Assembly (NCBI RefSeq): GCF_014844135.1
Contig: NZ_CP041403.1
Coordinates: 1,736,001-1,800,000 of the forward strand
Direction of reading: 5' to 3'
Length of the DNA stretch: 64,000 nucleotides
Origin: Arcobacter sp. FWKO B
GTDB lineage: Bacteria; Campylobacterota; Campylobacteria; Campylobacterales; Arcobacteraceae
In this document: piece by piece, positions 1 to 64,000 of the stretch
How positions within the stretch are numbered: position 1 is the first letter of the stretch
How the letters are laid out: each line of letters begins with the position of its first letter
Made by a program: the position numbers and the translations under genes
Notes under the pieces: generated by a model
Seen by the model: only the letters and a program-made list of their open reading frames with translations
The model's database searches: none
Told to the model about the DNA's origin: nothing

Positions 1-414
1 AAGCATTTGGTTGTTTTCAAGTCTAACATAACCTTTAAGATACTTAGAAGGTATGGCAGAGCCCATGTCGCTAACAGGGGCGAGATGAGAAAGGTCAAGT
101 TTTTGGACATCATCAACTTTGTCCACAACAATACCAATCATTCTTTTGTCGTCAGTAATAACAGCAATAACAGCAGTGTGTTCGTTGTATTCAATAGCAC
201 CAGTGTTGAATTTGATTCTAACATCAAGGATAGGTACAACCTCACCTCTAAGATTAATAAGACCTTTAACCCATTTGCTAGTATTAGGTAAAGTTGTAAT
301 AATATCAGGATAAGTTAGAATTTCTCTTATCTTAGGTAGCTCTATGGCATATTGCATATGCCCGAGCTCAAATGTCATATATTCATTTACCGTATTAAGT
401 TTTTCTTTTGCCAT
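1..414 (-). CDS. cheW: CheW chemotaxis coupling protein (3' end outside window)
   Basis: CheW is the cytoplasmic adaptor that couples chemoreceptors to the kinase CheA. Reading the minus strand from the ATG at 414 gives 138 open codons to the window edge, so the C-terminus is missing. The start is preceded by AAAGGAG at good spacing. The visible part begins MAKEKLNTVNEYMTFELG and shows the CheW-fold signatures: IELPKIREIL (the strand and loop that contact partners), KGLINLRGEVVPILDVR, and IGIVVDKVDDV. It lies directly downstream of a PAS protein and a large chemoreceptor on the same strand, so a chemotaxis role fits. The family call is secure; whether a response-regulator domain follows (CheV) cannot be seen. 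Confidence 0.93.
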   Translation of the reverse strand, partial: MAKEKLNTVNEYMTFELGHMQYAIELPKIREILTYPDIITTLPNTSKWVKGLINLRGEVVPILDVRIKFNTGAIEYNEHTAVIAVITDDKRMIGIVVDKVDDVQKLDLSHLAPVSDMGSAIPSKYLKGYVRLENNQML

Positions 415-457
415 GAATTACTCCTTTAATTGCTAATAATATTATACAAAAAAAATA

Positions 458-850
458 TTACTCTTTAGCTTTTAAATCTTTGTATAATTTGTCATGTTGA
501 TCAATTTCTTCACGACTAGCCTTTCTTCTACAGCTCATATAACCTTTGCTACCATCACAGCTTTCAAAAGGATAAACAGTTGCATAAACCCAGTAATAAC
601 CACCACTTTTGGTAGCATTTTTAACATAGCCTGTCCAAACATTACCTTTTTTTACTGTTTCCCAAAGATCTTTGAAAGCAGCCTTTGGCATATCAGGGTG
701 TCTTACCATATTATGAGGCTTTCCCATCATTTCATCAAGAGAATATTCAGCTATTTTACAAAAATCATCATTTGCAAATCTTATTATCCCTTTTTCATCT
801 GTTTCACTAACCAAAAATGCATAATCATCGAGTATTGTTTCTTTTGACAT
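458..850 (-). CDS. Stand-alone PAS-domain protein (Aer-like sensor)
   Basis: A 130-residue protein that is almost entirely one PAS domain (about residues 10-110), with FANDDFCKIAEYSLDEMMGK, HNMVRHPDMPKAAF and GYYWVYATVYPF in the order seen in Aer and related energy-taxis sensors. These PAS domains usually hold FAD or another cofactor, but the ligand cannot be read from sequence. There is no membrane segment and no output domain. It sits 15 bp downstream of a large chemoreceptor and 43 bp before cheW on the same strand, so it may act as a separate input subunit for chemotaxis. The RHPDMPK...FKDLWET core recurs in the first PAS domain of the histidine kinase at 7535-10504. Start has GGAGAG just upstream. 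Confidence 0.87.
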   Translation of the reverse strand: MSKETILDDYAFLVSETDEKGIIRFANDDFCKIAEYSLDEMMGKPHNMVRHPDMPKAAFKDLWETVKKGNVWTGYVKNATKSGGYYWVYATVYPFESCDGSKGYMSCRRKASREEIDQHDKLYKDLKAKE

Positions 851-865
851 AATAACTCTCCTTAA

Positions 866-3040
866 TTAAAATTTCTTACTTTTTGCATCGCTTACTAATG
901 TTTCAGCCATAGCAAGTGTTTCATTTGCAATTGAAGCAACATTATTTGCTTCACTCGCATTTTCTTGTGTTACACGATCAAGCATTGTTACAGCATCATT
1001 TATTTGTTCAATACCAAGCATTTGTTCTTTACTAGCATTACTTACATCTTCTATTATTTTGATAGTTTGTGAAATATGAGTATTTAGATCTTCATACCCT
1101 TTTATCATTTCATCACTAATACTTTTACCTTCATTTGCTTTTGTCGTTGCTGTTTCAACAATAGCTTTTATCTCTTTTGCAGCTTCAGCACTTCTTGAAG
1201 CAAGATTTCTTACCTCTCCAGCAACAACAGCAAATCCTTTTCCAGCTTCCCCTGCAGTTGCAGCCTCAACCGCAGCATTTAGACTTAAGATATTAGTTTG
1301 AAATGCTATTTGATCTATTACTGCTATTGCTTCATTTATAGCATTTACTTCTTTATTAATTTGATCCATAGAGCTTGCTGTTTGTGTTGCTAACCCTTGA
1401 CCTTTTGACACAGCACTTTTTACAGTATTTCCAAGTGTTGCCATTTTTTGAGCATTATCAGCATTATTTCTTGTAATACTTGTAATCTCCTCAACAGCAG
1501 CAGCAGTTTCTTCTAAACTTGCAGCTTGTTCGTTTGCTTTTTGTGCAACATTAGCAACTGATGCAGCCATTGAATTGGCATTGTTCTCTAATGTTTGTCC
1601 ATTTTGCATATTAAGTTTTGCATTTTTTGCAAGTGCATCACCTAGAATATTTACACTTGTCAAAATTTCTCTCATCTCATCTTTTATTCTATTATCAATA
1701 GTTACTCTTGATCTAAAGTCATCATGGGTGTAATGATTAAGAGTATTTCTTAAATCGTTCATATTTTGAGAAATCTGAGATATCATTTTATTAATAGTTG
1801 ATTTTAAAGTATGAATCATAGGATTTTTTGTATCTGAATGAATTAAACATTTATAAATACCTTGTTCTACTTTATCAGTAACAAGAACAATTTCTCCCAT
1901 TACTCTCATATCGTCTTTTAAGTTTTTATCAAATTCTACTGCTGTTTTATTGAGGTTTTCAATCAAATCACCAATTTCATCATCTGGAATATTTGTAGTA
2001 GGTGTGAACTTATTGATTTTGAATGATACAAATTCTAAGAATTGTTGGAAATCTTTTTTGAATGTATTTAGCCCTTTTATTACACTGTTGTTAATTATAA
2101 AAATAATAGTTCCTATCATTAAAATAACCATAACAGTCATAAGTATCATTAATGAATATACAATTTTTGAGCTATTTGCAATAGAGTTGTTTACTACTTC
2201 AATAGGAGTTGCAAGTAAATAAATACCAACATTTTCACCTTGAAAATCTTTTATATTTTCATATGAGTAAAAATATTTTTTATCAATATACTGCCCGTGG
2301 TTAAGTAGTGAAGCAAAATTGATATTTTTTGTATGAGATACAAAACTTTGATTTATATAGTTTTGACTTAATAAATAATTACCAACTTTTTCTTCTTGTT
2401 TGAAGCTACCTGCTGTGAACTTTTCATCCATTAATACAAGAGCAAATACATCTTCTTTTTCTAAGTCTTTAACAACTGAATTAAATCCTTGAATAAACTC
2501 TATTGAACCAATATATTCACTACCATTGAAAATAGGTGCCAAACCTCTAATCACCAGTCCAGCTTTACCAGCTTCAATACCACTTAGTGGTTTTTTAGTC
2601 TCTTTTACTTTATTTATAGTGTGTCTAAATGAAGCAAGTTCATCACCAAATTTATCAGGTGTCCAATCTCTTAGAAATGATTTAACATCTGCTGTATGGA
2701 TATGGATTTGGACATTTTTAAAAGGTGTCCCATCTTTCATATTTTTAGAGATATTACCTAAGGAATTTATAGCTAAATTTCTGTTGTTGTAAGTAAGAGC
2801 ATTTATGATATCACTATTTTGTGCTATCGTGACTGCATTACTAATACCCACATCAAATTTTGCCCTTTGACCTGCAAGAACTTGTTCTGTCATTAAATTT
2901 TTTGTAGATTGGTAAACATCATCCTTGACACCATTCATCAAAACTACACTAACAAGTAAACTGAACAAAATAAACATAATACCAATTGATATGATATATT
3001 TTGTTATTTTACTACTAATTGAACTTCTACCAGTACTCAT
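866..3040 (-). CDS. Methyl-accepting chemotaxis protein with Cache sensor domain
   Basis: A 724-residue transmembrane chemoreceptor. A first membrane segment lies near residues 14-37, followed by a roughly 250-residue periplasmic region with the [14 protein letters not shown] and [11 protein letters not shown] motifs typical of dCache_3-type sensors, a second membrane segment near 291-320, a linker, and a cytoplasmic signalling domain in the last 240 residues. The hairpin tip is recognisable from [20 protein letters not shown] and [20 protein letters not shown], which binds CheA/CheW. Ligand is unknown. It is followed by the small PAS protein and cheW on the same strand, so the three may be co-transcribed. 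Confidence 0.95.
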
Positions 3041-3087
3041 AGGTTTCTCCTAAAATTTTACATATTTAAATCATATCTCAAATAAGC

Positions 3088-4293
3088 TTAATAAAAAATT
3101 TTAGATAGTGTTTTTGCTTGAATTATCACTTTTGCATCTGTAATTTCTACTATATCATCGATATCTATCTCCTCTAAAGATGATATCATATTGTTTTTTA
3201 GTACCTGTACAAATCCTTTTTTAACTTTTTTTGACGGCTCATTTAGTATAAAGTTTTCTAATATAATATTTAAATTATTTTGTTTTTTGTGAAAAATATT
3301 TATTAATTCTCTATTAAAATTATTTTTCAGATTTGTTATATTATTTTGCATATTATCAAGTTTGATATGAATTGAATTTTGTTTAAAATGCTCTTTTAAC
3401 TTTTCAACTTCTAAAGTTTTTTTTGAGATAATATTTTGCATATATCTTTGATAATTGGATTTTAAATCATCAATAAAAAATATTATATCATTTTGTGATG
3501 GTAGTGATATTTCAATAGCATTTGATGGTGTTGAGGCTCTTATATCAGCCACTAAGTCGCTTAGCATAAAATCACTTTCATGCCCAACTGCACTTATGAT
3601 TGGTGTTGAGGCATTAAAAATTGCTTCACAAACTATCTCCTCATTAAAAGCCCACAGATCTTCTATACTTCCACCACCTCTACCAACTATCATAATATCA
3701 GCTTTTAAGGTATCTGCGTATTTTATAGAGTTTACTATATCATATTTTGCACTTTCTCCTTGGACAAGTGTAGGGATTAATAATAGTTTTGTAAGTGGCC
3801 ATCTATGATTTGCAATTTTTTTCATATCTTCAATAGCAGCACCTGTTGCAGATGTAACTATTGCAATAGTTTTTGGAAATTTAGGTAGCATTTTTTTGTG
3901 TGAAGAATCAAAATATCCTAAAGCTTGGAATTTTTTCTTAAGTTGTTCATATGCAAGGGCGAGGCTTCCTATTCCACTTGGCTCAATTTTAGAACAAATA
4001 AGCTGATAGCTTCCTCTTGGCGTATAAACAGAAATGGCACCATTTATTGTTACTTTTTGACCAACTTCAAGTTTAAATTTTAGTGAATAAGTATTCCCTT
4101 TAAACATTACACAGCTTATATTTGAATCTTTGTCTTTTATTGAGAAGTAGATATGTCCTGAGCTATGAGTGGTGAGATTGCTTATCTCACCTTCTACAAA
4201 TACAGATATAAAAGTAGATTCTAGTAAGGATTTTATTTGGTTGTTTAGCTGTGATACAGATAAAGGGTCAAGGTTTAATGGTTCAAGGTTCAG
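3088..4293 (-). CDS. xseA: Exodeoxyribonuclease VII large subunit, non-canonical start
   Basis: XseA is the catalytic subunit of exonuclease VII, which degrades single-stranded DNA from both ends with XseB. The catalytic core is clear: PKTIAIVTSATGAAIEDM, IVGRGGGSIEDLWAFNEE and ISAVGHESDFMLSDLVADIR. The first ATG in frame is at 4107, but translation upstream continues in frame and gives the N-terminal OB-fold expected of the family (LSVSQLNNQIKSLLE, then FVEGEISNLTTHSSGHIYFS), so the true start is further up. No ATG, GTG or TTG exists in this frame between 4107 and the upstream stop near 4377. I set the start at a CTG (4293), which has AAAGGG about 7 nt upstream, but this is inference. It overlaps the 3' end of ubiE by a few bases and lies in a patch of short direct repeats. 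Confidence 0.85.
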   Translation of the reverse strand: MNLEPLNLDPLSVSQLNNQIKSLLESTFISVFVEGEISNLTTHSSGHIYFSIKDKDSNISCVMFKGNTYSLKFKLEVGQKVTINGAISVYTPRGSYQLICSKIEPSGIGSLALAYEQLKKKFQALGYFDSSHKKMLPKFPKTIAIVTSATGAAIEDMKKIANHRWPLTKLLLIPTLVQGESAKYDIVNSIKYADTLKADIMIVGRGGGSIEDLWAFNEEIVCEAIFNASTPIISAVGHESDFMLSDLVADIRASTPSNAIEISLPSQNDIIFFIDDLKSNYQRYMQNIISKKTLEVEKLKEHFKQNSIHIKLDNMQNNITNLKNNFNRELINIFHKKQNNLNIILENFILNEPSKKVKKGFVQVLKNNMISSLEEIDIDDIVEITDAKVIIQAKTLSKIFY

Positions 4294-4295
4294 GC

Positions 4296-5006
4296 TTAAC
4301 CCTTTCTTGCAATAAATAATGTAGAAATATCCATAGAAAACCCTTTTATATAAATAGGCTTTAAGTTTGCAAGTTCAAGCTCGTTGCTAAGTTCTTCTGT
4401 TGTAATAAAATCTTCAATAGAGTCTGTGAGGTAAGTATATGCTTCTTTATTTTTAGAAATAAGTCCACCAATGGTTGGCATAATATTTTTTAAATAAAAA
4501 TGTGTTAGATGGTCAGTGAATGATTCTTTTTTATTTTTTGTAAATTCCAAGATTACCACAAGTCCACCAGGTTTTAAAACCCTTGCAAACTCATCCCAAG
4601 CCTCTTTTCTTTTAACTACATTTCTTATTCCATAAGTAATAGAGATGATATCTACACTATTGTCTTCTAGTGGTAGGTTTTCAGCTCCAGCTTCTATAAA
4701 TACACCATTTGGTATTTTTTGTTTTCCTACTTCCATCATACCTGTACTTGGGTCAATTCCAGCTATTTCAAGAAGTTTTATATCGTTTCTTAATGCACCA
4801 TTTTGCCAGTCAATCATCATATCACCCGTACCACAAGCAACATCCACTATTTTAGCAACTTCATCTTTATCATAAAATCCAAAAGCCAAATCACAAGCTT
4901 TTCTTCTCCAGCTTTTATCTACGCCCATACTTAGTATTCTGTTTGCCAAATCATATGTTTTTGCTATGTCGTTGAACATTGTTATAATTTCTTGTTGTTT
5001 TTCCAT
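4296..5006 (-). CDS. ubiE: Demethylmenaquinone methyltransferase UbiE/MenG
   Basis: A 236-residue SAM-dependent methyltransferase for the last methylation step in menaquinone or ubiquinone synthesis. Seen: MFNDIAKTYDLANRILSMG near the start, the SAM-binding motif I IVDVACGTGDMMIDW, and ITYGIRNVVKRKEAWDEFAR, all family hallmarks, with the conserved SMDISTLFIARKG-type ending. The organism group generally uses menaquinone, so the MenG activity is the more likely one (inference). It precedes xseA with its stop codon overlapping the inferred xseA start. Confidence 0.95.
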   Translation of the reverse strand: MEKQQEIITMFNDIAKTYDLANRILSMGVDKSWRRKACDLAFGFYDKDEVAKIVDVACGTGDMMIDWQNGALRNDIKLLEIAGIDPSTGMMEVGKQKIPNGVFIEAGAENLPLEDNSVDIISITYGIRNVVKRKEAWDEFARVLKPGGLVVILEFTKNKKESFTDHLTHFYLKNIMPTIGGLISKNKEAYTYLTDSIEDFITTEELSNELELANLKPIYIKGFSMDISTLFIARKG

Positions 5007-5027
5007 TCTTTGCCTCTATATTATATG

Positions 5028-5276
5028 TTATAAAAAAAATTTACCTATTAATAATCCAATAACAAAACCTATATTTACACCTACTATAATCTTTAGGTTA
5101 TTTAATTTTGTATCCATTTTAGGTATTATTTGTACTATCATTTCTTGATATTTTAATGTTTTTTGTATATCTTCATTTGCTTTGTTTAAACCATCTAGAT
5201 TACTTTTTAGTCCAAGTTCAGCAAGTTCAAGTTGTTCAACTAATTCTTTGGCTTGTTTTAAGCTCATATCAGACAT
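5028..5276 (-). CDS. Small coiled-coil protein with C-terminal membrane anchor, unknown
   Basis: An 82-residue protein not recognised as a named family. Residues 1-50 are rich in Leu, Glu, Lys and Gln with a heptad-like pattern suggesting a coiled coil; residues 61-80 (IIVGVNIGFVIGLLIGKFF) form one hydrophobic membrane segment with a charged tail. The stop codon of the upstream ParA-like gene is only 3 bp away, so the two are translationally close and probably co-expressed. A membrane-anchored partner for the ATPase is a reasonable guess but is inference from position only. Confidence 0.7.
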   Translation of the reverse strand: MSDMSLKQAKELVEQLELAELGLKSNLDGLNKANEDIQKTLKYQEMIVQIIPKMDTKLNNLKIIVGVNIGFVIGLLIGKFFL

Positions 5277-5279
5277 AAA

Positions 5280-6071
5280 TTACCTTTTTAGTTCTATCCA
5301 ATTATCTAGTGAACAGAAAATTGGGTTTAAAGTGCCAAGTACATAATCTTTCGCTTCTGTTTGTAATCTTTTAAAAAATAAAAACTTTCTTGCCCCTTCA
5401 ATATCACCTAGCTCTTTACATTGCATAGCTTTTTGGGTAAAGTTTGTATTATTGTGTGCCATTTCCCAAACTGTACTTCCTAGATATCTACTCATAGTTA
5501 TAATTTTGTCATTTTTTACAGCAAAGTATTTTGGGTCTTTTACAAAATCACAAATTACTGAGTTACTTTGAAGGTATTTATGTCCAAAAAAATTGATAAA
5601 CTGCTCTTGTAGATAATCTGGTTCTGCACTTATTGCACGGTTTAGTGCAAATATCATATTATCTTGAGATTTTTCTTCAATTTTTCTAATCTTTTTCATA
5701 GTAGCAATAGCATTTTTACCATCAAGTTCACCATCACCCAAAGGTATAACCCACTTAACATGTCCAAATGAACCAACTTTTTTGATCTCTTCAAGTACAA
5801 GAGATGATGTCTTATTACCACCAACATCTACAATAACCTGATGATTATCATCCATTAGAATCATTTCATCAAGTTCACTAAGCTTATTTGTACTTAGCAT
5901 CCTTTTGTCTACAATTTCAGTTCTTGTAAAAGATTGACTATCGTTGTTTTCATCATCTATTTCGATATATGTTATTCGTTTACCGTGTTTTTTGTATAAA
6001 TAAGGAGCAATTACTTGCATTGCAACCGTACTTTTCCCAACACCACCTTTGGTTTGAGGAATGATAATCAT
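5280..6071 (-). CDS. ParA/Mrp-like P-loop ATPase
   Basis: A 263-residue member of the ParA/MinD deviant Walker A superfamily. The N-terminus reads MIIIPQTKGGVGKSTVAMQ, with the signature lysine K8 and the P-loop GGVGKST at 9-15; YIEIDDENNDSQ follows where ParA proteins carry switch residues. QVIVDVGGNKTSS is the Walker B region. There is no ParB-like gene next to it and no plasmid replication gene, so a chromosomal cargo-positioning or unknown role is more likely than plasmid partition. Its start overlaps the stop of the glycosylase gene upstream by 4 bp, and the small membrane coiled-coil gene follows 3 bp later. Confidence 0.85.
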   Translation of the reverse strand: MIIIPQTKGGVGKSTVAMQVIAPYLYKKHGKRITYIEIDDENNDSQSFTRTEIVDKRMLSTNKLSELDEMILMDDNHQVIVDVGGNKTSSLVLEEIKKVGSFGHVKWVIPLGDGELDGKNAIATMKKIRKIEEKSQDNMIFALNRAISAEPDYLQEQFINFFGHKYLQSNSVICDFVKDPKYFAVKNDKIITMSRYLGSTVWEMAHNNTNFTQKAMQCKELGDIEGARKFLFFKRLQTEAKDYVLGTLNPIFCSLDNWIELKR

Positions 6072-6736
6072 GTATAATCCTTTTTCATATATTCGACTAT
6101 TTTACCATGAAATCTGGCATATATTTCATTTAGACTTATATTAAAGCCGTAATTTTGAATTATTTTATCGTAATTTTCATTAATTCCAAATTCTAACCAT
6201 CCTTTAATATCATCATAATCTTCAAATTCATAACCAAAACTTAATAAAAGTTTTTGAGTATATTTATCTACAACCATTTCATCTTTCTTGCAACAATAAC
6301 ATAAAATTGCATCAGCACTTTCAAATCCAATCCCTTTTTGTGCTAATAGCCAATCTCTATTTACGATGTCTACAAAATTATCAAAAGTTTCAAAATCTTC
6401 TAAAATATTTTTTGTTAGAAGTTTTAATCTTTGAGCTTTTTGATTTTTAAAGCCACTAGGTGCAATTGCATTTACAAGATAAAATGTATCTATATTTGAT
6501 AAAAAATTTAATATATTATAATTAGTATAGCTATCATACTCTTTGTAATATAAAGTGTCGATATTATTTAGTGATTTTTGTACATTACTCCATTTTGTAT
6601 TTTGTGTGAGAATTGCACCTATAATAACTTTTGAAGTTCCAAATTCTGGCCACCAATTGTATGGTGAGTTTTGTAATAAATTAAGACTTTTTAGAAAAAT
6701 TAGTAAATCATAACTATTTGTGATCTCATTTTTCAA
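6068..6736 (-). CDS. Endonuclease III-family 3-methyladenine DNA glycosylase (MagIII-like)
   Basis: A 222-residue helix-hairpin-helix DNA glycosylase. It closely follows the layout of Helicobacter pylori MagIII: LLQNSPYNWWPEF near the start, GAILTQNTKWSNV, PSGFKNQKAQRL, the HhH motif LAQKGIGFESADAILCY (about 132-147), the presumed catalytic Asp157 in VVDKYTQ, and the ending LNEIYARFHGKIVEY. The C-terminal four-cysteine iron-sulfur cluster of endonuclease III is absent, as in MagIII. The expected role is excision of alkylated bases such as 3-methyladenine. It overlaps both neighbours slightly, pointing to an operon with the phosphoesterase and the ParA-like ATPase. Confidence 0.88.
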   Translation of the reverse strand: MKNEITNSYDLLIFLKSLNLLQNSPYNWWPEFGTSKVIIGAILTQNTKWSNVQKSLNNIDTLYYKEYDSYTNYNILNFLSNIDTFYLVNAIAPSGFKNQKAQRLKLLTKNILEDFETFDNFVDIVNRDWLLAQKGIGFESADAILCYCCKKDEMVVDKYTQKLLLSFGYEFEDYDDIKGWLEFGINENYDKIIQNYGFNISLNEIYARFHGKIVEYMKKDYT

Positions 6737-7538
6737 TAAAAGCCTTTGTAATTACTCTTTGTCCATTATCATATACTTTTATTTTAAAAGCATCTATTGC
6801 TTTTCCATCATTTAAATAAACTACAATAAGTTGTAAGATTGATTTGCAATTATTTGGCACATCAAAATGTCCACCTAATCCAGTAGTTGCTTTTTTAATA
6901 GGTACTGTACTATCCATTCCTATAACATTGTCTCTACAACCTGTAAGTCCAACATCACTTACATAAGAAGTCCCTTCACAGATAGTAAGATCATCTGTTC
7001 CAACATGTGTATGGGTACCAAAAATTGAGCTAACAATACCTTTAAACATCATCATAATAACTCTTTTTTCACTTGTAGCTTCAGCATGAAAATCTATTAT
7101 AATATTTTTTACATTTTGTTCTTGAATATATGTGATTTTCTCTTTAGCCCAGTTGAAAGGGTTTTCAACGATTGGCATACCATATTGTCCCATAAGATTT
7201 AAAACAGCAATTTTTTCACCATTTACCTCTTTGATTGCCAAGCCACTTCCTGATACTCCTAATGGATAGTTATCAGGTCTTAAAACAGAATCGGTTTTAA
7301 GTAACGCCTCCATATCTGCTCTTTTATCAAAAGAGTGATTTCCACCTGTTATTATATCTATACCACTTTTTAGTAGTTCATCACAATTTTTTGTAGTCAA
7401 GCCAAAGCCATGACTTGCATTTTCACCATTTGCTACGATAAAATCAATATTAAATTCAACTCTAAGTTTTGATAAATTTTCTTTGATTATTTTTCTTCCT
7501 GGGCGACCAACTATATCCCCTATAAAACCAATTATCAT
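6726..7538 (-). CDS. YmdB-family (TIGR00282-type) metallophosphoesterase
   Basis: A 270-residue calcineurin-like phosphoesterase of the YmdB type. Metal ligands visible are Asp8 (IGDIVGRPG), Glu39-Asn40 (ANGENASHGFG), Asn67-His68 (GGNHSFDK), the FHAEATSEK motif and GTHTHVGTDD. Characterised relatives hydrolyse cyclic nucleotides with metal ions; the physiological substrate here is not known. The start codon overlaps the stop of the histidine kinase gene upstream by 4 bp, and its 3' end overlaps the glycosylase gene by 11 bp, so all are likely co-transcribed. Confidence 0.92.
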   Translation of the reverse strand: MIIGFIGDIVGRPGRKIIKENLSKLRVEFNIDFIVANGENASHGFGLTTKNCDELLKSGIDIITGGNHSFDKRADMEALLKTDSVLRPDNYPLGVSGSGLAIKEVNGEKIAVLNLMGQYGMPIVENPFNWAKEKITYIQEQNVKNIIIDFHAEATSEKRVIMMMFKGIVSSIFGTHTHVGTDDLTICEGTSYVSDVGLTGCRDNVIGMDSTVPIKKATTGLGGHFDVPNNCKSILQLIVVYLNDGKAIDAFKIKVYDNGQRVITKAFIEK

Positions 7539-10504
7539 TGTATTTGTTTTAACCTCACTTCAAAAACTGCACCAAATTCATCATTGTATGCTTCAATCTC
7601 ACCATCATGGTCATTTATAATTTTTTTAGCAATATTGAGTCCTATCCCCATACCACTAGAGTCTTTTTTACTAACAAAAGGCTCAAATAAATTTTCTAGT
7701 ATTTCGCTTGGTATTCCACCAGCATTGTCTCTAAAAGAGATTATATTATACCCATCTTTTTCTTCGATTTTGATATCTATGTATCTTTTTTCAAATGGTT
7801 CAATTTTGATTAGCTCATCAAGTGCATTATTTATTATAATAACCCAAACTTGTTCAATTCTCTGTTCTTGAGCATTACTATAAAACATATATTCGTTTTT
7901 ATCCATACCTATTTCAAATTCTTTGTTATTTATATATATTTTTGTTATTAGTTTAGCCCTATTATAAGCCATTGTAAGTGCTACAATAATAGTAGAGTAA
8001 AGATTTGTTTTCTCTTTTATCTCTTTTGACTGCTGAGACATTTCTCTCATACTCTCAACTATATTTGCTATTCTATTTAATCCACCCATGACGCTTGTAC
8101 TATCTTGAAGAAGGTTGTCTTTTATTTGACTTTGAGGTAAATCATTGATATCATATATCATCATTTCAAGATTACCTTTTGCAAAGGTCAATGGGGTATT
8201 TATTTCGTGAGTTATACCAGCAGCTAATTGACCTATAGCTTGGAACTTTATACTTTTTAATCTCTCTTTTTCAAATTCTTTAGTTTGTTTTATATTTTCT
8301 AATGTTTTATTTGCAATAGTTTTTTGTAGTTTTGATGTATGTTCTTCTTTATCACTGATATCAACTAATACTCCAATTACACCATTAAATTCATTTTTAT
8401 AGTTATAAGTTGTTTTATATATTTCTACTGTTTTTTCAGCTCCAAGCCAGTTTTTGATTTTTGTTTGATAAAGAGCAAGATTTCTTTCTATTTTATTTTC
8501 ATCTTGATTTTTATATAGATTAGTAAGTTCTTTTGGGATAAGGTCATATATATCTTTACCTATGATTTGCTGAAGTTTTTTTCCTATTATCTCTTCTTTT
8601 TTCAGATTAAAAAAGTCCATAAATGCTTTATTACATTCAACTAGTTTGAAATCTCTATCTTGGATAAAAATAGGCAATGGAATAGCATATAAGAGTGTTT
8701 TGTTAAAATCCAAACTTTTTTGGAGTTTTATTTTATCTTCTAGGTTATTTGCAATGATTACCAAGCTATTTTTGTCAGGAAGTAAATCAAGAGAAATTTC
8801 TAGATGGATTTTTTCCCCTTTTTTTGTGATACATGCTATTTCTTGCTTGTGTATAACTTCACCATTTAAGACTTTTGCCATATTGTTATTGAAAGTAGTT
8901 ACATATTTTGTAGTAATAAAGTTACTAAAATTCATCCCTATGAGCTCATCGCTGTGTATATCTAAAAGTTCAGCAAAGTTATTATTGGCTTTTAGAAAAA
9001 TACCATTTAGATCAATTCTACCAATTCCACTATTTGCATTATCAAAAATTGCATTGTATTGTTCTACTTGAAATCTCAAATCTCTATAAATAGACTCTAT
9101 TCTTTTTCTATTTGATATATTTTGTGCAATAGCTGTGTATGATTCAATTTTTCCATTATTATCAAAATCAGGTTGAATAGTAAGTCTAACCCAATAAAAG
9201 CTTCCATCTTTTGCAAGATTTTTAACTTCTCTTTCCCAAATATTACCAGCTCTGATAGTCTCCCATAAGTCTTTAAAAACCTCTTTTGGCATATCAGGAT
9301 GTCTGAGCATTTTAAATTTTTTGCCAATTAACTCTTTTTTTGTATATCCACACACATCGCTAAAAGCTTGACTTACATCTAAGATATTTCCTATTAAGTC
9401 TGATTTTCCATATATTACATATTTATCAACTTTTTCTAATAATCTTTTTTCAGATGATAAAATAGTTTTTAATTCTTTTTTTGTTTTTCTTATTGTATAA
9501 AGATATATCAGTAATGTACCAAGTAAAAATGACAATATAAAAAAGTTTGTATAAAACATAGAGATATAATCTTTTAAATCAGATATTCTTGAAGATAAGA
9601 TTATGTATCCTATATGTTCATTTGTAATATAGTTTCTTAGTGATTTAAAATAGACTACACTATAGTTACCTTTGTCTTTATAGTATAGTGAAAAGCTATT
9701 TTTAGTGTTTAATTTTTGCTCTAGTTCTTTTTTATCTATATTTTTTACAAGCTCTTTTATAAATAGGTTTTGTTCATTATTTGATAAAATATCTTTTCTT
9801 ATGAGGTATGTTGGATTTAGTGGGAAAATAATATAGTTTTTATTATAAGTAGCAAAAAGCTTTTTTGTGACATCTGTTTTATCTTCTATTAATAAAGTTT
9901 TATAAAAGTTTTGCTCAAAGTGACTTATAATATGCTCTATTTTATATGATATTTCAACACTTCCAACAAAAATATCTTTATCATTAAAAAGGGGGTATAC
10001 AAACCTGTAACCAGAAAATATTCTTCCAGATTCAAAGGTATGTATAGGAACTTTATGCATTGTTACATATTTAAAAGTATCTCTGTATTCAAGAAGATTA
10101 TCACCAAATGCTGATGGTTCATGTAGTCTTAAAAAACTCTCCCCATTATTTAATACAAATTGAAATTGAGCTATACCTATTTGATTGAGAGCTTTATATT
10201 TATCTACTAGTAGATTATATAACTCATCTCTTAATATTGATTTGATATTTTTATCTTCTGTTAGGTCTGCTTGTTCTAAAATAGGTACAATTTTTTTTAT
10301 ATTTTTTATATCAAGAAAAGTAGCATCTACAAAGCTTTTGCTTATAGAATAGATTTTGTCATAGTTATCATCAACTCTACTTTCATAGTTTGAAATTTTT
10401 GAGTTTATTTTGTGGGTTGTTTGATAATCTAGAAGAAAATATGCAACCAACTCCACAACAATAAATAAAGCTATGAATATAGATAAAGTTTTGTATTTTA
10501 ACAT
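7535..10504 (-). CDS. Hybrid-free sensor histidine kinase: Cache, three PAS, HisKA, HATPase
   Basis: A 989-residue membrane sensor kinase. A first membrane segment lies at residues 8-26, then a periplasmic Cache domain with FLRLHEPSAFGDNLLEYRD and IFSGYRFVYPLF, a second membrane segment near 316-338, and three PAS domains: the first Aer-like (MLRHPDMPKEVF), the second from NAIFDNANSGIGRI, the third from LLYAIPLPIFIQDR. The phosphoacceptor helix is IGQLAAGITHEINTPL, and the ATP-binding domain shows VIIINNALDEL, FRDNAGGIP and GMGIGLNIAKKI. The receiver-only protein encoded 10 bp upstream is the obvious partner. Ligand unknown. Confidence 0.95.
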   Translation of the reverse strand: MLKYKTLSIFIALFIVVELVAYFLLDYQTTHKINSKISNYESRVDDNYDKIYSISKSFVDATFLDIKNIKKIVPILEQADLTEDKNIKSILRDELYNLLVDKYKALNQIGIAQFQFVLNNGESFLRLHEPSAFGDNLLEYRDTFKYVTMHKVPIHTFESGRIFSGYRFVYPLFNDKDIFVGSVEISYKIEHIISHFEQNFYKTLLIEDKTDVTKKLFATYNKNYIIFPLNPTYLIRKDILSNNEQNLFIKELVKNIDKKELEQKLNTKNSFSLYYKDKGNYSVVYFKSLRNYITNEHIGYIILSSRISDLKDYISMFYTNFFILSFLLGTLLIYLYTIRKTKKELKTILSSEKRLLEKVDKYVIYGKSDLIGNILDVSQAFSDVCGYTKKELIGKKFKMLRHPDMPKEVFKDLWETIRAGNIWEREVKNLAKDGSFYWVRLTIQPDFDNNGKIESYTAIAQNISNRKRIESIYRDLRFQVEQYNAIFDNANSGIGRIDLNGIFLKANNNFAELLDIHSDELIGMNFSNFITTKYVTTFNNNMAKVLNGEVIHKQEIACITKKGEKIHLEISLDLLPDKNSLVIIANNLEDKIKLQKSLDFNKTLLYAIPLPIFIQDRDFKLVECNKAFMDFFNLKKEEIIGKKLQQIIGKDIYDLIPKELTNLYKNQDENKIERNLALYQTKIKNWLGAEKTVEIYKTTYNYKNEFNGVIGVLVDISDKEEHTSKLQKTIANKTLENIKQTKEFEKERLKSIKFQAIGQLAAGITHEINTPLTFAKGNLEMMIYDINDLPQSQIKDNLLQDSTSVMGGLNRIANIVESMREMSQQSKEIKEKTNLYSTIIVALTMAYNRAKLITKIYINNKEFEIGMDKNEYMFYSNAQEQRIEQVWVIIINNALDELIKIEPFEKRYIDIKIEEKDGYNIISFRDNAGGIPSEILENLFEPFVSKKDSSGMGIGLNIAKKIINDHDGEIEAYNDEFGAVFEVRLKQIQ

Positions 10505-10514
10505 CTAAAATATT

Positions 10515-10886
10515 TTAGCTTTGTAATACATCTTGTAATTTTTTTTCTACAGCATCTAGTGAATTAAAAGGTTTCATTAGATAATGTGTTGCTCCCACTT
10601 TGTGTGATTTTAATACTCTATCAAGAGTAGAGTATGCTGTCATCATAATCACTTTTTGTTCTGGATTTTTTTCTATTAATTTCTCTAATACTTCAAGTCC
10701 ACCCATCTGAGGCATCATAATATCAAGCAATACAGCATCATATGTTGAATCAATTGTTGATAATGCAGTTAAAGGGTTCAAAAAAGTTACTATTTCGTAC
10801 TTACCACTTCTTTGCAAAAATCTACTTAACATATTTAAAATTTCACTTTCATCATCAACTATTGCTATTTTATATTTTGTATCCAT
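10515..10886 (-). CDS. Single-domain response regulator (receiver only)
   Basis: A 123-residue CheY-like receiver with no output domain. The acidic pocket is Asp11-Asp12, the phosphoacceptor is Asp55 (DAVLLDIMMPQMGG), the switch threonine is in VIMMTAYST, and the conserved lysine is in YLMKPFNS. It lies between a soluble chemoreceptor and the multi-PAS histidine kinase, all on one strand with gaps of 10-15 bp, so it probably passes the phosphate between the kinase and other proteins. Preceded by AAGGAG. Confidence 0.95.
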   Translation of the reverse strand: MDTKYKIAIVDDESEILNMLSRFLQRSGKYEIVTFLNPLTALSTIDSTYDAVLLDIMMPQMGGLEVLEKLIEKNPEQKVIMMTAYSTLDRVLKSHKVGATHYLMKPFNSLDAVEKKLQDVLQS

Positions 10887-10901
10887 ATTGAACTCCTTAA
10901 A

Positions 10902-12374
10902 TTAGTGTTTACAACAACTACTTGTTTGTGTTGGACTGTTTTTTATTTCTTGTTTTGAAGCTGTAGCTAACTCTTTTTTCTCAAAAAGATCACTAGCTGC
11001 TTGTTTCATAACAAACTCATGTTTTTCTTCCAATATAGCATCAAGTATTTCAAATACCTCTTGGCTTGCATGTTCTATTTTGGAAATTCTTTCTTCAATA
11101 ATTTGTTTTGAACAAGTTACACTAGCCCCTGCACACTCTTTAGCAAGTTCATTAGCTTCATTGTGTACAATACCGTGAGGGCGGTCTAGGTATTTATATG
11201 ATTTTGTAAAGCTAAAGTTAGCTTTCCCAAGTCCAGTATCATACCATTTACCAAGTCTACAACTATGGTGATCTACAGCCTTAAATTTACTATCTTCTCC
11301 AAAAATCAACTGGTATAAGTTGTTTTTATATATAACATGGTCTAATTTTGCAAGGTTTATAAAGATTTTATTACTTATACTTTCTACTTCATATACTGAT
11401 CTATTGGCATTTTTTTGGAATGTTTGCATAAGTTTGATAAGTACATCTACCCTTTTTTTAGTTTCGTTCACAACTTCTGAAACACTATCAGCACTTTGCT
11501 TTATACTTGCAGTTTCTGTTTGAATTGTATCAACAACATCTTTAATTTGTTTTGCAGCATCTGCACTTCTTGAAGCAAGGTTTCTTACCTCTTGAGCAAC
11601 AACAGCAAATCCTTTTCCAGCTTCACCAGCAGTTGCTGCTTCAACAGCAGCATTTAGTGAAAGGATATTTGTTTGAAATGCTATTTCTTGTATCATGGTA
11701 ATAACACTTGCTATATCTTTACTTTTGTTTACCAATGAATTAACAATAGTATTTTCTTTTTCTATTTCTGTATGTAAAAGAGTAGTATCTGCAACTATAT
11801 TTTGTGTAAGTTTAAGTCCGTCTGTTGACCCACTAGCAGTTTCTTTAGACTCCCTCATCATACTCTCTAGCTCTTCAAGAAGTTCCATATATACTGTTTG
11901 TGTAGTAGCTAAAGATTGATTTATATTTGCATTGTGTTTGTGCAATAACCCATCATCTTTATCATCATGAATTGATGTTCTTTTTAGTGAGACAGCAATT
12001 TTATCATGAATTTTTATTGAAACTAGTTTTGCCTCACAATCATCAAGTACAACATTAGAAGAGCCTTCTTTTACTGCTTGAATTACTAATGATGGATTTT
12101 GGAGGTGTTCTTTGGCACGGGAATTGATAAAAAATACTTTATCACTACTATCAAATACCAATAATCCCTCTTCTTGTGAAATAGAAGCTATTTCTTTAAA
12201 TATTTGAAGTTCTTTTTGTGAATCTTGCAATTTTGTATTAAATTCTCTTTCACAACTTTGTTGCTTTTTTTCAAATTCATCTTTTTGAGATGATAGTTGA
12301 TTTTGTAAGGATACTATTTGAGACTTTAGTGTTTCTATCTCATTTTCTAGTTCTTTAGTTTTACCAAAAAACAT
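10902..12374 (-). CDS. Soluble chemoreceptor with PAS-like and zinc-binding CZB domains
   Basis: A 490-residue cytoplasmic methyl-accepting protein with no membrane segment. It opens with a long coiled coil (about 5-75), then a PAS-like segment ([23 protein letters not shown]), the signalling hairpin ([38 protein letters not shown]), and a C-terminal CZB domain with [12 protein letters not shown] and [17 protein letters not shown], the His/Cys set that binds zinc in this family. CZB receptors are known to sense zinc or chlorine oxidants. The protein ends in SCCKH, an extra Cys/His tail after about 40 disordered residues, whose role is unknown. It leads the kinase-receiver operon. Confidence 0.93.
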
Positions 12375-12593
12375 TACACACTCCTATTTTAAAATATAGG
12401 GTATATTAACACATTAAAACTTAATTATTTACAAAAAAAATACAACTTTATAGATAAGTTTAAATTATTACAAAACAATATTTTAACGATATTTAATATT
12501 TACTTAAAAAGAAAATTTTAGCGGTTATAATTATATAAGTTAATCTCTACTATGGTACAATTTCGGCAAAAATATTTTATATAGGATGAAATA

Positions 12594-13820
12594 ATGTTAG
12601 AACTTTTGATGATGGCATACTGCTACTATCTGTTTATAAATGTATATGTATCATTTATGCAGGTTGATTATGTAAAAAAAGCGTTAAAGGCTAAGCCTGT
12701 TATTTTGGATGAAAAGAATTACAAAGTTGCTGGAGAATATGCAATAGAAAAAGAGAAAGTATCTATAGTTTCTAATTTATATGATTTTGTGATTTTTATA
12801 GTGTGGATATTTTTTGGTTTGAAGTTTTTAGATAGTGTTATTAATATTGATAACACTATTTTAAAAGCTGTAATATTTATTGATATCTTTATTGTTGTAA
12901 ATTGGCTTTTGGGATTACCATTTAGTTTGTATATGAGTTTTAAACTTGATAAAAAGTATGGTTTTTCTAATATGACACCTGAGCTTTATATAAAAGACAC
13001 ATTAAAAACAGGTATTTTATTTTTAGTGTTTGGTTCTTTGGTAATAGCAGGTGTGGCTTATATAATAGATACTTTACCTATGTGGTGGGTTTGGGGATTT
13101 GCATTTATTTTTGGTGTTATTATACTTATAAATATGCTATACCCCGTGATTAGAGATAAGATGTTTGATAAGTTTGAGCCTTTACAAGATAAAGAACTAG
13201 AAGGAAAAATTGAAAACTTACTAAGTAGCGTTGGTTTTAAAAGTAGTGGAGTTTTTAGTGTAGATGCAAGTAAAAGAGACAATAGATTAAATGCTTATTT
13301 TGGTGGGCTTGGAAGCACAAAAAGGGTGGTACTTTTTGATACCTTGATAAAAAAACTATCGCACAATGAACTTTTGGCAGTTCTTGGGCATGAGTTGGGG
13401 CATTTTAAAAATGGTGATATAGTAAAAAATATTGCAATTATGGGTGTGGTTATGTTTGTATTCTTTGCACTTTTTGGAAATCTGACACCTGAGGTGTTTT
13501 TTACCCTTGGGCTTTTGGAAGAGCCATCATCAGTTATGGCTTTGTTTTTGATATTTTCTACTCCTTTGTCATTTTTTCTTATGCCACTTATCTCGTTTAT
13601 TAGTAGAAAAAATGAGTATGCTGCAGATGAGTTTGGTTCAAATTTACAAACTAAAGAGGATTTAGTAAGTGCACTTTTAAAACTTGTAAATGAAAATAAA
13701 TCATTCCCTTTAGCACATAAATATTATGTGTTTTTCCATTATTCTCATCCACCTTTAATACAAAGGTTAAAAGAGCTTGGACATCATATAGAAACTCCTG
13801 ATGTGGAGAATATAGGGTGA
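12594..13820 (+). CDS. M48 (Ste24/CAAX-type) membrane zinc metallopeptidase
   Basis: A 408-residue polytopic membrane peptidase of the Ste24/M48 family. The zinc motif is H266-E267-L-G-H270 (LAVLGHELGHFKNGD), with the third ligand in SRKNEYAADEFG. Several hydrophobic segments precede it (near 1-20, 60-85, 95-115, 140-165, 170-190) and more lie between the two motifs. It is longer than HtpX and matches the Ste24-like proteins common in Campylobacterota. Substrate unknown; membrane protein quality control is the usual assumption. Its TGA overlaps the GTG of rmuC. Confidence 0.92.
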   Translation: MLELLMMAYCYYLFINVYVSFMQVDYVKKALKAKPVILDEKNYKVAGEYAIEKEKVSIVSNLYDFVIFIVWIFFGLKFLDSVINIDNTILKAVIFIDIFIVVNWLLGLPFSLYMSFKLDKKYGFSNMTPELYIKDTLKTGILFLVFGSLVIAGVAYIIDTLPMWWVWGFAFIFGVIILINMLYPVIRDKMFDKFEPLQDKELEGKIENLLSSVGFKSSGVFSVDASKRDNRLNAYFGGLGSTKRVVLFDTLIKKLSHNELLAVLGHELGHFKNGDIVKNIAIMGVVMFVFFALFGNLTPEVFFTLGLLEEPSSVMALFLIFSTPLSFFLMPLISFISRKNEYAADEFGSNLQTKEDLVSALLKLVNENKSFPLAHKYYVFFHYSHPPLIQRLKELGHHIETPDVENIG

Positions 13821-15046
13821 GTGATATTTTAGTTTTTATTAGTATATTGCTATTTTCTTTGACATTGGTTGTTCTGTATCTATTTTTTAAAACAAAAAAA
13901 GAGAATTTAGTGTTGATAGATGAAAACAAATCAATGTTTTCACAGCTAAATGAAGCAAACTTAAAAGCTAGTACTTTGGAAGTAAGACTTGATGAAACAA
14001 TAAAAGCTTCAAAAGAGAAATTTGAGTTTTTAGAAAATTCAAAACAAAATTTAAAACTAGAATTTGGCAAACTTGCTAATGATATACTTGAACTAAACAA
14101 ACAAAAAATAGATGAACAAACAAAGCAAAATATTGAAGCTATTATTAAACCTTTTGGAAAAGAAATAACTGACTTTAAAGATCAGGTTAATAAACTCTAT
14201 TTTGAAGAGAGTAAAGATAGAAATATATTAAAACATGAAATAGATGGGTTAAAGAATTTGAGTTTAAAGATAAGTGAAGATGCTAATAATTTATCAAAAG
14301 CACTAAAATCACAGGTTAAAACTCAAGGCATTTGGGGTGAAATGATACTGAAAAATGTACTTGAATATTCTGGACTCAAAGAGGGAGCTGAGTACACAAG
14401 TGAAGTTGCACTAAGAAATGATGAAAACAAAAGCTACCGTCCTGATGTTATAATAAATTTGCCAGATAATCGTCATATTATAATTGATGCAAAAACATCT
14501 TTAGTTGGATATGAGAGATATATGAGTGCAACTAATGATGAAGATAAACTTATAGCTTCAAAAGAACATCTTGAGTCTATAAAATCACACATTAAGTTTT
14601 TAAGTGACAAAGACTACCCAAAATTACTCGGAATTAATAGCTTGGATTTTGTATTTATGTTTATTCCTATAGAAAGTGCTTTGATATTGGCACTAGAGAG
14701 TGATAGTTCACTTTTGAAATCATCTCAAGATAAAAAGGTATTTTTAGTAACTCCAACTACATTAATTAGTGCATTAAAAGTGGTAGAAAATATATGGCAG
14801 TTTCAAAAAAGGTCAAAAAACGCAGAAGAGATAGCAGTAAGTGCAACTAAACTTTATGATAAATTTGCAGTATTTGTGGAAGTGTTTGAGAAAATAGGAA
14901 ATCAACTAAATACAGTACAAGGCTCATATGATAGTGCTAAGAAAACTTTGATAGATGGTAGGGGAAATTTAGTAGGGCAGTTTGAAAAACTAAAGGAAAT
15001 GGGTCTTACTCCATCAAAAAGTTTGCCTAAAGTTACGGAAGATTAA
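13817..15046 (+). CDS. rmuC: RmuC-family DNA recombination protein
   Basis: A 409-residue RmuC protein. One N-terminal membrane segment (about 4-24) is followed by a long coiled coil and the conserved nuclease-like domain: GIWGEMILKNVLEYSGLKEG, YRPDVIINLPDNRHIIIDAKTSL (the D...DAK core), and LDFVFMFIPIESAL. In E. coli, RmuC limits inversions at short inverted repeats. The GTG start overlaps the TGA of the peptidase gene in GTGA, showing translational coupling. Confidence 0.93.
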   Translation: MSDILVFISILLFSLTLVVLYLFFKTKKENLVLIDENKSMFSQLNEANLKASTLEVRLDETIKASKEKFEFLENSKQNLKLEFGKLANDILELNKQKIDEQTKQNIEAIIKPFGKEITDFKDQVNKLYFEESKDRNILKHEIDGLKNLSLKISEDANNLSKALKSQVKTQGIWGEMILKNVLEYSGLKEGAEYTSEVALRNDENKSYRPDVIINLPDNRHIIIDAKTSLVGYERYMSATNDEDKLIASKEHLESIKSHIKFLSDKDYPKLLGINSLDFVFMFIPIESALILALESDSSLLKSSQDKKVFLVTPTTLISALKVVENIWQFQKRSKNAEEIAVSATKLYDKFAVFVEVFEKIGNQLNTVQGSYDSAKKTLIDGRGNLVGQFEKLKEMGLTPSKSLPKVTED

Positions 15047-15060
15047 ACTTTCGTAACCAA

Positions 15061-15104
15061 ACATATCAATATATCTTGATATGTAATTGTTTTTATGCTA
15101 TGAT
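15061..15104 (+). promoter_or_regulatory. arsR promoter with overlapping palindromic operator
   Basis: Positions 15061-15084 form a 24-bp dyad: the halves ACATATCAATAT and ATCTTGATATGT match in 11 of 12 positions. A sigma70-like promoter overlaps it, with TTGATA at 15076-15081, a 17-nt spacer and TATGAT at 15099-15104. An ArsR dimer bound at the dyad would cover the -35 box. This is what is known for ArsR/SmtB operators; binding here is inferred. Confidence 0.75.
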
Positions 15105-15116
15105 TTTACAAATTAG

Positions 15117-15184
15117 TTGGAACGCAAGATTCATATTCTGAAATTTTGAAAGTGAAGATAAGCCCAGTCAGAGACTGGGGTTCC
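15117..15184. repeat. Intergenic inverted repeat, GGAACGC...GGGGTTCC family, copy 1
   Basis: A roughly 68-bp spacer element starting TTGGAACGC and ending GACTGGGGTTCC, with an internal CCAGTCAGAGACTGG hairpin. It lies between the arsR promoter and the arsR start. Related copies are at 16781-16802 and 25551-25632. The family is defined only by this comparison within the window. Confidence 0.7.
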
Positions 15185-15208
15185 GTAAAGGTGACAAGTG
15201 GAGGTAAT

Positions 15209-15520
15209 ATGGAAATATTTCTAAATACCATATCAGCTATCAATGATGAGACAAGAATTAGGATTCTTAGGTTTATTGATATATATGGTGAAGTTTGTGT
15301 TTGCGATATTGAAAGCTCTTTTGATATGATACAGTCTCGAATTTCTAGACATCTAAAGATATTAAAAGATGGTGGGTTTTTGAGGGTTGATAGAAGAGGT
15401 AAGTGGGCTTATTATAGTGTTAGAAAACCTCTTGATGAGTTTAGAATGAGTGTGATTAAAGAGATAAGTTGTTTGGGACTTGATATTCCTGTATTTAATA
15501 AAGGGTGTAAAAATGATTAG
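15209..15520 (+). CDS. arsR: ArsR-family arsenic-responsive repressor
   Basis: A 103-residue winged-helix repressor. Residues 29-34 read VCVCDI within GEVCVCDIESSFD, the ELCVCDL-type motif whose cysteines (Cys30, Cys32) bind As(III) in classic ArsR proteins; QSRISRHLKIL is the recognition helix. I chose the ATG at 15209 because it has GGAGG 7 nt upstream and matches family length; an upstream ATG at 15146 would begin inside a repeat element. The stop overlaps the arsB start, so repressor and pump are coupled. It probably represses its own operon through the dyad at 15061-15084. Confidence 0.93.
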   Translation: MEIFLNTISAINDETRIRILRFIDIYGEVCVCDIESSFDMIQSRISRHLKILKDGGFLRVDRRGKWAYYSVRKPLDEFRMSVIKEISCLGLDIPVFNKGCKND

Positions 15521-16769
15521 TGCTAGTTTGGTATTTTTGGCTACTTTGACTTTAGTGATACTTCAACCCCGTGGGCTTCAAATAGGGACTTCGGCTATTA
15601 TTGGGGCTGTTGTTGCTTTGGCTTTGGGGATAGTTAGTTTTAGTGATGTTGCAGAAGTAACTTCAATTGTATGGGATGCAACTTTAGCGTTTATTGGTAT
15701 TATTATACTATCAATGGTACTTGATGAGATAGGGTTTTTTGAATGGTGTGCTATTAAGATGGCGAAGCTAAGTCGTGGAAATGGGCATTTGATGTTTGTG
15801 TATGCTTTGCTTTTGGGGGCTTTTGTATCAGCACTTTTTGCAAACGATGGGGCAGCTCTTATACTCACTCCTATACTCTTAGCAAAAATGAGGATATTGC
15901 AACTAAATCTAAAGACAATTATAGCATTTTTGCTTGCAGGTGGATTTATCAGTGATAGTGCATCATTGCCTTTTGTATTTTCAAACCTTACCAATATAGT
16001 AACGGCAAATTACTTCAATATAGGGTTTGTTGAATATACACTTAATATGATAGTTCCTTTTATTGTAAGTGTAATAGTAAGTATTATAGTTCTTTGGCTA
16101 GTTTTGAGAAAAGATATTCCAAAAGAGGTAGATATAACACTCCTTAAAAACCCAGATGATGTACTAAAAAACAAAAATTTGTTTTATTTTAGCTGGTTTT
16201 TCTTAGGATTATTGCTTGTTGGGTATTTTGTGGGTGATATTTTGTTTGATTTACCTGTGAGTGTATTTGCTCTTGGTGGAGGGTTACTGTTTTTGGCAAT
16301 TGCTAGTTATTATAAAAGTGCTAGAGCGTGGCTTACTATCAAAACAGCTCCATGGCAAGTGGTGTGGTTTAGTATAGGGCTTTATATAGTGGTATATGGG
16401 CTTAAAAATGCTGGACTAACTGACTATTTAGCATCTGTTTTGGTTGTATTAGCTGACAAAGGTGATTTTGTAGCGGTTGTGGGGACTGGGTTTATTGCAG
16501 CATTTTTGAGTGCAGTGATGAATAATATGCCTACTATTATGATAATGGATATATCACTAGCAAATATTGGAAATGATGCTATGATATATGCCAATATAGT
16601 AGGGTGTAATCTAGGACCAAAAATGACACCATTTGGTAGTCTAGCTACGCTTCTTTGGCTTCATGTTTTAGCTCAAAAAGGGATTAAGATAAGTTTTGCT
16701 GAGTATAGTAAATTTGGTATGATAGTGACACCGCCGATACTTTTTGTGGTGTTGTTGACATTAGTTTAA
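15513..16769 (+). CDS. arsB: ArsB-type arsenite efflux transporter
   Basis: A 418-residue integral membrane protein of the ArsB/NhaD superfamily, expected to export arsenite (or antimonite) at the inner membrane. It has about 11-12 hydrophobic segments; conserved stretches include ALFANDGAALILTPILLAK and FVFSNLTNIVTANYF, and near the end GCNLGPKMTPFGSLATLLWL, typical of ArsB. The start at 15513 follows AAGGGTG and overlaps the end of arsR by 8 bp. There is no arsA ATPase nearby, so it would work as a secondary carrier. Confidence 0.92.
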   Translation: MISASLVFLATLTLVILQPRGLQIGTSAIIGAVVALALGIVSFSDVAEVTSIVWDATLAFIGIIILSMVLDEIGFFEWCAIKMAKLSRGNGHLMFVYALLLGAFVSALFANDGAALILTPILLAKMRILQLNLKTIIAFLLAGGFISDSASLPFVFSNLTNIVTANYFNIGFVEYTLNMIVPFIVSVIVSIIVLWLVLRKDIPKEVDITLLKNPDDVLKNKNLFYFSWFFLGLLLVGYFVGDILFDLPVSVFALGGGLLFLAIASYYKSARAWLTIKTAPWQVVWFSIGLYIVVYGLKNAGLTDYLASVLVVLADKGDFVAVVGTGFIAAFLSAVMNNMPTIMIMDISLANIGNDAMIYANIVGCNLGPKMTPFGSLATLLWLHVLAQKGIKISFAEYSKFGMIVTPPILFVVLLTLV

Positions 16770-16780
16770 TTAATAGTTAA

Positions 16781-16802
16781 GGAACACCAGTCTTTGACTG
16801 GT
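16781..16802. repeat. Intergenic inverted repeat, GGAACGC...family, short copy 2
   Basis: A short hairpin, GGAACACCAGTCTTTGACTGG, lies 11 bp after the arsB stop. It resembles the ends of the copies at 15117 and 25551. It may also serve as a weak processing or attenuation structure between arsB and arsC. Confidence 0.55.
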
Positions 16803-16825
16803 TTATAAAAAAAGAAGGATATGCA

Positions 16826-17230
16826 ATGAGTAAAAAAGTATTAGTTTTATGTACTGGAAATAGTTGTAGAAGTATTATTGCTGAGGCACTTATAAATGCA
16901 AAGCTTGATGGAGTGAGTGCAAAAAGTAGTGGGGTTAGAGCTAGTGGTAAGGTAAATCCAAATGCTAAGAAGCTTTTGGAAGAAAAAGGGATTTGGAAAG
17001 ATGAGTATCATAGTAAAACTCTTGATACGCTTATAGATGAAGAGTTTGATTTGATAGTAACGGTATGCGACCATGCAAATGAATCGTGTCCTATGTTCCC
17101 TCGTCCTGCTCCAAAAATTCATGTGGGCTTTGAAGATCCAGATGGAAAAGGGTATGAGGCTTTTGAGGCTACTTATAAAGAGATTGAAGAGGTGCTACTT
17201 CCAGCTGTAAAAGAAGCTTTATCACAATAA
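16826..17230 (+). CDS. arsC: Thioredoxin-coupled arsenate reductase
   Basis: A 134-residue ArsC of the low-molecular-weight phosphatase fold. The catalytic loop is Cys9-TGNSC-Arg15, and the redox pair is Cys81 and Cys88 (TVCDHANESCP), giving the three-cysteine relay of the thioredoxin-dependent class. It reduces arsenate to arsenite for export by ArsB upstream. It has AGAAGGA before the ATG and sits 56 bp after arsB, probably in the same transcript. Confidence 0.96.
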   Translation: MSKKVLVLCTGNSCRSIIAEALINAKLDGVSAKSSGVRASGKVNPNAKKLLEEKGIWKDEYHSKTLDTLIDEEFDLIVTVCDHANESCPMFPRPAPKIHVGFEDPDGKGYEAFEATYKEIEEVLLPAVKEALSQ

Positions 17231-17242
17231 AGCTTCTTTTTA
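17209..17242 (+). terminator. Rho-independent terminator after arsC
   Basis: The last codons of arsC and the bases after its stop form a strong hairpin: AAAGAAGCTTTAT pairs with the following ATAAAGCTTCTTTT around a 4-5 nt loop, ending in a T run. The 5' arm lies inside the coding sequence. It would end the arsR-arsB-arsC transcript. Confidence 0.75.
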
Positions 17243-17332
17243 ATTAATAGTTAATAACTAATAGTTAATAATTTAGGTATCGCTAAGGCGATATTATATA
17301 TTTTTAATTTGTTTGCATCGCAAACTCCACAG

Positions 17333-17388
17333 TTATTAGTTATTCATTATTAGTTATTCATTATTAGTTATTCATTATTAGTTATTCA
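17333..17388. repeat. Tandem repeat, four copies of a 14-bp unit
   Basis: Four perfect back-to-back copies of TTATTAGTTATTCA fill the spacer just before the ribosome binding site of the permease gene. A looser run of the same words (TTAATAGTTAATAACTAATAG) occurs at 17243-17270. Confidence 0.9.
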
Positions 17389-17403
17389 TTTTTAAGGATT
17401 TTT

Positions 17404-18360
17404 ATGTTTGATTGGTGGGAACGCTTAAGCGGTATATTGGTTTTTGATATTTTTGGTTTGCAAAAAAGTAGTGCCATAGGGGATGCTTTGCATTTTTTTG
17501 TATATGATACTATCAAGATTTTTATACTTTTGATAACTATTATATATCTTGTGACACTTCTTAGAAGTTATTTCCCTGTAGAAAAGGCAAGGGCATATAT
17601 AGCAGGAAAACATAAGCTTACTGGGCATGTATTGGCGTCTGTTTTTGGGGTTCTTACCCCTTTTTGTAGCTGTAGTGCAATTCCACTTTTTCTTGGGTTT
17701 TTGCAAGCTAGGATTCCTCTTGGGGTGACATTTAGCTATCTTATATCTGCACCTCTTAGTGATGCGGTGGTTATTGCGTTGTTGTTGTCACTTTTTGGAT
17801 GGAAGATAGCTGTGCTTTATGTGGGAATAGGGTTGCTTATAGCTATAGTTGCTGGGCTTATTATTGGTGCTATGAACTTAGAAAAAGAGGTTTTGATAGA
17901 GGTTAAGCCAGTAGGTGATATACATTATGAAGAAGATGAAACACTTTTTTCACATAGACTAAAAGAAGCTTGGGAGTATACTGCTGATATATTCAAAAAG
18001 ATTTATTTATATGTGGTAGTAGGTGTTGGAATAGGGGCATTTATACATGGATATGTGCCTGCTGATTTTATCACCAAATACGCTGGTGGTGATGCTTGGT
18101 ATGCACCAATTATTGGTGTAGTGATGGGGATACCTATGTATTCAAATGCTGCAGGGATTTTGCCTCTTGTGGAGGTATTGACACAAAAAGGGATGCTTTT
18201 GGGAACTGCACTATCTTTTATGATGGCAGTAGTTGCTTTGAGTTTACCTGAGGCGATGATACTAAAAAGGGTATTGTCTTTGAAACTTATAGGGATATTT
18301 TTTGGAGTTGTAGGTTTTGGGATACTTATGGTAGGGTATCTTTTTAATTTGATTTTATAA
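17404..18360 (+). CDS. ArsP/YraQ-type (DUF318) permease
   Basis: A 318-residue membrane permease with about eight segments. The family hallmark is TPFCSCSAIPLFLGFLQAR in the first half, echoed by GVVMGIPMYSNAAGILPLV in the second. Members include ArsP, which exports trivalent organoarsenicals, and YraQ proteins of unknown substrate. Its location after arsRBC favours an arsenical role, but a terminator and repeat tract separate it from arsC, so co-regulation is not certain. The CxxC protein that follows 11 bp later is the usual companion of this family. Confidence 0.88.
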   Translation: MFDWWERLSGILVFDIFGLQKSSAIGDALHFFVYDTIKIFILLITIIYLVTLLRSYFPVEKARAYIAGKHKLTGHVLASVFGVLTPFCSCSAIPLFLGFLQARIPLGVTFSYLISAPLSDAVVIALLLSLFGWKIAVLYVGIGLLIAIVAGLIIGAMNLEKEVLIEVKPVGDIHYEEDETLFSHRLKEAWEYTADIFKKIYLYVVVGVGIGAFIHGYVPADFITKYAGGDAWYAPIIGVVMGIPMYSNAAGILPLVEVLTQKGMLLGTALSFMMAVVALSLPEAMILKRVLSLKLIGIFFGVVGFGILMVGYLFNLIL

Positions 18361-18374
18361 AAAAAGGAGTTATG

Positions 18375-18611
18375 ATGAAAATAGAAATATTAGGCACGGG
18401 TTGTGCTAAGTGTAAAACATTGGAAGAGGTGGCGAAACTTGCTGTATCAAAAGTTGGTGGGTTTCACGAGGTGAAAAAAGTGGAAGATATAGTTGAAATC
18501 ATGAACTATGGTGTGATGAGTACACCTGCTCTTGTGATAGATGGAGTTGTCAAATCAAGTGGAAAGATGCTTAGTGTGGATGAGGTAGTGGCATTTATGA
18601 ATGCTAAATAA
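18375..18611 (+). CDS. Small thioredoxin-fold protein (redox-active CxxC)
   Basis: A 78-residue thioredoxin-like protein beginning MKIEILGTGCAKCKTLEEVA, with Cys-Ala-Lys-Cys at 10-13 and the cis-proline motif VMSTPALVIDG. It belongs to the group typified by MTH895/TM0996. These are almost always encoded next to DUF318/ArsP permeases, as here, and are thought to supply thiols or shuttle the substrate. I prefer the second of two adjacent ATGs (18372 and 18375) because homologues start with MKIEIL; both share the AAAGGAG site. Confidence 0.9.
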   Translation: MKIEILGTGCAKCKTLEEVAKLAVSKVGGFHEVKKVEDIVEIMNYGVMSTPALVIDGVVKSSGKMLSVDEVVAFMNAK

Positions 18612-18627
18612 ATTTTAAGTTAGCAAT

Positions 18628-19764
18628 ATGTTTGAAATTTTTTGGAGATTTCTTATTTTAGGGCTTGTTAGCTTTGGTGGGCCTGTGGCTCATATAGGGT
18701 ATTTCCAAAAAACTTTTGTTGATGAGTTAAAGTGGATAAGTCAAGAATCATATACCAAACTAGTAGCATTTACTCAGATACTGCCAGGTCCTAGTTCGTC
18801 TCAGGTAGGCTTTGCAATAGGTCTAAAAAGGGGTGGAGTATTTGGAGCGATACTTGCATTTATTGGTTTTACTTTACCATCATTTTTGTTGATGTATTTT
18901 GCTGTAACTATTGGTATATTTGATAGTAATTCTATTTTATTTGGAGTTGTTACTGGCTTGAAACTTTTTGCAGTAGTAGTTGTTGCTGATGCAATTATCA
19001 CAATGTACAAAAACTTTTGTAAAACAACTCTTAGTATCGCTATTGCTCTTCTTAGTGCTTTGTTTTTGGTACTTTTTAGTAATATAACTGCTACTATATT
19101 TGCTTTGATTTTCTTTGCTATTGTTGGCATAATGTTTATAAAAAGTGAAAAAACACAAGAAGATGTAAATCCACACAAAAAAATCAATTATATTTATTTG
19201 TCATTGTTTATTATAATATTTATATTGCTTGGTATTTTTGGGGTATATAGTGATATTGCCAAATTTATAAACGCATTTTATAGTTCAGGTAGTTTGGTTT
19301 TTGGTGGTGGGCATGTTGTTTTACCATTTTTGCAAGAGTTTTTAAAAGAGTTTATTTCAAATGATAGTTTTTTGGTCGGGTATGCACTAGCTCAAAGTGT
19401 ACCTGGACCTATGTTTAGCTTTGCATCTTATTTGGGGGCTGATATTTTAGCTAGTAGCCCTTTTTTAGGTGCTTTGATAGCTACTATTACTATATTTTTA
19501 CCTGGGTTCTTATTGGTTTTGGCATTTTATGATTCTTGGGAATATTACTCAAGTAAGAAATATGTTTTTGGAGCAATAGCTGGGATAAATGCAACAGTAG
19601 TTGGGCTTTTGATTAGTGCATTTATATCACCTGTATTTACATCTGCGATATTTGATTTTTTTGATTTATTTTTAGTTATACTTGGTTTGGTAATACTAAG
19701 GAGATATAAAATAAAAATTTTGTATCTTTTGGGATTGTTTTGTTTGGTTGGTGTTGTTTTATAA
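18628..19764 (+). CDS. chrA: Chromate transporter ChrA (two-domain)
   Basis: A 378-residue ChrA of the long, two-domain class. Each half has the duplicated signature: GLVSFGGPVAHIGYF and TQILPGPSSSQVGFAIG in the first, SGSLVFGGGHVVLPFLQ and AQSVPGPMFSFASYLG in the second. ChrA proteins expel chromate in exchange for protons or anions. It follows the CxxC gene by 16 bp in the same direction, so it is part of a metal and oxyanion resistance operon. Confidence 0.95.
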   Translation: MFEIFWRFLILGLVSFGGPVAHIGYFQKTFVDELKWISQESYTKLVAFTQILPGPSSSQVGFAIGLKRGGVFGAILAFIGFTLPSFLLMYFAVTIGIFDSNSILFGVVTGLKLFAVVVVADAIITMYKNFCKTTLSIAIALLSALFLVLFSNITATIFALIFFAIVGIMFIKSEKTQEDVNPHKKINYIYLSLFIIIFILLGIFGVYSDIAKFINAFYSSGSLVFGGGHVVLPFLQEFLKEFISNDSFLVGYALAQSVPGPMFSFASYLGADILASSPFLGALIATITIFLPGFLLVLAFYDSWEYYSSKKYVFGAIAGINATVVGLLISAFISPVFTSAIFDFFDLFLVILGLVILRRYKIKILYLLGLFCLVGVVL

Positions 19765-19775
19765 TAAGGGGTTTT

Positions 19776-20234
19776 ATGAAAAAGTTAGTTATAGTATTTA
19801 GTTTATCTATTATCTTTGGTGTGTGTTTTGCTAGTGATTTGAAGCCAATAAGCTATGATGAGTATCTGAAGAATTTTGATTTGGATGAGCGAAGTAGTAT
19901 GAAAATACGAACTGCTGATATGCTTGATTTGATAGAAAAAGGTGAAGCGATACTACTAGATATACGATTTGCAAAAGAGTTTGAAGCGTGGAATATGCCA
20001 TTTGCAAAAAATATCCCACTAAACGAACTTCCAAATCGCCTTGATGAACTTCCAAAAGATAAGCTTATAATAACTGCTTGTCCACACAATGACCGCTCAA
20101 ATATGGCACGAATTTATCTGATGCTTAAAGGATACAATGCAAAGTATCTTAGTGATGGACTTCTTAGAGTTGCTGATTTTTTACGAGGGGATAATGCTGT
20201 GGAGTTTATGGAAGAGATGAGTAAAATAAAGTGA
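19776..20234 (+). CDS. Periplasmic rhodanese-like sulfurtransferase
   Basis: A 152-residue protein with a cleavable signal peptide (MKKLVIVFSLSIIFGVCFAS) and one rhodanese domain. AILLDIRFAKEFEAWNMPFA is the CH2A-type motif, and the active-site cysteine is in IITACPHNDRSNMARIYL, where the loop is longer and more polar than the usual CRxGxR. The ATG at 19776 has AAGGGG upstream; an ORF start at 19740 lies inside chrA and lacks the signal peptide. The stop overlaps the GTG of the cytochrome gene, so the two are translationally coupled. Confidence 0.9.
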   Translation: MKKLVIVFSLSIIFGVCFASDLKPISYDEYLKNFDLDERSSMKIRTADMLDLIEKGEAILLDIRFAKEFEAWNMPFAKNIPLNELPNRLDELPKDKLIITACPHNDRSNMARIYLMLKGYNAKYLSDGLLRVADFLRGDNAVEFMEEMSKIK

Positions 20235-21148
20235 AAATAATACTTCTATATTTATATTTATCATTATGGTTATTTGCTTTTGAAGCCAATATTATAAAGC
20301 CTGTATCAACTCCAGATGATTTGAATATTCGTAAAGTTTATCTTGGTAAGGATTTGTTTCGTGATGCTAGCCTTTCAAGAGATGGTACAATTTCTTGTGC
20401 ATCTTGTCATCCAAGTGATATGTTTGGTGTGGATAATTTTACAAGGTCAGTGGGTGTTGATGGTAAAACTGGAGATATAAATACCCCTACCACATACCAT
20501 AGTAGATATTTTTTTGCTCAGTTTCAAGATGGTAGAGCAAAGGATTTGCAAGAGCAAGCATTAGGACCTATTACAAATCCAGTAGAAATGGATAATACAA
20601 TAGAAAATGTACTCAAATATGTCAAAAGCAACAACCACTATATAGTCCAGTTTCGCAACCTTTATAATGATGGAATAACTATAGAAAATATTGTTGATGC
20701 CATAGCAGAGTTTGAAAAAGCACTTGTAAGTCCATCTAGGTTTGATGAGTATCTAAAAACAGGTGATAAAAGTGTGATGAGAGATGTGGAGCTAGAGGGG
20801 TTTGAACTTTTCAAGAGTTATGGTTGTATTGCGTGTCACAACGGTATTTCCCTTGGTGGTAATTTGTTTCAAAAGCTTGGGATTTTTAAGCCATATGAGG
20901 GTACAAGTCTTGGGAGGTTTAATGTAACTGGTGAAGAACAAGATAAATATTATTATAAAGTATCTACATTAAGAAATATTTATTGGACACATCCATATTT
21001 ACATGATGGAAGTATAGAAAAAACTTATGATGTGATAGAGTTTATGGGTGAGTATCAACTTGGAGTTGATATACCAGATGAAGATATTAAAAAAATAGAA
21101 CAATTTTTTCACTCTTTGACAGGGGAGTTACCAAATGTTGTTAAATAG
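20231..21148 (+). CDS. Di-haem cytochrome c, MauG/cytochrome c peroxidase family
   Basis: A 305-residue exported protein with a signal peptide (about 1-19) and two haem c sites, CASCH at 56-60 and CIACH at 199-203. Spacing and surrounding motifs (GKDLFRDASLSRDGTISC, FFAQFQDGRAKDLQEQA, RNIYWTHPYLHDGS) match the MauG/CCP family. It could reduce peroxide in the periplasm or act in another oxidation. It begins with GTG inside GTGA at the rhodanese stop, and its 3' end overlaps the next gene by 14 bp. Confidence 0.93.
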   Translation: MKIILLYLYLSLWLFAFEANIIKPVSTPDDLNIRKVYLGKDLFRDASLSRDGTISCASCHPSDMFGVDNFTRSVGVDGKTGDINTPTTYHSRYFFAQFQDGRAKDLQEQALGPITNPVEMDNTIENVLKYVKSNNHYIVQFRNLYNDGITIENIVDAIAEFEKALVSPSRFDEYLKTGDKSVMRDVELEGFELFKSYGCIACHNGISLGGNLFQKLGIFKPYEGTSLGRFNVTGEEQDKYYYKVSTLRNIYWTHPYLHDGSIEKTYDVIEFMGEYQLGVDIPDEDIKKIEQFFHSLTGELPNVVK

Positions 21149-21713
21149 AAGAGTTGTTGGTATTATTGTAATAATATTTGGCTTGGTATTATTGGTTGGA
21201 TTTTATCAAATTAATACATTTGTAAAAAATGAGAAGCTTAAAAATGATGCTTACTATGCATTAGGTCAGCTTGAAGTTTATAATAAAAAGTTGTTATCTT
21301 ATTTTGATGGTAAAATAAAAATAGAAAACTATGACTTGATAGAAGATGATTTTATAGAAGCTTATAAATTGTCTAGCACACTGGATAAATCACTTTTAAA
21401 TAAAGATTTATATAGTGAACATATCAAAAAGTTTGAAATATTAAATTCAAAAAAAGATAGGTATAAAGCTTTATCTTCTCAAATTGTGATGTCTTTATTT
21501 TTAATACAAAAAATGGCATTTGAGTCAAATGACAACAAAAAAATTAAAATATACTATACTTTTTTGGAATATGCTATTGAAAGAAAAAATAATACAGATT
21601 TAATTGGTAGTTTGATAGAAGATTTAAAGGATGATATTTTTAAAAGTCATTGTAAGTTGATAGTAGATAATCTTAAAGAATTGTTTAAAATTACTACCGA
21701 ACTTTCTAGATGA
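21135..21713 (+). CDS. Membrane-anchored helical protein, unknown
   Basis: A 192-residue protein with one N-terminal membrane segment (about 8-27) and a long all-helical, charged region predicted to lie in the periplasm. It resembles the helical sensor part of membrane-bound signalling proteins, but no kinase, diguanylate cyclase or receptor domain follows. It overlaps the cytochrome gene by 14 bp, so it is expressed with it. Function not recognised. Confidence 0.75.
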   Translation: MLLNRRVVGIIVIIFGLVLLVGFYQINTFVKNEKLKNDAYYALGQLEVYNKKLLSYFDGKIKIENYDLIEDDFIEAYKLSSTLDKSLLNKDLYSEHIKKFEILNSKKDRYKALSSQIVMSLFLIQKMAFESNDNKKIKIYYTFLEYAIERKNNTDLIGSLIEDLKDDIFKSHCKLIVDNLKELFKITTELSR

Positions 21714-21760
21714 TACTTAGGCTAGAGTTATCTCAATTAATGAGTTTTATTACTTCTTAA

Positions 21761-21877
21761 TTACTTCTTAGAACAACTATTTTTACCACATCCACAACCA
21801 CTACTTTTAAATAGTGACTTGTAGATGAAATAAACTGCCCATGCAAAAACTGCACCTATAAATATGGTTTCTAACAT
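21761..21877 (-). CDS. 38-aa Cys-rich membrane peptide (FeoB-associated type), copy A
   Basis: A short gene too small for most ORF filters. It encodes a 38-residue peptide: one membrane helix (IFIGAVFAWAVYFIYKSLF), then a Cys-rich tail CGCGKNSC ending in SKK. This layout is that of FeoB-associated Cys-rich membrane proteins, although no feoB is in the window. A near-identical copy is at 32674-32790. The fur gene upstream ends at 21878, one base away, so the two are surely co-transcribed. Confidence 0.8.
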   Translation of the reverse strand: MLETIFIGAVFAWAVYFIYKSLFKSSGCGCGKNSCSKK

Positions 21878-22327
21878 TTATTTACCTTTACATTCAGAAC
21901 AAATACCATAAATCGTCATATTGTGTGATTCTATAGTAAAACCATTTGCAGTAGCAATTTCTAGTTGTGATTTTTCTATATCTTCATCAAAAAACTCAAC
22001 AACCTTGCCACACTCTGTACATATGATATGGTCATGATGTTCATCTAGTGCTATTTCGTAGCTTTTTGTATTGGAGTTATCTTTTACTATCGATGATACA
22101 ATATTTGAATTTTCTAAGAAATTAAGATTTCTGTATACTGTAGCAATACCAATGTTTATTTGGTATTTTTTCTTAATAATAGATGCAATTTCTTCAGCAT
22201 TTAAATGTCTTTTATCTTCAAAAAGAACTTTTAAAATAGCCTCTTTTTGAACAGTATTTGAGAGTCCTGCTTTTTTTAGGTATGTTGAGAAACTTTTCAT
22301 AAATGAATCGAAGTTTTTGTTTTCCAT
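21878..22327 (-). CDS. fur: Ferric uptake regulator Fur, copy A
   Basis: A 149-residue Fur-family repressor. The winged helix includes HLNAEEIASIIKKKY and IGIATVYRNLNFLE; the metal sites are EHHDHIICTECGK and GICSECKGK, giving the CxxC pairs of the structural zinc site. The ATG at 22327 was preferred because the conserved start MENKNFDSF aligns with copy B, whereas the upstream ATG lies in the promoter region. It is divergent from the ferritin gene with Fur-box-like sites between, so autoregulation is likely. Fur is preferred over PerR because of the iron-uptake context. Confidence 0.93.
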   Translation of the reverse strand: MENKNFDSFMKSFSTYLKKAGLSNTVQKEAILKVLFEDKRHLNAEEIASIIKKKYQINIGIATVYRNLNFLENSNIVSSIVKDNSNTKSYEIALDEHHDHIICTECGKVVEFFDEDIEKSQLEIATANGFTIESHNMTIYGICSECKGK

Positions 22328-22403
22328 TTGTATTCCATAATTGATAATTGATATTAAAATCATAACAAAATAAAGCTTTATTATTTCTTAATCAAAATAT
22401 TTT

Positions 22404-22471
22404 GATAACTATTATCGATTTAAGTTTTAATAAAGTTTTGTTCTGATATTATTTCAATGATAGTGATTATC
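22404..22471. promoter_or_regulatory. Fur-box-like sites between fur A and ferritin A
   Basis: Two 13-bp cores matching the GATAATnATTATC theme occur: GATAACTATTATC at 22404-22416 and GATAGTGATTATC at 22459-22471. The second lies 21 bp before the ferritin ATG, where it could block transcription start or elongation. A third degenerate A/T run of the same type (GATAATTGATATTAAAATC) lies at 22342-22360 in front of fur. Binding is inferred from the consensus. Confidence 0.7.
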
Positions 22472-22492
22472 AAATACAAAAGAGGAGACAAT

Positions 22493-22984
22493 ATGTTATC
22501 ACAAAAAATGATAGACAAGTTAAATGAGCAAGTAAATTTAGAGATGTATTCATCTAATATATATCTTGCTATGAGTGCTTGGTGTTCTAGTAAAGGCTTA
22601 GTTGGAAGTGCAAAGTTTTTAAAAGATCACTCAACAGAAGAATTAAGTCATGCTTATAAGCTTTTTGACTATATAAATGAAACTGGTGCATTGGCACAAG
22701 TTGGACAGATAGATGCACCAAAAAGTGATTTTGTAGATATAAAAGATGTATTTCATAAGACATATGAGCATGAACTAAAAGTTTCAAAATCAATTTTTGA
22801 ACTAGTAGATGCAGCATTAAATGAAAAAGATTATGCAACATTTAATTTTTTACAATGGTATGTCACAGAACAACACGAAGAAGAAAAACTGTTCAAAGAT
22901 ATACTTGATAAAATAGATATTATTGGAACTGATGGAAGAGGGTTGTTTATGATTGATAGAGAAATAGGGAATTTGATTAAATAA
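22493..22984 (+). CDS. ftnA: Non-haem ferritin, copy A
   Basis: A 163-residue ferritin, starting MLSQKMIDKLNEQVNLEMYS. The di-iron centre residues sit in NEQVNLEMYSSNIYLAMS, HSTEELSHAYKLFDY and NFLQWYVTEQHEEEKLFKDI, all family standard. It stores iron as a 24-mer in the cytoplasm. The ATG at 22493 has GAGGAG upstream; an alternative at 22457 would begin inside the Fur box. It opens the ferritin, unknown protein, flavodoxin run. Confidence 0.96.
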   Translation: MLSQKMIDKLNEQVNLEMYSSNIYLAMSAWCSSKGLVGSAKFLKDHSTEELSHAYKLFDYINETGALAQVGQIDAPKSDFVDIKDVFHKTYEHELKVSKSIFELVDAALNEKDYATFNFLQWYVTEQHEEEKLFKDILDKIDIIGTDGRGLFMIDREIGNLIK

Positions 22985-23006
22985 ATGTAACATACAAGGA
23001 GTGATT

Positions 23007-23777
23007 ATGTCAGCTTTAGGATTTATAAAAGATATAGAATATTTGGTGAGTTTTGATAAATTTGAGGATAGTAACTCTCAAAGAAGATTGTTTTTGGAGT
23101 TTTTTAACACACAAGTTGATAAAAAAATCAGATTTACAAAAAATGAAATTTGTACCTTGAGCAATATGCCATTAAAAGATATATTTGTAGCAAAGATATG
23201 TGTAATGCTTGGGATTGTATCTATTCCTTATGTAACACACCAAAAACATATAATAAAAAATCTAAAGTTTGATATAACACTCAATAAATTTATCCCAAAT
23301 ATCAATATACCAAAAGCTTGCTTTAGTCTAAAAATATACAATAAAAATAAAACAGATTTACAAAGTGCTATTAAACTTATAAATTTAATAGATAGTACAA
23401 ATTTTGATTTCAGACTTGATGCTAGAGATGCCTTTAGGCAGTATATATTAAATAAACTTTTAAAAGATCAAAAAACAAGGTATATAAATAATACTCACAA
23501 CTCCATAAGTATAATACCAACCCAAGAAGAACCTTTGATGATATATCCTTTTTGGGAGATGGTAGGTAAATCTAATCAACTGATAGATGAACATATACAA
23601 AAGGCAGTTGAATGTATAAAGCAAAGTGATTTTAAGCAAGTATATCTTGTATATCCAAAAAATGAAAATTTTGAAAAACATATAGAAATAAAAATAAGAG
23701 AATTTGAAGATAACATCTCCTGTCGTGGGTATGTTGTAAAAATTATACCATATTCACTACGATCGATTTTAAGATAA
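23007..23777 (+). CDS. Unknown protein between ferritin and flavodoxin, copy A
   Basis: A 256-residue soluble protein that I do not recognise. It has no signal peptide or membrane segment. The best conserved parts against copy B (33922-34674) are the start MSALGFIKDIEYL, the middle FRLDARDAFRQYILNKLLKDQ, the stretch SISIIPTQEEPLMIYPFWEM and the end VYPKNENFEKHIEI...SLRSILR; the region near 85-115 differs. ATG 23007 is chosen over GTG 23001 by alignment with copy B and by AAGGAG. Constant placement between ferritin and flavodoxin under Fur-type sites suggests a part in iron storage or release. Confidence 0.82.
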   Translation: MSALGFIKDIEYLVSFDKFEDSNSQRRLFLEFFNTQVDKKIRFTKNEICTLSNMPLKDIFVAKICVMLGIVSIPYVTHQKHIIKNLKFDITLNKFIPNINIPKACFSLKIYNKNKTDLQSAIKLINLIDSTNFDFRLDARDAFRQYILNKLLKDQKTRYINNTHNSISIIPTQEEPLMIYPFWEMVGKSNQLIDEHIQKAVECIKQSDFKQVYLVYPKNENFEKHIEIKIREFEDNISCRGYVVKIIPYSLRSILR

Positions 23778-23790
23778 AATAGGAGAAAAA

Positions 23791-24282
23791 ATGATACCAG
23801 TATTTTTTACAAGCAGTACAGGAAATAGTGAAACAGCTGCTAAAAAAATAGCAACTGTAATTGGAAATTCACAGGTTTTTGATTTGGCAAAAGTTGGAGT
23901 TGAAGAACTTACTAAGTATGATAAGCTTATCATAGGTACTTCTACATGGGGAGAGGGTGAGTTGCAAGATGACTTTGAAGAGCTTTGGGATAAGTTTGCT
24001 GATATAGATTTTAGTGGTAAGACTATAGCACTTTTTGGTCTTGGTGATCAAGATGGGTATTCATATAATTATTGTGATGCTATGGGACTTATCTATAATC
24101 AAGTGGTACAAAACGGTGGAAATGTAGTGGGGAGTTATTTTGATGGGGACTATGAATTTGAAGAATCAATAGCTTTTAAGGATGGTAAATTTGTGGGACT
24201 TCCTTTAGATGAAGATAATCAAAGTGATCTCACTGATAGTCGTATCAAGTCTTGGTGCGAAGAAATCAAAGATAGTTTCTAA
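23791..24282 (+). CDS. Flavodoxin, copy A
   Basis: A 163-residue flavodoxin of the long-chain size. The FMN phosphate loop is FFTSSTGNSETAAKK; GTSTWGEGELQDDFEELW and FGLGDQDGYSYNYCDAMG are the other FMN-binding loops. Flavodoxin replaces ferredoxin as electron carrier when iron is short, and can reduce ferric iron in stored or haem forms. It follows the unknown protein by 13 bp with AGGAG upstream. Confidence 0.95.
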   Translation: MIPVFFTSSTGNSETAAKKIATVIGNSQVFDLAKVGVEELTKYDKLIIGTSTWGEGELQDDFEELWDKFADIDFSGKTIALFGLGDQDGYSYNYCDAMGLIYNQVVQNGGNVVGSYFDGDYEFEESIAFKDGKFVGLPLDEDNQSDLTDSRIKSWCEEIKDSF

Positions 24283-24345
24283 GGTACTAAGCTACTGAGA
24301 AAAAACTAAGTACCTAAGTACCTCAGAACCTCAGTATCTTCTTAA
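24283..24345. repeat. Spacer hairpin repeat, GTACCTCAG family, copy A
   Basis: The spacer after flavodoxin holds repeated words AGTACCTAAGTACCTCAG and their complements (GGTACTAAGCTACTGAG), able to fold into a hairpin. The matching spacer in copy B (35182-35255) and a third stretch at 39654-39692 share the words in another arrangement. Confidence 0.6.
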
Positions 24346-24361
24346 AGAATTGGAGTGAAAG

Positions 24362-24496
24362 ATGTATAAAATGAAACGAAAACAACAAGCAACAGAATAT
24401 ATGATACTTATTATGATGGCAATAGGTATGTCTGTAATTAGTTATTTTTTAAGTGAATTTATCTTTTTAGTGAATGAAAAGAATTTTTTATACTAA
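24362..24496 (+). CDS. 44-aa single-pass membrane peptide, copy A
   Basis: A short gene encoding a 44-residue peptide: a basic start (MYKMKRKQQATEY), then one long membrane helix with two Met-Met or Ile-Met patches (MILIMMAIGMSVISYFL). It has GGAGTG 7 nt before the ATG. The diverged copy at 35268-35399 keeps the start MYKMK, EYMILIMMAI and the length, which argues that it is translated. Function unknown; the place just ahead of exbB suggests a link with the energy-transducing complex. Confidence 0.7.
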   Translation: MYKMKRKQQATEYMILIMMAIGMSVISYFLSEFIFLVNEKNFLY

Positions 24497-24502
24497 TTAA
24501 CT

Positions 24503-24578
24503 GATAGCAATTATCAATTTAAGTATAATAAAAGTTTTAATGTGTTAATATTTCATTAATCTAATGATAGTGATTATC
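24503..24578. promoter_or_regulatory. Paired Fur-box-like sites before exbB A
   Basis: Cores GATAGCAATTATC (24503-24515) and GATAGTGATTATC (24566-24578) lie 63 bp apart, the second 24 bp before the exbB start. The same two-site arrangement precedes exbB B at 35409-35421 and 35472-35484, again 63 bp apart. They suggest iron repression of exbB-exbD-hemP. Confidence 0.7.
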
Positions 24579-24601
24579 ATATCATTAATAAAAGGGTAAC
24601 G

Positions 24602-25024
24602 ATGGAAATATTAAAAGATTATGTAGAATATGCTGTTTTAGGTGTTTTATTAATAATGAGTTTTGTAGCTTTAAGTATTATGTTTGAGAGATATTTTTTT
24701 TACAAAAAGGTTGATTTAAAACAATACAAAACAAAAAATGAAATAGAAATTGAGCTTACAAATAATTTAGCAGCACTTTCTATAATTGGTTCTAATGCTC
24801 CTTATGTTGGACTTCTTGGAACAGTTGCAGGGATTATGATTGTTTTTTATGATATGGGTATGCAATCTTCTATTGATCCAAATATTATAGTAATAGGTTT
24901 ATCAATGGCTCTAAAAGTGACAGCAGTTGGTCTTCTTGTAGCAATACCTACAACAATGGTATACAATATGTACCTTAGAAAAGTAGATACGATAATGGGA
25001 AAATGGGAAGATGAGGTCGCTTAA
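24602..25024 (+). CDS. exbB: ExbB proton-channel subunit, copy A
   Basis: A 140-residue inner-membrane protein of the ExbB/TolQ/MotA family, here in the short three-helix form. Membrane segments lie near 12-30, 58-82 and 97-120; NAPYVGLLGTVAGIMIVFYDMG and LSMALKVTAVGLLVAIPTTMVYN are the family signatures. With ExbD it powers TonB using the proton gradient. Its end overlaps exbD by 14 bp. Confidence 0.95.
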   Translation: MEILKDYVEYAVLGVLLIMSFVALSIMFERYFFYKKVDLKQYKTKNEIEIELTNNLAALSIIGSNAPYVGLLGTVAGIMIVFYDMGMQSSIDPNIIVIGLSMALKVTAVGLLVAIPTTMVYNMYLRKVDTIMGKWEDEVA

Positions 25025-25388
25025 AAAAACAGAAGGGATGAATGTTATCCCATTTATTGATGTATTGCTTGTACTTCTTGCTATAGTATTTGTAATATCA
25101 AATTTTATAGCTCTGGGTAAAATAGAGATAAATCTACCCCAAGCTTCAAATATACAAGAAATTGATGATATCAAGCACAATATTGTGATATCTCAAGATA
25201 GACAATATTACATAAATGATAAAGAAATTTCAAAAGAAGAGCTAGAATTAAAAATCAAAGCATTTACAAAAGATGATTTAGTAACTATCAGTTCTGATAA
25301 ACATTCATTATATGAAGATTTTATTTTTGTGATAGATTTATTAAAACAATACAGCATAGATAAAGTATCAATGGTGGTGAAAAAATGA
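25011..25388 (+). CDS. exbD: ExbD, copy A
   Basis: A 125-residue ExbD/TolR protein. The N-terminal membrane helix contains the essential aspartate in NVIPFIDVLLVLLAIVFV; the periplasmic domain includes YYINDKEISKEEL and VTISSDKHSLYEDFIFVIDLLKQY. It starts inside exbB and ends overlapping hemP in the sequence ATGA. Its first 130 bases and last 100 bases are nearly identical at DNA level to copy B, unlike the middle. Confidence 0.95.
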   Translation: MRSLKKTEGMNVIPFIDVLLVLLAIVFVISNFIALGKIEINLPQASNIQEIDDIKHNIVISQDRQYYINDKEISKEELELKIKAFTKDDLVTISSDKHSLYEDFIFVIDLLKQYSIDKVSMVVKK

Positions 25389-25528
25389 CAAAGAAAATGG
25401 ATAATTTTATAAGAATCATAGATTCAAACTCTTTATTTAAAGGTAGCAATGTAGTAGAAGTGGTACACAAAGGTACAATTTATGTAATGAGAATCACAAA
25501 AGATGGTAAGTTGATATTGACTAAGTAG
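25385..25528 (+). CDS. hemP: HemP haemin uptake protein, copy A
   Basis: A 47-residue protein of the HemP family, ending in the family signature YVMRITKDGKLILTK with the conserved ...VEVVHKGTIY. HemP genes accompany haem uptake systems and in some bacteria act as regulators or RNA-level signals of haem receptor expression. The start overlaps the exbD stop by 4 bp. The protein is the same as copy B at 36286-36429, with only a few DNA differences. Confidence 0.9.
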   Translation: MTKKMDNFIRIIDSNSLFKGSNVVEVVHKGTIYVMRITKDGKLILTK

Positions 25529-25550
25529 TTTTTAGGTGGTAGATGGTAGA

Positions 25551-25672
25551 TGGAACGCCAGTCTTTCTCACAGAGAGTGAAAGCACAAGACTGGTGATTA
25601 TTAAGACAAGCCCAGTCAGAGACTGGGGTTCCAACTCACAACTCACAACTCACGACTGACGACTCACGAATT
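25551..25672. repeat. Intergenic repeat tract: GGAACGC...GGGGTTCC copy 3 plus CAACTCA tandem words
   Basis: Positions 25551-25632 form the longest copy of the inverted-repeat family (TGGAACGCCAGTC to GACTGGGGTTCCA), with two internal CCAGTC/GACTGG hairpins. It is followed by tandem CAACTCA and CGACTCA words to 25672 and preceded by GGTAGATGGTAGATGG. All of this sits between hemP and the next ribosome binding site. Confidence 0.7.
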
Positions 25673-25692
25673 AAAAAAAGGAGAAAAACAAA

Positions 25693-26490
25693 ATGACAAA
25701 AAAGATAATATTAAGTTCAGTAGTAGCTTTTGGAATAGCTGCAAGTAGTGCTATGGCACATTTTCAAATGTTATATACGCCAGAGAGTGCTTTGGAAAAA
25801 GGTGGGAAGATTACACTTAAACATGTATTCAATCACCCTTTTGCGGATGAACATACTATGGATATGTCTGGGGTTGAAGCTTTTTATGTAGTTCATAAAG
25901 AAGAAAAAACAGACCTTATGAAAGATTTGAAACCAATTACTTTTAAAGGTAATACAAACAGTGGAAAAGGGTTTGAAAATGATTACAATGCAAGAAAAAT
26001 GGGTGATCATCTTTTTGTAATGACTCCAAAACCATATTTTGAAAAAAATGAAGATGCGTATATACAGCAAATTACAAAAACTGTGGTAAATGTATCTGGT
26101 CTTCCTACAGATTGGGACGCAGAGCTTGGTCTAAAAGCTGAAATTGTACCTCTTACAAAACCATATGCTATATATTCTGGCGGAACATTTACAGGTATAG
26201 TAAAAAGTAATGGCAAACCAATACCTTATGCTGAGATAGAAGTAGAATACCTAAACCACGATGTGGATATGAAAAACAATGCTATGGGTAAAGGTAAATA
26301 CACTGCACCTCAAGATTCTTTTGTAACAATAGGTATAAAAGCAAATAAAGATGGTGAGTTTACATTTGGTATTCCAAAATCAGGATGGTGGGGATTTGCA
26401 GCACTTGGTGTTGGAAGTGATACAGAGTATGAAGGCAAAGAGCTAAGCCAAGACGCAGTTATCTGGATACAAGCCAAAGATATGAAATAA
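25693..26490 (+). CDS. Exported DUF4198-like protein, first of two
   Basis: A 265-residue protein with a clear signal peptide (MTKKIILSSVVAFGIAASSAMA), so mature from about AHFQMLY. The mature start, the GGTFTGIVKSNGKPIPYAEIEVEY beta domain and the C-terminal KDGEFTFGIPKSGWWGFAAL fit DUF4198 proteins, related to periplasmic components of metal uptake. Histidines are frequent near the mature N-terminus (AHF, LKHVFNHPFADEH). It precedes a TonB receptor, and another such protein follows the receptor. A metal or metal-chelate binding role is inferred. Confidence 0.82.
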   Translation: MTKKIILSSVVAFGIAASSAMAHFQMLYTPESALEKGGKITLKHVFNHPFADEHTMDMSGVEAFYVVHKEEKTDLMKDLKPITFKGNTNSGKGFENDYNARKMGDHLFVMTPKPYFEKNEDAYIQQITKTVVNVSGLPTDWDAELGLKAEIVPLTKPYAIYSGGTFTGIVKSNGKPIPYAEIEVEYLNHDVDMKNNAMGKGKYTAPQDSFVTIGIKANKDGEFTFGIPKSGWWGFAALGVGSDTEYEGKELSQDAVIWIQAKDMK

Positions 26491-26520
26491 TATAAAAAAG
26501 GGATTTTAACCCTTTTTTAT
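26491..26520 (+). terminator. Rho-independent terminator after first DUF4198-like gene
   Basis: AAAAAAGGG and CCCTTTTTT pair around the loop ATTTTAA immediately after the stop codon, with a T run. A clear intrinsic terminator that separates this gene from the receptor downstream. Confidence 0.85.
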
Positions 26521-26628
26521 ATAGAATAAAAATACTCTCATTTAAAAATTCAATAAAAGTTTTTCAACCACCTCTCTTTTATCAATCTCTCATATAAGTT
26601 CACCCAATGTTTGTTTTGGGATATTATT

Positions 26629-26796
26629 AAACCCAAATTATGCAATAGAAATCACATAACTTACTTCAGTCATTGCACTATGGGCATTCACAAAAAATCA
26701 TCGATTAACCTCTTGGTTAACCTCAAATTTTTTATAAACACCCATAGCACAAGCACTTGAAGAATTTCTAGCGATTCTATTGCATAATTCGGGTTA
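26629..26796. mobile_element. MITE-like long imperfect palindrome
   Basis: A 168-bp non-coding element whose ends are inverted copies: AACCCAAATTATGCAATAGA at the left and the complement of AACCCGAATTATGCAATAGA at the right (one mismatch in 20). Internal arms also pair (GCACTATGGGCATTCACAAA with GTGCTATGGGTGTTTATAAA), around a centre with AACCTCTTGGTTAACCTC. It has no ORF. The whole gap 26521-27041 otherwise holds only this element and the receptor control region. Whether it is a mobile MITE or a single large RNA hairpin cannot be settled from one copy. Confidence 0.6.
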
Positions 26797-26879
26797 AATT
26801 AGTTATAGCACAATTTTTGATATCTTTAAGTATTCCGTATTATAGTACAAAATAATTTATATGTTTAGACTAAATTAAA

Positions 26880-27016
26880 TGAAAATCAATATCAATATTA
26901 AGAAGTTTTTAAGTTACAATTCTGTAATATTTCAATAATTATTATCAATAAGATAATTATTAACTAATTAGCCAGCAAATTACTCTTTGTTCTCCGAGTC
27001 ATAGTAGCCAGCCAAA
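26880..27016 (+). promoter_or_regulatory. Control region and leader of first TonB receptor
   Basis: AT-rich Fur-type runs lie at 26880-26897 (TGAAAATCAATATCAATA) and 26932-26961 (with AATAATTATTATC). Downstream comes a paired element: TAGCCAGC at 26969-26976 and TAGCCAGCC at 27005-27013, 36 bp apart. The same order of sites is found before the second receptor (37346-37465). The ribosome binding site AAGGATGG follows. Shared layout in front of two diverged genes suggests a real regulatory leader. Confidence 0.65.
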
Positions 27017-27041
27017 AAATCAAAATTTTTAAGGATGGCAT

Positions 27042-29036
27042 ATGCAAAAAATTGTTTTATCCACAATTGTAGCTTCTGTTTTATTTGTCCCAAATGTATT
27101 GTTTGGCAATGATTCAAGACAATCTACAATTGAATTGGATTCTGTAGTAATGACTGGGACACGAACACCTCACTTAATAGATGAAGTACCCGTTGAAACT
27201 GTAGTGATTACAAAAGAGATGATAGAAAAAAGTGGTGCTACAAATTTACCTCAAATTCTAAGAATGGTACCAGGATATACAAGTACAAACTTGGATGATA
27301 CCATAGCATCTGATAATATTCGTACTACATTTAGGGGTATGAATTTTAGTAGTGGTTATGGGCTTGTCTTGGTGGATGGTCAAAGAAGTTGGGGGGGAGG
27401 GCTAGGTTCTCATAATTCAATGAGACCAACTATGAATCAAGTACCTGTTTCTATGATTGAAAGGATAGAGATTATTAAAGGTTCAGCTTCTTCTCTCTAG
27501 GGAGCTGATGCAATGGCTGGTGTTATTAATATCATAACAAAAAAAATACCAAATGAACCAACAACAACTGCAAGTATCAGTAGAGGTAGTTACAAAGTGA
27601 AATCATCAACTGGGACTACTGCTGCAAATGAAGTAGTTACACCTACAAGACAGTCTACGGCATTTAATGCATCATATGCTGATGGTATTGGTGAAAACAC
27701 ATCTTTTATGGCAATGTATGAGCATAAAGAAGATGAAGGACACAATAAATTGCCACAAAAGGCAGTATCTGATACTGTTTTACTCAAGACTACTACACAT
27801 GTAAATGATAATTTAAAGGTTACTGCAAATATAGGTGCTGAGAGACAAAGGGTTGATGCTACAACTGTTCCTACTACAACATTATCAAAATACGAAAGAG
27901 AATATGACTCTATATTTACAAGTCTTGGTGCTGTTCATTCTACTAAAAGCCATCTTTGGACAACGAATGTAAATTATAAAGATCAAGATGTATCCACAAG
28001 TACTGGCAGATCATCTGGAAATTATCAACAAACAATGGTTGAGAGTATTTATACACATTTGGGTGATAGTCAGTGGATTACAGTTGGTGGTGAAGCAAGA
28101 AATGAAGAAGCTGATATTACAAATTTAGCAGCAAATTATACAGATGTCGAATATCAGGTTAAGGTTGATATCAAAAATTATGCAGCATTTGTACAAGATG
28201 AAATTAGTTTCTTTGATGGTGATTTGGTTGTTATTCCAGGAGTTAGGTTTGAAGACCACTCAAAATATGGTAACAGCACAAGTCCAAAGATTTCTACTAT
28301 GTATAAAATAGGTGATAATACAACATTTAGGGTATCAGTTGGTAAAGCGTTTAAAGCACCACATCTTCAACAGCTTTATATGGATAGGACTAGAAAGCAT
28401 GGAAGTTTTGAATATGAAAAATCAAATCCAAATTTAAAAGCAGAAAAATCACTAGGATATAATTTGTCATTAGAACACAAATGGCAAGATGTTCCATTGT
28501 GGGGTAGCTTAAGTGCTTTTCAAACTGATGTAAAAGATATGGTAATAAAAGTAGATACTGGTAATTTGATACTAGGCTTACCTGAGAGAACCTATGACAA
28601 TGCAGATAAAGCTGAGGTAAAAGGTCTTGAAATGGCATTTCAATGGGGTGAAGATAGAGGATTTTATCTCAATGGAAGTGCTGGTATCACAAGTAGCAAA
28701 CAAACAAGTGGTATATATAAAGACAAGTATATAACCTACGTACCAAAACATCAGATTAATATAACCCCAGGATATACAGCAAATTCAGGTAAATATGGAG
28801 TGCAGTTAAATTATCTAATAACAGGCAAACAGTACCAAGATGTAAATAATACACTAGAAACAAAAGCTCATAATGTACTAGATATGAATACTTGGATGTT
28901 AATTGGTAGTAAAAAAGATGCACCAAAATTATCTTTGACTTTGGCAAATTTGACTGATTCAGATAAAGGCGAAACTCAAGTTAATAGATATAGAGTTGGT
29001 AGAAGTGTAAAAGTTGCTTTAAGCGGTAAATTTTAA
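27042..29036 (+). pseudogene. TonB-dependent outer-membrane receptor interrupted by an in-frame TAG
   Basis: The frame encodes a 664-codon receptor: signal peptide (MQKIVLSTIVASVLFVPNVLFG), TonB-box region LDSVVMTGTRTP, plug domain, then a beta-barrel ending in an aromatic-final KVALSGKF. A TAG at 27498-27500 interrupts the plug in IEIIKGSASSL(stop)GADAMAGVINIITKK. The second receptor has tyrosine at this place (SLLYGSDAMGGVINIITKK), so one base change TAT/TAC to TAG explains it. No other stop or frameshift is present, so the lesion is recent, a sequencing error, or suppressed. Substrate unknown; iron or haem complexes fit the neighbours. Confidence 0.88.
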
Positions 29037-29050
29037 AATAAGGATTGAAG

Positions 29051-29869
29051 ATGTTAAAAGTATTAAAAAAAGTAAACGGTTTGGTTTTGGCTTCAGCGAT
29101 GACTATTGGCTTGACAAATGTAGCATTTGCACATGATTTTTGGCTATATTCAAATGATTATAATCCAAATTTAGCAAAACTAGGTGCTAGTACAAAGATT
29201 TATTTTGGGTGGGGGCATGGTTTTCCTATAGATGACCCATTATCAAAAGATAAAGTAGAAGAACTATATATCAAAAATGCAAAAGGTAAGACAATCATAG
29301 AACCAAAGCAAGCAAGTGGAGTTTTTGTAGATAAAATTGTTTTGAAAGAGCAAGGGTCTTATGTAGTTGGTGGAATAATGCAAGGTGGAATACTCTCTTA
29401 TACGCTAGATGATAAAGGAGATAAAGTAAAACATATTGGCAAAGGCAAAAAAGATGGCTTAAAAAATCTAGTTTCAAGTACATTTTATCAAAAATTTGCA
29501 AAAGCAATTATAAATGTAGGTGATTCAAAAGATGATGTTTTCTCTCAACCAATAGGGCATACTTTTGAAATAATACCTTTGGATAATCCAAAAGATTTGA
29601 AACAAAATGATTTTATAAGTATCAAAGTTGTACATAATAGCAAGCCAGTATCAGGGGCAGATGTATATGCAACATATGCAGGATTTTCAAAAAGTGGCGA
29701 TTTTTCTTATGCAACACATACAAACAAAGAGGGTATAGCAAAAGTTAGATTATCAACTTTAGGTCATTGGATGATTAAAAGTAATATCCAAATAGAACCA
29801 ACAAAAGAACAGAAAAAAGATTTTGATGAAATTTCCTATTCAGCAACTATAAATTTTGAGGTATATTAG
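29051..29869 (+). CDS. Exported DUF4198-like protein, second
   Basis: A 272-residue protein with a signal peptide (LVLASAMTIGLTNVAFA) and mature start HDFWLYSNDYNPN, the AHDFW-type opening characteristic of DUF4198 proteins; GWGHGFPIDDPL and a C-terminal beta domain (ADVYATYAGFSKSGDFSY) follow. It starts 14 bp after the receptor stop, so it is in its operon. I took ATG 29051 rather than TTG 29045. It is only distantly similar to the protein at 25693. Probable periplasmic binding partner for what the receptor imports. Confidence 0.83.
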   Translation: MLKVLKKVNGLVLASAMTIGLTNVAFAHDFWLYSNDYNPNLAKLGASTKIYFGWGHGFPIDDPLSKDKVEELYIKNAKGKTIIEPKQASGVFVDKIVLKEQGSYVVGGIMQGGILSYTLDDKGDKVKHIGKGKKDGLKNLVSSTFYQKFAKAIINVGDSKDDVFSQPIGHTFEIIPLDNPKDLKQNDFISIKVVHNSKPVSGADVYATYAGFSKSGDFSYATHTNKEGIAKVRLSTLGHWMIKSNIQIEPTKEQKKDFDEISYSATINFEVY

Positions 29870-29874
29870 TATTT

Positions 29875-29901
29875 AAAGGGGCAAGACCCGCCCCTTTTTT
29901 A
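29875..29901. terminator. Bidirectional terminator between DUF4198-like gene and metE
   Basis: AAAGGGGC and GCCCCTTTT form a GC-rich stem with A and T runs on the two sides, lying between two convergent genes. It should stop transcripts from both. Confidence 0.8.
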
Positions 29902-32157
29902 TCTAAACTTTTTAACAGCTTGCACCATATTGGCTAAAGCTGGGGTTACTTCTTCCCATTTTCGTGTTTTTAATCCACAATCAGGATTTATCCAAAGCTG
30001 TTCTTTTGGTAGTACTTCCAAAAGAAGTTGTATTTGAGTTTCTATCTCTTGCACACTTGGAATCCTTGGGCTATGTATATCATAAACTCCTGGGCCTATC
30101 TCTTTTGAATATCCTGAACTTTTAAAAATTTGCAACAATCTATTTCCACTTTTTGCGGTTTCTATAGTAATCACATCGGCATCCATTGCTTCTATGGTAT
30201 GGATGATATCACCAAACTCACTATAACACATATGTGTGTGGATTTGTGTTTGAGTGTATGCGGAGCTAACTGATAGTTTGAAGCTTTTTACTGCCCAATT
30301 TTCATAGTCACTTATATTTTCAGCTCTCAAAGGATAGCCTTCTTTAAATGCTGCTTCATCTACTTGGATTATTTTGATACCGTTTTTTTGCAAGTCATCT
30401 ATCTCATCAGCCAAACAAAGTGCTATTTGATAAGCTATTTGGCTTTTTGGTAAATCATCTCTTACAAAAGACCAGTTGATGATAGTAACAGGACCTGTAA
30501 GCATCCCTTTTACTATTTTGTTTGTAATACTTTGTGCATAAGTTATCCATTTGGTTGTCATTGGAGCATCAAGGCTTACATCACCGTATAAAATAGGGGG
30601 TTTTACACATCTAGCACCATAGCTTTGAACCCAGCCGTTTGAACTAAAAGCAAAACCGTTCATTTGTTCTCCAAAATACTCAACCATATCATTTCTCTCA
30701 GGTTCACCGTGTACTAGTACATCAAGCCCAATGCTTTCTTGCTTTTTGATACAATCATCAATATAAGATTTGATATAAGCTTCATAATCTTCAAGTGAAA
30801 TTGTTTTTTGCTTGTACTCTTTTCTTACATTCCTTAGTTCGTTTGTTTGAGGAAATGAACCTATAGTAGTAGTCGCTAAATCAGGGTATTTTAGAGTTTC
30901 TCTTTGGATTTTTAGTCTTTTGCTTACTTCTAGTTCTCTTTCCCAAGAAGATATATTTTGGACTCTTTTGTTTACATCAAGATTATGTATTTTTGATGAT
31001 GTTTTTTTGGATTCTATTGCTTTTTGGTTGTTTTGAACAAACTCTTTATCCTTTTGACTCAAAGGTTCATTGAAAAATAGTTTTGACAAAATCGCCACTT
31101 CATCAAGCTTTTCTACAGCAAAACTTAGCCAATTTTTCAGTTCACTATCAAGCTTTTGTTCATATTTTAGAGTAAAAGGGGAGTGAAGTAAAGAGCAACT
31201 ACTTGTGATTATGATTTTATCTTTTGGGATTATCTCACCTATAGTATGTAAAAGTTTGATACTTTTTTGTAAATCATTTTTCCAAATATTTCTACCATTT
31301 ACCACACCAGCAAATAGTATCTTATCACTTTTTGCTATCCAATCTAAGCTTTGTAGATTTTTCTCACCTGCTACAAAGTCTAGTCCCATAGCCCAAATTG
31401 GAGTGTTTACAAGTATTTTTGTAGCTTCGTTTGAGTGTTCAAAATATGTTGTTACTATTATCTTGATATTTGGTGATATATTTGCAAGTTTATCATAACA
31501 ATTTTTCAAAAGTCCAAGCTCTCCATTTGTAGGTTCTTTTGCAAAATACGGCTCATCAAACTGCACTATTACTTCATCATCAAGGCTTGAAATCTCACTC
31601 AAAAGCTCACTATAAATATCAACAACCTTTGCAAAATGCAAAAACTTATCACTTCCATCTGTAGTACTAAGTCCAAGAAAAGTCACTGCACCTATTAGGT
31701 TGATTTTGGTTTTAAGTCCTATTTCTTTGGCTTGTTTGTACTCTGATATTATCTTAGTGCTATCAAGTCTAAAGCTTTGGTTTTTGTGAAGTTCAGGTAC
31801 TATATAGTGGTAGTTTGTATTAAACCATTTTGTCATTGCCATAGCAACACCATCTTTATAACCTCTAGCCATTGCAAAGTATTGTTCTGTCTTGTTTTGG
31901 ATAGTTGCAAACCTTTGCGGTACACATCCTAACATCATGATAGTATCAAGCATACCGTCGTAATATGAAAAATCATTTGAGCTAATAAGCTCAATCCCTG
32001 CATTTTTTTGGTATTCCCAATGTCTTATTTTTAGTTCATTTGCGGTTTTTTCAACTTCATCAAACTCACACCCTTTTGCCCAGAATTTCTCCAAAGTAAA
32101 CTTCAATTCTCTTTTTTCCCCGATTCTAGGAAACCCGACTATGCTATTTTTTTGCAT
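29899..32157 (-). CDS. metE: Cobalamin-independent methionine synthase
   Basis: A 752-residue MetE that transfers a methyl group from methyltetrahydrofolate-triglutamate to homocysteine. Seen: MQKNSIVGFPRIGEKRELKF, the zinc ligands in IHTHMCYSEFGDI and INPDCGLKTRKW, and TTTIGSFPQTNELR at the start of the C-terminal barrel. ATG 32157 matches the family start; the upstream ATG at 32202 adds 15 unrelated residues. It is transcribed against its neighbours and splits the two iron blocks. I saw no recognisable SAM or B12 riboswitch upstream. Confidence 0.96.
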   Translation of the reverse strand: MQKNSIVGFPRIGEKRELKFTLEKFWAKGCEFDEVEKTANELKIRHWEYQKNAGIELISSNDFSYYDGMLDTIMMLGCVPQRFATIQNKTEQYFAMARGYKDGVAMAMTKWFNTNYHYIVPELHKNQSFRLDSTKIISEYKQAKEIGLKTKINLIGAVTFLGLSTTDGSDKFLHFAKVVDIYSELLSEISSLDDEVIVQFDEPYFAKEPTNGELGLLKNCYDKLANISPNIKIIVTTYFEHSNEATKILVNTPIWAMGLDFVAGEKNLQSLDWIAKSDKILFAGVVNGRNIWKNDLQKSIKLLHTIGEIIPKDKIIITSSCSLLHSPFTLKYEQKLDSELKNWLSFAVEKLDEVAILSKLFFNEPLSQKDKEFVQNNQKAIESKKTSSKIHNLDVNKRVQNISSWERELEVSKRLKIQRETLKYPDLATTTIGSFPQTNELRNVRKEYKQKTISLEDYEAYIKSYIDDCIKKQESIGLDVLVHGEPERNDMVEYFGEQMNGFAFSSNGWVQSYGARCVKPPILYGDVSLDAPMTTKWITYAQSITNKIVKGMLTGPVTIINWSFVRDDLPKSQIAYQIALCLADEIDDLQKNGIKIIQVDEAAFKEGYPLRAENISDYENWAVKSFKLSVSSAYTQTQIHTHMCYSEFGDIIHTIEAMDADVITIETAKSGNRLLQIFKSSGYSKEIGPGVYDIHSPRIPSVQEIETQIQLLLEVLPKEQLWINPDCGLKTRKWEEVTPALANMVQAVKKFR

Positions 32158-32202
32158 TAATTTATCCTTGTATTTAAATATTTTTGATAATACAAAGCCC
32201 AA

Positions 32203-32670
32203 ATGGAATATGGTATAAAAGGTAGAGGACTTGTTAGATTTTACTTTTTACCTTTTACCTAAAAGTAGGGTGGGTGTATTCCGCTTCTTCGGAAGCTAAA
32301 GCATTTAGAACTGCATTGGCATTTTTTGATTTTTTTGGATGCACAAAGTGCAAGTTTTGATTTTTTGTTGAAATAACAATTACAATGGCAAGGTTTTGAG
32401 CCTTGGAGATTTAAAAATAGACAAACAGTATCAGTGATAGGAGGTGGGTCTTCATCATCTTCGTCTTCATCATAAGTAGAAGTAGAATATCCCAACGATT
32501 TGGAAACTGTGCATACTTTATCTAGTGCAACTTGTACACTATGAGCTTGAATAGAAGCTAAAGAAAAGTATCGTTTACCAAAACCGCGAGGAGATTTCAA
32601 AAAGGTTTACCTTTTTATGAGATTTTAAAGTATTGTAGTATAAAGAAGCTTTAACTACAATATAAGGAAT
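32203..32670. other. Gap of about 470 bp with no convincing gene
   Basis: Between metE and the second iron block. A minus-strand frame at 32259-32600 encodes 113 residues with an acidic run (DEDEDDED) and Cys-rich stretches (CHCNC, CQCSSKC), but its only start is TTG with no good ribosome binding site and the composition looks incidental. A perfect small hairpin GCTTC-TTCG-GAAGC is near 32282-32296, and AAAAAGG/CCTTTTT pairs at about 32600-32620. I do not call a protein here. Confidence 0.45.
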
Positions 32671-32673
32671 TAA

Positions 32674-32790
32674 TTACTTTTTAGAACAGCTATTCTTCCC
32701 ACATCCACAACCACCACTTTTAAAGAGTGATTTGTAGATAAAATAAACAGCCCAAACAAAGATAAGTCCTATAAAAATTGTTTCTAACAT
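32674..32790 (-). CDS. 38-aa Cys-rich membrane peptide (FeoB-associated type), copy B
   Basis: The second copy of the peptide at 21761: same length, membrane helix IFIGLIFVWAVYFIYKSLF and tail CGCGKNSC ending in SKK, with only a few conservative changes in the helix. It abuts fur B, which ends at 32791. Selection for the peptide rather than the DNA is suggested by synonymous changes in the tail codons. Confidence 0.8.
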   Translation of the reverse strand: MLETIFIGLIFVWAVYFIYKSLFKSGGCGCGKNSCSKK

Positions 32791-33240
32791 TTATTTACCT
32801 TTACATTCAGAACAAATACCGTAGATTGTCATATTGTGTGATTCTATAGTAAAACCATTTGATTGAGCAATTTCTAGTTGAGATTTTTCTATATCTTCAT
32901 CAAAAAATTCTACGACTTTACCACATTGTGTACAGATTATATGGTCATGGTGACCATCAATAGATATTTCATAACTTTTCGTATTTGAGCTATCTTTTAC
33001 TATTGCTGATACTATATTGGAGTTTTCCAAAAAGTTCAGATTTCTGTAAACTGTAGCAATGCCTATATTTATCTTATATTTCTTCTTTACTATTGTAGCT
33101 ATTTCTTCAGCATTTAGATGCCCAGCTTCTTCAAAAAGGACTTTTAAGATAGCTTCTTTTTGGATTGTATTTGATAATCCAGATTTTTTGAGATACGCTG
33201 TAAAGCTTTTTATAAAAGAATCAAAGTTTTTGTTTTCCAT
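32791..33240 (-). CDS. fur: Ferric uptake regulator Fur, copy B
   Basis: A 149-residue Fur paralogue very close to copy A. Differences cluster in the helical region (FEEAGHLNAEEIATIVKKKYK) and around the metal loop, where GHHDHIICTQCGK replaces EHHDHIICTECGK, keeping all cysteines and histidines. The ATG at 33240 has AGGTGA upstream. Two Fur proteins with such close sequence may bind the same sites or form mixed dimers; this is inference. Confidence 0.93.
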   Translation of the reverse strand: MENKNFDSFIKSFTAYLKKSGLSNTIQKEAILKVLFEEAGHLNAEEIATIVKKKYKINIGIATVYRNLNFLENSNIVSAIVKDSSNTKSYEISIDGHHDHIICTQCGKVVEFFDEDIEKSQLEIAQSNGFTIESHNMTIYGICSECKGK

Positions 33241-33316
33241 TTTTTCACCTAAACTGATAATTGATATTAAAATCATAACCAATTAAACCTTTAACATTTC
33301 TTAATTAAAATATTAT

Positions 33317-33384
33317 GATAACTATTATCATTTTAAGGTTTAATAAAGTTTTCTTTTGATATTATTTCACTGATAGTGATTATC
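33317..33384. promoter_or_regulatory. Fur-box-like sites between fur B and ferritin B
   Basis: Cores GATAACTATTATC (33317-33329) and GATAGTGATTATC (33372-33384) have the same sequence as the pair before ferritin A and the same 55-bp separation, while flanking bases differ. Conservation of the cores supports a binding function. Confidence 0.72.
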
Positions 33385-33404
33385 AAATAATAAAGGAGTG
33401 TGAA

Positions 33405-33896
33405 ATGTTGTCACAACAAATGATTGAGAAATTAAATGAACAAGTGAATTTGGAGATGTATTCATCTAATATTTATCTAGCAATGAGTGCATGGTGTTCA
33501 AGTAAGGGTTTACTTGGAAGTGCAAAGTTTTTAAAAGACCACTCAACAGAAGAGCTAAGTCATGCTTATAAGCTTTTTGATTATATAAATGAAACAGGGT
33601 CTTTGGCAAAAATTGGTCAAATAGATGCACCTATGAGTGATTTTTCAGATATAAAAGATGTGTTTCACAAAACTTATGAACATGAATTGAAAGTGTCAAA
33701 ATCTATTTTTGAGCTAGTTGATGCAGCATTAAATGAAAAAGATTACGCAACTTTTAATTTCTTGCAATGGTATGTAACAGAACAACATGAAGAAGAAAAA
33801 CTTTTCAAAGATATTATTGATAAGATAGATATTATCGGTACTGATGGAAGAGGGTTGTTTATGATAGATAGAGAAATTGGGAATTTGATTAAGTAA
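33405..33896 (+). CDS. ftnA: Non-haem ferritin, copy B
   Basis: A 163-residue ferritin almost identical to copy A, with about ten substitutions (for example SLAKIGQIDAPMSDFSD in the middle) and all ferroxidase residues kept. AAGGAG precedes the ATG. The two subunits could form mixed 24-mers. It leads the second copy of the storage and flavodoxin run. Confidence 0.96.
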   Translation: MLSQQMIEKLNEQVNLEMYSSNIYLAMSAWCSSKGLLGSAKFLKDHSTEELSHAYKLFDYINETGSLAKIGQIDAPMSDFSDIKDVFHKTYEHELKVSKSIFELVDAALNEKDYATFNFLQWYVTEQHEEEKLFKDIIDKIDIIGTDGRGLFMIDREIGNLIK

Positions 33897-33921
33897 TTAT
33901 ACTAAATAAAAAGGGGTTAAT

Positions 33922-34674
33922 ATGTCAGCTTTAGGTTTTATAAAAGATATTGAGTATTTGGCTAATTTTGATAAATTTATTGATAGTAAATCACAAAGAA
34001 GGTTGTTCTTGGAGTTGTATAATACTCAAGTTGATAAGAAATTGAGATTTTCAAAAAGTGAAATCTGCGTACTTAGTAAAATGCCTTTAAAAGATATATT
34101 TGTATCAAAAATATGTACAATGCTTGGTGTCGTATCTGTTCCTTATAGTACAAAAAAAGGTGTCTTGGTACAAAATCTAAAGTTTGATGTAAATGTTAAT
34201 TCCTTTTTAAATAATATCAAAATCCCAAATATATATAGAAAAAATACTATTGATTTTCAAAATGCTTTAAAACTTATTATGTTAATAGGTGGGAAAATGC
34301 TTGATTTTAGACTTGATGCTAGTGATGCTTTTAGACAATTTATATTGAATAAACTTTTGAAAGATCAAAAAAATAGATATATAGAACATACCAACAACTC
34401 TATAAGTATAATACCTACACAAGATGAGCCTTTGATGATTTATCCTTTTTGGGAAATGGTTGGCAAATCTGAGCCTTTGATAGGTGAACATATAAAAAGG
34501 GCGGTGGAGTGTATAAAAAAGAGTGATTTCAAACAAGTTTATCTTGTCTATCCAAAAAATGAGAATTTTGAAAAACATATAGAAGTAAAAATAAGAGAAT
34601 TTGAAAATAATCTCTCCTGTAGTGGGTATGTGGTAAAAGTTATACCTTACTCATTACGATCGATTTTGAGATAA
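33922..34674 (+). CDS. Unknown protein between ferritin and flavodoxin, copy B
   Basis: A 250-residue paralogue of the protein at 23007, of unrecognised family. It keeps the start MSALGFIKDIEYL, FRLDASDAFRQFILNKLLKDQ, the TQDEPLMIYPFWEM block and the end SLRSILR, and has a six-residue deletion near residue 97-103 where copy A reads CFSLKIYNK. No signal peptide or membrane helix. It lies 25 bp after ferritin and 15 bp before flavodoxin. Confidence 0.82.
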   Translation: MSALGFIKDIEYLANFDKFIDSKSQRRLFLELYNTQVDKKLRFSKSEICVLSKMPLKDIFVSKICTMLGVVSVPYSTKKGVLVQNLKFDVNVNSFLNNIKIPNIYRKNTIDFQNALKLIMLIGGKMLDFRLDASDAFRQFILNKLLKDQKNRYIEHTNNSISIIPTQDEPLMIYPFWEMVGKSEPLIGEHIKRAVECIKKSDFKQVYLVYPKNENFEKHIEVKIREFENNLSCSGYVVKVIPYSLRSILR

Positions 34675-34689
34675 AAAAGAGGAGAAAAA

Positions 34690-35181
34690 ATGATACCTGT
34701 GTTTTTTACAAGTAGTACAGGAAACAGCGAAACAGCTGCAAAAAAAATTGCAAAAGAGTTAGGTGATGCACAAATATTTGATTTGGCAAAAGTTGGTGTG
34801 GATGCGATAAAAAACCATGATAAACTTATTATTGGTACATCTACATGGGGTGAGGGTGAGTTGCAAGATGACTTTGAAGAGCTTTGGGATAAGTTTGCTG
34901 ATATAGATTTTAGTGGTAAAACAGTAGCACTTTTTGGTCTTGGTGATCAAGATGGATATTCTTATAATTACTGCGATGCTATGGGACTTATTTATAACCA
35001 AGTAGTACAAAATGGTGGTACTGTGGTTGGAAGTTATTTTGACGGGGATTATGAATTTGAAGAATCAGTTGCTTACAAAAATGGCAGATTTGTAGGACTT
35101 CCTTTAGATGAGGATAATCAAAGTGATTTGACTGATAGTCGTATCAAGTCTTGGTGCGGGGAAATTAAAGAGAGTTTCTAA
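34690..35181 (+). CDS. Flavodoxin, copy B
   Basis: A 163-residue flavodoxin with the FMN loops FFTSSTGNSETAAKK, GTSTWGEGELQDDF and GLGDQDGYSYNYC all identical to copy A; changes sit mainly at residues 23-45. It is expected to carry electrons in place of ferredoxin under iron limitation. AGAGGAG precedes the start. Confidence 0.95.
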   Translation: MIPVFFTSSTGNSETAAKKIAKELGDAQIFDLAKVGVDAIKNHDKLIIGTSTWGEGELQDDFEELWDKFADIDFSGKTVALFGLGDQDGYSYNYCDAMGLIYNQVVQNGGTVVGSYFDGDYEFEESVAYKNGRFVGLPLDEDNQSDLTDSRIKSWCGEIKESF

Positions 35182-35255
35182 AGTACTAAGCTACTTAGGT
35201 ACTGAGAAAAAACTAAGTAGCTCAGTACCTCAGAACCTCAGTACCTTCTTAAAGA
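35182..35255. repeat. Spacer hairpin repeat, GTACCTCAG family, copy B
   Basis: The same spacer position as 24283-24345, with the words AGTACCTCAGAACCTCAG and TACTTAGGTACTGAG arranged as a longer fold-back. The differences between copies A and B look like slippage or shuffling of the repeat words. Confidence 0.6.
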
Positions 35256-35267
35256 ATGGAGTGAAAG

Positions 35268-35399
35268 ATGTATAAAATGAAAAAAAGAGAACAAGCAATA
35301 GAGTATATGATACTTATAATGATGGCAATAAGTGTATTGATAGTTACATATTTGTTGATGGAATTTGTATTATTGTTTAATGAAACATATTTTTTTTGA
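35268..35399 (+). CDS. 43-aa single-pass membrane peptide, copy B
   Basis: The paralogue of the peptide at 24362: start MYKMKKREQAIEY, then a membrane helix (MILIMMAISVLIVTYLL) and a short acidic to aromatic end. About half the residues differ from copy A but the reading frame, the ribosome binding site GGAGTG and the EYMILIMMAI core are kept. Function unknown. Confidence 0.7.
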   Translation: MYKMKKREQAIEYMILIMMAISVLIVTYLLMEFVLLFNETYFF

Positions 35400-35408
35400 A
35401 ATTTAGTT

Positions 35409-35484
35409 GATATCAATTATCATTTTAAGTAGAACTAAAGGAAAAAATTGTTAATATTCCGTTAATATATTGATATTAATTATC
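35409..35484. promoter_or_regulatory. Paired Fur-box-like sites before exbB B
   Basis: GATATCAATTATC at 35409-35421 and GATATTAATTATC at 35472-35484. They match the placement and spacing of the pair before exbB A but with different bases at the centre, suggesting a different affinity. Confidence 0.68.
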
Positions 35485-35502
35485 ACTAAAGAAAGGTTAG
35501 AG

Positions 35503-35925
35503 ATGGAATTTTTGAAAGATTATGTGGAATATGCTGTTTTGGCTGTATTGCTTATTATGAGTTTTGTGGCGGTCAGTATTACTATAGAGCGATATTTTTT
35601 CTATAGAAAAGTAAATCTTAAACAGTACAAAACAAAGAATGAAGTTGAAATAGGACTTACAAACAACCTATCAGCTCTTTCTATCATAGGCTCAAATGCT
35701 CCTTATATAGGGCTTCTTGGGACTGTTGCAGGGATTATGATAGTTTTTTATGATATGGGTATGCAATCAAGTATTGACCCAAATGTGATAGTAATAGGAC
35801 TTTCAATGGCATTGAAAGTCACAGCAGTTGGGCTTCTTGTGGCAATACCTACGACTATGATTTATAATATGTATTTAAGAAAAGCTGACACACTTATAGG
35901 AAAATGGGAAGATGAGATCGCTTAA
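35503..35925 (+). CDS. exbB: ExbB proton-channel subunit, copy B
   Basis: A 140-residue ExbB, close to copy A (MEFLKDYVEYAVLAVLLIMSF; NAPYIGLLGTVAGIMIVFYDMG). ATG 35503 aligns with copy A; the upstream ATG at 35470 lies in the Fur-box region. Its stop overlaps exbD B by 14 bp as in copy A. Confidence 0.95.
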   Translation: MEFLKDYVEYAVLAVLLIMSFVAVSITIERYFFYRKVNLKQYKTKNEVEIGLTNNLSALSIIGSNAPYIGLLGTVAGIMIVFYDMGMQSSIDPNVIVIGLSMALKVTAVGLLVAIPTTMIYNMYLRKADTLIGKWEDEIA

Positions 35926-36289
35926 AAAAACAGAAGGGATGAATGTTATCCCATTTATTGATGTATTACTTGTACTTCTTGCTATAGTATTTGTAATATC
36001 AAATTTTATAGCTCTAGGTAAAATAGAGATAAATTTGCCCCAAGCATCAAATATCGAGCAGATTGAAGAGATAAAGCATAATATAGTGGTTTCAGAAGAC
36101 AGAAAATATTATATAAATGATAAAGAAGTATGTAAAAGAAAATTAGAAGAAGCTATAAAAACATTTACAAAAGATGACACAGTAACAATAAGTTCTGATA
36201 AACATTCATTATATGAAGATTTTATTTTTGTGATAGATTTATTGAAACAATACAATGTGGATAAAGTATCAATGGTGGTGAAAAAATGA
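35912..36289 (+). CDS. exbD: ExbD, copy B
   Basis: A 125-residue ExbD. The first 48 residues, including the essential aspartate in IPFIDVLL, are identical to copy A and the DNA there is nearly so; the middle (YYINDKEVCKRKLEEAIKTF) differs and includes a cysteine absent from copy A; the last 30 residues match again. It overlaps hemP B by 4 bp. Confidence 0.95.
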   Translation: MRSLKKTEGMNVIPFIDVLLVLLAIVFVISNFIALGKIEINLPQASNIEQIEEIKHNIVVSEDRKYYINDKEVCKRKLEEAIKTFTKDDTVTISSDKHSLYEDFIFVIDLLKQYNVDKVSMVVKK

Positions 36290-36429
36290 CAAAGAAAATG
36301 GATAATTTTATAAGAATCATAGATTCAAACTCTTTATTTAAAGGTAGCAATGTAGTAGAAGTGGTACACAAAGGTACAATTTATGTAATGAGAATTACTA
36401 AAGATGGGAAGTTGATACTGACTAAGTAG
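36286..36429 (+). CDS. hemP: HemP haemin uptake protein, copy B
   Basis: A 47-residue HemP with the same protein sequence as copy A. The first 100 or so bases are identical to copy A at DNA level. It ends the block that is duplicated; sequence downstream differs entirely between copies. Confidence 0.9.
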   Translation: MTKKMDNFIRIIDSNSLFKGSNVVEVVHKGTIYVMRITKDGKLILTK

Positions 36430-36434
36430 TTTTT

Positions 36435-36462
36435 AGTGGTTAGTGGTTAGTGGTTAGTGGTT
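36435..36462. repeat. Tandem repeat, four copies of a 7-bp unit
   Basis: Four perfect copies of AGTGGTT fill the spacer just after hemP B, followed by GGTGGTAGGTGGTAG and CACGATTCACGATTCAC words before the tonB ribosome binding site AAGGAG. The equivalent place after hemP A holds different repeats. Confidence 0.85.
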
Positions 36463-36543
36463 AGTTTGTAGGTGGTAGGTGGTAGTCTTGATTTCTTCTT
36501 ATCTACTCACGATTCACGATTCACAAAATAAGGAGAAAAAGAG

Positions 36544-37221
36544 ATGGCAACAAAAAGATTGACTCAAAAGAGTTATTTGGTATCATTTTTGATACATAGT
36601 GTAGTATTTTTTGGATATTTATGGTTTATAAATACAAAAACAGATATACACAAAGCTAGTGAAAATGTAAGCTTTGAGATAAGTTTGAGTCAGTTTGTTG
36701 AGCCTAGTCCACCTGCTCCTGTAGTACAAGAAATCATACCTCCAAAACCTATAGAACAACCAAAACCAATAAAGCAAGAGGTTGTAATACCAGTTAAACC
36801 AATAGTAAAAGAAAAGCCCATAGTTCCCATAGAGCCAGTACAAGAGGCAGTTCAAGAACCAGCTAAAGAAGTGGCAGTTGAAGAAACAAAATCTATAGTT
36901 ATGCCACAGCCAGCTTTGTCAAATGAGCAAATAAGCCAAGCTTTTGTACAAACCAATTTTACTATTATCCGTGATATGGTACTAAAAAATCTCATATATC
37001 CAAATATGGCAAAAAGAATGGGGCATACAGGTGTAGTTGAGATGACTTTAGTGATAGATACAAATGGAAAACTTTTGAAATATTTTATCTCAAAAAGCTC
37101 AGACTCAAAACTACTAGATAAAGCAGCAATAGATTCTGTTGAAAAAGTAGCATATGTAGAGTTTCCAAAACCAGAGGTTCAATCTACTATTATTCTTCCT
37201 GTTAGTTTTAGATTGAATTAA
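36544..37221 (+). CDS. tonB: TonB energy transducer
   Basis: A 225-residue TonB. An N-terminal membrane anchor (about 12-29) is followed by a Pro/Lys/Glu-rich spacer (for example PPKPIEQPKPIKQEV) and the C-terminal receptor-binding domain YPNMAKRMGHTGVVEMTLVI and SSDSKLLDKAAIDSV. It completes the TonB-ExbB-ExbD complex that powers the receptors. It stands between hemP B and the intact receptor, and there is no second tonB in block A. Confidence 0.95.
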   Translation: MATKRLTQKSYLVSFLIHSVVFFGYLWFINTKTDIHKASENVSFEISLSQFVEPSPPAPVVQEIIPPKPIEQPKPIKQEVVIPVKPIVKEKPIVPIEPVQEAVQEPAKEVAVEETKSIVMPQPALSNEQISQAFVQTNFTIIRDMVLKNLIYPNMAKRMGHTGVVEMTLVIDTNGKLLKYFISKSSDSKLLDKAAIDSVEKVAYVEFPKPEVQSTIILPVSFRLN

Positions 37222-37235
37222 GAGTATATTTAAGA

Positions 37236-37306
37236 ACTGTCATTTCGTGCCTGACACGGAATCTAAAATATCAATAAATACTATACTACAAAACAAGTCC
37301 ACAATG
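37236..37306. repeat. Degenerate inverted repeat, TGTCATT...AATGACA
   Basis: TGTCATTTCGTGCCTGACAC with GGAATCT next to it, and AATGACA about 60 bp later, form a partly decayed palindromic element of a kind widespread in bacterial intergenic DNA. It lies between tonB and the receptor promoter. Only one copy in the window. Confidence 0.5.
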
Positions 37307-37345
37307 ACAAACATTGGTATTTACAGATTCCTTAATAAAAACTAA

Positions 37346-37465
37346 TTGAAAATCAATATCAATATTAAGCCACATTTAAGCAATATTTCTATATTATTTC
37401 AATAATTATTATCAAATAACTTAATAGCCAGCAAATTCTAACAATCTTTCAGATAGTAGCCAGCC
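37346..37465 (+). promoter_or_regulatory. Control region and leader of second TonB receptor
   Basis: Fur-type runs TTGAAAATCAATATCAATA (from 37346) and TCAATAATTATTATCAAAT (37399-37417) are followed by TAGCCAGC at 37425-37432 and TAGCCAGCC at 37457-37465, 32 bp apart. This repeats the order and wording found before the first receptor at 26880-27013, while the rest of the leader differs. Confidence 0.68.
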
Positions 37466-37486
37466 AACAGTATAAAAAGGAATGTT

Positions 37487-39553
37487 ATGAATGTTAAAAA
37501 GATAGTTGGTTTAAGTTTGGTGGCATCTGTATTCTTATATGCAAATGATGTTTATAAGCTTGATGAAGTGGTCACAATAGGTACGAAAACGGCAAGTTCT
37601 GTGTCTGATTTGCCTATGCAAGTGGCTGTAATAGGTGCTGAAGATATACAAAATAGTGGTGCTTCAAATGTGGGTGAGATACTAAACAGTGAGGGAAGTA
37701 TATATCTTCAAACATCAGGAAGCAATGGTGCTACTATGAGTATCAGAGGTATGGCTCATGGTGATACGCTTTATTTGATAGATGGCAAAAGGGTGACTGG
37801 GGAGTTTAGTAAGACTTATGAGCTTGATAGGATTCCTGCATCTATGATAGAACGCATTGAGATAGTCAAGGGTAGTTCATCTTTGCTTTATGGTAGTGAT
37901 GCTATGGGTGGGGTTATCAATATAATCACAAAAAAACCTCAAGAGAGTTTTGGCGGTGATGTGACACTCACTCATGGCAAAAATAAAAACGGTGCAGATT
38001 TGTTTGTATATGGTTCAAAAGACAAAACCTCTTATAGACTTTATTCAAGTTATCTCAAAAGGGATGCTTTTAGGAAGAAGCAAAATACTGATGTGAAAGT
38101 TATGCAAGCAGGTGCAGAAACATCACCATCGGCACTAATAGGTGGTGGCAACTGGGCAACACTAAGAACAAATTTATCCGACTCATATCAAGTAAATCAA
38201 GACTATCAAGATGAACTAAAACTTAAAAGTATAGGTGGTGGTATAACTCATCTAGTAAATGATTATTTCAAGATAGATTTTGATATGAGTTACCTAAAAG
38301 AGGATAAAAAAAGCGAATATATAAGCAATAGCTATGCAAGTAATTATATTCAAGGTGGCAATAAAATAATGACAAGATATATGCCAGCTGAGCAAACTGA
38401 TGATAACAAAAGAATCACTCTTGGTTCAGGGCTTACTTGGAATCCAAATGACAATCTAGAGCTTAGATACAATATATCTTATTCAAAATACGAAAAAGAT
38501 AGGAAAGTATATACACCACTATGGGCTGAGCTTGGATATACCTCAAAAGAAGCATCATTATCAGGGCTTAACCTTTCAACAATCAAACACATAAACAATG
38601 ACTTTTTAGCAACTTATTCTATAGATGAAAACAACAGAGTTTTAACGGGGCTAGATTATAGAATAACAGATGTGAAATCAACTGCTTATAATGTAGATGA
38701 TAGAAAATACAAAGCTATTTTCGCTCAACACGAATATAGACCACTAGAAAAACTCAATCTAGTGTATGGTGCAAGATATGACAAAGATACTATAGGCGAT
38801 GGTGAGACATCGTTTAGCTTGGGTGGTACTTATGATATAGCCTCAAATTCAAAACTAAAGGCAAATTATTCACAAGGATTTAGAACTCCTGATGATAGAG
38901 AGCTTTATGTGGATCAAACCAATCCAAATGGTCGAAAAATGCTAGGAGCTACCGTAATAGATACAACAGCAGGAAAGACAACCACTTGGGATTTGAAACC
39001 AGAAACAAGTGAAACAGTAGAGCTTGGATTTATCACAAAAGGGGATATTTGGAGCTTTGATGTAACTGCTTTTAAAACTGATATAAAAGATAGAATTTCA
39101 CAAATGACAAAAGGTGTAGGAGCAACTCAATATCAAACATTTGAAAATGTATCAAAAAGTGAGATAAAAGGGTATGAAAGTAGTTTTGCGGTAAGTCCTA
39201 GAGATGATTTTATGGCAAAAGTAACTTATAGTGATATTGACGCAAAAAACAAAACAGACAACAAAAAAATAACAGGAACACCAGAAAATCTAGCTAGTTT
39301 GACACTTAGCTATTTCCCTAGAGGAGATATTGAACTAAGAAGTATCACAAAATATGTGGGTAAACAAACAAATAGCGATGATGAAAAAATAGGTGGTTTT
39401 AGTCTTACAAATGTGAAGGTGGTATATTCAAATGCTTTCAAAAATACAGACCTTTTTGCAGGGGTTGATAATGTGTTTGGCAAAACTATACCAGATGATT
39501 TGGGTGCTATAGAAAAATCAAACTATTATGTGGGGATGAAGTATAAATTTTAA
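37487..39553 (+). CDS. TonB-dependent outer-membrane receptor, intact
   Basis: A 688-residue receptor. Signal peptide at about 1-19, TonB box LDEVVTIGTK, plug domain with MSIRGMAHGDTLYLIDGKR and GSSSLLYGSDAMGGVINIITKK, and a 22-strand-type barrel ending in MKYKF with terminal Phe. Its position after tonB and Fur-type sites points to iron-complex or haem uptake; no FRAP/NPNL haem motif is evident, so the substrate is open. The stop is directly followed by an 8-bp tandem repeat. Confidence 0.95.
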   Translation: MNVKKIVGLSLVASVFLYANDVYKLDEVVTIGTKTASSVSDLPMQVAVIGAEDIQNSGASNVGEILNSEGSIYLQTSGSNGATMSIRGMAHGDTLYLIDGKRVTGEFSKTYELDRIPASMIERIEIVKGSSSLLYGSDAMGGVINIITKKPQESFGGDVTLTHGKNKNGADLFVYGSKDKTSYRLYSSYLKRDAFRKKQNTDVKVMQAGAETSPSALIGGGNWATLRTNLSDSYQVNQDYQDELKLKSIGGGITHLVNDYFKIDFDMSYLKEDKKSEYISNSYASNYIQGGNKIMTRYMPAEQTDDNKRITLGSGLTWNPNDNLELRYNISYSKYEKDRKVYTPLWAELGYTSKEASLSGLNLSTIKHINNDFLATYSIDENNRVLTGLDYRITDVKSTAYNVDDRKYKAIFAQHEYRPLEKLNLVYGARYDKDTIGDGETSFSLGGTYDIASNSKLKANYSQGFRTPDDRELYVDQTNPNGRKMLGATVIDTTAGKTTTWDLKPETSETVELGFITKGDIWSFDVTAFKTDIKDRISQMTKGVGATQYQTFENVSKSEIKGYESSFAVSPRDDFMAKVTYSDIDAKNKTDNKKITGTPENLASLTLSYFPRGDIELRSITKYVGKQTNSDDEKIGGFSLTNVKVVYSNAFKNTDLFAGVDNVFGKTIPDDLGAIEKSNYYVGMKYKF

Positions 39554-39560
39554 GAAATTG

Positions 39561-39640
39561 AGAGACTGAGAGACTGAGAGACTGAGAGACTGAGAGACTG
39601 AGAGACTGAGAGACTGAGAGACTGAGAGACTGAGAGATGG
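39561..39640. repeat. Tandem repeat, nine copies of AGAGACTG plus one degenerate
   Basis: Nine perfect copies of the 8-bp unit AGAGACTG run from 39561 to 39632, followed by AGAGATGG. The tract is 7 bp after the receptor stop and about 67 bp before the start of the Spy-like gene. An 8-bp unit cannot be read in one frame; such tracts change length by slippage. Confidence 0.95.
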
Positions 39641-39706
39641 AAATAACTTTCTTGCTTAGTACCTCAGAACTCAGTACCTCAGTATCTATAAAAAAAAAGG
39701 ATAAAA

Positions 39707-40138
39707 ATGAAGAAAATAATATTAAGTACAATATGTGCGATGTGTTTGGGTATAGGTGCTATGGCAAGTGATGGTAAAAAATCTGGTGAGGCAAAGACAC
39801 CTATGATAAATGATTTGATAAAAATCCAAATCCCAAATGTTTATCTAAAAAGTGGTCAGCTTGATGTGACACCAGAACAAACAGTACAAATCCAAGAGGT
39901 AGTAAGACCTCTTATGCATGATGTTTATCAAGCTAAAATGAACGAAGCTTATGGGCTAGAAAAAAGAGTACAAAGAGCTATAATGCAAGGTAAATCAAAA
40001 GAAGATGTGAAAGATATGCTTGATACCATAGCGAAATTAAAAAGAGAAGCAATAGATACAAAGCTAGAAGTTATCAGTCATTTTCACAAAATCCTAACCC
40101 CAGAGCAATGGGAAACTTTTGTAAAATTGGCTAAATAA
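39707..40138 (+). CDS. Exported Spy/CpxP-like helical protein
   Basis: A 143-residue protein with a signal peptide (MKKIILSTICAMCLGIGAMA) and a helical mature part with LTP-type motifs: DVTPEQTVQIQEVVRPLM and HKILTPEQWETFVKLAK, as in the LTxxQ family of Spy, CpxP and metal-resistance sensors. It may bind metals or act as a periplasmic chaperone. It is followed 2 bp later by the damaged ABC ATPase gene. Confidence 0.8.
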   Translation: MKKIILSTICAMCLGIGAMASDGKKSGEAKTPMINDLIKIQIPNVYLKSGQLDVTPEQTVQIQEVVRPLMHDVYQAKMNEAYGLEKRVQRAIMQGKSKEDVKDMLDTIAKLKREAIDTKLEVISHFHKILTPEQWETFVKLAK

Positions 40139-40140
40139 AT

Positions 40141-40641
40141 GCAAACCCAAATCATCCAAATCCAAAATCTAACCCATTATTATGGTAAGAAAAAAATATA
40201 CGAAAACCTAAACTTATCCATCAAAGAGGGGAGTGTTTTTATGATAGATGGAATTGTACTGTTTTTTATGATTTGGTTGATTTGATGGGGCTTGATTATT
40301 CTCAAAAACTCTCTACCTTATCCTTTGGACAAAAGTCCCAAGTAGTTCTTGGGGCTATTTTTGCTCAAGATGCCAAGCTTCTTATACTAGATGACTATTC
40401 TATGGGGCTTGATGCTGGGTATAGAAGACTTTTTATTGATTATCTCAAAGACTACATAAAAAACAGACAAAAAACAGTACTTATCACTTCACATACTATG
40501 AATGACCTTGATGGGCTAATAGATGAGTTTGTCATAGTCCAAAAAGGGGGAATCATCCACAAAGATACAATGTCAAATTTCAACGCTGATAAATCAACTA
40601 CTTTTGAGGATAAATTTTTAGACTTTGTGGGGAAATATTAA
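40141..40641 (+). pseudogene. ABC transporter ATPase, internally deleted
   Basis: The gene starts at ATG 40141 as a normal ABC ATPase (QIQNLTHYYGKKKIYENLNL, then IKEGSVF), but where the Walker A loop should follow, the frame runs into MIDGIVLFFMIWLI and a stop at about 40260. In another frame the sequence resumes as a later part of the domain (VFYDLVDLMGLDYSQKL), with signature LSFGQKSQV, Walker B KLLILDDYS, D-loop GLD and switch TSH. So about 100 residues, including Walker A, and the frame were lost. The ORF from 40273 alone cannot bind ATP in the normal way. Confidence 0.85.
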
Positions 40642-42266
40642 TGTTTAGTTCAGTTATAAAAAAAGAGTGGATAAAAATCAAGTATTTCATTTACGCTTTA
40701 GCACTTTTTGGTGTGGTAGTTATAGGATATTTTTGGTACAACCTCAACTTTGAGTTTGCTACAATAGAGCCAAAATCCATGATGTGGTATAGGTTTGCTC
40801 ATCTTGAACAAAAGCCTTATTTTGAGTTTTTGTATTTTTTCTTGCTTATTGGTGTGATGGTTAGTTTGACTCAGTTTATACCTGAGAGGGTGCGAAATAG
40901 GATAAAAATCATCACACATCTTCCAATATCACTCAAAAAAGCATTGATTATACACCTTGGAGTTGGGTTATTTTTTATTGTTATTGTGTGTAGTATTTTG
41001 AGTGTATTTATTATAAGTATTATTCTTTTTTACTATCCTGTAGAGATATTAGGTGTTGTTGTCAAAGATTTATTTTTCTTTTTCTTGGCTACTTTGATAG
41101 TTTATTTTGGTATTAGTGCTGCTATTATTGACAAATCTCCTTTGGTTGGAGGGATTAAGTTTTTTATCTCTATTTTGGCTATTTTTACATTTTTCAAACT
41201 AAGATTTGAACTTTTGGATTTGGGATTCTTATTTGTTATAGTAGTGTTATTTTTTGTAGTGCTTGATAGCTTTTATAGTATCAAAGAGCAAAGGCTCTCT
41301 CATCTTACATTTAAGATTTTTGCATTTTTATCACTATTATTTGTCCTTTTTAGTACACTCAACTTATATCAAAACAAATATAGCACCTCGTTTACCAAAT
41401 ATTATATTTTTTATTCTCCGACACTTGGGGAGTTTGTATATCAAAAAAACTTTGGTGATCATAGATTTGAATACGCAAGTCAAAGTGGCACAAAGTTTGA
41501 CCAAAAAGGCTATGAGTCAACTTTACCTTTTGTATATTGGAGAGATTTGGAGATACAAGGCTTGTTGCCACTTGATATTGATGGTATGATATATGATAAA
41601 AAAACCATCCAAGAAAGCCGTCTAAGCTTTGGTTATGAGCCAAAATACCTTATCAAAAAAGAGCTAGAACTCTATCCACTTATCAACCCACAAACTACCC
41701 TTGGAATGATAAGATTTCCATCTGAGGCGATAGTATTTAGTGATACAAAAGTAAGGATTTATGACTCAGAGCATGACCATGAAGAAGAATGTAAAGAAGA
41801 AGACCTAAATGAAGAGCTTCAAACACTCCTAAGAGCCTATAATGTAAGCTTACCAATCAAACAAATATACGGCAAAGCAACCAATATGAAACCATATGAT
41901 TTAGGTTATTTTATAATAGACAAAAACGATAGATTATTCAACCTCCACAGAGCAGATTACACTCTACATCTCAAAGAACTACCATCATCACCTTATATGA
42001 AAATCGCTCACATAGAAATCAGCGAAAACAGACAAAAACTCCTAGCTGGATACGCAATAGATGAAAAAAACAATTTTTATATCATAGATTATGAAACTTT
42101 AGAGTTTAAGTCTGTGGATTTAGAAGGGTTTGATTATAAAACGATGAGATTGCAATTATACAGCGACCCAAAATATTACCTGATAAGATATGATGATGGT
42201 GTCAGCTATCACGCAAGAGTTTATGATAAAGAATTTAATTTTATTGATGGTATAGTGGTAAAATAG
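40641..42266 (+). CDS. ABC transporter permease-like membrane protein
   Basis: A 541-residue protein with about seven membrane segments in residues 15-255 and then a roughly 280-residue region expected outside the membrane, with beta-propeller-like strand repeats (DIDGMIYDKKT, FIIDKNDRLFNLHRADY, AIDEKNNFYIIDYETLEF). It overlaps the stop of the ATPase gene by one base in TAATG, so it was the partner of that ATPase. Substrate unknown. With the ATPase damaged, it may be non-functional or use another ATPase. Confidence 0.75.
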   Translation: MFSSVIKKEWIKIKYFIYALALFGVVVIGYFWYNLNFEFATIEPKSMMWYRFAHLEQKPYFEFLYFFLLIGVMVSLTQFIPERVRNRIKIITHLPISLKKALIIHLGVGLFFIVIVCSILSVFIISIILFYYPVEILGVVVKDLFFFFLATLIVYFGISAAIIDKSPLVGGIKFFISILAIFTFFKLRFELLDLGFLFVIVVLFFVVLDSFYSIKEQRLSHLTFKIFAFLSLLFVLFSTLNLYQNKYSTSFTKYYIFYSPTLGEFVYQKNFGDHRFEYASQSGTKFDQKGYESTLPFVYWRDLEIQGLLPLDIDGMIYDKKTIQESRLSFGYEPKYLIKKELELYPLINPQTTLGMIRFPSEAIVFSDTKVRIYDSEHDHEEECKEEDLNEELQTLLRAYNVSLPIKQIYGKATNMKPYDLGYFIIDKNDRLFNLHRADYTLHLKELPSSPYMKIAHIEISENRQKLLAGYAIDEKNNFYIIDYETLEFKSVDLEGFDYKTMRLQLYSDPKYYLIRYDDGVSYHARVYDKEFNFIDGIVVK

Positions 42267-42288
42267 TTTTGTATAAGAGGTATGTTTT

Positions 42289-42453
42289 ATGTGTTTGGTT
42301 ATTTCTGTTGTTTTGATTGCATTAGGTGTTAGTTTTTATTTAGATGGTAATACTACTCAATCTTTGATTTACTTTGGAATATCTTTGCCATTTTTGATTG
42401 TATTTGCTTGGCGTATTAAGGGTTATCTAAAAAATAAAAAAAGTGATTTCTGA
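42289..42453 (+). CDS. Small two-helix membrane protein, unknown
   Basis: A 54-residue protein, MCLVISVVLIALGVSFYLDG at the start and a second hydrophobic stretch SLIYFGISLPFLIVFAW, ending in a basic tail (RIKGYLKNKKSDF). The start has AGAGG 10 nt upstream. It follows the permease by 22 bp. No function recognised. Confidence 0.6.
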   Translation: MCLVISVVLIALGVSFYLDGNTTQSLIYFGISLPFLIVFAWRIKGYLKNKKSDF

Positions 42454-42520
42454 TTTTCTTACATAAGAAATACTTATTTTATGATATAATTATACTTGAT
42501 AAAAAATAAGGAGGCGGAAG

Positions 42521-42733
42521 ATGACAAAAAATGTAGGTAAAATCGACAAAATTGCAAGAATAGCAATAGGTATAGTAATTATTCTCTTAGGTATCATGAC
42601 AGGAAGTTGGCTTGGTATTATAGGACTTATTCCTTTGGCGACTGGAATTATTGGATGGTGCCCGCTTTATTGCCCTTTGAAAATAAACACTTGCTGTAAA
42701 AACGACGGGTGTGATGTAAAGAAAGACTCTTAA
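42521..42733 (+). CDS. DUF2892-like inner-membrane protein with Cys-rich end
   Basis: A 70-residue protein. NVGKIDKIARIAIGIVIILLG and the glycine-rich pair of membrane helices (IGLIPLATGIIGWCPLY) match DUF2892 (YgaP membrane part) proteins. The end has many cysteines (WCPLYCPLKINTCCKNDGC), unlike the shortest members, which suggests thiol or metal chemistry. Strong GGAGGCGG ribosome binding site. An imperfect hairpin, TTGGATACT/AGTATCCAA, follows at 42750-42777. Confidence 0.85.
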   Translation: MTKNVGKIDKIARIAIGIVIILLGIMTGSWLGIIGLIPLATGIIGWCPLYCPLKINTCCKNDGCDVKKDS

Positions 42734-42885
42734 ATTCCTTTTTAGTTGTTTGGATACTATAATTGTTTAGTATCCAAGCGGCAAAAATTAGACACTTAAA
42801 ATATGAAATATTGCAATTTGTAATATTTTTAATTATTACTCTAAAATCTTGATAAAATTGTTTATCAAATTTACGGAGTAGTACA

Positions 42886-43422
42886 ATGAGAAACTTGCCC
42901 CAAGAAATAATAGAAAACCAAATCTATGAAATACGGAATCTAAAAGTAATGCTAGATAGTGATTTAGCTAAACTTTATGAAGTAGAAACCAAAAGAATTA
43001 ACGAAGCGGTCAAAAATAATCCAGAAAAATTTCCTGAAGATTTTTATTTTGAGCTAACACAGAGCGAAAGTGAAAACTTGAAGTCGAAAATTTCGACCTC
43101 AAGTTGGGGTGGAAGAAGAAAGGCTGTTAAAGTCTTCACCGAACAAGGTGTATATATGTTAGCTACAGTTCTAAAAAGTCAAGTTGCAACAGATGTTACA
43201 ATCAACATAATGCGTACTTTTACAAAACTTAGAGAATTTGCTTTGACATATAAAGATATAGTAATAGAACTTAAAAATCTCAAAGAAAATCTAAAACTAA
43301 CCCAAAACCAAACTAGTGAAAACTCACAACATATTAAAACAGCATTTGAAATATTGTCTCAAATATTAGAAGATACTAAAAATACAGAGGAAAAAGTGAT
43401 GGGATTTAGGCATAAGCCATAA
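42886..43422 (+). CDS. ORF6N-domain DNA-binding protein
   Basis: A 178-residue protein whose first 90 residues form an ORF6N domain: IYEIRNLKVMLDSDLAKLYE, RINEAVKNNPEKFPEDFYFE and KAVKVFTEQGVYMLATVL. The rest is helical and coiled (EFALTYKDIVIELKNLKENL). The domain is typical of phage antirepressor-like and mobile accessory proteins; no other phage gene is present. It converges with the DUF234-like gene with no gap. Confidence 0.88.
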   Translation: MRNLPQEIIENQIYEIRNLKVMLDSDLAKLYEVETKRINEAVKNNPEKFPEDFYFELTQSESENLKSKISTSSWGGRRKAVKVFTEQGVYMLATVLKSQVATDVTINIMRTFTKLREFALTYKDIVIELKNLKENLKLTQNQTSENSQHIKTAFEILSQILEDTKNTEEKVMGFRHKP

Positions 43423-44232
43423 TCACCCCACTAAACTCTTAAAACTCTTAGCACTAAAAAGTCTTAAATTTTCACTTTTGAGGCTTTTTAGTTCGGTGCT
43501 ATATCCGTTTTTTGCAAAAAGAGCTACAATATCAGGTACTATACCGCTATTTTGGCAGTTTTGAAGAAGTGTGTTGAGTTCACTTTTTTTCATTTTCGTA
43601 TCTGAATTTTTGCAGTATCCTACTATTACTTTGCCTGAAGTTGTTTTGGCTAGAGGTGTGATTTGGATTTTTTCATCCCAGTATTGACCCACTTGTTTGA
43701 TACTATCATCTTCAAATGCAATTTTTAGATAAGCAAGGGCTAACTCTTCAAAAATAAAATCACTAAAATCAGCTTCACGACCTGCAAATTTGCTATGAAA
43801 TTCCTCAAAATTCCCTTCTTTTATCCCTTTGTAAATAGGTGAAACGAAGCCAAACCAAAACCTCATAAAAGGGTTTGTAAAAAGTAGTTTTTTGGCTATC
43901 TTAGCGTCACTTCTTTTGTTTGCCATAAAGTGTTGAGATGATTCTAATTCTATAATTCCTTTTTCACAAAGGCTATCTACACATTTCATTCCCTCTTCAA
44001 AACTCACATGAGCCCTTTTGAAGGCATTTGTAGTTTTTCTATCACCTAGAGCTATACCGCTAAGTACCGCATGATCCACGCTGTATCCACCTGTTAGGTA
44101 GTTTACTTCGCTTCTTAGGTTATTGTACTCTTTTAAGATATGTTTTTCGATAAGTTCAAGCAGAGGTTTTGTGGTGTCTATTTGTATATCTATTCCCCCA
44201 AAAACAGTGAAATACTTGATTGCTGTTGGCAT
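43423..44232 (-). CDS. DUF234-like protein with PD-(D/E)XK-type region
   Basis: A 269-residue protein from its first ATG. The middle (TNPFMRFWFGFVSPIYKGIK) and the end (QYWDEKIQITPLAKTTSGKVIVGYCK) resemble the DUF234 C-terminal part of archaeal-type ATPases, here without the ATPase. In-frame sequence upstream, from about 44301 (ITLDKSIKELFSIFCKQNNL), reads as a natural N-terminal helix preceded by AAGGA, but its first codon is ATA, so either a rare start or a lost ATG is involved. Function unknown. Confidence 0.7.
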   Translation of the reverse strand: MPTAIKYFTVFGGIDIQIDTTKPLLELIEKHILKEYNNLRSEVNYLTGGYSVDHAVLSGIALGDRKTTNAFKRAHVSFEEGMKCVDSLCEKGIIELESSQHFMANKRSDAKIAKKLLFTNPFMRFWFGFVSPIYKGIKEGNFEEFHSKFAGREADFSDFIFEELALAYLKIAFEDDSIKQVGQYWDEKIQITPLAKTTSGKVIVGYCKNSDTKMKKSELNTLLQNCQNSGIVPDIVALFAKNGYSTELKSLKSENLRLFSAKSFKSLVG

Positions 44233-44310
44233 ATCAGTTAGGTTGTTTTGTTTACAAAAAATGCTAAAAAGCTCTTTTATTGATTTGTCTAGTGTTATTA
44301 TGGTGTATCC

Positions 44311-44763
44311 TTAATTTTTATTATATTTTTGCAAAAAACTATTGATAGAATTTGCAAACATTTGAGCGTCTTTTTGTCCAAAAGGTGCAGGACCTTTTGT
44401 AAGCTCACCGCTATCTCTGATACTTTGCATAAGATTTCTTATGGCAAGGTATTGTTTTACATTGTCTTTTGTGTACATATCACCTCGATGATCTATTGCA
44501 TGAGCTTCAAGGTCTATCACCCTAGAAGCAAGAGGAATATCGGCAGTTATGACCAAATCATCCTTGGATAACATCTGTACTATTTTATCATCAGCTTCGT
44601 CAGCCTTGGTATCGACTATCGAATAACTGATACTTTGAGACTCCCCGATGGTTATTTTTTTGTTTGATATGACATAAGTTTTTATTTGTTGCTTATTTAT
44701 AGCTCTCAAAACTATAGGTTTTAGCAAGTTAGGAAAAGCATCTCCATCTATAAAAATAGTCAT
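44311..44763 (-). CDS. YaiI/YqxD family (DUF188) protein
   Basis: A 150-residue protein with the DUF188 pattern: MTIFIDGDAFPNLLKPIVLR at the start, DTKADEADDKIVQM, DLVITADIPLASRVI, and ...AHAIDHRGDMYTKDNV. The fold is related to PIN-like nucleases, with conserved aspartates, but no activity has been assigned. Well conserved in many bacteria. It is followed by the DUF234-like gene within 10 bp. Confidence 0.93.
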   Translation of the reverse strand: MTIFIDGDAFPNLLKPIVLRAINKQQIKTYVISNKKITIGESQSISYSIVDTKADEADDKIVQMLSKDDLVITADIPLASRVIDLEAHAIDHRGDMYTKDNVKQYLAIRNLMQSIRDSGELTKGPAPFGQKDAQMFANSINSFLQKYNKN

Positions 44764-44835
44764 TATCTCTTATTCGCCAATCGTTTCATAACACGAATTG
44801 TACTATAATATCAGCGATTTTACAAGGAGAATTTT

Positions 44836-46947
44836 TTGCAAACGGATTTAATACAGATATTAGAACAAAAAACAAATATTTCAAGAGAGCATATTATAAA
44901 TATTTTGAGATTTTTACAAGAGGGTTGTACCATCCCGTTTATTGCTAGATATAGAAAAGATTTTACAGCAAATGCAAGTGATGAGGATTTGAGGAAGTTT
45001 GAGGAGATTTATGAGTATTCTTTGAAACTTTTGGCAAGAAAAGAGGAGATAATAGCTATCTTAAAAGAGAGAAATTTCCTAGATGAAAAAGTAAACAAAG
45101 CTATCGAAGAAGCTGCGACTTTGCAGGGCTTAGAAGATATTTATGCACCGTATAAAGAGAAAAAATCTTCAAGAACTACAAATGCTATAGAAAACGGACT
45201 GGAGCCTTTGGCAAATATTATCCAATCTATGAGATATACAACTCAAGAAGTAGAACAAAAAGCAAAACAGTTTCTAAACCAAAATATCACTACTGTAGAA
45301 GATGCCATAAAAGGTGCAAGTGACATCATAGCTCAAAGATACGCCGATGATTTCAAAACAAAAGAAGCTATACGAAATATCATAGCAAACCACGGCGTTT
45401 TGGAAACCAAAAAAACAAAAACCTTCGATGAAAACGGACTTTATAAAATCTATGCAGATATAAACGAAAAAATAAAATATATCAAATCATATAGATTTTT
45501 AGCTATCAATAGAGCCGTAGAGCAAAAGCAACTAACAGCAAAAATAGAGGTTGATGAGAACCATATCTTAGAAAATATCAAAAAATACAAAATCCCTTCA
45601 AATGCCCAAAGCTCGTGGACAATAGTTTTTGAAGCATACAAAGACGGACTAAAAAGGCTTTTGTTACCTGCACTAAAAAGGGAAGCTTTATCAAACCTTG
45701 AACAAAAGGCATCAAAAGAAGCAATAGAGCTTTTCGGTAAAAACCTAAAAGAGCTTTTACTCACTCCACCCCTTGTCAATCAAGTGATTTTAGGGATGGA
45801 TCCAGGGTTTGTGAGTGGGTGCAAATTAGCGGTTATCGATGAAAACGGTGAGTTTTTGCAAAGCGGAGTGATATACCCTACAAAGCCAAAGGAGGATATT
45901 GAAGGTGCTTCAAAGACCGTCCTTGAGCTTATCAAAAAACATCGTGTTACTTCTATAGCTATAGGCAACGGAACTGCATCGCAAGAAACGGCGGAGTTCG
46001 TCTCAAAACTTATAGAAACACACAATCTTGATATAAAATACGCAGTGGTGAGTGAAACGGGAGCTAGTGTATATTCGGCATCCAAAATAGCAAGTGAGGA
46101 GTATCCAGACCTTGATGTGACCATAAGAGGTGCTATATCAATAGCAGCAAGACTAAGAGACCCTATGGCTACTTTGGTCAAAATCGACCCAAAATCGCTT
46201 GGAATTGGTCAGTATCAGCACGATGTAAACCAAAAAGAGCTATCACAAAAGCTTGAAAACGTAACAATAGATTTGGTAAACAAAGTAGGGGTTGATATAA
46301 ATTCAGCTTCGTACAAACTTCTTTCTTTCGTATCTGGTATTAGTGAAAATTTGGCAAAAAATATCATAAAACACAAAAACAAAATCAAACAATTCAAAAC
46401 CAAAAAAGAGCTTTTGGATGTCAAAGGGATAGGGCAAAAAGCCTATGAACAAAGTGTAGGATTCTTGCGTATCAAAGAGGGCAATAGCATACTTGACAAC
46501 ACAGGCATACATCCTGATAACTACGATATAGTAAGAGCTTTGGAAGCAAAATACAATATAGCTGATATTAAAGAGAACCAAATAGACTCTATAGCCAAAG
46601 ATTTGGGATGTTTGCCTTTGCTTTTGCAAGATATTATCCGTGAACTCAAAAAACCTGGGCTTGATATAAGAAGTGAGTTAAACGAGGTGGAGTTTTCAAA
46701 GGATATTACGAAAATAGAGGATTTACAAGAGGGCTTTATACTTAGCGGTGTGGTGAGAAATATCACCGATTTTGGTGCTTTTGTGGATATTGGACTCAAA
46801 AACGACGCACTTTTGCATATCTCACAGATAAGCAACCAAAGAATATCCCATCCGGCAGATGTGCTAAGTATCAACCAACAACTAAAAAATCTCAAGGTTT
46901 TGAGTGTGGATTTGGATAAACAAAGAGTATCGTTGAGTTTGAAGTAG
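44836..46947 (+). CDS. tex: Tex family S1 RNA-binding protein
   Basis: A 703-residue Tex protein. The order is the N-terminal helical domain (YEYSLKLLARKEEIIAILKE), YqgF-like nuclease fold (NQVILGMDPGFVSGCKLAVI), HhH (LLDVKGIGQKAYEQSVGFLR), and the C-terminal S1 domain (GVVRNITDFGAFVDIGLKND). Family members bind nucleic acid and affect transcription and, in some species, toxin expression. The start is a TTG at 44836 with AAGGAG upstream; no ATG exists at this point. Confidence 0.95.
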   Translation: MQTDLIQILEQKTNISREHIINILRFLQEGCTIPFIARYRKDFTANASDEDLRKFEEIYEYSLKLLARKEEIIAILKERNFLDEKVNKAIEEAATLQGLEDIYAPYKEKKSSRTTNAIENGLEPLANIIQSMRYTTQEVEQKAKQFLNQNITTVEDAIKGASDIIAQRYADDFKTKEAIRNIIANHGVLETKKTKTFDENGLYKIYADINEKIKYIKSYRFLAINRAVEQKQLTAKIEVDENHILENIKKYKIPSNAQSSWTIVFEAYKDGLKRLLLPALKREALSNLEQKASKEAIELFGKNLKELLLTPPLVNQVILGMDPGFVSGCKLAVIDENGEFLQSGVIYPTKPKEDIEGASKTVLELIKKHRVTSIAIGNGTASQETAEFVSKLIETHNLDIKYAVVSETGASVYSASKIASEEYPDLDVTIRGAISIAARLRDPMATLVKIDPKSLGIGQYQHDVNQKELSQKLENVTIDLVNKVGVDINSASYKLLSFVSGISENLAKNIIKHKNKIKQFKTKKELLDVKGIGQKAYEQSVGFLRIKEGNSILDNTGIHPDNYDIVRALEAKYNIADIKENQIDSIAKDLGCLPLLLQDIIRELKKPGLDIRSELNEVEFSKDITKIEDLQEGFILSGVVRNITDFGAFVDIGLKNDALLHISQISNQRISHPADVLSINQQLKNLKVLSVDLDKQRVSLSLK

Positions 46948-46956
46948 GGGGATTAA

Positions 46957-47238
46957 ATGGCAGTTTATGTAATAGGACAAATCAAGATAAAAAACCAAGA
47001 CAAATGGCAAGAGTACAAAAACCAAGTGGCAGATACACTTATACCCTACGGTGGGAAAGTTTTATTTCGCGGAACTCAAATAGACTCTTTTGTGGGTGTC
47101 ACCGAGTATCCCGATGTGGTAGCTATAGAGTTTGGAACAGCCGACATCGCAAAACAATGGTACCAGAGCAAAGAATACCAAAGTTTGGTAGAGGTTAGAG
47201 AAAAAGGTGCTGATATTATTTTGCATGTTTATGGGTGA
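46957..47238 (+). CDS. DUF1330-like small protein
   Basis: A 93-residue ferredoxin-like-fold protein (MAVYVIGQIKIKNQDKWQEY; VAIEFGTADIAKQWYQSKEYQ), typical of DUF1330 in the dimeric alpha-beta barrel group. No enzymatic role is established. It follows tex by 9 bp with a GGGGG-rich ribosome binding site, so it is likely co-transcribed. Confidence 0.9.
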   Translation: MAVYVIGQIKIKNQDKWQEYKNQVADTLIPYGGKVLFRGTQIDSFVGVTEYPDVVAIEFGTADIAKQWYQSKEYQSLVEVREKGADIILHVYG

Positions 47239-47299
47239 AATATAAGATATTGATTATTTATAACTAATAAGTTATAATCTGTCAAGGAAAGGTTTGAAA

Positions 47300-49156
47300 A
47301 TGCAAAATCAACATATCAATCAATTTTTAGATTACTATAGCGGGCTTCCAAATCCTCAATATGCAATTTTATTAAAAGGTAAATGGGGAAGTGGGAAAAC
47401 ATATTTTATAAATGAATATAAAAAACATTTAGAAGAAAAAAACCAGAAATATATTTATGTAAGTTTGTATGGTGTTACTAAATACGATGAAATAGAAACA
47501 AAGTTTTTAGAATCTATTTATCCTAGGCTTTATAATAAAAAAACAATTTTTGCTGGTAAAATTGCTAAACAGCTTTTAAAAGGTACATTAAAAATTGATT
47601 TAGATTATGATGGTAAAGCTGATGGAAATGTAAGCATTCAAATACCTAATTTTAAGCCTGAGGATTTATTAAATACTAAAGATCATATTTTAATATTTGA
47701 TGATTTAGAAAGGTGTAGTATAAAGATAATTGATTTGTTAGGATATATAAACTATTTTGTAGAACATCAATCGTATAAAGTAATACTCATAGCAAACGAA
47801 GAAGAGTTAGAAAAAACAGAAAAATATAAAGAGATAAAAGAAAAACTTGTTGGAAAAACTTTTGAGTTTAAAACAAATGCAAATTTAGCTTATGATAGTT
47901 TTTTAAGTGAATTAAAAAATACAAATAAAGTAAAAGAAAATATTTTAGAAAAAGAGAAATCCAATATATTAGAACTTTTTGAAAAATCAAAGTCCAATAA
48001 TCTAAGAGCTTTAAGACAAAGTTTACTTGATTTTGAACGATTTTACGATGAAATTTTAATAACACATTTAGCGAAAGAGGAATTAGCAAAAGATGTTTTA
48101 TATTGGTTTTTTCTTTTTTCATTTGAAATTAGACAAGGGAATAGTGATATTTTAGATTTACCTAAATTGAGTGAAGAATATCATGAATTATTGATTGTTG
48201 ATAAGAAAGAAGATGAAGCAGAAAAAACAAAATATAAACTTTTGTTAAATAAATATAATTTATATAATTATTCAGATGCAATTATTTCTTTTGATTCGTG
48301 GAAAGAGGTATTATTAAATTCGAATATTAAACAAAAAGAAATAAATTTAGCTTTAAAAAACAGTCAATATTATTTTGATGAAAATACACCTTCTTGGAAA
48401 ATATTGACACAATTTCAGAAATTAGAAGATGATGAGTTTGAAAAGTTGTTACAAGATGTTTATAAAAAATTCTGTGACAATGAATATAAAGATTATAAAC
48501 ACTTTAAATTAGTGGCTTCAATGTTATTATCTTTTCAAGAATTAAATTTATTAAAAATTACATTTGAAGAACTTTTTATTTTAATTAAAAAAAATTTTAA
48601 TTCATTATTTGAAAAAAATTTTATCATTATTAAAGATATTCTATTTAGTAAAAATAAATTTATGGATGATAAAAGTTATGAAAATAGTCCATATATTGAA
48701 AGTTCTTCTTTTCAAGAGTTGTTAAAATACATTGATGACTTTGCTAGCAATAAGAAAAGTGTTATTTTGAAATATGAATCAGAAACAATTATTAACGCCA
48801 TTAAAGAGCAAAATCATAATAAACTTTTTGAATTATTGGAAGGTAAAAATGACATTAGAATAATTGATTACAAAGATAAGCCAATATTAAGTCAAATAAA
48901 TACAGATGATTTATTTAATGCACTTATGAAAACGAATGGTGTAACTATGCATTATTTTGGTGGCATTATAAAAGATAGATATAACAATAGAACAAAAGAG
49001 TTATTAGATGAAGAAGCTTTTTTAAAAGAATTATTGGGAAAAATTAATAATTATTTACAAAATAACGAAGTTAAAGTGAGTACTTATAATTTAAAAAAAG
49101 AAATTAAAGCAAATATTGAAATAGCATTAAGAGTAATATCTAATGTTCAAAACTGA
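47300..49156 (+). CDS. KAP-type P-loop NTPase
   Basis: A 618-residue NTPase. Walker A is G27-KWGSGK-T34, Walker B is ILIFDDLERC with Asp134-Asp135, and a sensor-like VILIANEEEL follows, matching KAP family P-loop proteins. The rest of the protein (about 230-618) is all-helical, very rich in Lys, Asn and Glu, and unrecognised. There is no clear pair of membrane helices as in classic KAP proteins. Lower GC and more asparagine than neighbouring genes suggest gene transfer. KAP NTPases are found in several phage-defence loci; here the role is inferred only. Confidence 0.8.
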   Translation: MQNQHINQFLDYYSGLPNPQYAILLKGKWGSGKTYFINEYKKHLEEKNQKYIYVSLYGVTKYDEIETKFLESIYPRLYNKKTIFAGKIAKQLLKGTLKIDLDYDGKADGNVSIQIPNFKPEDLLNTKDHILIFDDLERCSIKIIDLLGYINYFVEHQSYKVILIANEEELEKTEKYKEIKEKLVGKTFEFKTNANLAYDSFLSELKNTNKVKENILEKEKSNILELFEKSKSNNLRALRQSLLDFERFYDEILITHLAKEELAKDVLYWFFLFSFEIRQGNSDILDLPKLSEEYHELLIVDKKEDEAEKTKYKLLLNKYNLYNYSDAIISFDSWKEVLLNSNIKQKEINLALKNSQYYFDENTPSWKILTQFQKLEDDEFEKLLQDVYKKFCDNEYKDYKHFKLVASMLLSFQELNLLKITFEELFILIKKNFNSLFEKNFIIIKDILFSKNKFMDDKSYENSPYIESSSFQELLKYIDDFASNKKSVILKYESETIINAIKEQNHNKLFELLEGKNDIRIIDYKDKPILSQINTDDLFNALMKTNGVTMHYFGGIIKDRYNNRTKELLDEEAFLKELLGKINNYLQNNEVKVSTYNLKKEIKANIEIALRVISNVQN

Positions 49157-49252
49157 TATAGACAATAAAACATTGCAATTTGTCATATTTTTAGGATAAT
49201 TTTTCAAAGTAGTATATAATAACACCTGTCAAGACAAATTTTGGAGATATTC

Positions 49253-49465
49253 ATGGAAAAAGATTTTATGCCCATTATTTTACTCAAAGCAAAAGACTTT
49301 GCGACAGAGATAACTATCTACAATGAAAGAGAAAAATTTATGAACACCTAAGTTGAGATTTCAAACGAACACATCATTAACAATGAAGCAGTAAGAGATA
49401 CCTTGATAAGCAGAGGTATTATACCTGAAAATCTCAAACCAGACAGTAACCAACCATACTTCTAA
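49253..49465 (+). pseudogene. Remnant of dinD-like gene
   Basis: A 71-codon frame with one internal TAA (49349-49351). Before it: ILLKAKDFATEITIYN; after it: ISNEHIINNEAVRDTLISRG and IIPENLKP. This is the C-terminal part of DNA-damage-inducible protein D (DinD). The rest of the gene is missing. The preceding 90 bp and the gap to 49579 hold nothing else that I can identify. Confidence 0.65.
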
Positions 49466-49579
49466 ACTTCTCAACCCTAACCGAATCAAAAAAATACAGT
49501 ACAATGAGTAATGCTATTTGTTGACTTTTATACGCTTTTCGGATAAAATACATACTATAATACATTTAGAGGTAGTTAG

Positions 49580-50239
49580 ATGACAGTTTCAGAAGTTATA
49601 GAATTATTAGACATACCATACACTACATTTCAAGATTGGAATAAAGTAGGGCATAAGAAATATCAATTAACTTTATTGTTACTAGGGCTTGACAAAGAAA
49701 GTGCATCTCAAATTATTTCAAAACAAAAAGAGAGTTTAAAGAGTACTCCAAAATACAAAGACACTACAAGATGGGTAGTATTACAAAAAAAATGGTTTGA
49801 TAGCGATTTGTTTTGGACTACGGCAGATAATACAAAACTTGAGATTAAAAATATTATTGTTATTTATATGGATAGGGCTACTCAAAGAAATACTGATAAA
49901 TTATGTGAACTTTTTGGGTATCAAAGAGTATATAATACGGTAGAAAAATACATCACAAATCCCAAAAATAAAAAAGAAGCTTTCAGACAAATTGAGTATT
50001 TTCAATATAAAAGATTCCGTATACCATTTTTATATACACAAGAAGAGTTGCAAGGTGATTATTTAAAATATCCTACACAAAGATTGATTGACTATTATTG
50101 TAATCTAAAAGGTTGCGATACAATTTTGGAGGAAGTGAAAAATAGAGATATGTCACAACATAAAAAACTTACTATTGAAAAAATGATAGAATATTACAAA
50201 AAGGAACTTGATGACACCACAGTTACTAAAAGTGCTTGA
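49580..50239 (+). CDS. Putative antitoxin partner of AbiEii-type toxin
   Basis: A 219-residue protein starting with a small helix-turn-helix-like part (MTVSEVIELLDIPYTTFQDW), then a domain with KWFDSDLFWTTADNTKL and MDRATQRNTDKLCELFGYQRV, resembling the short antitoxin-like domain often found upstream of AbiEii nucleotidyltransferases. The next gene starts inside its 3' end (29-bp overlap), the usual toxin-antitoxin layout. It is longer than most such partners and not a classic AbiEi with its winged helix at the front. Confidence 0.7.
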   Translation: MTVSEVIELLDIPYTTFQDWNKVGHKKYQLTLLLLGLDKESASQIISKQKESLKSTPKYKDTTRWVVLQKKWFDSDLFWTTADNTKLEIKNIIVIYMDRATQRNTDKLCELFGYQRVYNTVEKYITNPKNKKEAFRQIEYFQYKRFRIPFLYTQEELQGDYLKYPTQRLIDYYCNLKGCDTILEEVKNRDMSQHKKLTIEKMIEYYKKELDDTTVTKSA

Positions 50240-50924
50240 TGATATAAAGTATCATAGGATTTTTTCAGACTTTGATTTTCGACTAGCAGGTGGTACTGCT
50301 TTAGCATATCATATCAATCATAGACTATCAGAAGATTTAGATTTTTTTATTAATGGGAAACTTCCAAAAAATGATATAGATATTTTTATAGAAGATTGTA
50401 TATTAATGTATGGAAAAGAGAATATCACTCCAATACCTCTATCACAAAATATACTATATGAATTTGAAATAGCAGATGAAGATGTAGAAGACTACCAACA
50501 AGATTGGAATATCAACGGCGTAAAAGTTACTTTTTGCGATAGCTCATCAAACATTGGAAGTTGTGATATATTTAGTCAAGATAATTTTGTGTTATATGAT
50601 AAAGTCAAAATTATGTCTGTTGATTCTATATTTAAAATGAAATCATTGATGTTCTATAAAAGAGTTAAAGTACGGGATTATTTTGATTTATATACATTAT
50701 ATAATGATACTAATCTAAATTATACACCAAAAATGACACTTGATTTGATACAAAAATATGAGTTATTATATAGTTTTGATATGAGTTTATTTTTCATTAC
50801 CTTGGAAGAAAAAATCAAAGGATATGATAGTAAGTTTGATTCACCTTTACATACTATTATTAAAAATCCACCTACATTTAAAGCTTTATCAAATAATATT
50901 TTGCAAAGGCTAATGGAAGCTTAG
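50211..50924 (+). CDS. AbiEii/AbiGii-type nucleotidyltransferase toxin
   Basis: A 237-residue protein of the AbiEii family. The nucleotidyltransferase motifs are LAGGTALAYHINHRLSEDLDFF (GGT at 27-29, Asp42 and Asp44) and VDSIFKMKSLMFYKRVKVRDYFDLY. Related toxins block growth by adding nucleotides to tRNA or GTP binding, and are kept in check by the neighbour gene. ATG 50211 was chosen over the TTG 3 bp upstream. A hairpin (AAGAGC/GCTCTT) follows the stop. Confidence 0.88.
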   Translation: MTPQLLKVLDDIKYHRIFSDFDFRLAGGTALAYHINHRLSEDLDFFINGKLPKNDIDIFIEDCILMYGKENITPIPLSQNILYEFEIADEDVEDYQQDWNINGVKVTFCDSSSNIGSCDIFSQDNFVLYDKVKIMSVDSIFKMKSLMFYKRVKVRDYFDLYTLYNDTNLNYTPKMTLDLIQKYELLYSFDMSLFFITLEEKIKGYDSKFDSPLHTIIKNPPTFKALSNNILQRLMEA

Positions 50925-51010
50925 ATATGTTTCAAAAGAGCTATGCTCTTGGGTAGTGTAAAATAACCTCAAGCAAAATAATGTATTTCTGCCCAAGATT
51001 ACCTAGTTAT

Positions 51011-51691
51011 TTACGAAGAAATATTTTCATTTTTTTGCATTGCATCCACATAATCACAAATTTCGCTATTGTCATTGCACGCTTGAGAGTAACCTTGCAT
51101 TTTATCATTTTTAAAAGAAGCAAGATTGCCAGATACAAAGCTCCAATTTATGAGATTCCACCATTTGTTGATATACTCCACACGGGCATTACGATAATCA
51201 ATATAATAAGCATGTTCCCATACATCACAAGTAAGTAGGGGTATCCTTCCCTGACGAATAGGAGTATCCGCATTTGAAGTTTGCTCAATTATCAAAGTGC
51301 CATCACCTTTGACACTAAGCCATGTCCAACCAGAACCAAAAAGCGTTGTAGCACTTTTTGTAAAAGCCTCTTTAAACTCTTCCATAGAACCAAAATCTCG
51401 CTCTATACATTCAGTAAGTTCTGCTGAAATACTACAACTATCACAAGTCATCCCTTTCCAGTAGAAATCATGGTTGAATACCTGAGCAGCGTTGTTGAAA
51501 ACTCCTCCATCAGCAATGCGAATAATATCTTCAATTTTCATTGATTCATATTTAGTGCCTTCACTGAGTGCATTAAGGTTTTTGACATAAGTTGCATGAT
51601 GTTTACCATAATGGTATTCCAAAGTTTCAGCGGAAATATAGGGTTCAAGTGCAGTTTTTTCAAACGGCAACTCCATTAGTTTAAAGTTCAT
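51011..51691 (-). CDS. sodB: Superoxide dismutase [Fe]
   Basis: A 226-residue iron-type superoxide dismutase. Metal ligands are in YHYGKHHATYVKNLN, NHDFYWKGM and CDVWEHAYYIDYRN; the Gln-containing FGSGWTWLSVK segment (AATTLFGSGW) is as in Fe-SODs. It has about 20 more C-terminal residues than most (MQGYSQACNDNSEICDYVDAM), containing two cysteines. GGAGAAC precedes the ATG. Cytoplasmic. Confidence 0.95.
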   Translation of the reverse strand: MNFKLMELPFEKTALEPYISAETLEYHYGKHHATYVKNLNALSEGTKYESMKIEDIIRIADGGVFNNAAQVFNHDFYWKGMTCDSCSISAELTECIERDFGSMEEFKEAFTKSATTLFGSGWTWLSVKGDGTLIIEQTSNADTPIRQGRIPLLTCDVWEHAYYIDYRNARVEYINKWWNLINWSFVSGNLASFKNDKMQGYSQACNDNSEICDYVDAMQKNENISS

Positions 51692-51950
51692 AATGTTCTC
51701 CTTTTGAGATATTTAATCTCATTTTGACCAACAATAATTGGTTTTCAATAAAGCATTTTCATGCTTAAACTTGCTAACTGCTTAACACTAAGTTATAAAA
51801 ATTAATTATACCACAAAAAAATATTTTAGTCTAAAAAATAGTCATTTATAGAGTCTTATAATATCAATTTATATAATAAAACTCTAAAATATGTTATAAT
51901 TAAAACTACTGATACTATTATCAAAAATAACCTAAAATTAGGGGGTCAAG
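51692..51950. promoter_or_regulatory. Divergent control region of sodB and multicopper oxidase
   Basis: A 259-bp AT-rich gap. On the sodB side a hairpin AGATATTTAATCTC (about 51705-51720) and GAAAACCAAT-type words lie in the leader. On the oxidase side GGGGG before GTCAAGATG is the ribosome binding site. GATACTATTATCAAAAATA at 51911-51929 resembles a weak Fur box. No gene is visible. Confidence 0.45.
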
Positions 51951-53465
51951 ATGAACAGAAGATACTTCTTACATTTGTCCGTGATTACAGCAGGATATCT
52001 GCTAGTAGGATGTGAAGACCGTGGTGCTAGTGATAAAAAACAATCACCAAAACCACCAGAAATTGACTCGGCTTTAGATAAACTTTCACCACAAGTTGAA
52101 AATATTGCCGAAGATTTTATCCCTTTTTCCCAAAAACTGAAAATTCCATCTGAAATAAACTTTTCAGATACTAGCAAGCCAGTATTCACAGCACAAAAAA
52201 GTAATGTCAATATTTTTGAAGATGTCAAAACAGATGTATTGACTTTTCAAGGAGGTTTACCTAATCCAACGATACGAATCACTAGGGGTGATACTTTTAA
52301 TCTTGATTTGATAAATAATCTTGCTGACCCAACCATCATCCATTGGCATGGGCTTATTGTACCTGAAGAGATGGATGGACATCCTCTTAGTGTAATTTCT
52401 ACCAATCAAACCAAACACTATCATTATCTTGTCAATCAAAATGCAGGCACATATTGGTATCACAGTCATCCTCATGGAAGAACAGGCGAAGAGATTTACT
52501 ATGGATTGTCAGGATTATATATAGTAGATGATAAGCAAGAAGAGTATCTCAATCTTCCAAAAGGTGAGCGTGAAGTTCCTCTTATAATACAAGATAGAAG
52601 ATTTGATAACAAACTACAACTTTTATATAAAGACCCTGACTTTTTACACGATAATAATGGCGTCTTAGGTGATGTTATACTTGTTAATTCCACACCATTT
52701 CCTTTTTATGAAGTTAAAACTGCAAAATATCGCCTTAGAATTTTAAATGGTTCAAGTGCAAGAACATATAAATTGGCTTTTGATAATATTGAGAATTTTT
52801 TATTAATAGGTACTGATGCTGGTTTGCTAGAAGAGCCAATAAGTGTAGAAAGTATTGTTTTGGGCGTTGCAGAGCGAATTGATATTATCGTAGATTTTAC
52901 AGCTAAACAAATAGGTGATAAAGTGACACTAAAAACACTTCCCTTTAAAGAAGGAAGTAATATGCGAATGAATCCAAGCTATCCTAGTTTTGATGCACTT
53001 ATGGATATCATGCAGTTTCATATCACAGAGGAATTCAAAGACACAAGTGTACTCCCAGAAAAACTTGTAAATATCCCACGAATAAAAGAATCAGATGCTA
53101 TTCAAACTAGAAAGATTACTATGGAGGTAATATCTGGTGGTATATGGACACTTGATAAGAAACCTTACGATATGCACCGTATTGATCAAAGAGTGAAATT
53201 AGATACTACAGAAATTTGGGAAATCAAAAATACTGCTCATATGGCACACCCTTTTCATGTACATGGTGTTCATTTTCAAGTACTTGATAGAGATGGAAAA
53301 CTCTCTTTTCCTACAGATAAAGGGTGGAAAGATACAGTTTTAGTTATGCCTAATGAAACAGTTCGTATAATTATGCATTTTACTATGCCTGGATTATTTT
53401 TGTATCATTGTCATATACTAGAACATGAAGACCATTCTATGATGGCAAACTTTTTGGTTGAGTGA
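51951..53465 (+). CDS. Exported multicopper oxidase (CueO/McoC type)
   Basis: A 504-residue multicopper oxidase. The start MNRRYFLHLSVITAGYLLVGC has a twin-arginine-like RRYFL motif and a lipobox-like LVGC, so export by Tat and lipid attachment are both possible. Copper sites: HWHGL, YWYHSHPHG, HPFHVHGVHFQV and YHCHILEHEDHSMM. Relatives in Campylobacter (McoC) oxidise cuprous ions and ferrous iron in the periplasm, which fits copper or iron detoxification. Confidence 0.95.
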   Translation: MNRRYFLHLSVITAGYLLVGCEDRGASDKKQSPKPPEIDSALDKLSPQVENIAEDFIPFSQKLKIPSEINFSDTSKPVFTAQKSNVNIFEDVKTDVLTFQGGLPNPTIRITRGDTFNLDLINNLADPTIIHWHGLIVPEEMDGHPLSVISTNQTKHYHYLVNQNAGTYWYHSHPHGRTGEEIYYGLSGLYIVDDKQEEYLNLPKGEREVPLIIQDRRFDNKLQLLYKDPDFLHDNNGVLGDVILVNSTPFPFYEVKTAKYRLRILNGSSARTYKLAFDNIENFLLIGTDAGLLEEPISVESIVLGVAERIDIIVDFTAKQIGDKVTLKTLPFKEGSNMRMNPSYPSFDALMDIMQFHITEEFKDTSVLPEKLVNIPRIKESDAIQTRKITMEVISGGIWTLDKKPYDMHRIDQRVKLDTTEIWEIKNTAHMAHPFHVHGVHFQVLDRDGKLSFPTDKGWKDTVLVMPNETVRIIMHFTMPGLFLYHCHILEHEDHSMMANFLVE

Positions 53466-53568
53466 TGAATATTGTTAATTTTCAAAACAGTATAAGACTT
53501 GGCAAATTAGTCTGTATAGTCTGCTTGTTTCTTTAACATGAGTAGTACAAGGAAAAAATCCTTGTAAT

Positions 53569-54177
53569 TTAATTTATATAGCTTACCATTTCTTTCAAAT
53601 CTGACCTATGAAGAGATGGCTGTGGATTTAGTCTATAGCCAAAAGGTATCAAAAGAGCCAGACCATACTCAGCAGTATCAAGTCCCATTAGTTTTTCTAC
53701 ACTATCCTTATCAAACCCTTCCATAGGACAAGAATCTATACCAATAGAAGCCGCAGCTGTCATCATATTTGCTCCTGCAATATAAACTTGTTTTGCAGAC
53801 CAACTATATAGTGCTTTATCATCTCTTATATCAATCCAATTTGTATACATATCTCTTAGCATTTGTGGATATTCAAATTTATCAAATTCACTTTGAATAT
53901 AGCTATCTGTACTTCTAACTTTTTTCTTGTATACGATAGCTATAAGTTTAGAAGAAGTAGTAATTTGAGCTTGATTCCAAGCAACTTTTTGAATTTCTTC
54001 TTTGATAGATGGATTTTCAATAACAAAAAAATGCCAATGCTCCACACCAAAAGAACTAGGACTAAGCCTTCCAGCTTCAAGTATAAAACTTAAATCTTCG
54101 TCACTTATAGACTTCGTATTATCAAATATCTTACAAGCATGGCGAAAATGCATCGCTTTTTCAAAATCATTTCTCAT
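53569..54177 (-). CDS. Nitroreductase family NAD(P)H oxidoreductase
   Basis: A 202-residue flavin enzyme of the NfsB/RdxA group: MHFRHACKIFDNTKSISDED, SPSSFGVEHWHFFVIE, AWNQAQITTSSKLIAI and IGIDSCPMEGFD are the FMN-binding landmarks. It could reduce nitro compounds or quinones. The ATG has AGGAGTAA upstream. It is convergent with the oxidase gene. Confidence 0.94.
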   Translation of the reverse strand: MRNDFEKAMHFRHACKIFDNTKSISDEDLSFILEAGRLSPSSFGVEHWHFFVIENPSIKEEIQKVAWNQAQITTSSKLIAIVYKKKVRSTDSYIQSEFDKFEYPQMLRDMYTNWIDIRDDKALYSWSAKQVYIAGANMMTAAASIGIDSCPMEGFDKDSVEKLMGLDTAEYGLALLIPFGYRLNPQPSLHRSDLKEMVSYIN

Positions 54178-54259
54178 AATCTTACTCCTTTAGTTTTAAG
54201 TTCTTATTATATACAATATTAATTATAATTACAATATTGAAAACTAGATGGAATACAAA

Positions 54260-55297
54260 ATGTTAGACTTTATACAATCACTTTTTATAAACTTTTGGCA
54301 ACTATTAAATGTCATATCGTTTTATATCATCTTAGGACTTTTGATAGCAAGTGTTATGAAACAGTATATTAATGATAGTTTTATAAAATGCCAGCTTGGA
54401 GGAGATTCAAAGCTATCTGTGCTAAAGGCTTCAATGCTTGGTATTCCATTGCCACTTTGTTCTTGTAGTGTAGTTCCATTTGCTTTGAGTCTCAAAAAAA
54501 GCGGTGCAAATAAAAGCTCAATCACTTCATTTTTGATAAGTACCCCTGTAATTGGTGTTGATTCTATGCTTGCAAGTTATGGTGCTTTTGGGTGGTTTTT
54601 TGCTATATTTAGGGTACTAAGTTCTTTTATAACAGCACTTATTGCTGGATTTGTATCACTATTTTTTGAAAAAAAAGAAAAAAATCATATTAAATTTGTC
54701 TCTTTCAGTACCACATTACCATCTTCAAATTGTGATTCACAAGATTGTGGATGTAAAGCTACAGATAAAAAAGATAAAAATTTCCTAAAAACTATCTTTG
54801 AATACGCATTTTACAACCTATTCAAAGATATAGCAAAACCTATGCTTTTAGGACTTATTTTTGCATCACTTCTTATGAGTGTATTACCAAAAGAACTTGA
54901 TATATTTTTAACACAAAACCTATTATTATCATATATTTTTATGCTTCTTATCTCAATACCTCTTTATATCTGTGCCACATCTTCCATACCTTTGGGCATT
55001 GCACTGATGATAGCAGGATTTAGCCCTGGAAGTGCCTTTGTACTCCTTAGTGCAGGACCAGCAACAAGTATGGTAACTATTGGAATAGTCAAAAAAATAC
55101 TAGGACAAAGAGGACTTTTGATTTATCTTGGAGTTATAATAACAAGTACAATATGTTTTGCATTTATTATAGATGTATTTTTTGCTGATTTAGTGCAGAT
55201 TAATACCATCATAAGTGATGAAGATGACAGCCCAAGTCTTATCTCAAATATAGCATCATTACTATTTCTAACAATGCTATATAAAAGCCTAAAGTAA
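54260..55297 (+). CDS. Second YraQ/ArsP-like (DUF318) permease
   Basis: A 345-residue permease with about eight membrane segments. Signature PLPLCSCSVVPFALSLKKSG, then a loop with cysteines (NCDSQDCGCKA) and the second-half motif SIPLYICATSSIPLGIALM. It belongs to the same family as the protein at 17404 but has a different, Cys-containing loop and no CxxC partner gene. I chose ATG 54260 (MLDFIQSLFINFW) over 54248. Substrate unknown. Confidence 0.86.
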   Translation: MLDFIQSLFINFWQLLNVISFYIILGLLIASVMKQYINDSFIKCQLGGDSKLSVLKASMLGIPLPLCSCSVVPFALSLKKSGANKSSITSFLISTPVIGVDSMLASYGAFGWFFAIFRVLSSFITALIAGFVSLFFEKKEKNHIKFVSFSTTLPSSNCDSQDCGCKATDKKDKNFLKTIFEYAFYNLFKDIAKPMLLGLIFASLLMSVLPKELDIFLTQNLLLSYIFMLLISIPLYICATSSIPLGIALMIAGFSPGSAFVLLSAGPATSMVTIGIVKKILGQRGLLIYLGVIITSTICFAFIIDVFFADLVQINTIISDEDDSPSLISNIASLLFLTMLYKSLK

Positions 55298-55318
55298 TAC
55301 TAACAACTAATCACTAAT

Positions 55319-56671
55319 TTATTTCCCCAAACAAAACGAACTAAACATCTTATCAAGCATCTCATCATTGTCATAAGGTCTTGATATGTTTGAAATCTCT
55401 TTGATTGCTTCACTGATATGATGGCTAAAAAACTCCAACATACCATTGTTGAGTGGTGTATAAGCCATATTTATATGTTCAAGAGTTTTAGTGACTGCTA
55501 GAACTTGTCTTTTTGATATAAGCATCATTTCATCTTCAAAATTTTTACTATTTAAAAGATTTTCAAGAGCATCTATTAAAGGAGTTATATCTATTTTTGT
55601 ACTCAAAGATATATGCTCATCAATTTTAGTCGTATCAAATTTAGTTTCTAAATCACATTTATTCAAAACTATGATTTTGTCTTTATCTGTAGTGTTGATA
55701 ATCTCTAGTATTTTTTCATCTTCCTTAGCTAAAGACTTGCTATTATCAAAAAGAGCTACTATTATATCAGCTTCATTTATAGCATCTTTGGATCTTTGGA
55801 TGCCAATTTGTTCTATCTCATCACTAGCTTCTCTAATCCCAGCAGTATCTACTATTTTGATGATATGAGTACCTATTTTGATAGACTCTTCTATTGTATC
55901 TCTAGTAGTTCCAGCTATATCACTCACTATTGCTCTATCATAATTTAATAGTCTATTTAAAAGTGAGCTTTTACCAACATTAGGCTTACCTACAATAGCA
56001 ACTTTAAACCCACCCAGTAAACCTTCTCTTCTTTTGCTACTTTCAACTGTATGATGAAGTTGTTCTTTTATATTGTCAAGTTTTACTAAAATTTGCTCCA
56101 ATATATCAGTAGGTAAATCCTCATCAGCATAATCAATAGTAACTTCGCTATAAGCTAGTGCATAAAGCAAAGATTCCCTTATGTTTTCAACAAACTCTTT
56201 AAGCTCACCTTTTAGTTGTCGTGCAAGAAGTTTAACTTCTGAAGCACTTTTTGACTCTATTAATTTTGATATAGCCTCAGCTTGTGAAAGGTCTATTTTG
56301 CCATTTAAAAAAGCTCTTTTACTGTATTCCCCACCATTTGCAAGACGAACTACGCCACTTTTTAGTAGTTCATCAAGGATAAGTGAACTCACTCCTATAC
56401 CACCATGGCATTGGATTTCTACTATATCTTCACCAGTAAAAGAGTAGGGTGCTGTAAAATATATTACTATTGCATTATCTATGAGTGAGCCATCAAGTGA
56501 ATGGATGTTTTTTAGGTGTGCTGTTCTTGGATTTATATTTGAGGTGTCTGTAATGTAAGACAAAGCCTTTATAGCTTCGTCTCCGCTAATTCTTATGATA
56601 CTTATAGAGCCAATGCCATTAGCTGTGGCAATAGCTACAATAGTATCATTATTTAGATGTTCTATGCTCAT
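55319..56671 (-). CDS. mnmE: tRNA modification GTPase MnmE
   Basis: A 450-residue GTPase that with MnmG makes 5-carboxymethylaminomethyl-type changes at wobble uridines. Seen: DTIVAIATANGIGSISIIRISG, G1 GKPNVGKSSLLNRLL, G2 IAGTTRDTIEE, G3 DTAG, G4 NKCDLE and the C-terminal FSSFCLGK with its catalytic cysteine. Its start lies 22 bp inside jag, as expected for this conserved cluster. Confidence 0.97.
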   Translation of the reverse strand: MSIEHLNNDTIVAIATANGIGSISIIRISGDEAIKALSYITDTSNINPRTAHLKNIHSLDGSLIDNAIVIYFTAPYSFTGEDIVEIQCHGGIGVSSLILDELLKSGVVRLANGGEYSKRAFLNGKIDLSQAEAISKLIESKSASEVKLLARQLKGELKEFVENIRESLLYALAYSEVTIDYADEDLPTDILEQILVKLDNIKEQLHHTVESSKRREGLLGGFKVAIVGKPNVGKSSLLNRLLNYDRAIVSDIAGTTRDTIEESIKIGTHIIKIVDTAGIREASDEIEQIGIQRSKDAINEADIIVALFDNSKSLAKEDEKILEIINTTDKDKIIVLNKCDLETKFDTTKIDEHISLSTKIDITPLIDALENLLNSKNFEDEMMLISKRQVLAVTKTLEHINMAYTPLNNGMLEFFSHHISEAIKEISNISRPYDNDEMLDKMFSSFCLGK

Positions 56672-57527
56672 TTACTATTACGAATTTATCACCCTTTGGT
56701 GATGTTTTTACAGCAACATATTTATCTGGAAACTCTTCTCTTAACTTTTTAAGTGCAATATGAACCAAAATACCATCAAGATATTTTGTTTTACCATAAC
56801 CTACTTCTTTAATATTTTCTACTAAAGGTTCAAGATAAGTGTGTATTGCTAGTTCTTGATTTTTTAAAAATTCAGCTACCTCAAGTCTTAGCATAAGACC
56901 ATACTTTTCTTGTATCCAGTTAAAAAGTATATATGAAAGTGCTTTATATCTATACCCTTCTTTACCTATTAGGAGTGCTGAATCTGCACCATTAAATTCT
57001 ATATAAACTGTCTCATCATCGTACATTGATACATTTATAGAATCAATAGCAAAACAACTAGTTTCAAAAAGCTGATTAATACCTTCTTTTATTTCTGTTA
57101 TAATGATATTATCATCTTTTTTAATTTTTATTTTATCAATTGTTTTAATCTCATCTTGTTTTGAATAAAATTTACCAAATATATCTTCATTTTGTTCAAA
57201 TTTTGGATCATTTCTAAAATCATGTGTAATAGTTTGTTTTTCTTCAGTAGGTATGTATTCAGGAGTTTGAGATTTTTCTAATATTTTGTGAGAAACATCT
57301 TCAATTTTAATCTCTTTTTTTCTAAGTTTAGGTTCTTTTTTATTTTGATTGTAAGAACAAGAATCCTTTGTTCTTGCAACAATGACTGCATTTTTACTAC
57401 CAAAACCCAAGAAACCTTTACTTGGGTGTTGGATTATTTCTATTTCCAAATTTGTTATTGAAGTTTCTAAGTTAGAAGAAGCTAACTCATAAGCAAGTTC
57501 TAGTGTTTTGGCTTCAAACTTTTTCAT
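56649..57527 (-). CDS. jag: Jag/KhpB-type RNA-binding protein (SpoIIIJ-associated)
   Basis: A 292-residue protein: an N-terminal Jag domain (KKFEAKTLELAYELASSNL; IEIIQHPSKGFLGFGSKNA), a variable charged linker, a KH domain (FNGADSALLIGKEGYRYKAL) and an R3H-like end (GILVHIALKKLREEFPDK). It binds RNA and is usually encoded after yidC, as here. The start overlaps the yidC stop by 14 bp. Confidence 0.93.
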   Translation of the reverse strand: MKKFEAKTLELAYELASSNLETSITNLEIEIIQHPSKGFLGFGSKNAVIVARTKDSCSYNQNKKEPKLRKKEIKIEDVSHKILEKSQTPEYIPTEEKQTITHDFRNDPKFEQNEDIFGKFYSKQDEIKTIDKIKIKKDDNIIITEIKEGINQLFETSCFAIDSINVSMYDDETVYIEFNGADSALLIGKEGYRYKALSYILFNWIQEKYGLMLRLEVAEFLKNQELAIHTYLEPLVENIKEVGYGKTKYLDGILVHIALKKLREEFPDKYVAVKTSPKGDKFVIVNEHRTSK

Positions 57528-59124
57528 GTGCTAGTCTCTTTGCTTTAGCATTTTCATAAGATTTATTTAGATAGTACTGATGAACTACTGTAAATACATT
57601 GTTTACAAACCAGTACAGTGTAAGTCCAGCTGGGAACCATAAGAAGAAGAAAGTAAATATTACAGGTAAATATTGGAATATCTTTCTTTGCATTTCATCT
57701 TGTATTGCATTTGGTGTAATTTTTTGTTGTATATACATTGTTGCACCCATTAATATAGGTAATATAAAATATGGATCCATTTCTGCTAAGTCGTGTACCC
57801 ATAAAAATTCTGCACCTTTTAGCTCGATAGCATTTACCAAAACTCTATATATTGCGAAGAATATTGGGATTTGAAGCAATATTGGTAGACATCCACCCAT
57901 TGGATTTGCTCCATGCTTTTTATAAAGCTCCATCATATGCATAGATGCTTTTTGACTATCACCTTTGTATTTTTCTTGAATATCTTTGATTTTAGGAGCT
58001 AAATCTTTTAACTTCATCATAGATACCATACCTTTGTGTGCAAGTGGATACAGTACAAGTTTGATTAAAATAGTAGCAAGAACTATTGTCCATCCCCAAT
58101 GTCCAATCACACTATGAAGATAATGTAACATATAAAACATAGGTTTTGCAATAAAAGTAAACCAACCATACTCAATAGCGTCTATAAGTTCAGGATGTAA
58201 AGACTTTAATGTGTCATACTCTTTAGGTCCCATATATCCATATAATTTTATATTATCACCAGCATTGATAAATATCTGAGGATTTTTAGCACTATCTGGC
58301 ATTAAAGCAAGAGACATACTTTTTTCGAAATTGTATAAGATAGTAGCATAGTATCTATCAAATGCAGAAGCTATTTTAATACCTATGAAGTTGTTAATAG
58401 AACTTATATCTCCATCTTCAACAATAGTAAGTGTATTATCATTGTTTTTTAGTAATACACCATGATCTGCATACATATCTGCTATGATATCAGGTCTAAA
58501 TCCTGGAGTTATAAAAAAATCTTTTCCATTTGTAGAACTTACATTTATCTCATATGAACCATCAGGTTTAAATGTAATCTCTTTTGTTAAAGTAGTTTCA
58601 CTTAATTCTTGTGTTAATACTATAGTTTGAGAAGTTTGTGTTGCATCAAGATTGCTTACATTTGCTGTAACTTTAGTATTAAATGCTTCATTATTTATAT
58701 TTCTATCAGCAAATCTTACTTCTAGAGGTTTTAAATAATTTGGATTAAAAAGTTTTAGTTGATTCCCTGCTTCACTTATATATTGTGTTTGAGAAAGTGT
58801 AACTTGAGAAATTCTACCAAGAGAGTCAATTTCTATAATATTTCTACCTGTTTTTACTGTAGCAATTATCTCTTCACTTGACATAGGTGCTAAAGAAGCC
58901 AATGTTCTATTTTCTTGATCACTTTGTGGTGCTTCATTTTGAACATTACTTTGTGTTGAAGATTTGGTTTGTTCATTGTTTTGAGAGAGTTTTGTTTGTT
59001 CAGCTCTTTGTTGTTGCATAGGTTGAATATATAAAAAGTCGTATGCTATAAAAAAAGCAAATGCTAATAGTGTAGCAAAGAGGATTCTTTTTTGCGTCGA
59101 TGATTTGTTGTTGTCCATATTCAT
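57514..59124 (-). CDS. yidC: Membrane protein insertase YidC
   Basis: A 536-residue YidC. One N-terminal membrane segment, a large periplasmic domain with a Gln/Ser-rich linker (near 36-70), then the five-helix insertase core: IGHWGWTIVLATILIKLVLYP, KYKGDSQKASMHMMELYKKH, GGCLPILLQIPIFFAIYRV and TLYWFVNNVFTVVHQYYLN. It inserts and folds inner-membrane proteins. The ATG at 59124 overlaps the yidD stop in ATGA. Confidence 0.97.
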   Translation of the reverse strand: MNMDNNKSSTQKRILFATLLAFAFFIAYDFLYIQPMQQQRAEQTKLSQNNEQTKSSTQSNVQNEAPQSDQENRTLASLAPMSSEEIIATVKTGRNIIEIDSLGRISQVTLSQTQYISEAGNQLKLFNPNYLKPLEVRFADRNINNEAFNTKVTANVSNLDATQTSQTIVLTQELSETTLTKEITFKPDGSYEINVSSTNGKDFFITPGFRPDIIADMYADHGVLLKNNDNTLTIVEDGDISSINNFIGIKIASAFDRYYATILYNFEKSMSLALMPDSAKNPQIFINAGDNIKLYGYMGPKEYDTLKSLHPELIDAIEYGWFTFIAKPMFYMLHYLHSVIGHWGWTIVLATILIKLVLYPLAHKGMVSMMKLKDLAPKIKDIQEKYKGDSQKASMHMMELYKKHGANPMGGCLPILLQIPIFFAIYRVLVNAIELKGAEFLWVHDLAEMDPYFILPILMGATMYIQQKITPNAIQDEMQRKIFQYLPVIFTFFFLWFPAGLTLYWFVNNVFTVVHQYYLNKSYENAKAKRLAHEKV

Positions 59125-59447
59125 TTATTTCTTTCCCAATTTTTGATTACTAAAAAACTACCATCTTTATTTGGCACTAGCCAATATTTAATAATTAGTT
59201 TTTTGTGCAAGATTTTTTTGTTTTTAAAGTCTATCCAAACTGTTGGATAATCAAATCCACCCTTAAAAAGTTGGTTACACCTTAAAATTCTTGTAATTGT
59301 ATGATAAATTGCCTTAAAAAAAGAATTGTTTTCAAATTGCCATTTAGAGTATTCTGAGCAAGTAGGGTGATATCTACAACTACCATGCGAGAGAATTGAA
59401 AGGTATTTTTGATAAAATTTTATTAGATAAGTAAAAAGTTTACTCAT
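59121..59447 (-). CDS. yidD: Membrane protein insertion efficiency factor YidD
   Basis: A 108-residue YidD. Seen: LIKFYQKYLSILSHGSCRYH, PTCSEYSKWQFENNSFFKAI and LFKGGFDYP, with the conserved cysteines. It is a few dozen residues longer than most owing to the tail that ends WERNK. It helps YidC. ATGA overlaps join it to both rnpA and yidC. Confidence 0.95.
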   Translation of the reverse strand: MSKLFTYLIKFYQKYLSILSHGSCRYHPTCSEYSKWQFENNSFFKAIYHTITRILRCNQLFKGGFDYPTVWIDFKNKKILHKKLIIKYWLVPNKDGSFLVIKNWERNK

Positions 59448-59788
59448 TGTGATGTAGTTAAATTCATTCTTTTTAGTGCAAAGAGAAAATCTTTTTTTAA
59501 ATCTTCATAACCTCTTTGCCCTATAGTATCTTTTGCAACCATAATATACTTGCCGTTTTTTATCTTGTTACAATATTGCATAAAAATAGCTTTCATTCTT
59601 CTTTTAGCGCTATTTCTTTGTACAGCGTTGCCTACTTTTTTTGAAGCAACAAATCCATTTTTTATAGATGATGTATCATCTTGGTAAAAAATGACAAACG
59701 ATGTAGTATGCCATTTTTTGTTAGCTTTGTAGACTTTATCAAACTCTTTTGTTGTTTTTAGTCTAAACTCACTACTTAAACAGTTAAT
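59444..59788 (-). CDS. rnpA: Ribonuclease P protein component, apparent ATT start
   Basis: A 114-residue RnpA, missed by standard start rules. The frame reads [20 protein letters not shown], then the RNA-binding signature [20 protein letters not shown], ending [11 protein letters not shown]. No ATG, GTG or TTG precedes the conserved start; a stop TAG lies at 59795-59797. ATT at 59788 ([11 protein letters not shown]) follows AAAGG at 8-9 nt and gives the right length. It overlaps the 3' end of rpmH by 13 bp. RNase P matures tRNA 5' ends. The family call is certain; the start codon is inference. Confidence 0.92.
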
Positions 59789-59910
59789 TTTTTTCTACCT
59801 TTAGCTCTTCTTCTAGCTAATACTGCTCTACCATTTTTTGTAGCCATTCTAGCTCTAAAACCATGTGTTCTCTTCTTAGGAGTGTTGTGTGGTTGGTATG
59901 TTCTTTTCAT
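59776..59910 (-). CDS. rpmH: 50S ribosomal protein L34
   Basis: A 44-residue L34, starting [20 protein letters not shown] and ending [12 protein letters not shown]. It is the first gene of the rpmH-rnpA-yidD-yidC-jag-mnmE cluster. AAAAAGGG precedes the ATG. There is no dnaA or oriC-like DnaA-box array in the window beside it. Confidence 0.97.
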
Positions 59911-59949
59911 AAAAGTCCCTTTTTGACATAAAATTAGTGTGGGATTATA

Positions 59950-60036
59950 TTTAAAATAAGCTTAAAATTGCATAAAGTGTGAGTCGTAAATCGTGAGTTG
60001 TGAGTTGTGAGTCGTAAAATGTTAGTTATTAGTTGT
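59950..60036. repeat. Low-complexity repeat spacer upstream of rpmH
   Basis: Tandem words GTGAGTCGTAAATCGTGAGT and GTGAGTTGTGAGTCGTAAAA fill most of the space between rpmH and the leuA terminator, with TTAGTTATTAGTTG after them. Of the same type as the other simple repeat spacers. The rpmH promoter must lie at its edge (TAAAATTAGTGTGGGATTATAT near 59928-59950 includes a TATAT box). Confidence 0.65.
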
Positions 60037-60064
60037 TTAAAACCGACTATAGTCGGTTTTAAAC
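60037..60064 (-). terminator. Perfect-palindrome terminator at end of leuA
   Basis: A 28-bp perfect palindrome: the arm TTTAAAACCGACTA is followed by its exact complement TAGTCGGTTTTAAA. The leuA stop codon lies inside the right arm. A and T runs on both sides let it work in either direction. Confidence 0.85.
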
Positions 60065-61624
60065 TTGGTGTGGATTTGATTTGCTTCTTAGGCTATCTTT
60101 CATTGATAAATAGCTATTTAAAGCACCCAAATATGCTCTTCCACTTGCTAGCATTGTATCAAGACTTAATCCATGTCCTATCATTGGAGGATTATCAGAG
60201 TTGAAAGTAACTTTACAAACAACTTTTGCCAAGGCATCTTTCCCTTCACTTACGGCTTTTACGCTATAGTCGTTTAGTTCACCCTTATATCCCGTGATTC
60301 TATCTATTGTTTTAAATATTGCATCAATAGTACCATCACCAACAGCGGCATCTTGAATCAACTCGTCATTATATTTGATACATACTGCTGCACTTGCCAT
60401 ACCGTTACTACAATCAGCAATTTGTAAAGAGACAAGTTCATAAACTTTGTTTTTATTTAAAGATTCATCTGTTATCAAAATAGAAATATCATCATCAGTA
60501 ATCTCTTTTTTCTTATCAGCTAATACTTTAAATTTATCAAATGCAGTTTGTAAATCCTCATCACTAATATCATCAAAACCTAATTGTTTTATTTTATCTT
60601 TAAATGCTGCACGACCTGAGTGTTTTCCCAAAACTATAGAGTTGTTTTTATCAAGCCCTATATCACTTGGCTTCATAATCTCATAAGTTTCTTGACATTT
60701 CAACATTCCATCTTGGTGTATTCCACTCTCATGTGCAAATGCATTTTTACCAACTATTGCTTTGTTTGGTTGAGGCTCAATACCTGTAATTGTAGCTACC
60801 AATTTACTTGTAGTATATATCTCTTTTGTATTGATACTTGTATATAATCCATCAAACAAATCTTTTCTTGTTTTGATAGCCATCACTATCTCTTCCATAG
60901 CTGCATTTCCAGCTCGCTCACCCAAGCCATTGATTGTACACTCTACTTGTCTAGCTCCAGCTGTAATTCCAGCTAAAGTATTAGCCACACCCAAACCTAA
61001 GTCATTGTGGTTGTGCAAAGATATTACCGCTCTGCCATTGATAAATTTATGCAACTCAGCAACCATTGCTTTTATCTCATCTGGAAATCTATATCCTACA
61101 GTATCTGGTAAGTTGATAGTTTTTGCACCTGCACCTATTACTGCATCAACCACTTCTTTCATAAAAGACATCTCACTTCTTCCAGCATCTTCCAAGCTAA
61201 ACTCTACATCATCCACAAAAGTTTTTGCATAAGTTACTGCTTCGATAGCTTTTTGGACTACTTTATCAGGAGCCATTTTCAATTTATGTTCCATATGGAT
61301 AGGACTTGTTGCTATAAAAGTATGTATTCTTTTTCGTTTTGCTTTAGCAATTGCAAGTCCAGCTTGTTTGATATCATTTTCAGTAGCTCTTGCTAATGAG
61401 CATATAGTACTTTTGTCTATAGCACTTGCAATTTGGCTTATGGCATCAAAGTCACCTGGACTAGCTGCTGCAAAACCAGCTTCTATTACATCAACTCCTA
61501 ATTTTTGCAACTGAATAGCTATTTTTATTTTCTCTTCAGTATTCATAGAAGCACCAGGAGATTGCTCCCCATCTCTCAATGTTGTATCAAATATTATTAT
61601 TCTATTATTATCTATATTATTCAT
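60059..61624 (-). CDS. leuA: 2-isopropylmalate synthase
   Basis: A 521-residue LeuA, first enzyme of leucine synthesis (acetyl-CoA plus 2-oxoisovalerate). Seen: [19 protein letters not shown] at the metal-binding start, [35 protein letters not shown] and the C-terminal regulatory domain from about 380 ([17 protein letters not shown]). ATG 61624 has GGAGAAAAA upstream; the ORF start at 61687 lies in repeat DNA. Confidence 0.96.
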
Positions 61625-61635
61625 TTTTTCTCCAA

Positions 61636-61680
61636 TATTAGATAATAGTTGGTAGATGATAGATGGTAGATAGTAGGTAA
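61636..61680. repeat. Low-complexity repeat spacer before leuA
   Basis: Words TAGTTGGTAGATGATAGATG and GTAGATAGTAGG fill the space upstream of the leuA ribosome binding site, with ACAAACTACCG-type sequence after them. Similar words occur at 25534-25552 after hemP A. Confidence 0.6.
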
Positions 61681-61727
61681 AATTCAAAATCCCTAACTAC
61701 AAACTACCGTCTAAGACCTATAAACTA

Positions 61728-62327
61728 TTATTGTTTTATAGCTATAACACTCTCTCCAGCTAACAGTTTATCACCAATCTTAACTGGAATTTTTATATTA
61801 TCATTAACCTCAATTTTTGCAACACCTTGCAAAAAGAAACCAAATCTCTTACCTTTTGGAATATCTCCAATATTATTAATTATTATATCAAATCTGCACA
61901 CTCCACTAAGGAGATGGAGTTTGAGGTTTTCAAATGAAAGTGTAAGTTCTCTATTTAAAAGCTTGCCTTTTTTTGTATTTGGATTTAAGTGTAAACCATT
62001 TCTTTGTGATTCGATACTCACTTTTCCATCATCTGGCATTCTTAATAAATGTGTGTCTAATAGTGATACATCTACATAGATATAGTTTTTGCCTTTTTTA
62101 TTATCAATAGCAACTACTTTTCCATCTATAGGCGATATTATTTCATTTACACTTCCATATATTTCTCTTTCAGGATTTCTAAATATATATAACATAAATA
62201 CAAAAAGAAGTAATGTCAAATTACCTAGTAAATCAAAAGATAAAATAAACTTTAATACAAACCAAACACCAGCAGTAATAGCTAATGGTTTAAATCCTTC
62301 TTGTGCTATGATAAATTTATTTGACAT
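61728..62327 (-). CDS. Phosphatidylserine decarboxylase-related membrane protein
   Basis: A 199-residue protein of the short Psd type, with two N-terminal membrane segments (about 14-52), then FRNPEREIYGSVNEIISPID, VDVSLLDTHLLRMPDDGKV and FGFFLQGVAKIEV. Active enzymes cleave themselves at an LGST or similar Gly-Ser; this protein ends KLLAGESVIAIKQ and shows no Gly-Ser at the expected place. It may be inactive as a decarboxylase or use another residue. Campylobacter has a related gene between ftsH and pssA; no pssA is seen here, leuA follows. Confidence 0.85.
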   Translation of the reverse strand: MSNKFIIAQEGFKPLAITAGVWFVLKFILSFDLLGNLTLLLFVFMLYIFRNPEREIYGSVNEIISPIDGKVVAIDNKKGKNYIYVDVSLLDTHLLRMPDDGKVSIESQRNGLHLNPNTKKGKLLNRELTLSFENLKLHLLSGVCRFDIIINNIGDIPKGKRFGFFLQGVAKIEVNDNIKIPVKIGDKLLAGESVIAIKQ

Positions 62328-62340
62328 TTTTCAATTCCTT

Positions 62341-64000
62341 TTATTTCAACGCTTCAGTATGAAGATCTTCATCTTCAAAAACTTTCCCACCATTTTCTTT
62401 AATTATTTCTCTAACTCTTGCACCAGTAATTACTTCTATATCAAGAAGTTCTTGTGTCATTTGTTCAATAGCTTCTTTATTATCACTTAGTATTTTTTTA
62501 ACTTCATTATATCTATCTGTTAATGTGTTTTTGATAAATTCATCAAGTTTTTGTGACATTCCATCACTATAATCTTTTGAACTCATTCCACCACCTAAGA
62601 ATCCACTTTGTCTTTTTTCTAGTACCATAAGTCCTGCAAAATCGCTCATACCATATACACTAGCCATTGATTTTATTATATCTGTAGCTCGCTCTAAGTC
62701 ATTTCCTGCACCTGTACTTATTTCACCTATAAATACTTCCTCAGCTGCTCTTCCACCTAGTAATACATCAACTTCAGCTATAAGCTCATGTCTTTGCATT
62801 AGGTATTTGTTCTCTTCAGGAGTGTTCAAAGTATATCCTAAAGCTGCAAGACCTCTTGGAACTATAGATACTTTATTTACTTTTTTTGCACCTTTTGTAA
62901 CTTCTGCTATTAGGGCATGACCGCTTTCGTGGTAAGCTACTATTTTTCTCTCTTTTGGAGAGATTCTTCTACTTTTTTTCTCTAATCCAGCGATTTGTCT
63001 TTCAACTGCTTCTTTAAAATCACTTTGTTCAACAACATCTTTGTTATTTCTTCCAGCTAGAAGGGCTGCTTCATTTACGATATTTTTAAGATCAGCACCT
63101 GCAAGTCCTGCTGTCATTCTAGCTACATCTTCCAAATCTACATCTTTTGCAAGTACTACATCTTTGATATGTACTTGAAGTATCTCTTTTCTTCCTTCAA
63201 AGTCAGGTTTATCAACCAAAACTTGTCTATCAAATCTTCCTGGTCTAAGAAGTGCAGGGTCAAGAACTTCTGGTCTATTTGTAGCAGCTAGTACTATAAC
63301 AGGAGCAAGTTCTGTAGAAAACCCATCCATTTCTGCTAGAAGTTGGTTAAGTGTTTGTTCTCTTTCATCATTTCCACCCATCATACCAGCACTTGCTCTA
63401 CTTTTACCAATAGCATCAATTTCATCTATAAATATAATAGCAGGAGCTACTTTTTTTGCTTGTTCAAAAAGGTCTCTCACACGACTAGCTCCAACACCTA
63501 CGAACATTTCTATAAAGCTAGAACCTGATACTGATAAGAAATGAACATCAGCTTCACCAGCAACTGCTTTAGCAAGAAGTGTTTTACCAGTTCCTGGAGG
63601 ACCTACAAGTAGGATTCCTTTTGGTATTTGAGCACCTAGTTTTATATATCTATCAGGGGATCTTAAAAACTCAACAACCTCTTGAACTTCTTCTTTAGCC
63701 TCTTTATTTCCAGCCATATCATCAAATTTTACTTTTGGCTTTTCTGTATCTATAAGTTTTTTTGAATTCCCCATACCAAGGATTCCTCCACCACCCATAT
63801 TTTTTTGCATTCTTGAAGCCAAAAACATCCAAATAGCAAAAAATATAAATATAGGCAATACCCAACCAAAAAGCATATCAGCTAATAAATTTTCTTCACT
63901 TACCCCAGTATAAGTAACATTTTTTTCTTCTAGTAATGGGATTAATGTTTCATCTGGAACTATTCTTTTTGCACTATATGTAGTCTGTACACCACCACTT
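62341..64000 (-). CDS. ftsH: ATP-dependent zinc metalloprotease FtsH (5' end outside window)
   Basis: The 553 visible codons cover part of the periplasmic domain (VQTTYSAKRIVPDETLIPLL), the second membrane segment (MLFGWVLPIFIFFAIWMFLA), the AAA module with Walker A GPPGTGKTLLAKA, Walker B IIFIDEIDAIG, the pore FVG and second region LRPGRFDRQV, then the zinc site HESGHALIAE. It degrades membrane and regulatory proteins. The N-terminus lies beyond 64000; the frame is continuous to the edge. Confidence 0.97.
   Translation of the reverse strand, partial: SGGVQTTYSAKRIVPDETLIPLLEEKNVTYTGVSEENLLADMLFGWVLPIFIFFAIWMFLASRMQKNMGGGGILGMGNSKKLIDTEKPKVKFDDMAGNKEAKEEVQEVVEFLRSPDRYIKLGAQIPKGILLVGPPGTGKTLLAKAVAGEADVHFLSVSGSSFIEMFVGVGASRVRDLFEQAKKVAPAIIFIDEIDAIGKSRASAGMMGGNDEREQTLNQLLAEMDGFSTELAPVIVLAATNRPEVLDPALLRPGRFDRQVLVDKPDFEGRKEILQVHIKDVVLAKDVDLEDVARMTAGLAGADLKNIVNEAALLAGRNNKDVVEQSDFKEAVERQIAGLEKKSRRISPKERKIVAYHESGHALIAEVTKGAKKVNKVSIVPRGLAALGYTLNTPEENKYLMQRHELIAEVDVLLGGRAAEEVFIGEISTGAGNDLERATDIIKSMASVYGMSDFAGLMVLEKRQSGFLGGGMSSKDYSDGMSQKLDEFIKNTLTDRYNEVKKILSDNKEAIEQMTQELLDIEVITGARVREIIKENGGKVFEDEDLHTEALK

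Follow-up and report, generated by a model that had tools for sequence, protein, structure and literature searches.

The 64,000-nucleotide window of the Arcobacter sp. FWKO B chromosome analyzed here probably carries a Fur-gated module for iron and haem acquisition, laid out as two anciently diverged paralogous blocks in which HemP would boost the expression of leader-tagged receptors. The full circuit, with both Fur and HemP as inputs, would then be present twice in one genome. Block A (21761-25528) and block B (32674-36429) lie 10.90-10.92 kb apart, start to start, in agreement with an earlier note on this DNA that had described the same iron block twice at a distance of about 10.9 kb. Each holds nine genes, encoding a Cys-rich peptide of 38 aa, Fur, ferritin, a conserved protein (Unk), flavodoxin, a peptide of 43 or 44 aa, ExbB, ExbD, and HemP; the title of the note spoke of eight genes, but its own list and the sequence give nine. 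The base-by-base alignment that it had called for shows 83.6% identity over 3766 aligned bases. The chromosome was assembled as one contig of 2,243,170 bases (2.24 Mb), and this, together with the 16% divergence between the copies, means that the pair is neither chance nor the assembly artefact that the note had named as its possible refutation; these data and the near-saturated synonymous sites also rule out a recent repeat. As the note had it, the encoded proteins range from identical (HemP, 100%) to clearly diverged (the 43/44-aa peptide, 58%), with Unk at 76%, ExbB at 88%, and ExbD at 86% identity, and different genes follow each block, a DUF4198 protein and a receptor in A and tonB and a receptor in B (Table 1). 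No tonB is present in block A, and the genome has no ferritin-domain genes other than ftnA and ftnB.

Table 1. Predicted features of the two blocks and their flanks (positions in the window)
Feature	Position	Strand	Remarks
cysA, 38-aa membrane peptide, Cys-rich tail	21761..21877	-	PF12669 FeoB_associated E 9e-5, 23 bits vs 27-bit cut-off
furA, 149 aa from ATG 22327; ORF opens 22363	21878..22327	-	PF01475 122.9 bits
Paired Fur boxes, divergent furA/ftnA promoter	22393..22475	.	14/19 sites at 22398, 22453
ftnA, non-haem ferritin	22493..22984	+	94% identical to ftnB
unkA, conserved, beside flavodoxin gene	23007..23777	+	no Pfam family
fldA-A, flavodoxin	23791..24282	+	PF00258 (own-genome search); 88% identical to B
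44-aa single-span peptide	24362..24496	+	no family match; retained in two genus-mates
Paired Fur boxes 5' of exbB-A	24500..24580	.	sites 24560/24566; upstream box near 24503 by eye
exbB-A	24602..25024	+	PF01618 93 bits
exbD-A	25011..25388	+	PF02472 85 bits
Most marked gene-conversion tract between A and B (3' end of exbD, hemP)	25257..25504	.	A=B sites clustered
hemP-A	25385..25528	+	PF10636 56.2 bits, above cut-off of 25
DUF4198 protein, A-specific	25693..26490	+	PF10670 196 bits
Paired Fur boxes 5' of receptor A	26881..26952	.	sites 26881, 26934
HPRE-like leader A, AGCCAGC repeats around hairpin	26969..27013	+	about 29 nt 5' of receptor A ATG
Receptor A, TonB-dependent, broken by in-frame TAG 27498-27500	27042..29036	+	
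Second DUF4198 protein, A-specific, after receptor A	29045..29869	+	PF10670 121.5 bits
cysB	32674..32790	-	89% identical to cysA
furB	32791..33240	-	87% identical to furA; PF01475 119.7 bits
Paired Fur boxes, furB/ftnB	33311..33390	.	site 33311; second near 33370 by eye
ftnB	33405..33896	+	NF007638 207 bits, above cut-off
unkB	33922..34674	+	nothing in Pfam, NCBIfam or PDB with a 28-relative profile
fldA-B, flavodoxin	34690..35181	+	TIGR01752 192 bits, above cut-off
43-aa single-span peptide	35268..35399	+	58% identical to A 44-aa peptide
Paired Fur boxes 5' of exbB-B	35409..35490	.	sites 35409, 35466
exbB-B	35503..35925	+	TIGR02805 exbB2 182 bits, above cut-off
exbD-B	35912..36289	+	PF02472 84 bits
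hemP-B	36286..36429	+	protein 100% identical to hemP-A
tonB, B-specific	36544..37221	+	PF03544 57 bits
Paired Fur boxes 5' of receptor B	37348..37420	.	site 37348; second near 37400 by eye
HPRE-like leader B	37425..37465	+	about 22 nt 5' of receptor B ATG
Receptor B, intact TonB-dependent receptor	37487..39553	+	PF00593 and PF07715

For iron-dependent control, a bidirectional promoter region holding paired Fur boxes would drive Fur and the Cys-rich peptide in one direction and ferritin, Unk, and flavodoxin in the other, a second Fur-boxed promoter would serve exbB-exbD-hemP, followed by tonB in B and probably by the DUF4198 gene in A, and a third would serve the TonB-dependent receptor. With a Fur-box-like site defined as a match at 14 or more of 19 consensus positions, 14 of the 18 sites predicted in the window fall inside six block promoter regions that make up 2% of its length, and paired predicted boxes stand before each transcription unit. 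The block Furs have a FUR domain in which the HHDH motif and two CxxC metal motifs are intact. ExbB and ExbD, joined by TonB in block B, would power the receptor, ferritin would store the incoming iron, and flavodoxin would spare iron-sulphur electron carriers when iron is low. HemP, in turn, would raise receptor expression through a leader that resembles the HemP/HmuP-responsive element (HPRE) and lies just 5' of the start codon, probably acting on the mRNA. The cargo is presumably haem or iron; the best NCBIfam match of receptor B is TIGR01785 (TonB-hemin) at 180 bits, below its cut-off of 317, and receptor B reached no curated haem-receptor cut-off among the NCBIfam profiles. The internal stop in receptor A means that block A may be without a working receptor.

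The synonymous divergence of fur, ftn, unk, and exbB, which is comparable to that between this species and a genus-mate, indicates that the block copies are old. Fourfold-site identity between A and B is 0.53 for ftn, 0.54 for fur, 0.60 for unk, and 0.58 for exbB, near the 0.47-0.56 found between either copy and the genus-mate, while for exbD and hemP it is 0.88 and 0.86 between A and B versus 0.30-0.40 to the genus-mate. Within the strongest tract, 59 of 67 informative sites join A and B against the genus-mate, with none of 5000 permutations as strong, and no such clustering was found in control pairings of A or B with the genus-mate. Gene conversion has re-homogenised patches of the blocks, above all exbD-hemP, and the window thus offers a natural example of a duplicated operon that is converted in some of its parts. 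The dN/dS of the duplicated genes is far below 1, which argues for purifying selection, and the history of the blocks since duplication would have combined such selection with repeated patching. Gene trees did not recover the order of the duplication and the split from the genus-mate, whose genome is 86% complete.

It is quite unlikely that block A was instead acquired horizontally from an unsampled member of the genus, landed near B, and later exchanged patches with it. A transfer would fit the observations that A and B differ as much as either does from the genus-mate, that the genus-mate has a block at the B site only, and that A has no tonB and a different tail. However, both copies share an unusual Fur at the same place, which the genus-mate lacks, and the G+C contents of A and B are alike (0.279 and 0.293). 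The block Fur is 52% identical to the housekeeping Fur of the genus, its own paralogue, and no other genome among 397 of the phylum has a Fur as close as that paralogue (E <=1e-44), nor was any outside source of the block Fur found among them. The block Furs appear not to be recent copies of the housekeeping Fur either, as forcing the two together costs 18 log-likelihood units, and an origin from the genus's own Fur is disfavoured (AU p 0.07). Grouping the block Fur with a second, locus-linked Fur of other Arcobacteraceae is compatible with the tree (AU p 0.49-0.54), and their union as one group is allowed but unproven.

The earlier note had read the pair as a division of labour rather than a fresh tandem repeat. 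That the repeat is not fresh is borne out by fourfold-site identities of 0.53-0.60, but division of labour is not, and the re-homogenised patches, the identical HemP, and the internal stop in receptor A all speak against a clean split between A and B. There is a real, if lesser, chance that neither block has specialised, both being kept for gene dosage or as spares while A decays. Such retention would agree with conversion keeping parts alike, HemP among them, and with the interrupted receptor A, but it fits less well with the long retention and low dN/dS of the larger genes, the different downstream genes, and the divergence of the 44-aa peptide (58%).

The retention of gene order in relatives indicates that the block is a real unit: one genus-mate has a single block, at the B site and without fur, and another has most of the block genes plus tonB, in order. 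A lack of this order in any relative, the other refutation that the note had named, is thereby set aside. Its view of a single iron and haem system not described as a unit is reasonable as to the single system, with most parts belonging to known families, and our literature search found no earlier description of the block as a unit. Relatives of Unk occur in 72 of 104 genomes of the family; its profile had no match in PDB or Pfam, and an AlphaFold model from a four-row alignment gave no usable fold (pLDDT 47). The start of unkA is most likely the ATG at 23007, giving 256 aa, and UnkB has 250 aa. The unk gene stands directly 5' of the flavodoxin gene in the window, and linkage to DUF2325 is seen in relatives but not in the window, DUF2325 lying elsewhere in this genome. 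By gene order, the DUF2325-unk-flavodoxin operon of Campylobacterales would match C. jejuni cj1384c-cj1383c, with Unk as a putative Cj1383c-like protein. The latter genes lie upstream of katA and are Fur-repressed (PMC4491227, PMC3815106).

The HPRE-like leader before the receptor of each block is a putative regulatory link that goes beyond the earlier note. It occurs in exactly two copies genome-wide, one before each block receptor, and consists of AGCCAGC repeats flanking a variable centre; the core of leader A is identical in a genus-mate. The repeat is a AGCCAGCC-type direct repeat that matches the published HPRE sequence, and the features of an HPRE found here are the direct repeat, its position shortly 5' of a TonB-dependent receptor, and a hemP in the genome. 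In C. violaceum, the HPRE of chuR, CCCGCAAGCCAGCCGACAGCCAGCCAGCG, lies 26 nt 5' of the ATG, and ChuP (HemP) is a positive post-transcriptional regulator (PMC9131926). Both receptors would draw on one HemP pool, since the two blocks encode the same HemP protein and no leader occurs in the genome other than those before their receptors. Related leaders are spread over several families of the Campylobacterales; most precede a TonB-dependent receptor, and many have hemP close by. Among 30 Campylobacterales loci with a loose form of the pattern, 15 stand before a TonB receptor-like gene, 2 directly after hemP and before another gene, and 13 without a receptor. When 13 leader loci were refetched with longer flanks, hemP was present in 9 (confirmed by PF10636) and was not found in the fetched flanks of L207, L209, L210, and L213. 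Rfam gave no match to the leader above the gathering score. A coding peptide can be dismissed, as the spacing within leaders A and B differs by 4.

The stem between the repeats covaries. Of 21 leaders, a set that includes related genomes and so some leaders that are not independent, 13 can form 3 bp or more at the same fixed position, against a null mean of 0.25 and with none of 20000 shuffles reaching as many; at least five different stem sequences occur. The anchor position was picked after viewing the first leader set, so fairer support comes from the leaders added later and from the offset scan, in which offset 4/4 gives the stem in 11 leaders while offsets that do not belong to its nested series give it in far fewer. 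About a third of the leaders lack the stem at the fixed place, leader A forms it only when the offsets are moved from 4 and 4 to 5 and 6, and an unanchored search for the best hairpin in the centre was only weakly significant (p 0.009). In some leaders the second repeat can sequester the ribosome-binding site, but this does not hold generally (mean z -0.41).

Whether the small regulator HemP/HmuP acts on DNA or on RNA is disputed. It is doubtful that the leader, instead of being an RNA element, serves as a DNA operator bound by HemP or some other regulator, or is left over from recombination between receptor genes. HemP/HmuP has been reported to bind DNA in some bacteria (as cited in PMC9131926 and PMC9241770), with the B. 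japonicum and B. multivorans proteins so described (as cited in PMC9131926), and the leader stays while the receptors behind it differ among species. However, its centre varies yet keeps complementarity at a fixed place, for which a sequence-read operator has no need, it sits 17-35 nt before most start codons, and ChuP showed no DNA binding in gel shifts (PMC9131926). That an HPRE-like target with a covarying structure recurs across Campylobacterales speaks for RNA and supplies natural variants to test. We would go further only tentatively, to a possible Campylobacterales HemP regulon with an RNA target of hairpin-joined AGCCAGC repeats, in which the dependence of both receptors on the same leader would be the reason why conversion keeps the two HemP copies alike.

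As in Ensifer and Chromobacterium, the system described here would pair a small HemP-family protein from a Fur-linked haem cluster with a AGCCAGCC direct repeat 20-50 nt before the start codon of a TonB-dependent receptor. It differs in that the repeats are usually about 15-36 nt apart with a covarying hairpin between them, a form of HPRE for which our literature search found no earlier description, and in that it occurs in Campylobacterales, in company with ferritin, flavodoxin, and a Fur encoded at the locus. A genome with two Fur-repressed hemP-receptor clusters is already known and shows the same doubling, but its clusters hold haem transport genes with receptors that are 62% alike, whereas the present blocks have Fur-ferritin-flavodoxin-ExbBD-HemP in common and differ in their tails. 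Other Arcobacteraceae likewise have a divergent second Fur within about 10 kb of unk-flavodoxin in several genomes, although in those genomes it can lie next to a set of P-type ATPase and ferritin-like genes. In the DUF2325-unk-flavodoxin operon of several Campylobacterales families, DUF2325 takes the upstream place that ferritin holds here. Finally, concerted evolution of prokaryotic paralogues (PMC6053082) also leaves patches in which paralogues resemble each other more than orthologues do, but homogenisation in the present case is limited to parts of a nine-gene block.

The iron block belongs to a conserved type of locus for iron and haem; here an old doubling was followed by partial re-homogenisation. 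Both copies claimed by the earlier note are real and lie where it placed them, with 83.6% identity over 3766 aligned bases, in a chromosome that is a single contig of 2,243,170 bases. The order repeats as described, and the count needs correction, from eight genes to nine. The exbB/exbD and exbD/hemP overlaps are alike in A and B, as is the divergent fur-ferritin promoter. Pfam matches are clear for Fur, ExbB, ExbD, HemP, DUF4198, and TonB; ferritin, flavodoxin, and ExbB have NCBIfam equivalog matches; and the Cys-rich peptide resembles a FeoB-associated family at a score just under the cut-off. The genome's only two ferritin-domain genes are those of the blocks, one in each, and it encodes five Fur-family, five ExbD, and four flavodoxin-domain genes. 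In both blocks, short degenerate repeats also lie 3' of flavodoxin and of hemP.

The gene order is also kept in relatives, in line with the earlier note's suggestion that the block may be a single system. The nearest genus-mate (L067, also MAG UBA6211) holds a single block, which occupies the B site; metE lies upstream, followed by the 113-aa ORF, Cys-rich peptide, ferritin, a conserved ~250-aa protein, flavodoxin, small peptide, exbB, exbD, hemP, tonB, and a different receptor. Fur is absent from this block, in a genome just 86% complete. A second genus-mate (L068) retains the stretch from the ~250-aa protein to tonB, in unchanged order, at a contig edge, and a related genus (L069) has ~250-aa protein-flavodoxin-exbB-exbD-hemP. 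Because the order recurs in all three, the block is a conserved unit, and since the sole L067 block sits at the B site, B is at the place common to the window and the genus-mate and A is the extra copy. The 113-aa ORF between metE and block B has acidic and Cys-rich parts, is near-identical in the genus-mate, and belongs to no family; the stretch may instead be conserved non-coding sequence.

Fourfold-site identity between A and B is 0.53 to 0.60 for fur, ferritin, the ~250-aa protein, and exbB, with near values against the genus-mate, and 0.88 for exbD and 0.86 for hemP, as against 0.30 to 0.40 with the genus-mate. Informative sites uniting A and B are clustered (59 of 67; as strong in none of 5000 permutations), and no clustering was found for the other two pairings, of A or B with the genus-mate. 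Together, the divergence and the clustered sites show that the duplication is old and that parts were later copied between the blocks. Gene trees did not tell duplication before the genus-mate split from duplication after it. In the larger genes, dN/dS is well below 1. The division of labour proposed earlier is unproven.

FurA and FurB pair tightly in the trees, where the branch leading to them is long; both have intact metal-binding motifs and are ~52% identical to the housekeeping Fur of the genus, located at 586 kb. Grouping them with the latter is disfavoured (AU p 0.07), and grouping them with the second Fur of other Arcobacteraceae is allowed (AU p 0.49-0.54). This second Fur is often within ~10 kb of the ~250-aa protein-flavodoxin pair and, in the loci read, can adjoin genes for a P-type ATPase and for a DUF2202 protein that is ferritin-like. 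Three such sets, which also encode small glycine-rich membrane-type proteins, recall ferrosome clusters. In both blocks, and in part in the genus-mate, fur/ferritin, exbB, and the receptor are each preceded by paired Fur-box-like sites with a spacing of ~52-59 bp, the weaker members having been identified by reading the sequence. The block promoter regions, 2% of the window, hold 14 of its 18 sites, at 10.6 per kb versus 0.04 per kb in AT-rich stretches elsewhere.

Coordinates of features in the window and in loci of other genomes
Feature	Location	Coordinates	Strand
Clustered sites uniting A and B	window	25257-25504	
Leader A	window	26969-27013	
In-frame TAG, receptor A	window	27498-27500	
113-aa ORF	window	32259-32600	-
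113-aa ORF	L067	8084-8425	-
Leader B	window	37425-37465	
Tandem 8-bp repeat	window	39553-39648	
Broken ABC transporter ATPase gene	window	40139-40641	
Intact ATPase relative	L088	8316-9098	
Receptor in two frames	L133	3469-5588	
P-type ATPase-DUF2202 set	L083	6832-10998	
P-type ATPase-DUF2202 set	L090	5141-9700	
P-type ATPase-DUF2202 set	L101	9525-14136	

The ~250-aa protein, searched also as a profile, gave no Pfam, NCBIfam, or PDB match. Within the family, 72 of 104 genomes encode a relative, as do 47 of 249 genomes in a sample of the order; flavodoxin is nearly always directly downstream in the loci read, and in several families a DUF2325 gene precedes the gene of the ~250-aa protein. In gene order, the arrangement matches the C. 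jejuni cj1384c-cj1383c-fldA region. Iron repression of cj1383c-cj1384c is strong and Fur-dependent (PMC4491227, PMC3815106).

At both loci a leader, TAGCCAGCAAATT...TAGTAGCCAGCC, lies downstream of the last Fur box and ahead of the start codon of the receptor, where chance predicts none. Family-wide, its strict form is confined to the window genome (two) and one genus-mate (three), and all five lie upstream of TonB receptors. A looser pattern matched in 40 of 399 genomes of the order, in 18 genera; 15 of 30 loci are upstream of a receptor-like gene, and 2 are directly 3' of hemP and 5' of another gene. The remaining 13 have no such relation, which makes this pattern by itself unspecific. Within a wider flank, hemP is present in 9 of 13 chosen leader loci (matches checked by Pfam). 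Leaders resembling the HemP/HmuP-responsive element (HPRE), with AGCCAGC repeats flanking a covarying hairpin, precede TonB-dependent receptors in several Campylobacterales families (L067, L068, L102, L133, L177-L182, L207-L219). Six genomes of one other genus (L185-L190) have the repeat TAGCCAGCTGCAAATTCAGCAGCCAGC in similar places, with no receptor downstream.

A stem beginning exactly 4 nt inside both ends between the repeats is found in 13 of 21 distinct, partly dependent leaders (some are from related genomes), a count that is not blind, as the first leader set had already drawn attention to this position; the null mean for this fixed place is 0.25, as many arose in none of 20000 shuffles, and other offsets gave far fewer stems. 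The paired sequences differ yet remain complementary (GCTT/AAGC, GCTC/GAGC, GCAA/TTGC, ACAGAA/TTCTGT, GTA/TAC, TCT/AGA), and the centre is frequently TTCTCC; in leader A the stem is ACTC/GAGT, at slightly shifted offsets. Such variation with complementarity kept at a fixed place favours an RNA element, although the leader could still act as DNA.

Receptor A has an in-frame stop codon in its plug region, beyond which the frame continues, and because of this interruption receptor B may carry the load at present. The best match of receptor B is a haem receptor model, at a score under the cut-off. A genus-mate receptor with the same leader (L133) lies in two overlapping frames of 331 and 379 aa, which could reflect a frameshift or a MAG error. 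The ATPase gene 3' of receptor B has lost residues ~57-124 of its intact relative, nucleotide-binding loop included, and ~10 copies of GAGAGACT separate receptor B from the next gene. With ample iron, Fur would hold all three promoters; as iron fell, the uptake parts and receptor would be made, and HemP, acting on a putative RNA leader, would boost receptor output. Cross-talk between the blocks is likely, as the genome's only two leaders are those of the block receptors and both HemP proteins are identical.

What most deserves further study is the hairpin version of the HemP target seen in Campylobacterales. HemP/HmuP acts via an element of direct repeats that haem receptor genes carry in their 5' region (PMC9131926; also PMC9241770). 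In C. violaceum the element is CCCGCAAGCCAGCCGACAGCCAGCCAGCG, 26 nt 5' of the start codon, and the positive regulator ChuP, which binds haem, is believed to work at the mRNA level (PMC9131926). The leader of the window was picked out prior to any comparison with HemP targets, and its repeat is the same as that of the C. violaceum element. Two leaders of one family (L216, L217), with a spacer of only 10 nt and no hairpin, are like the published form of the HemP target.
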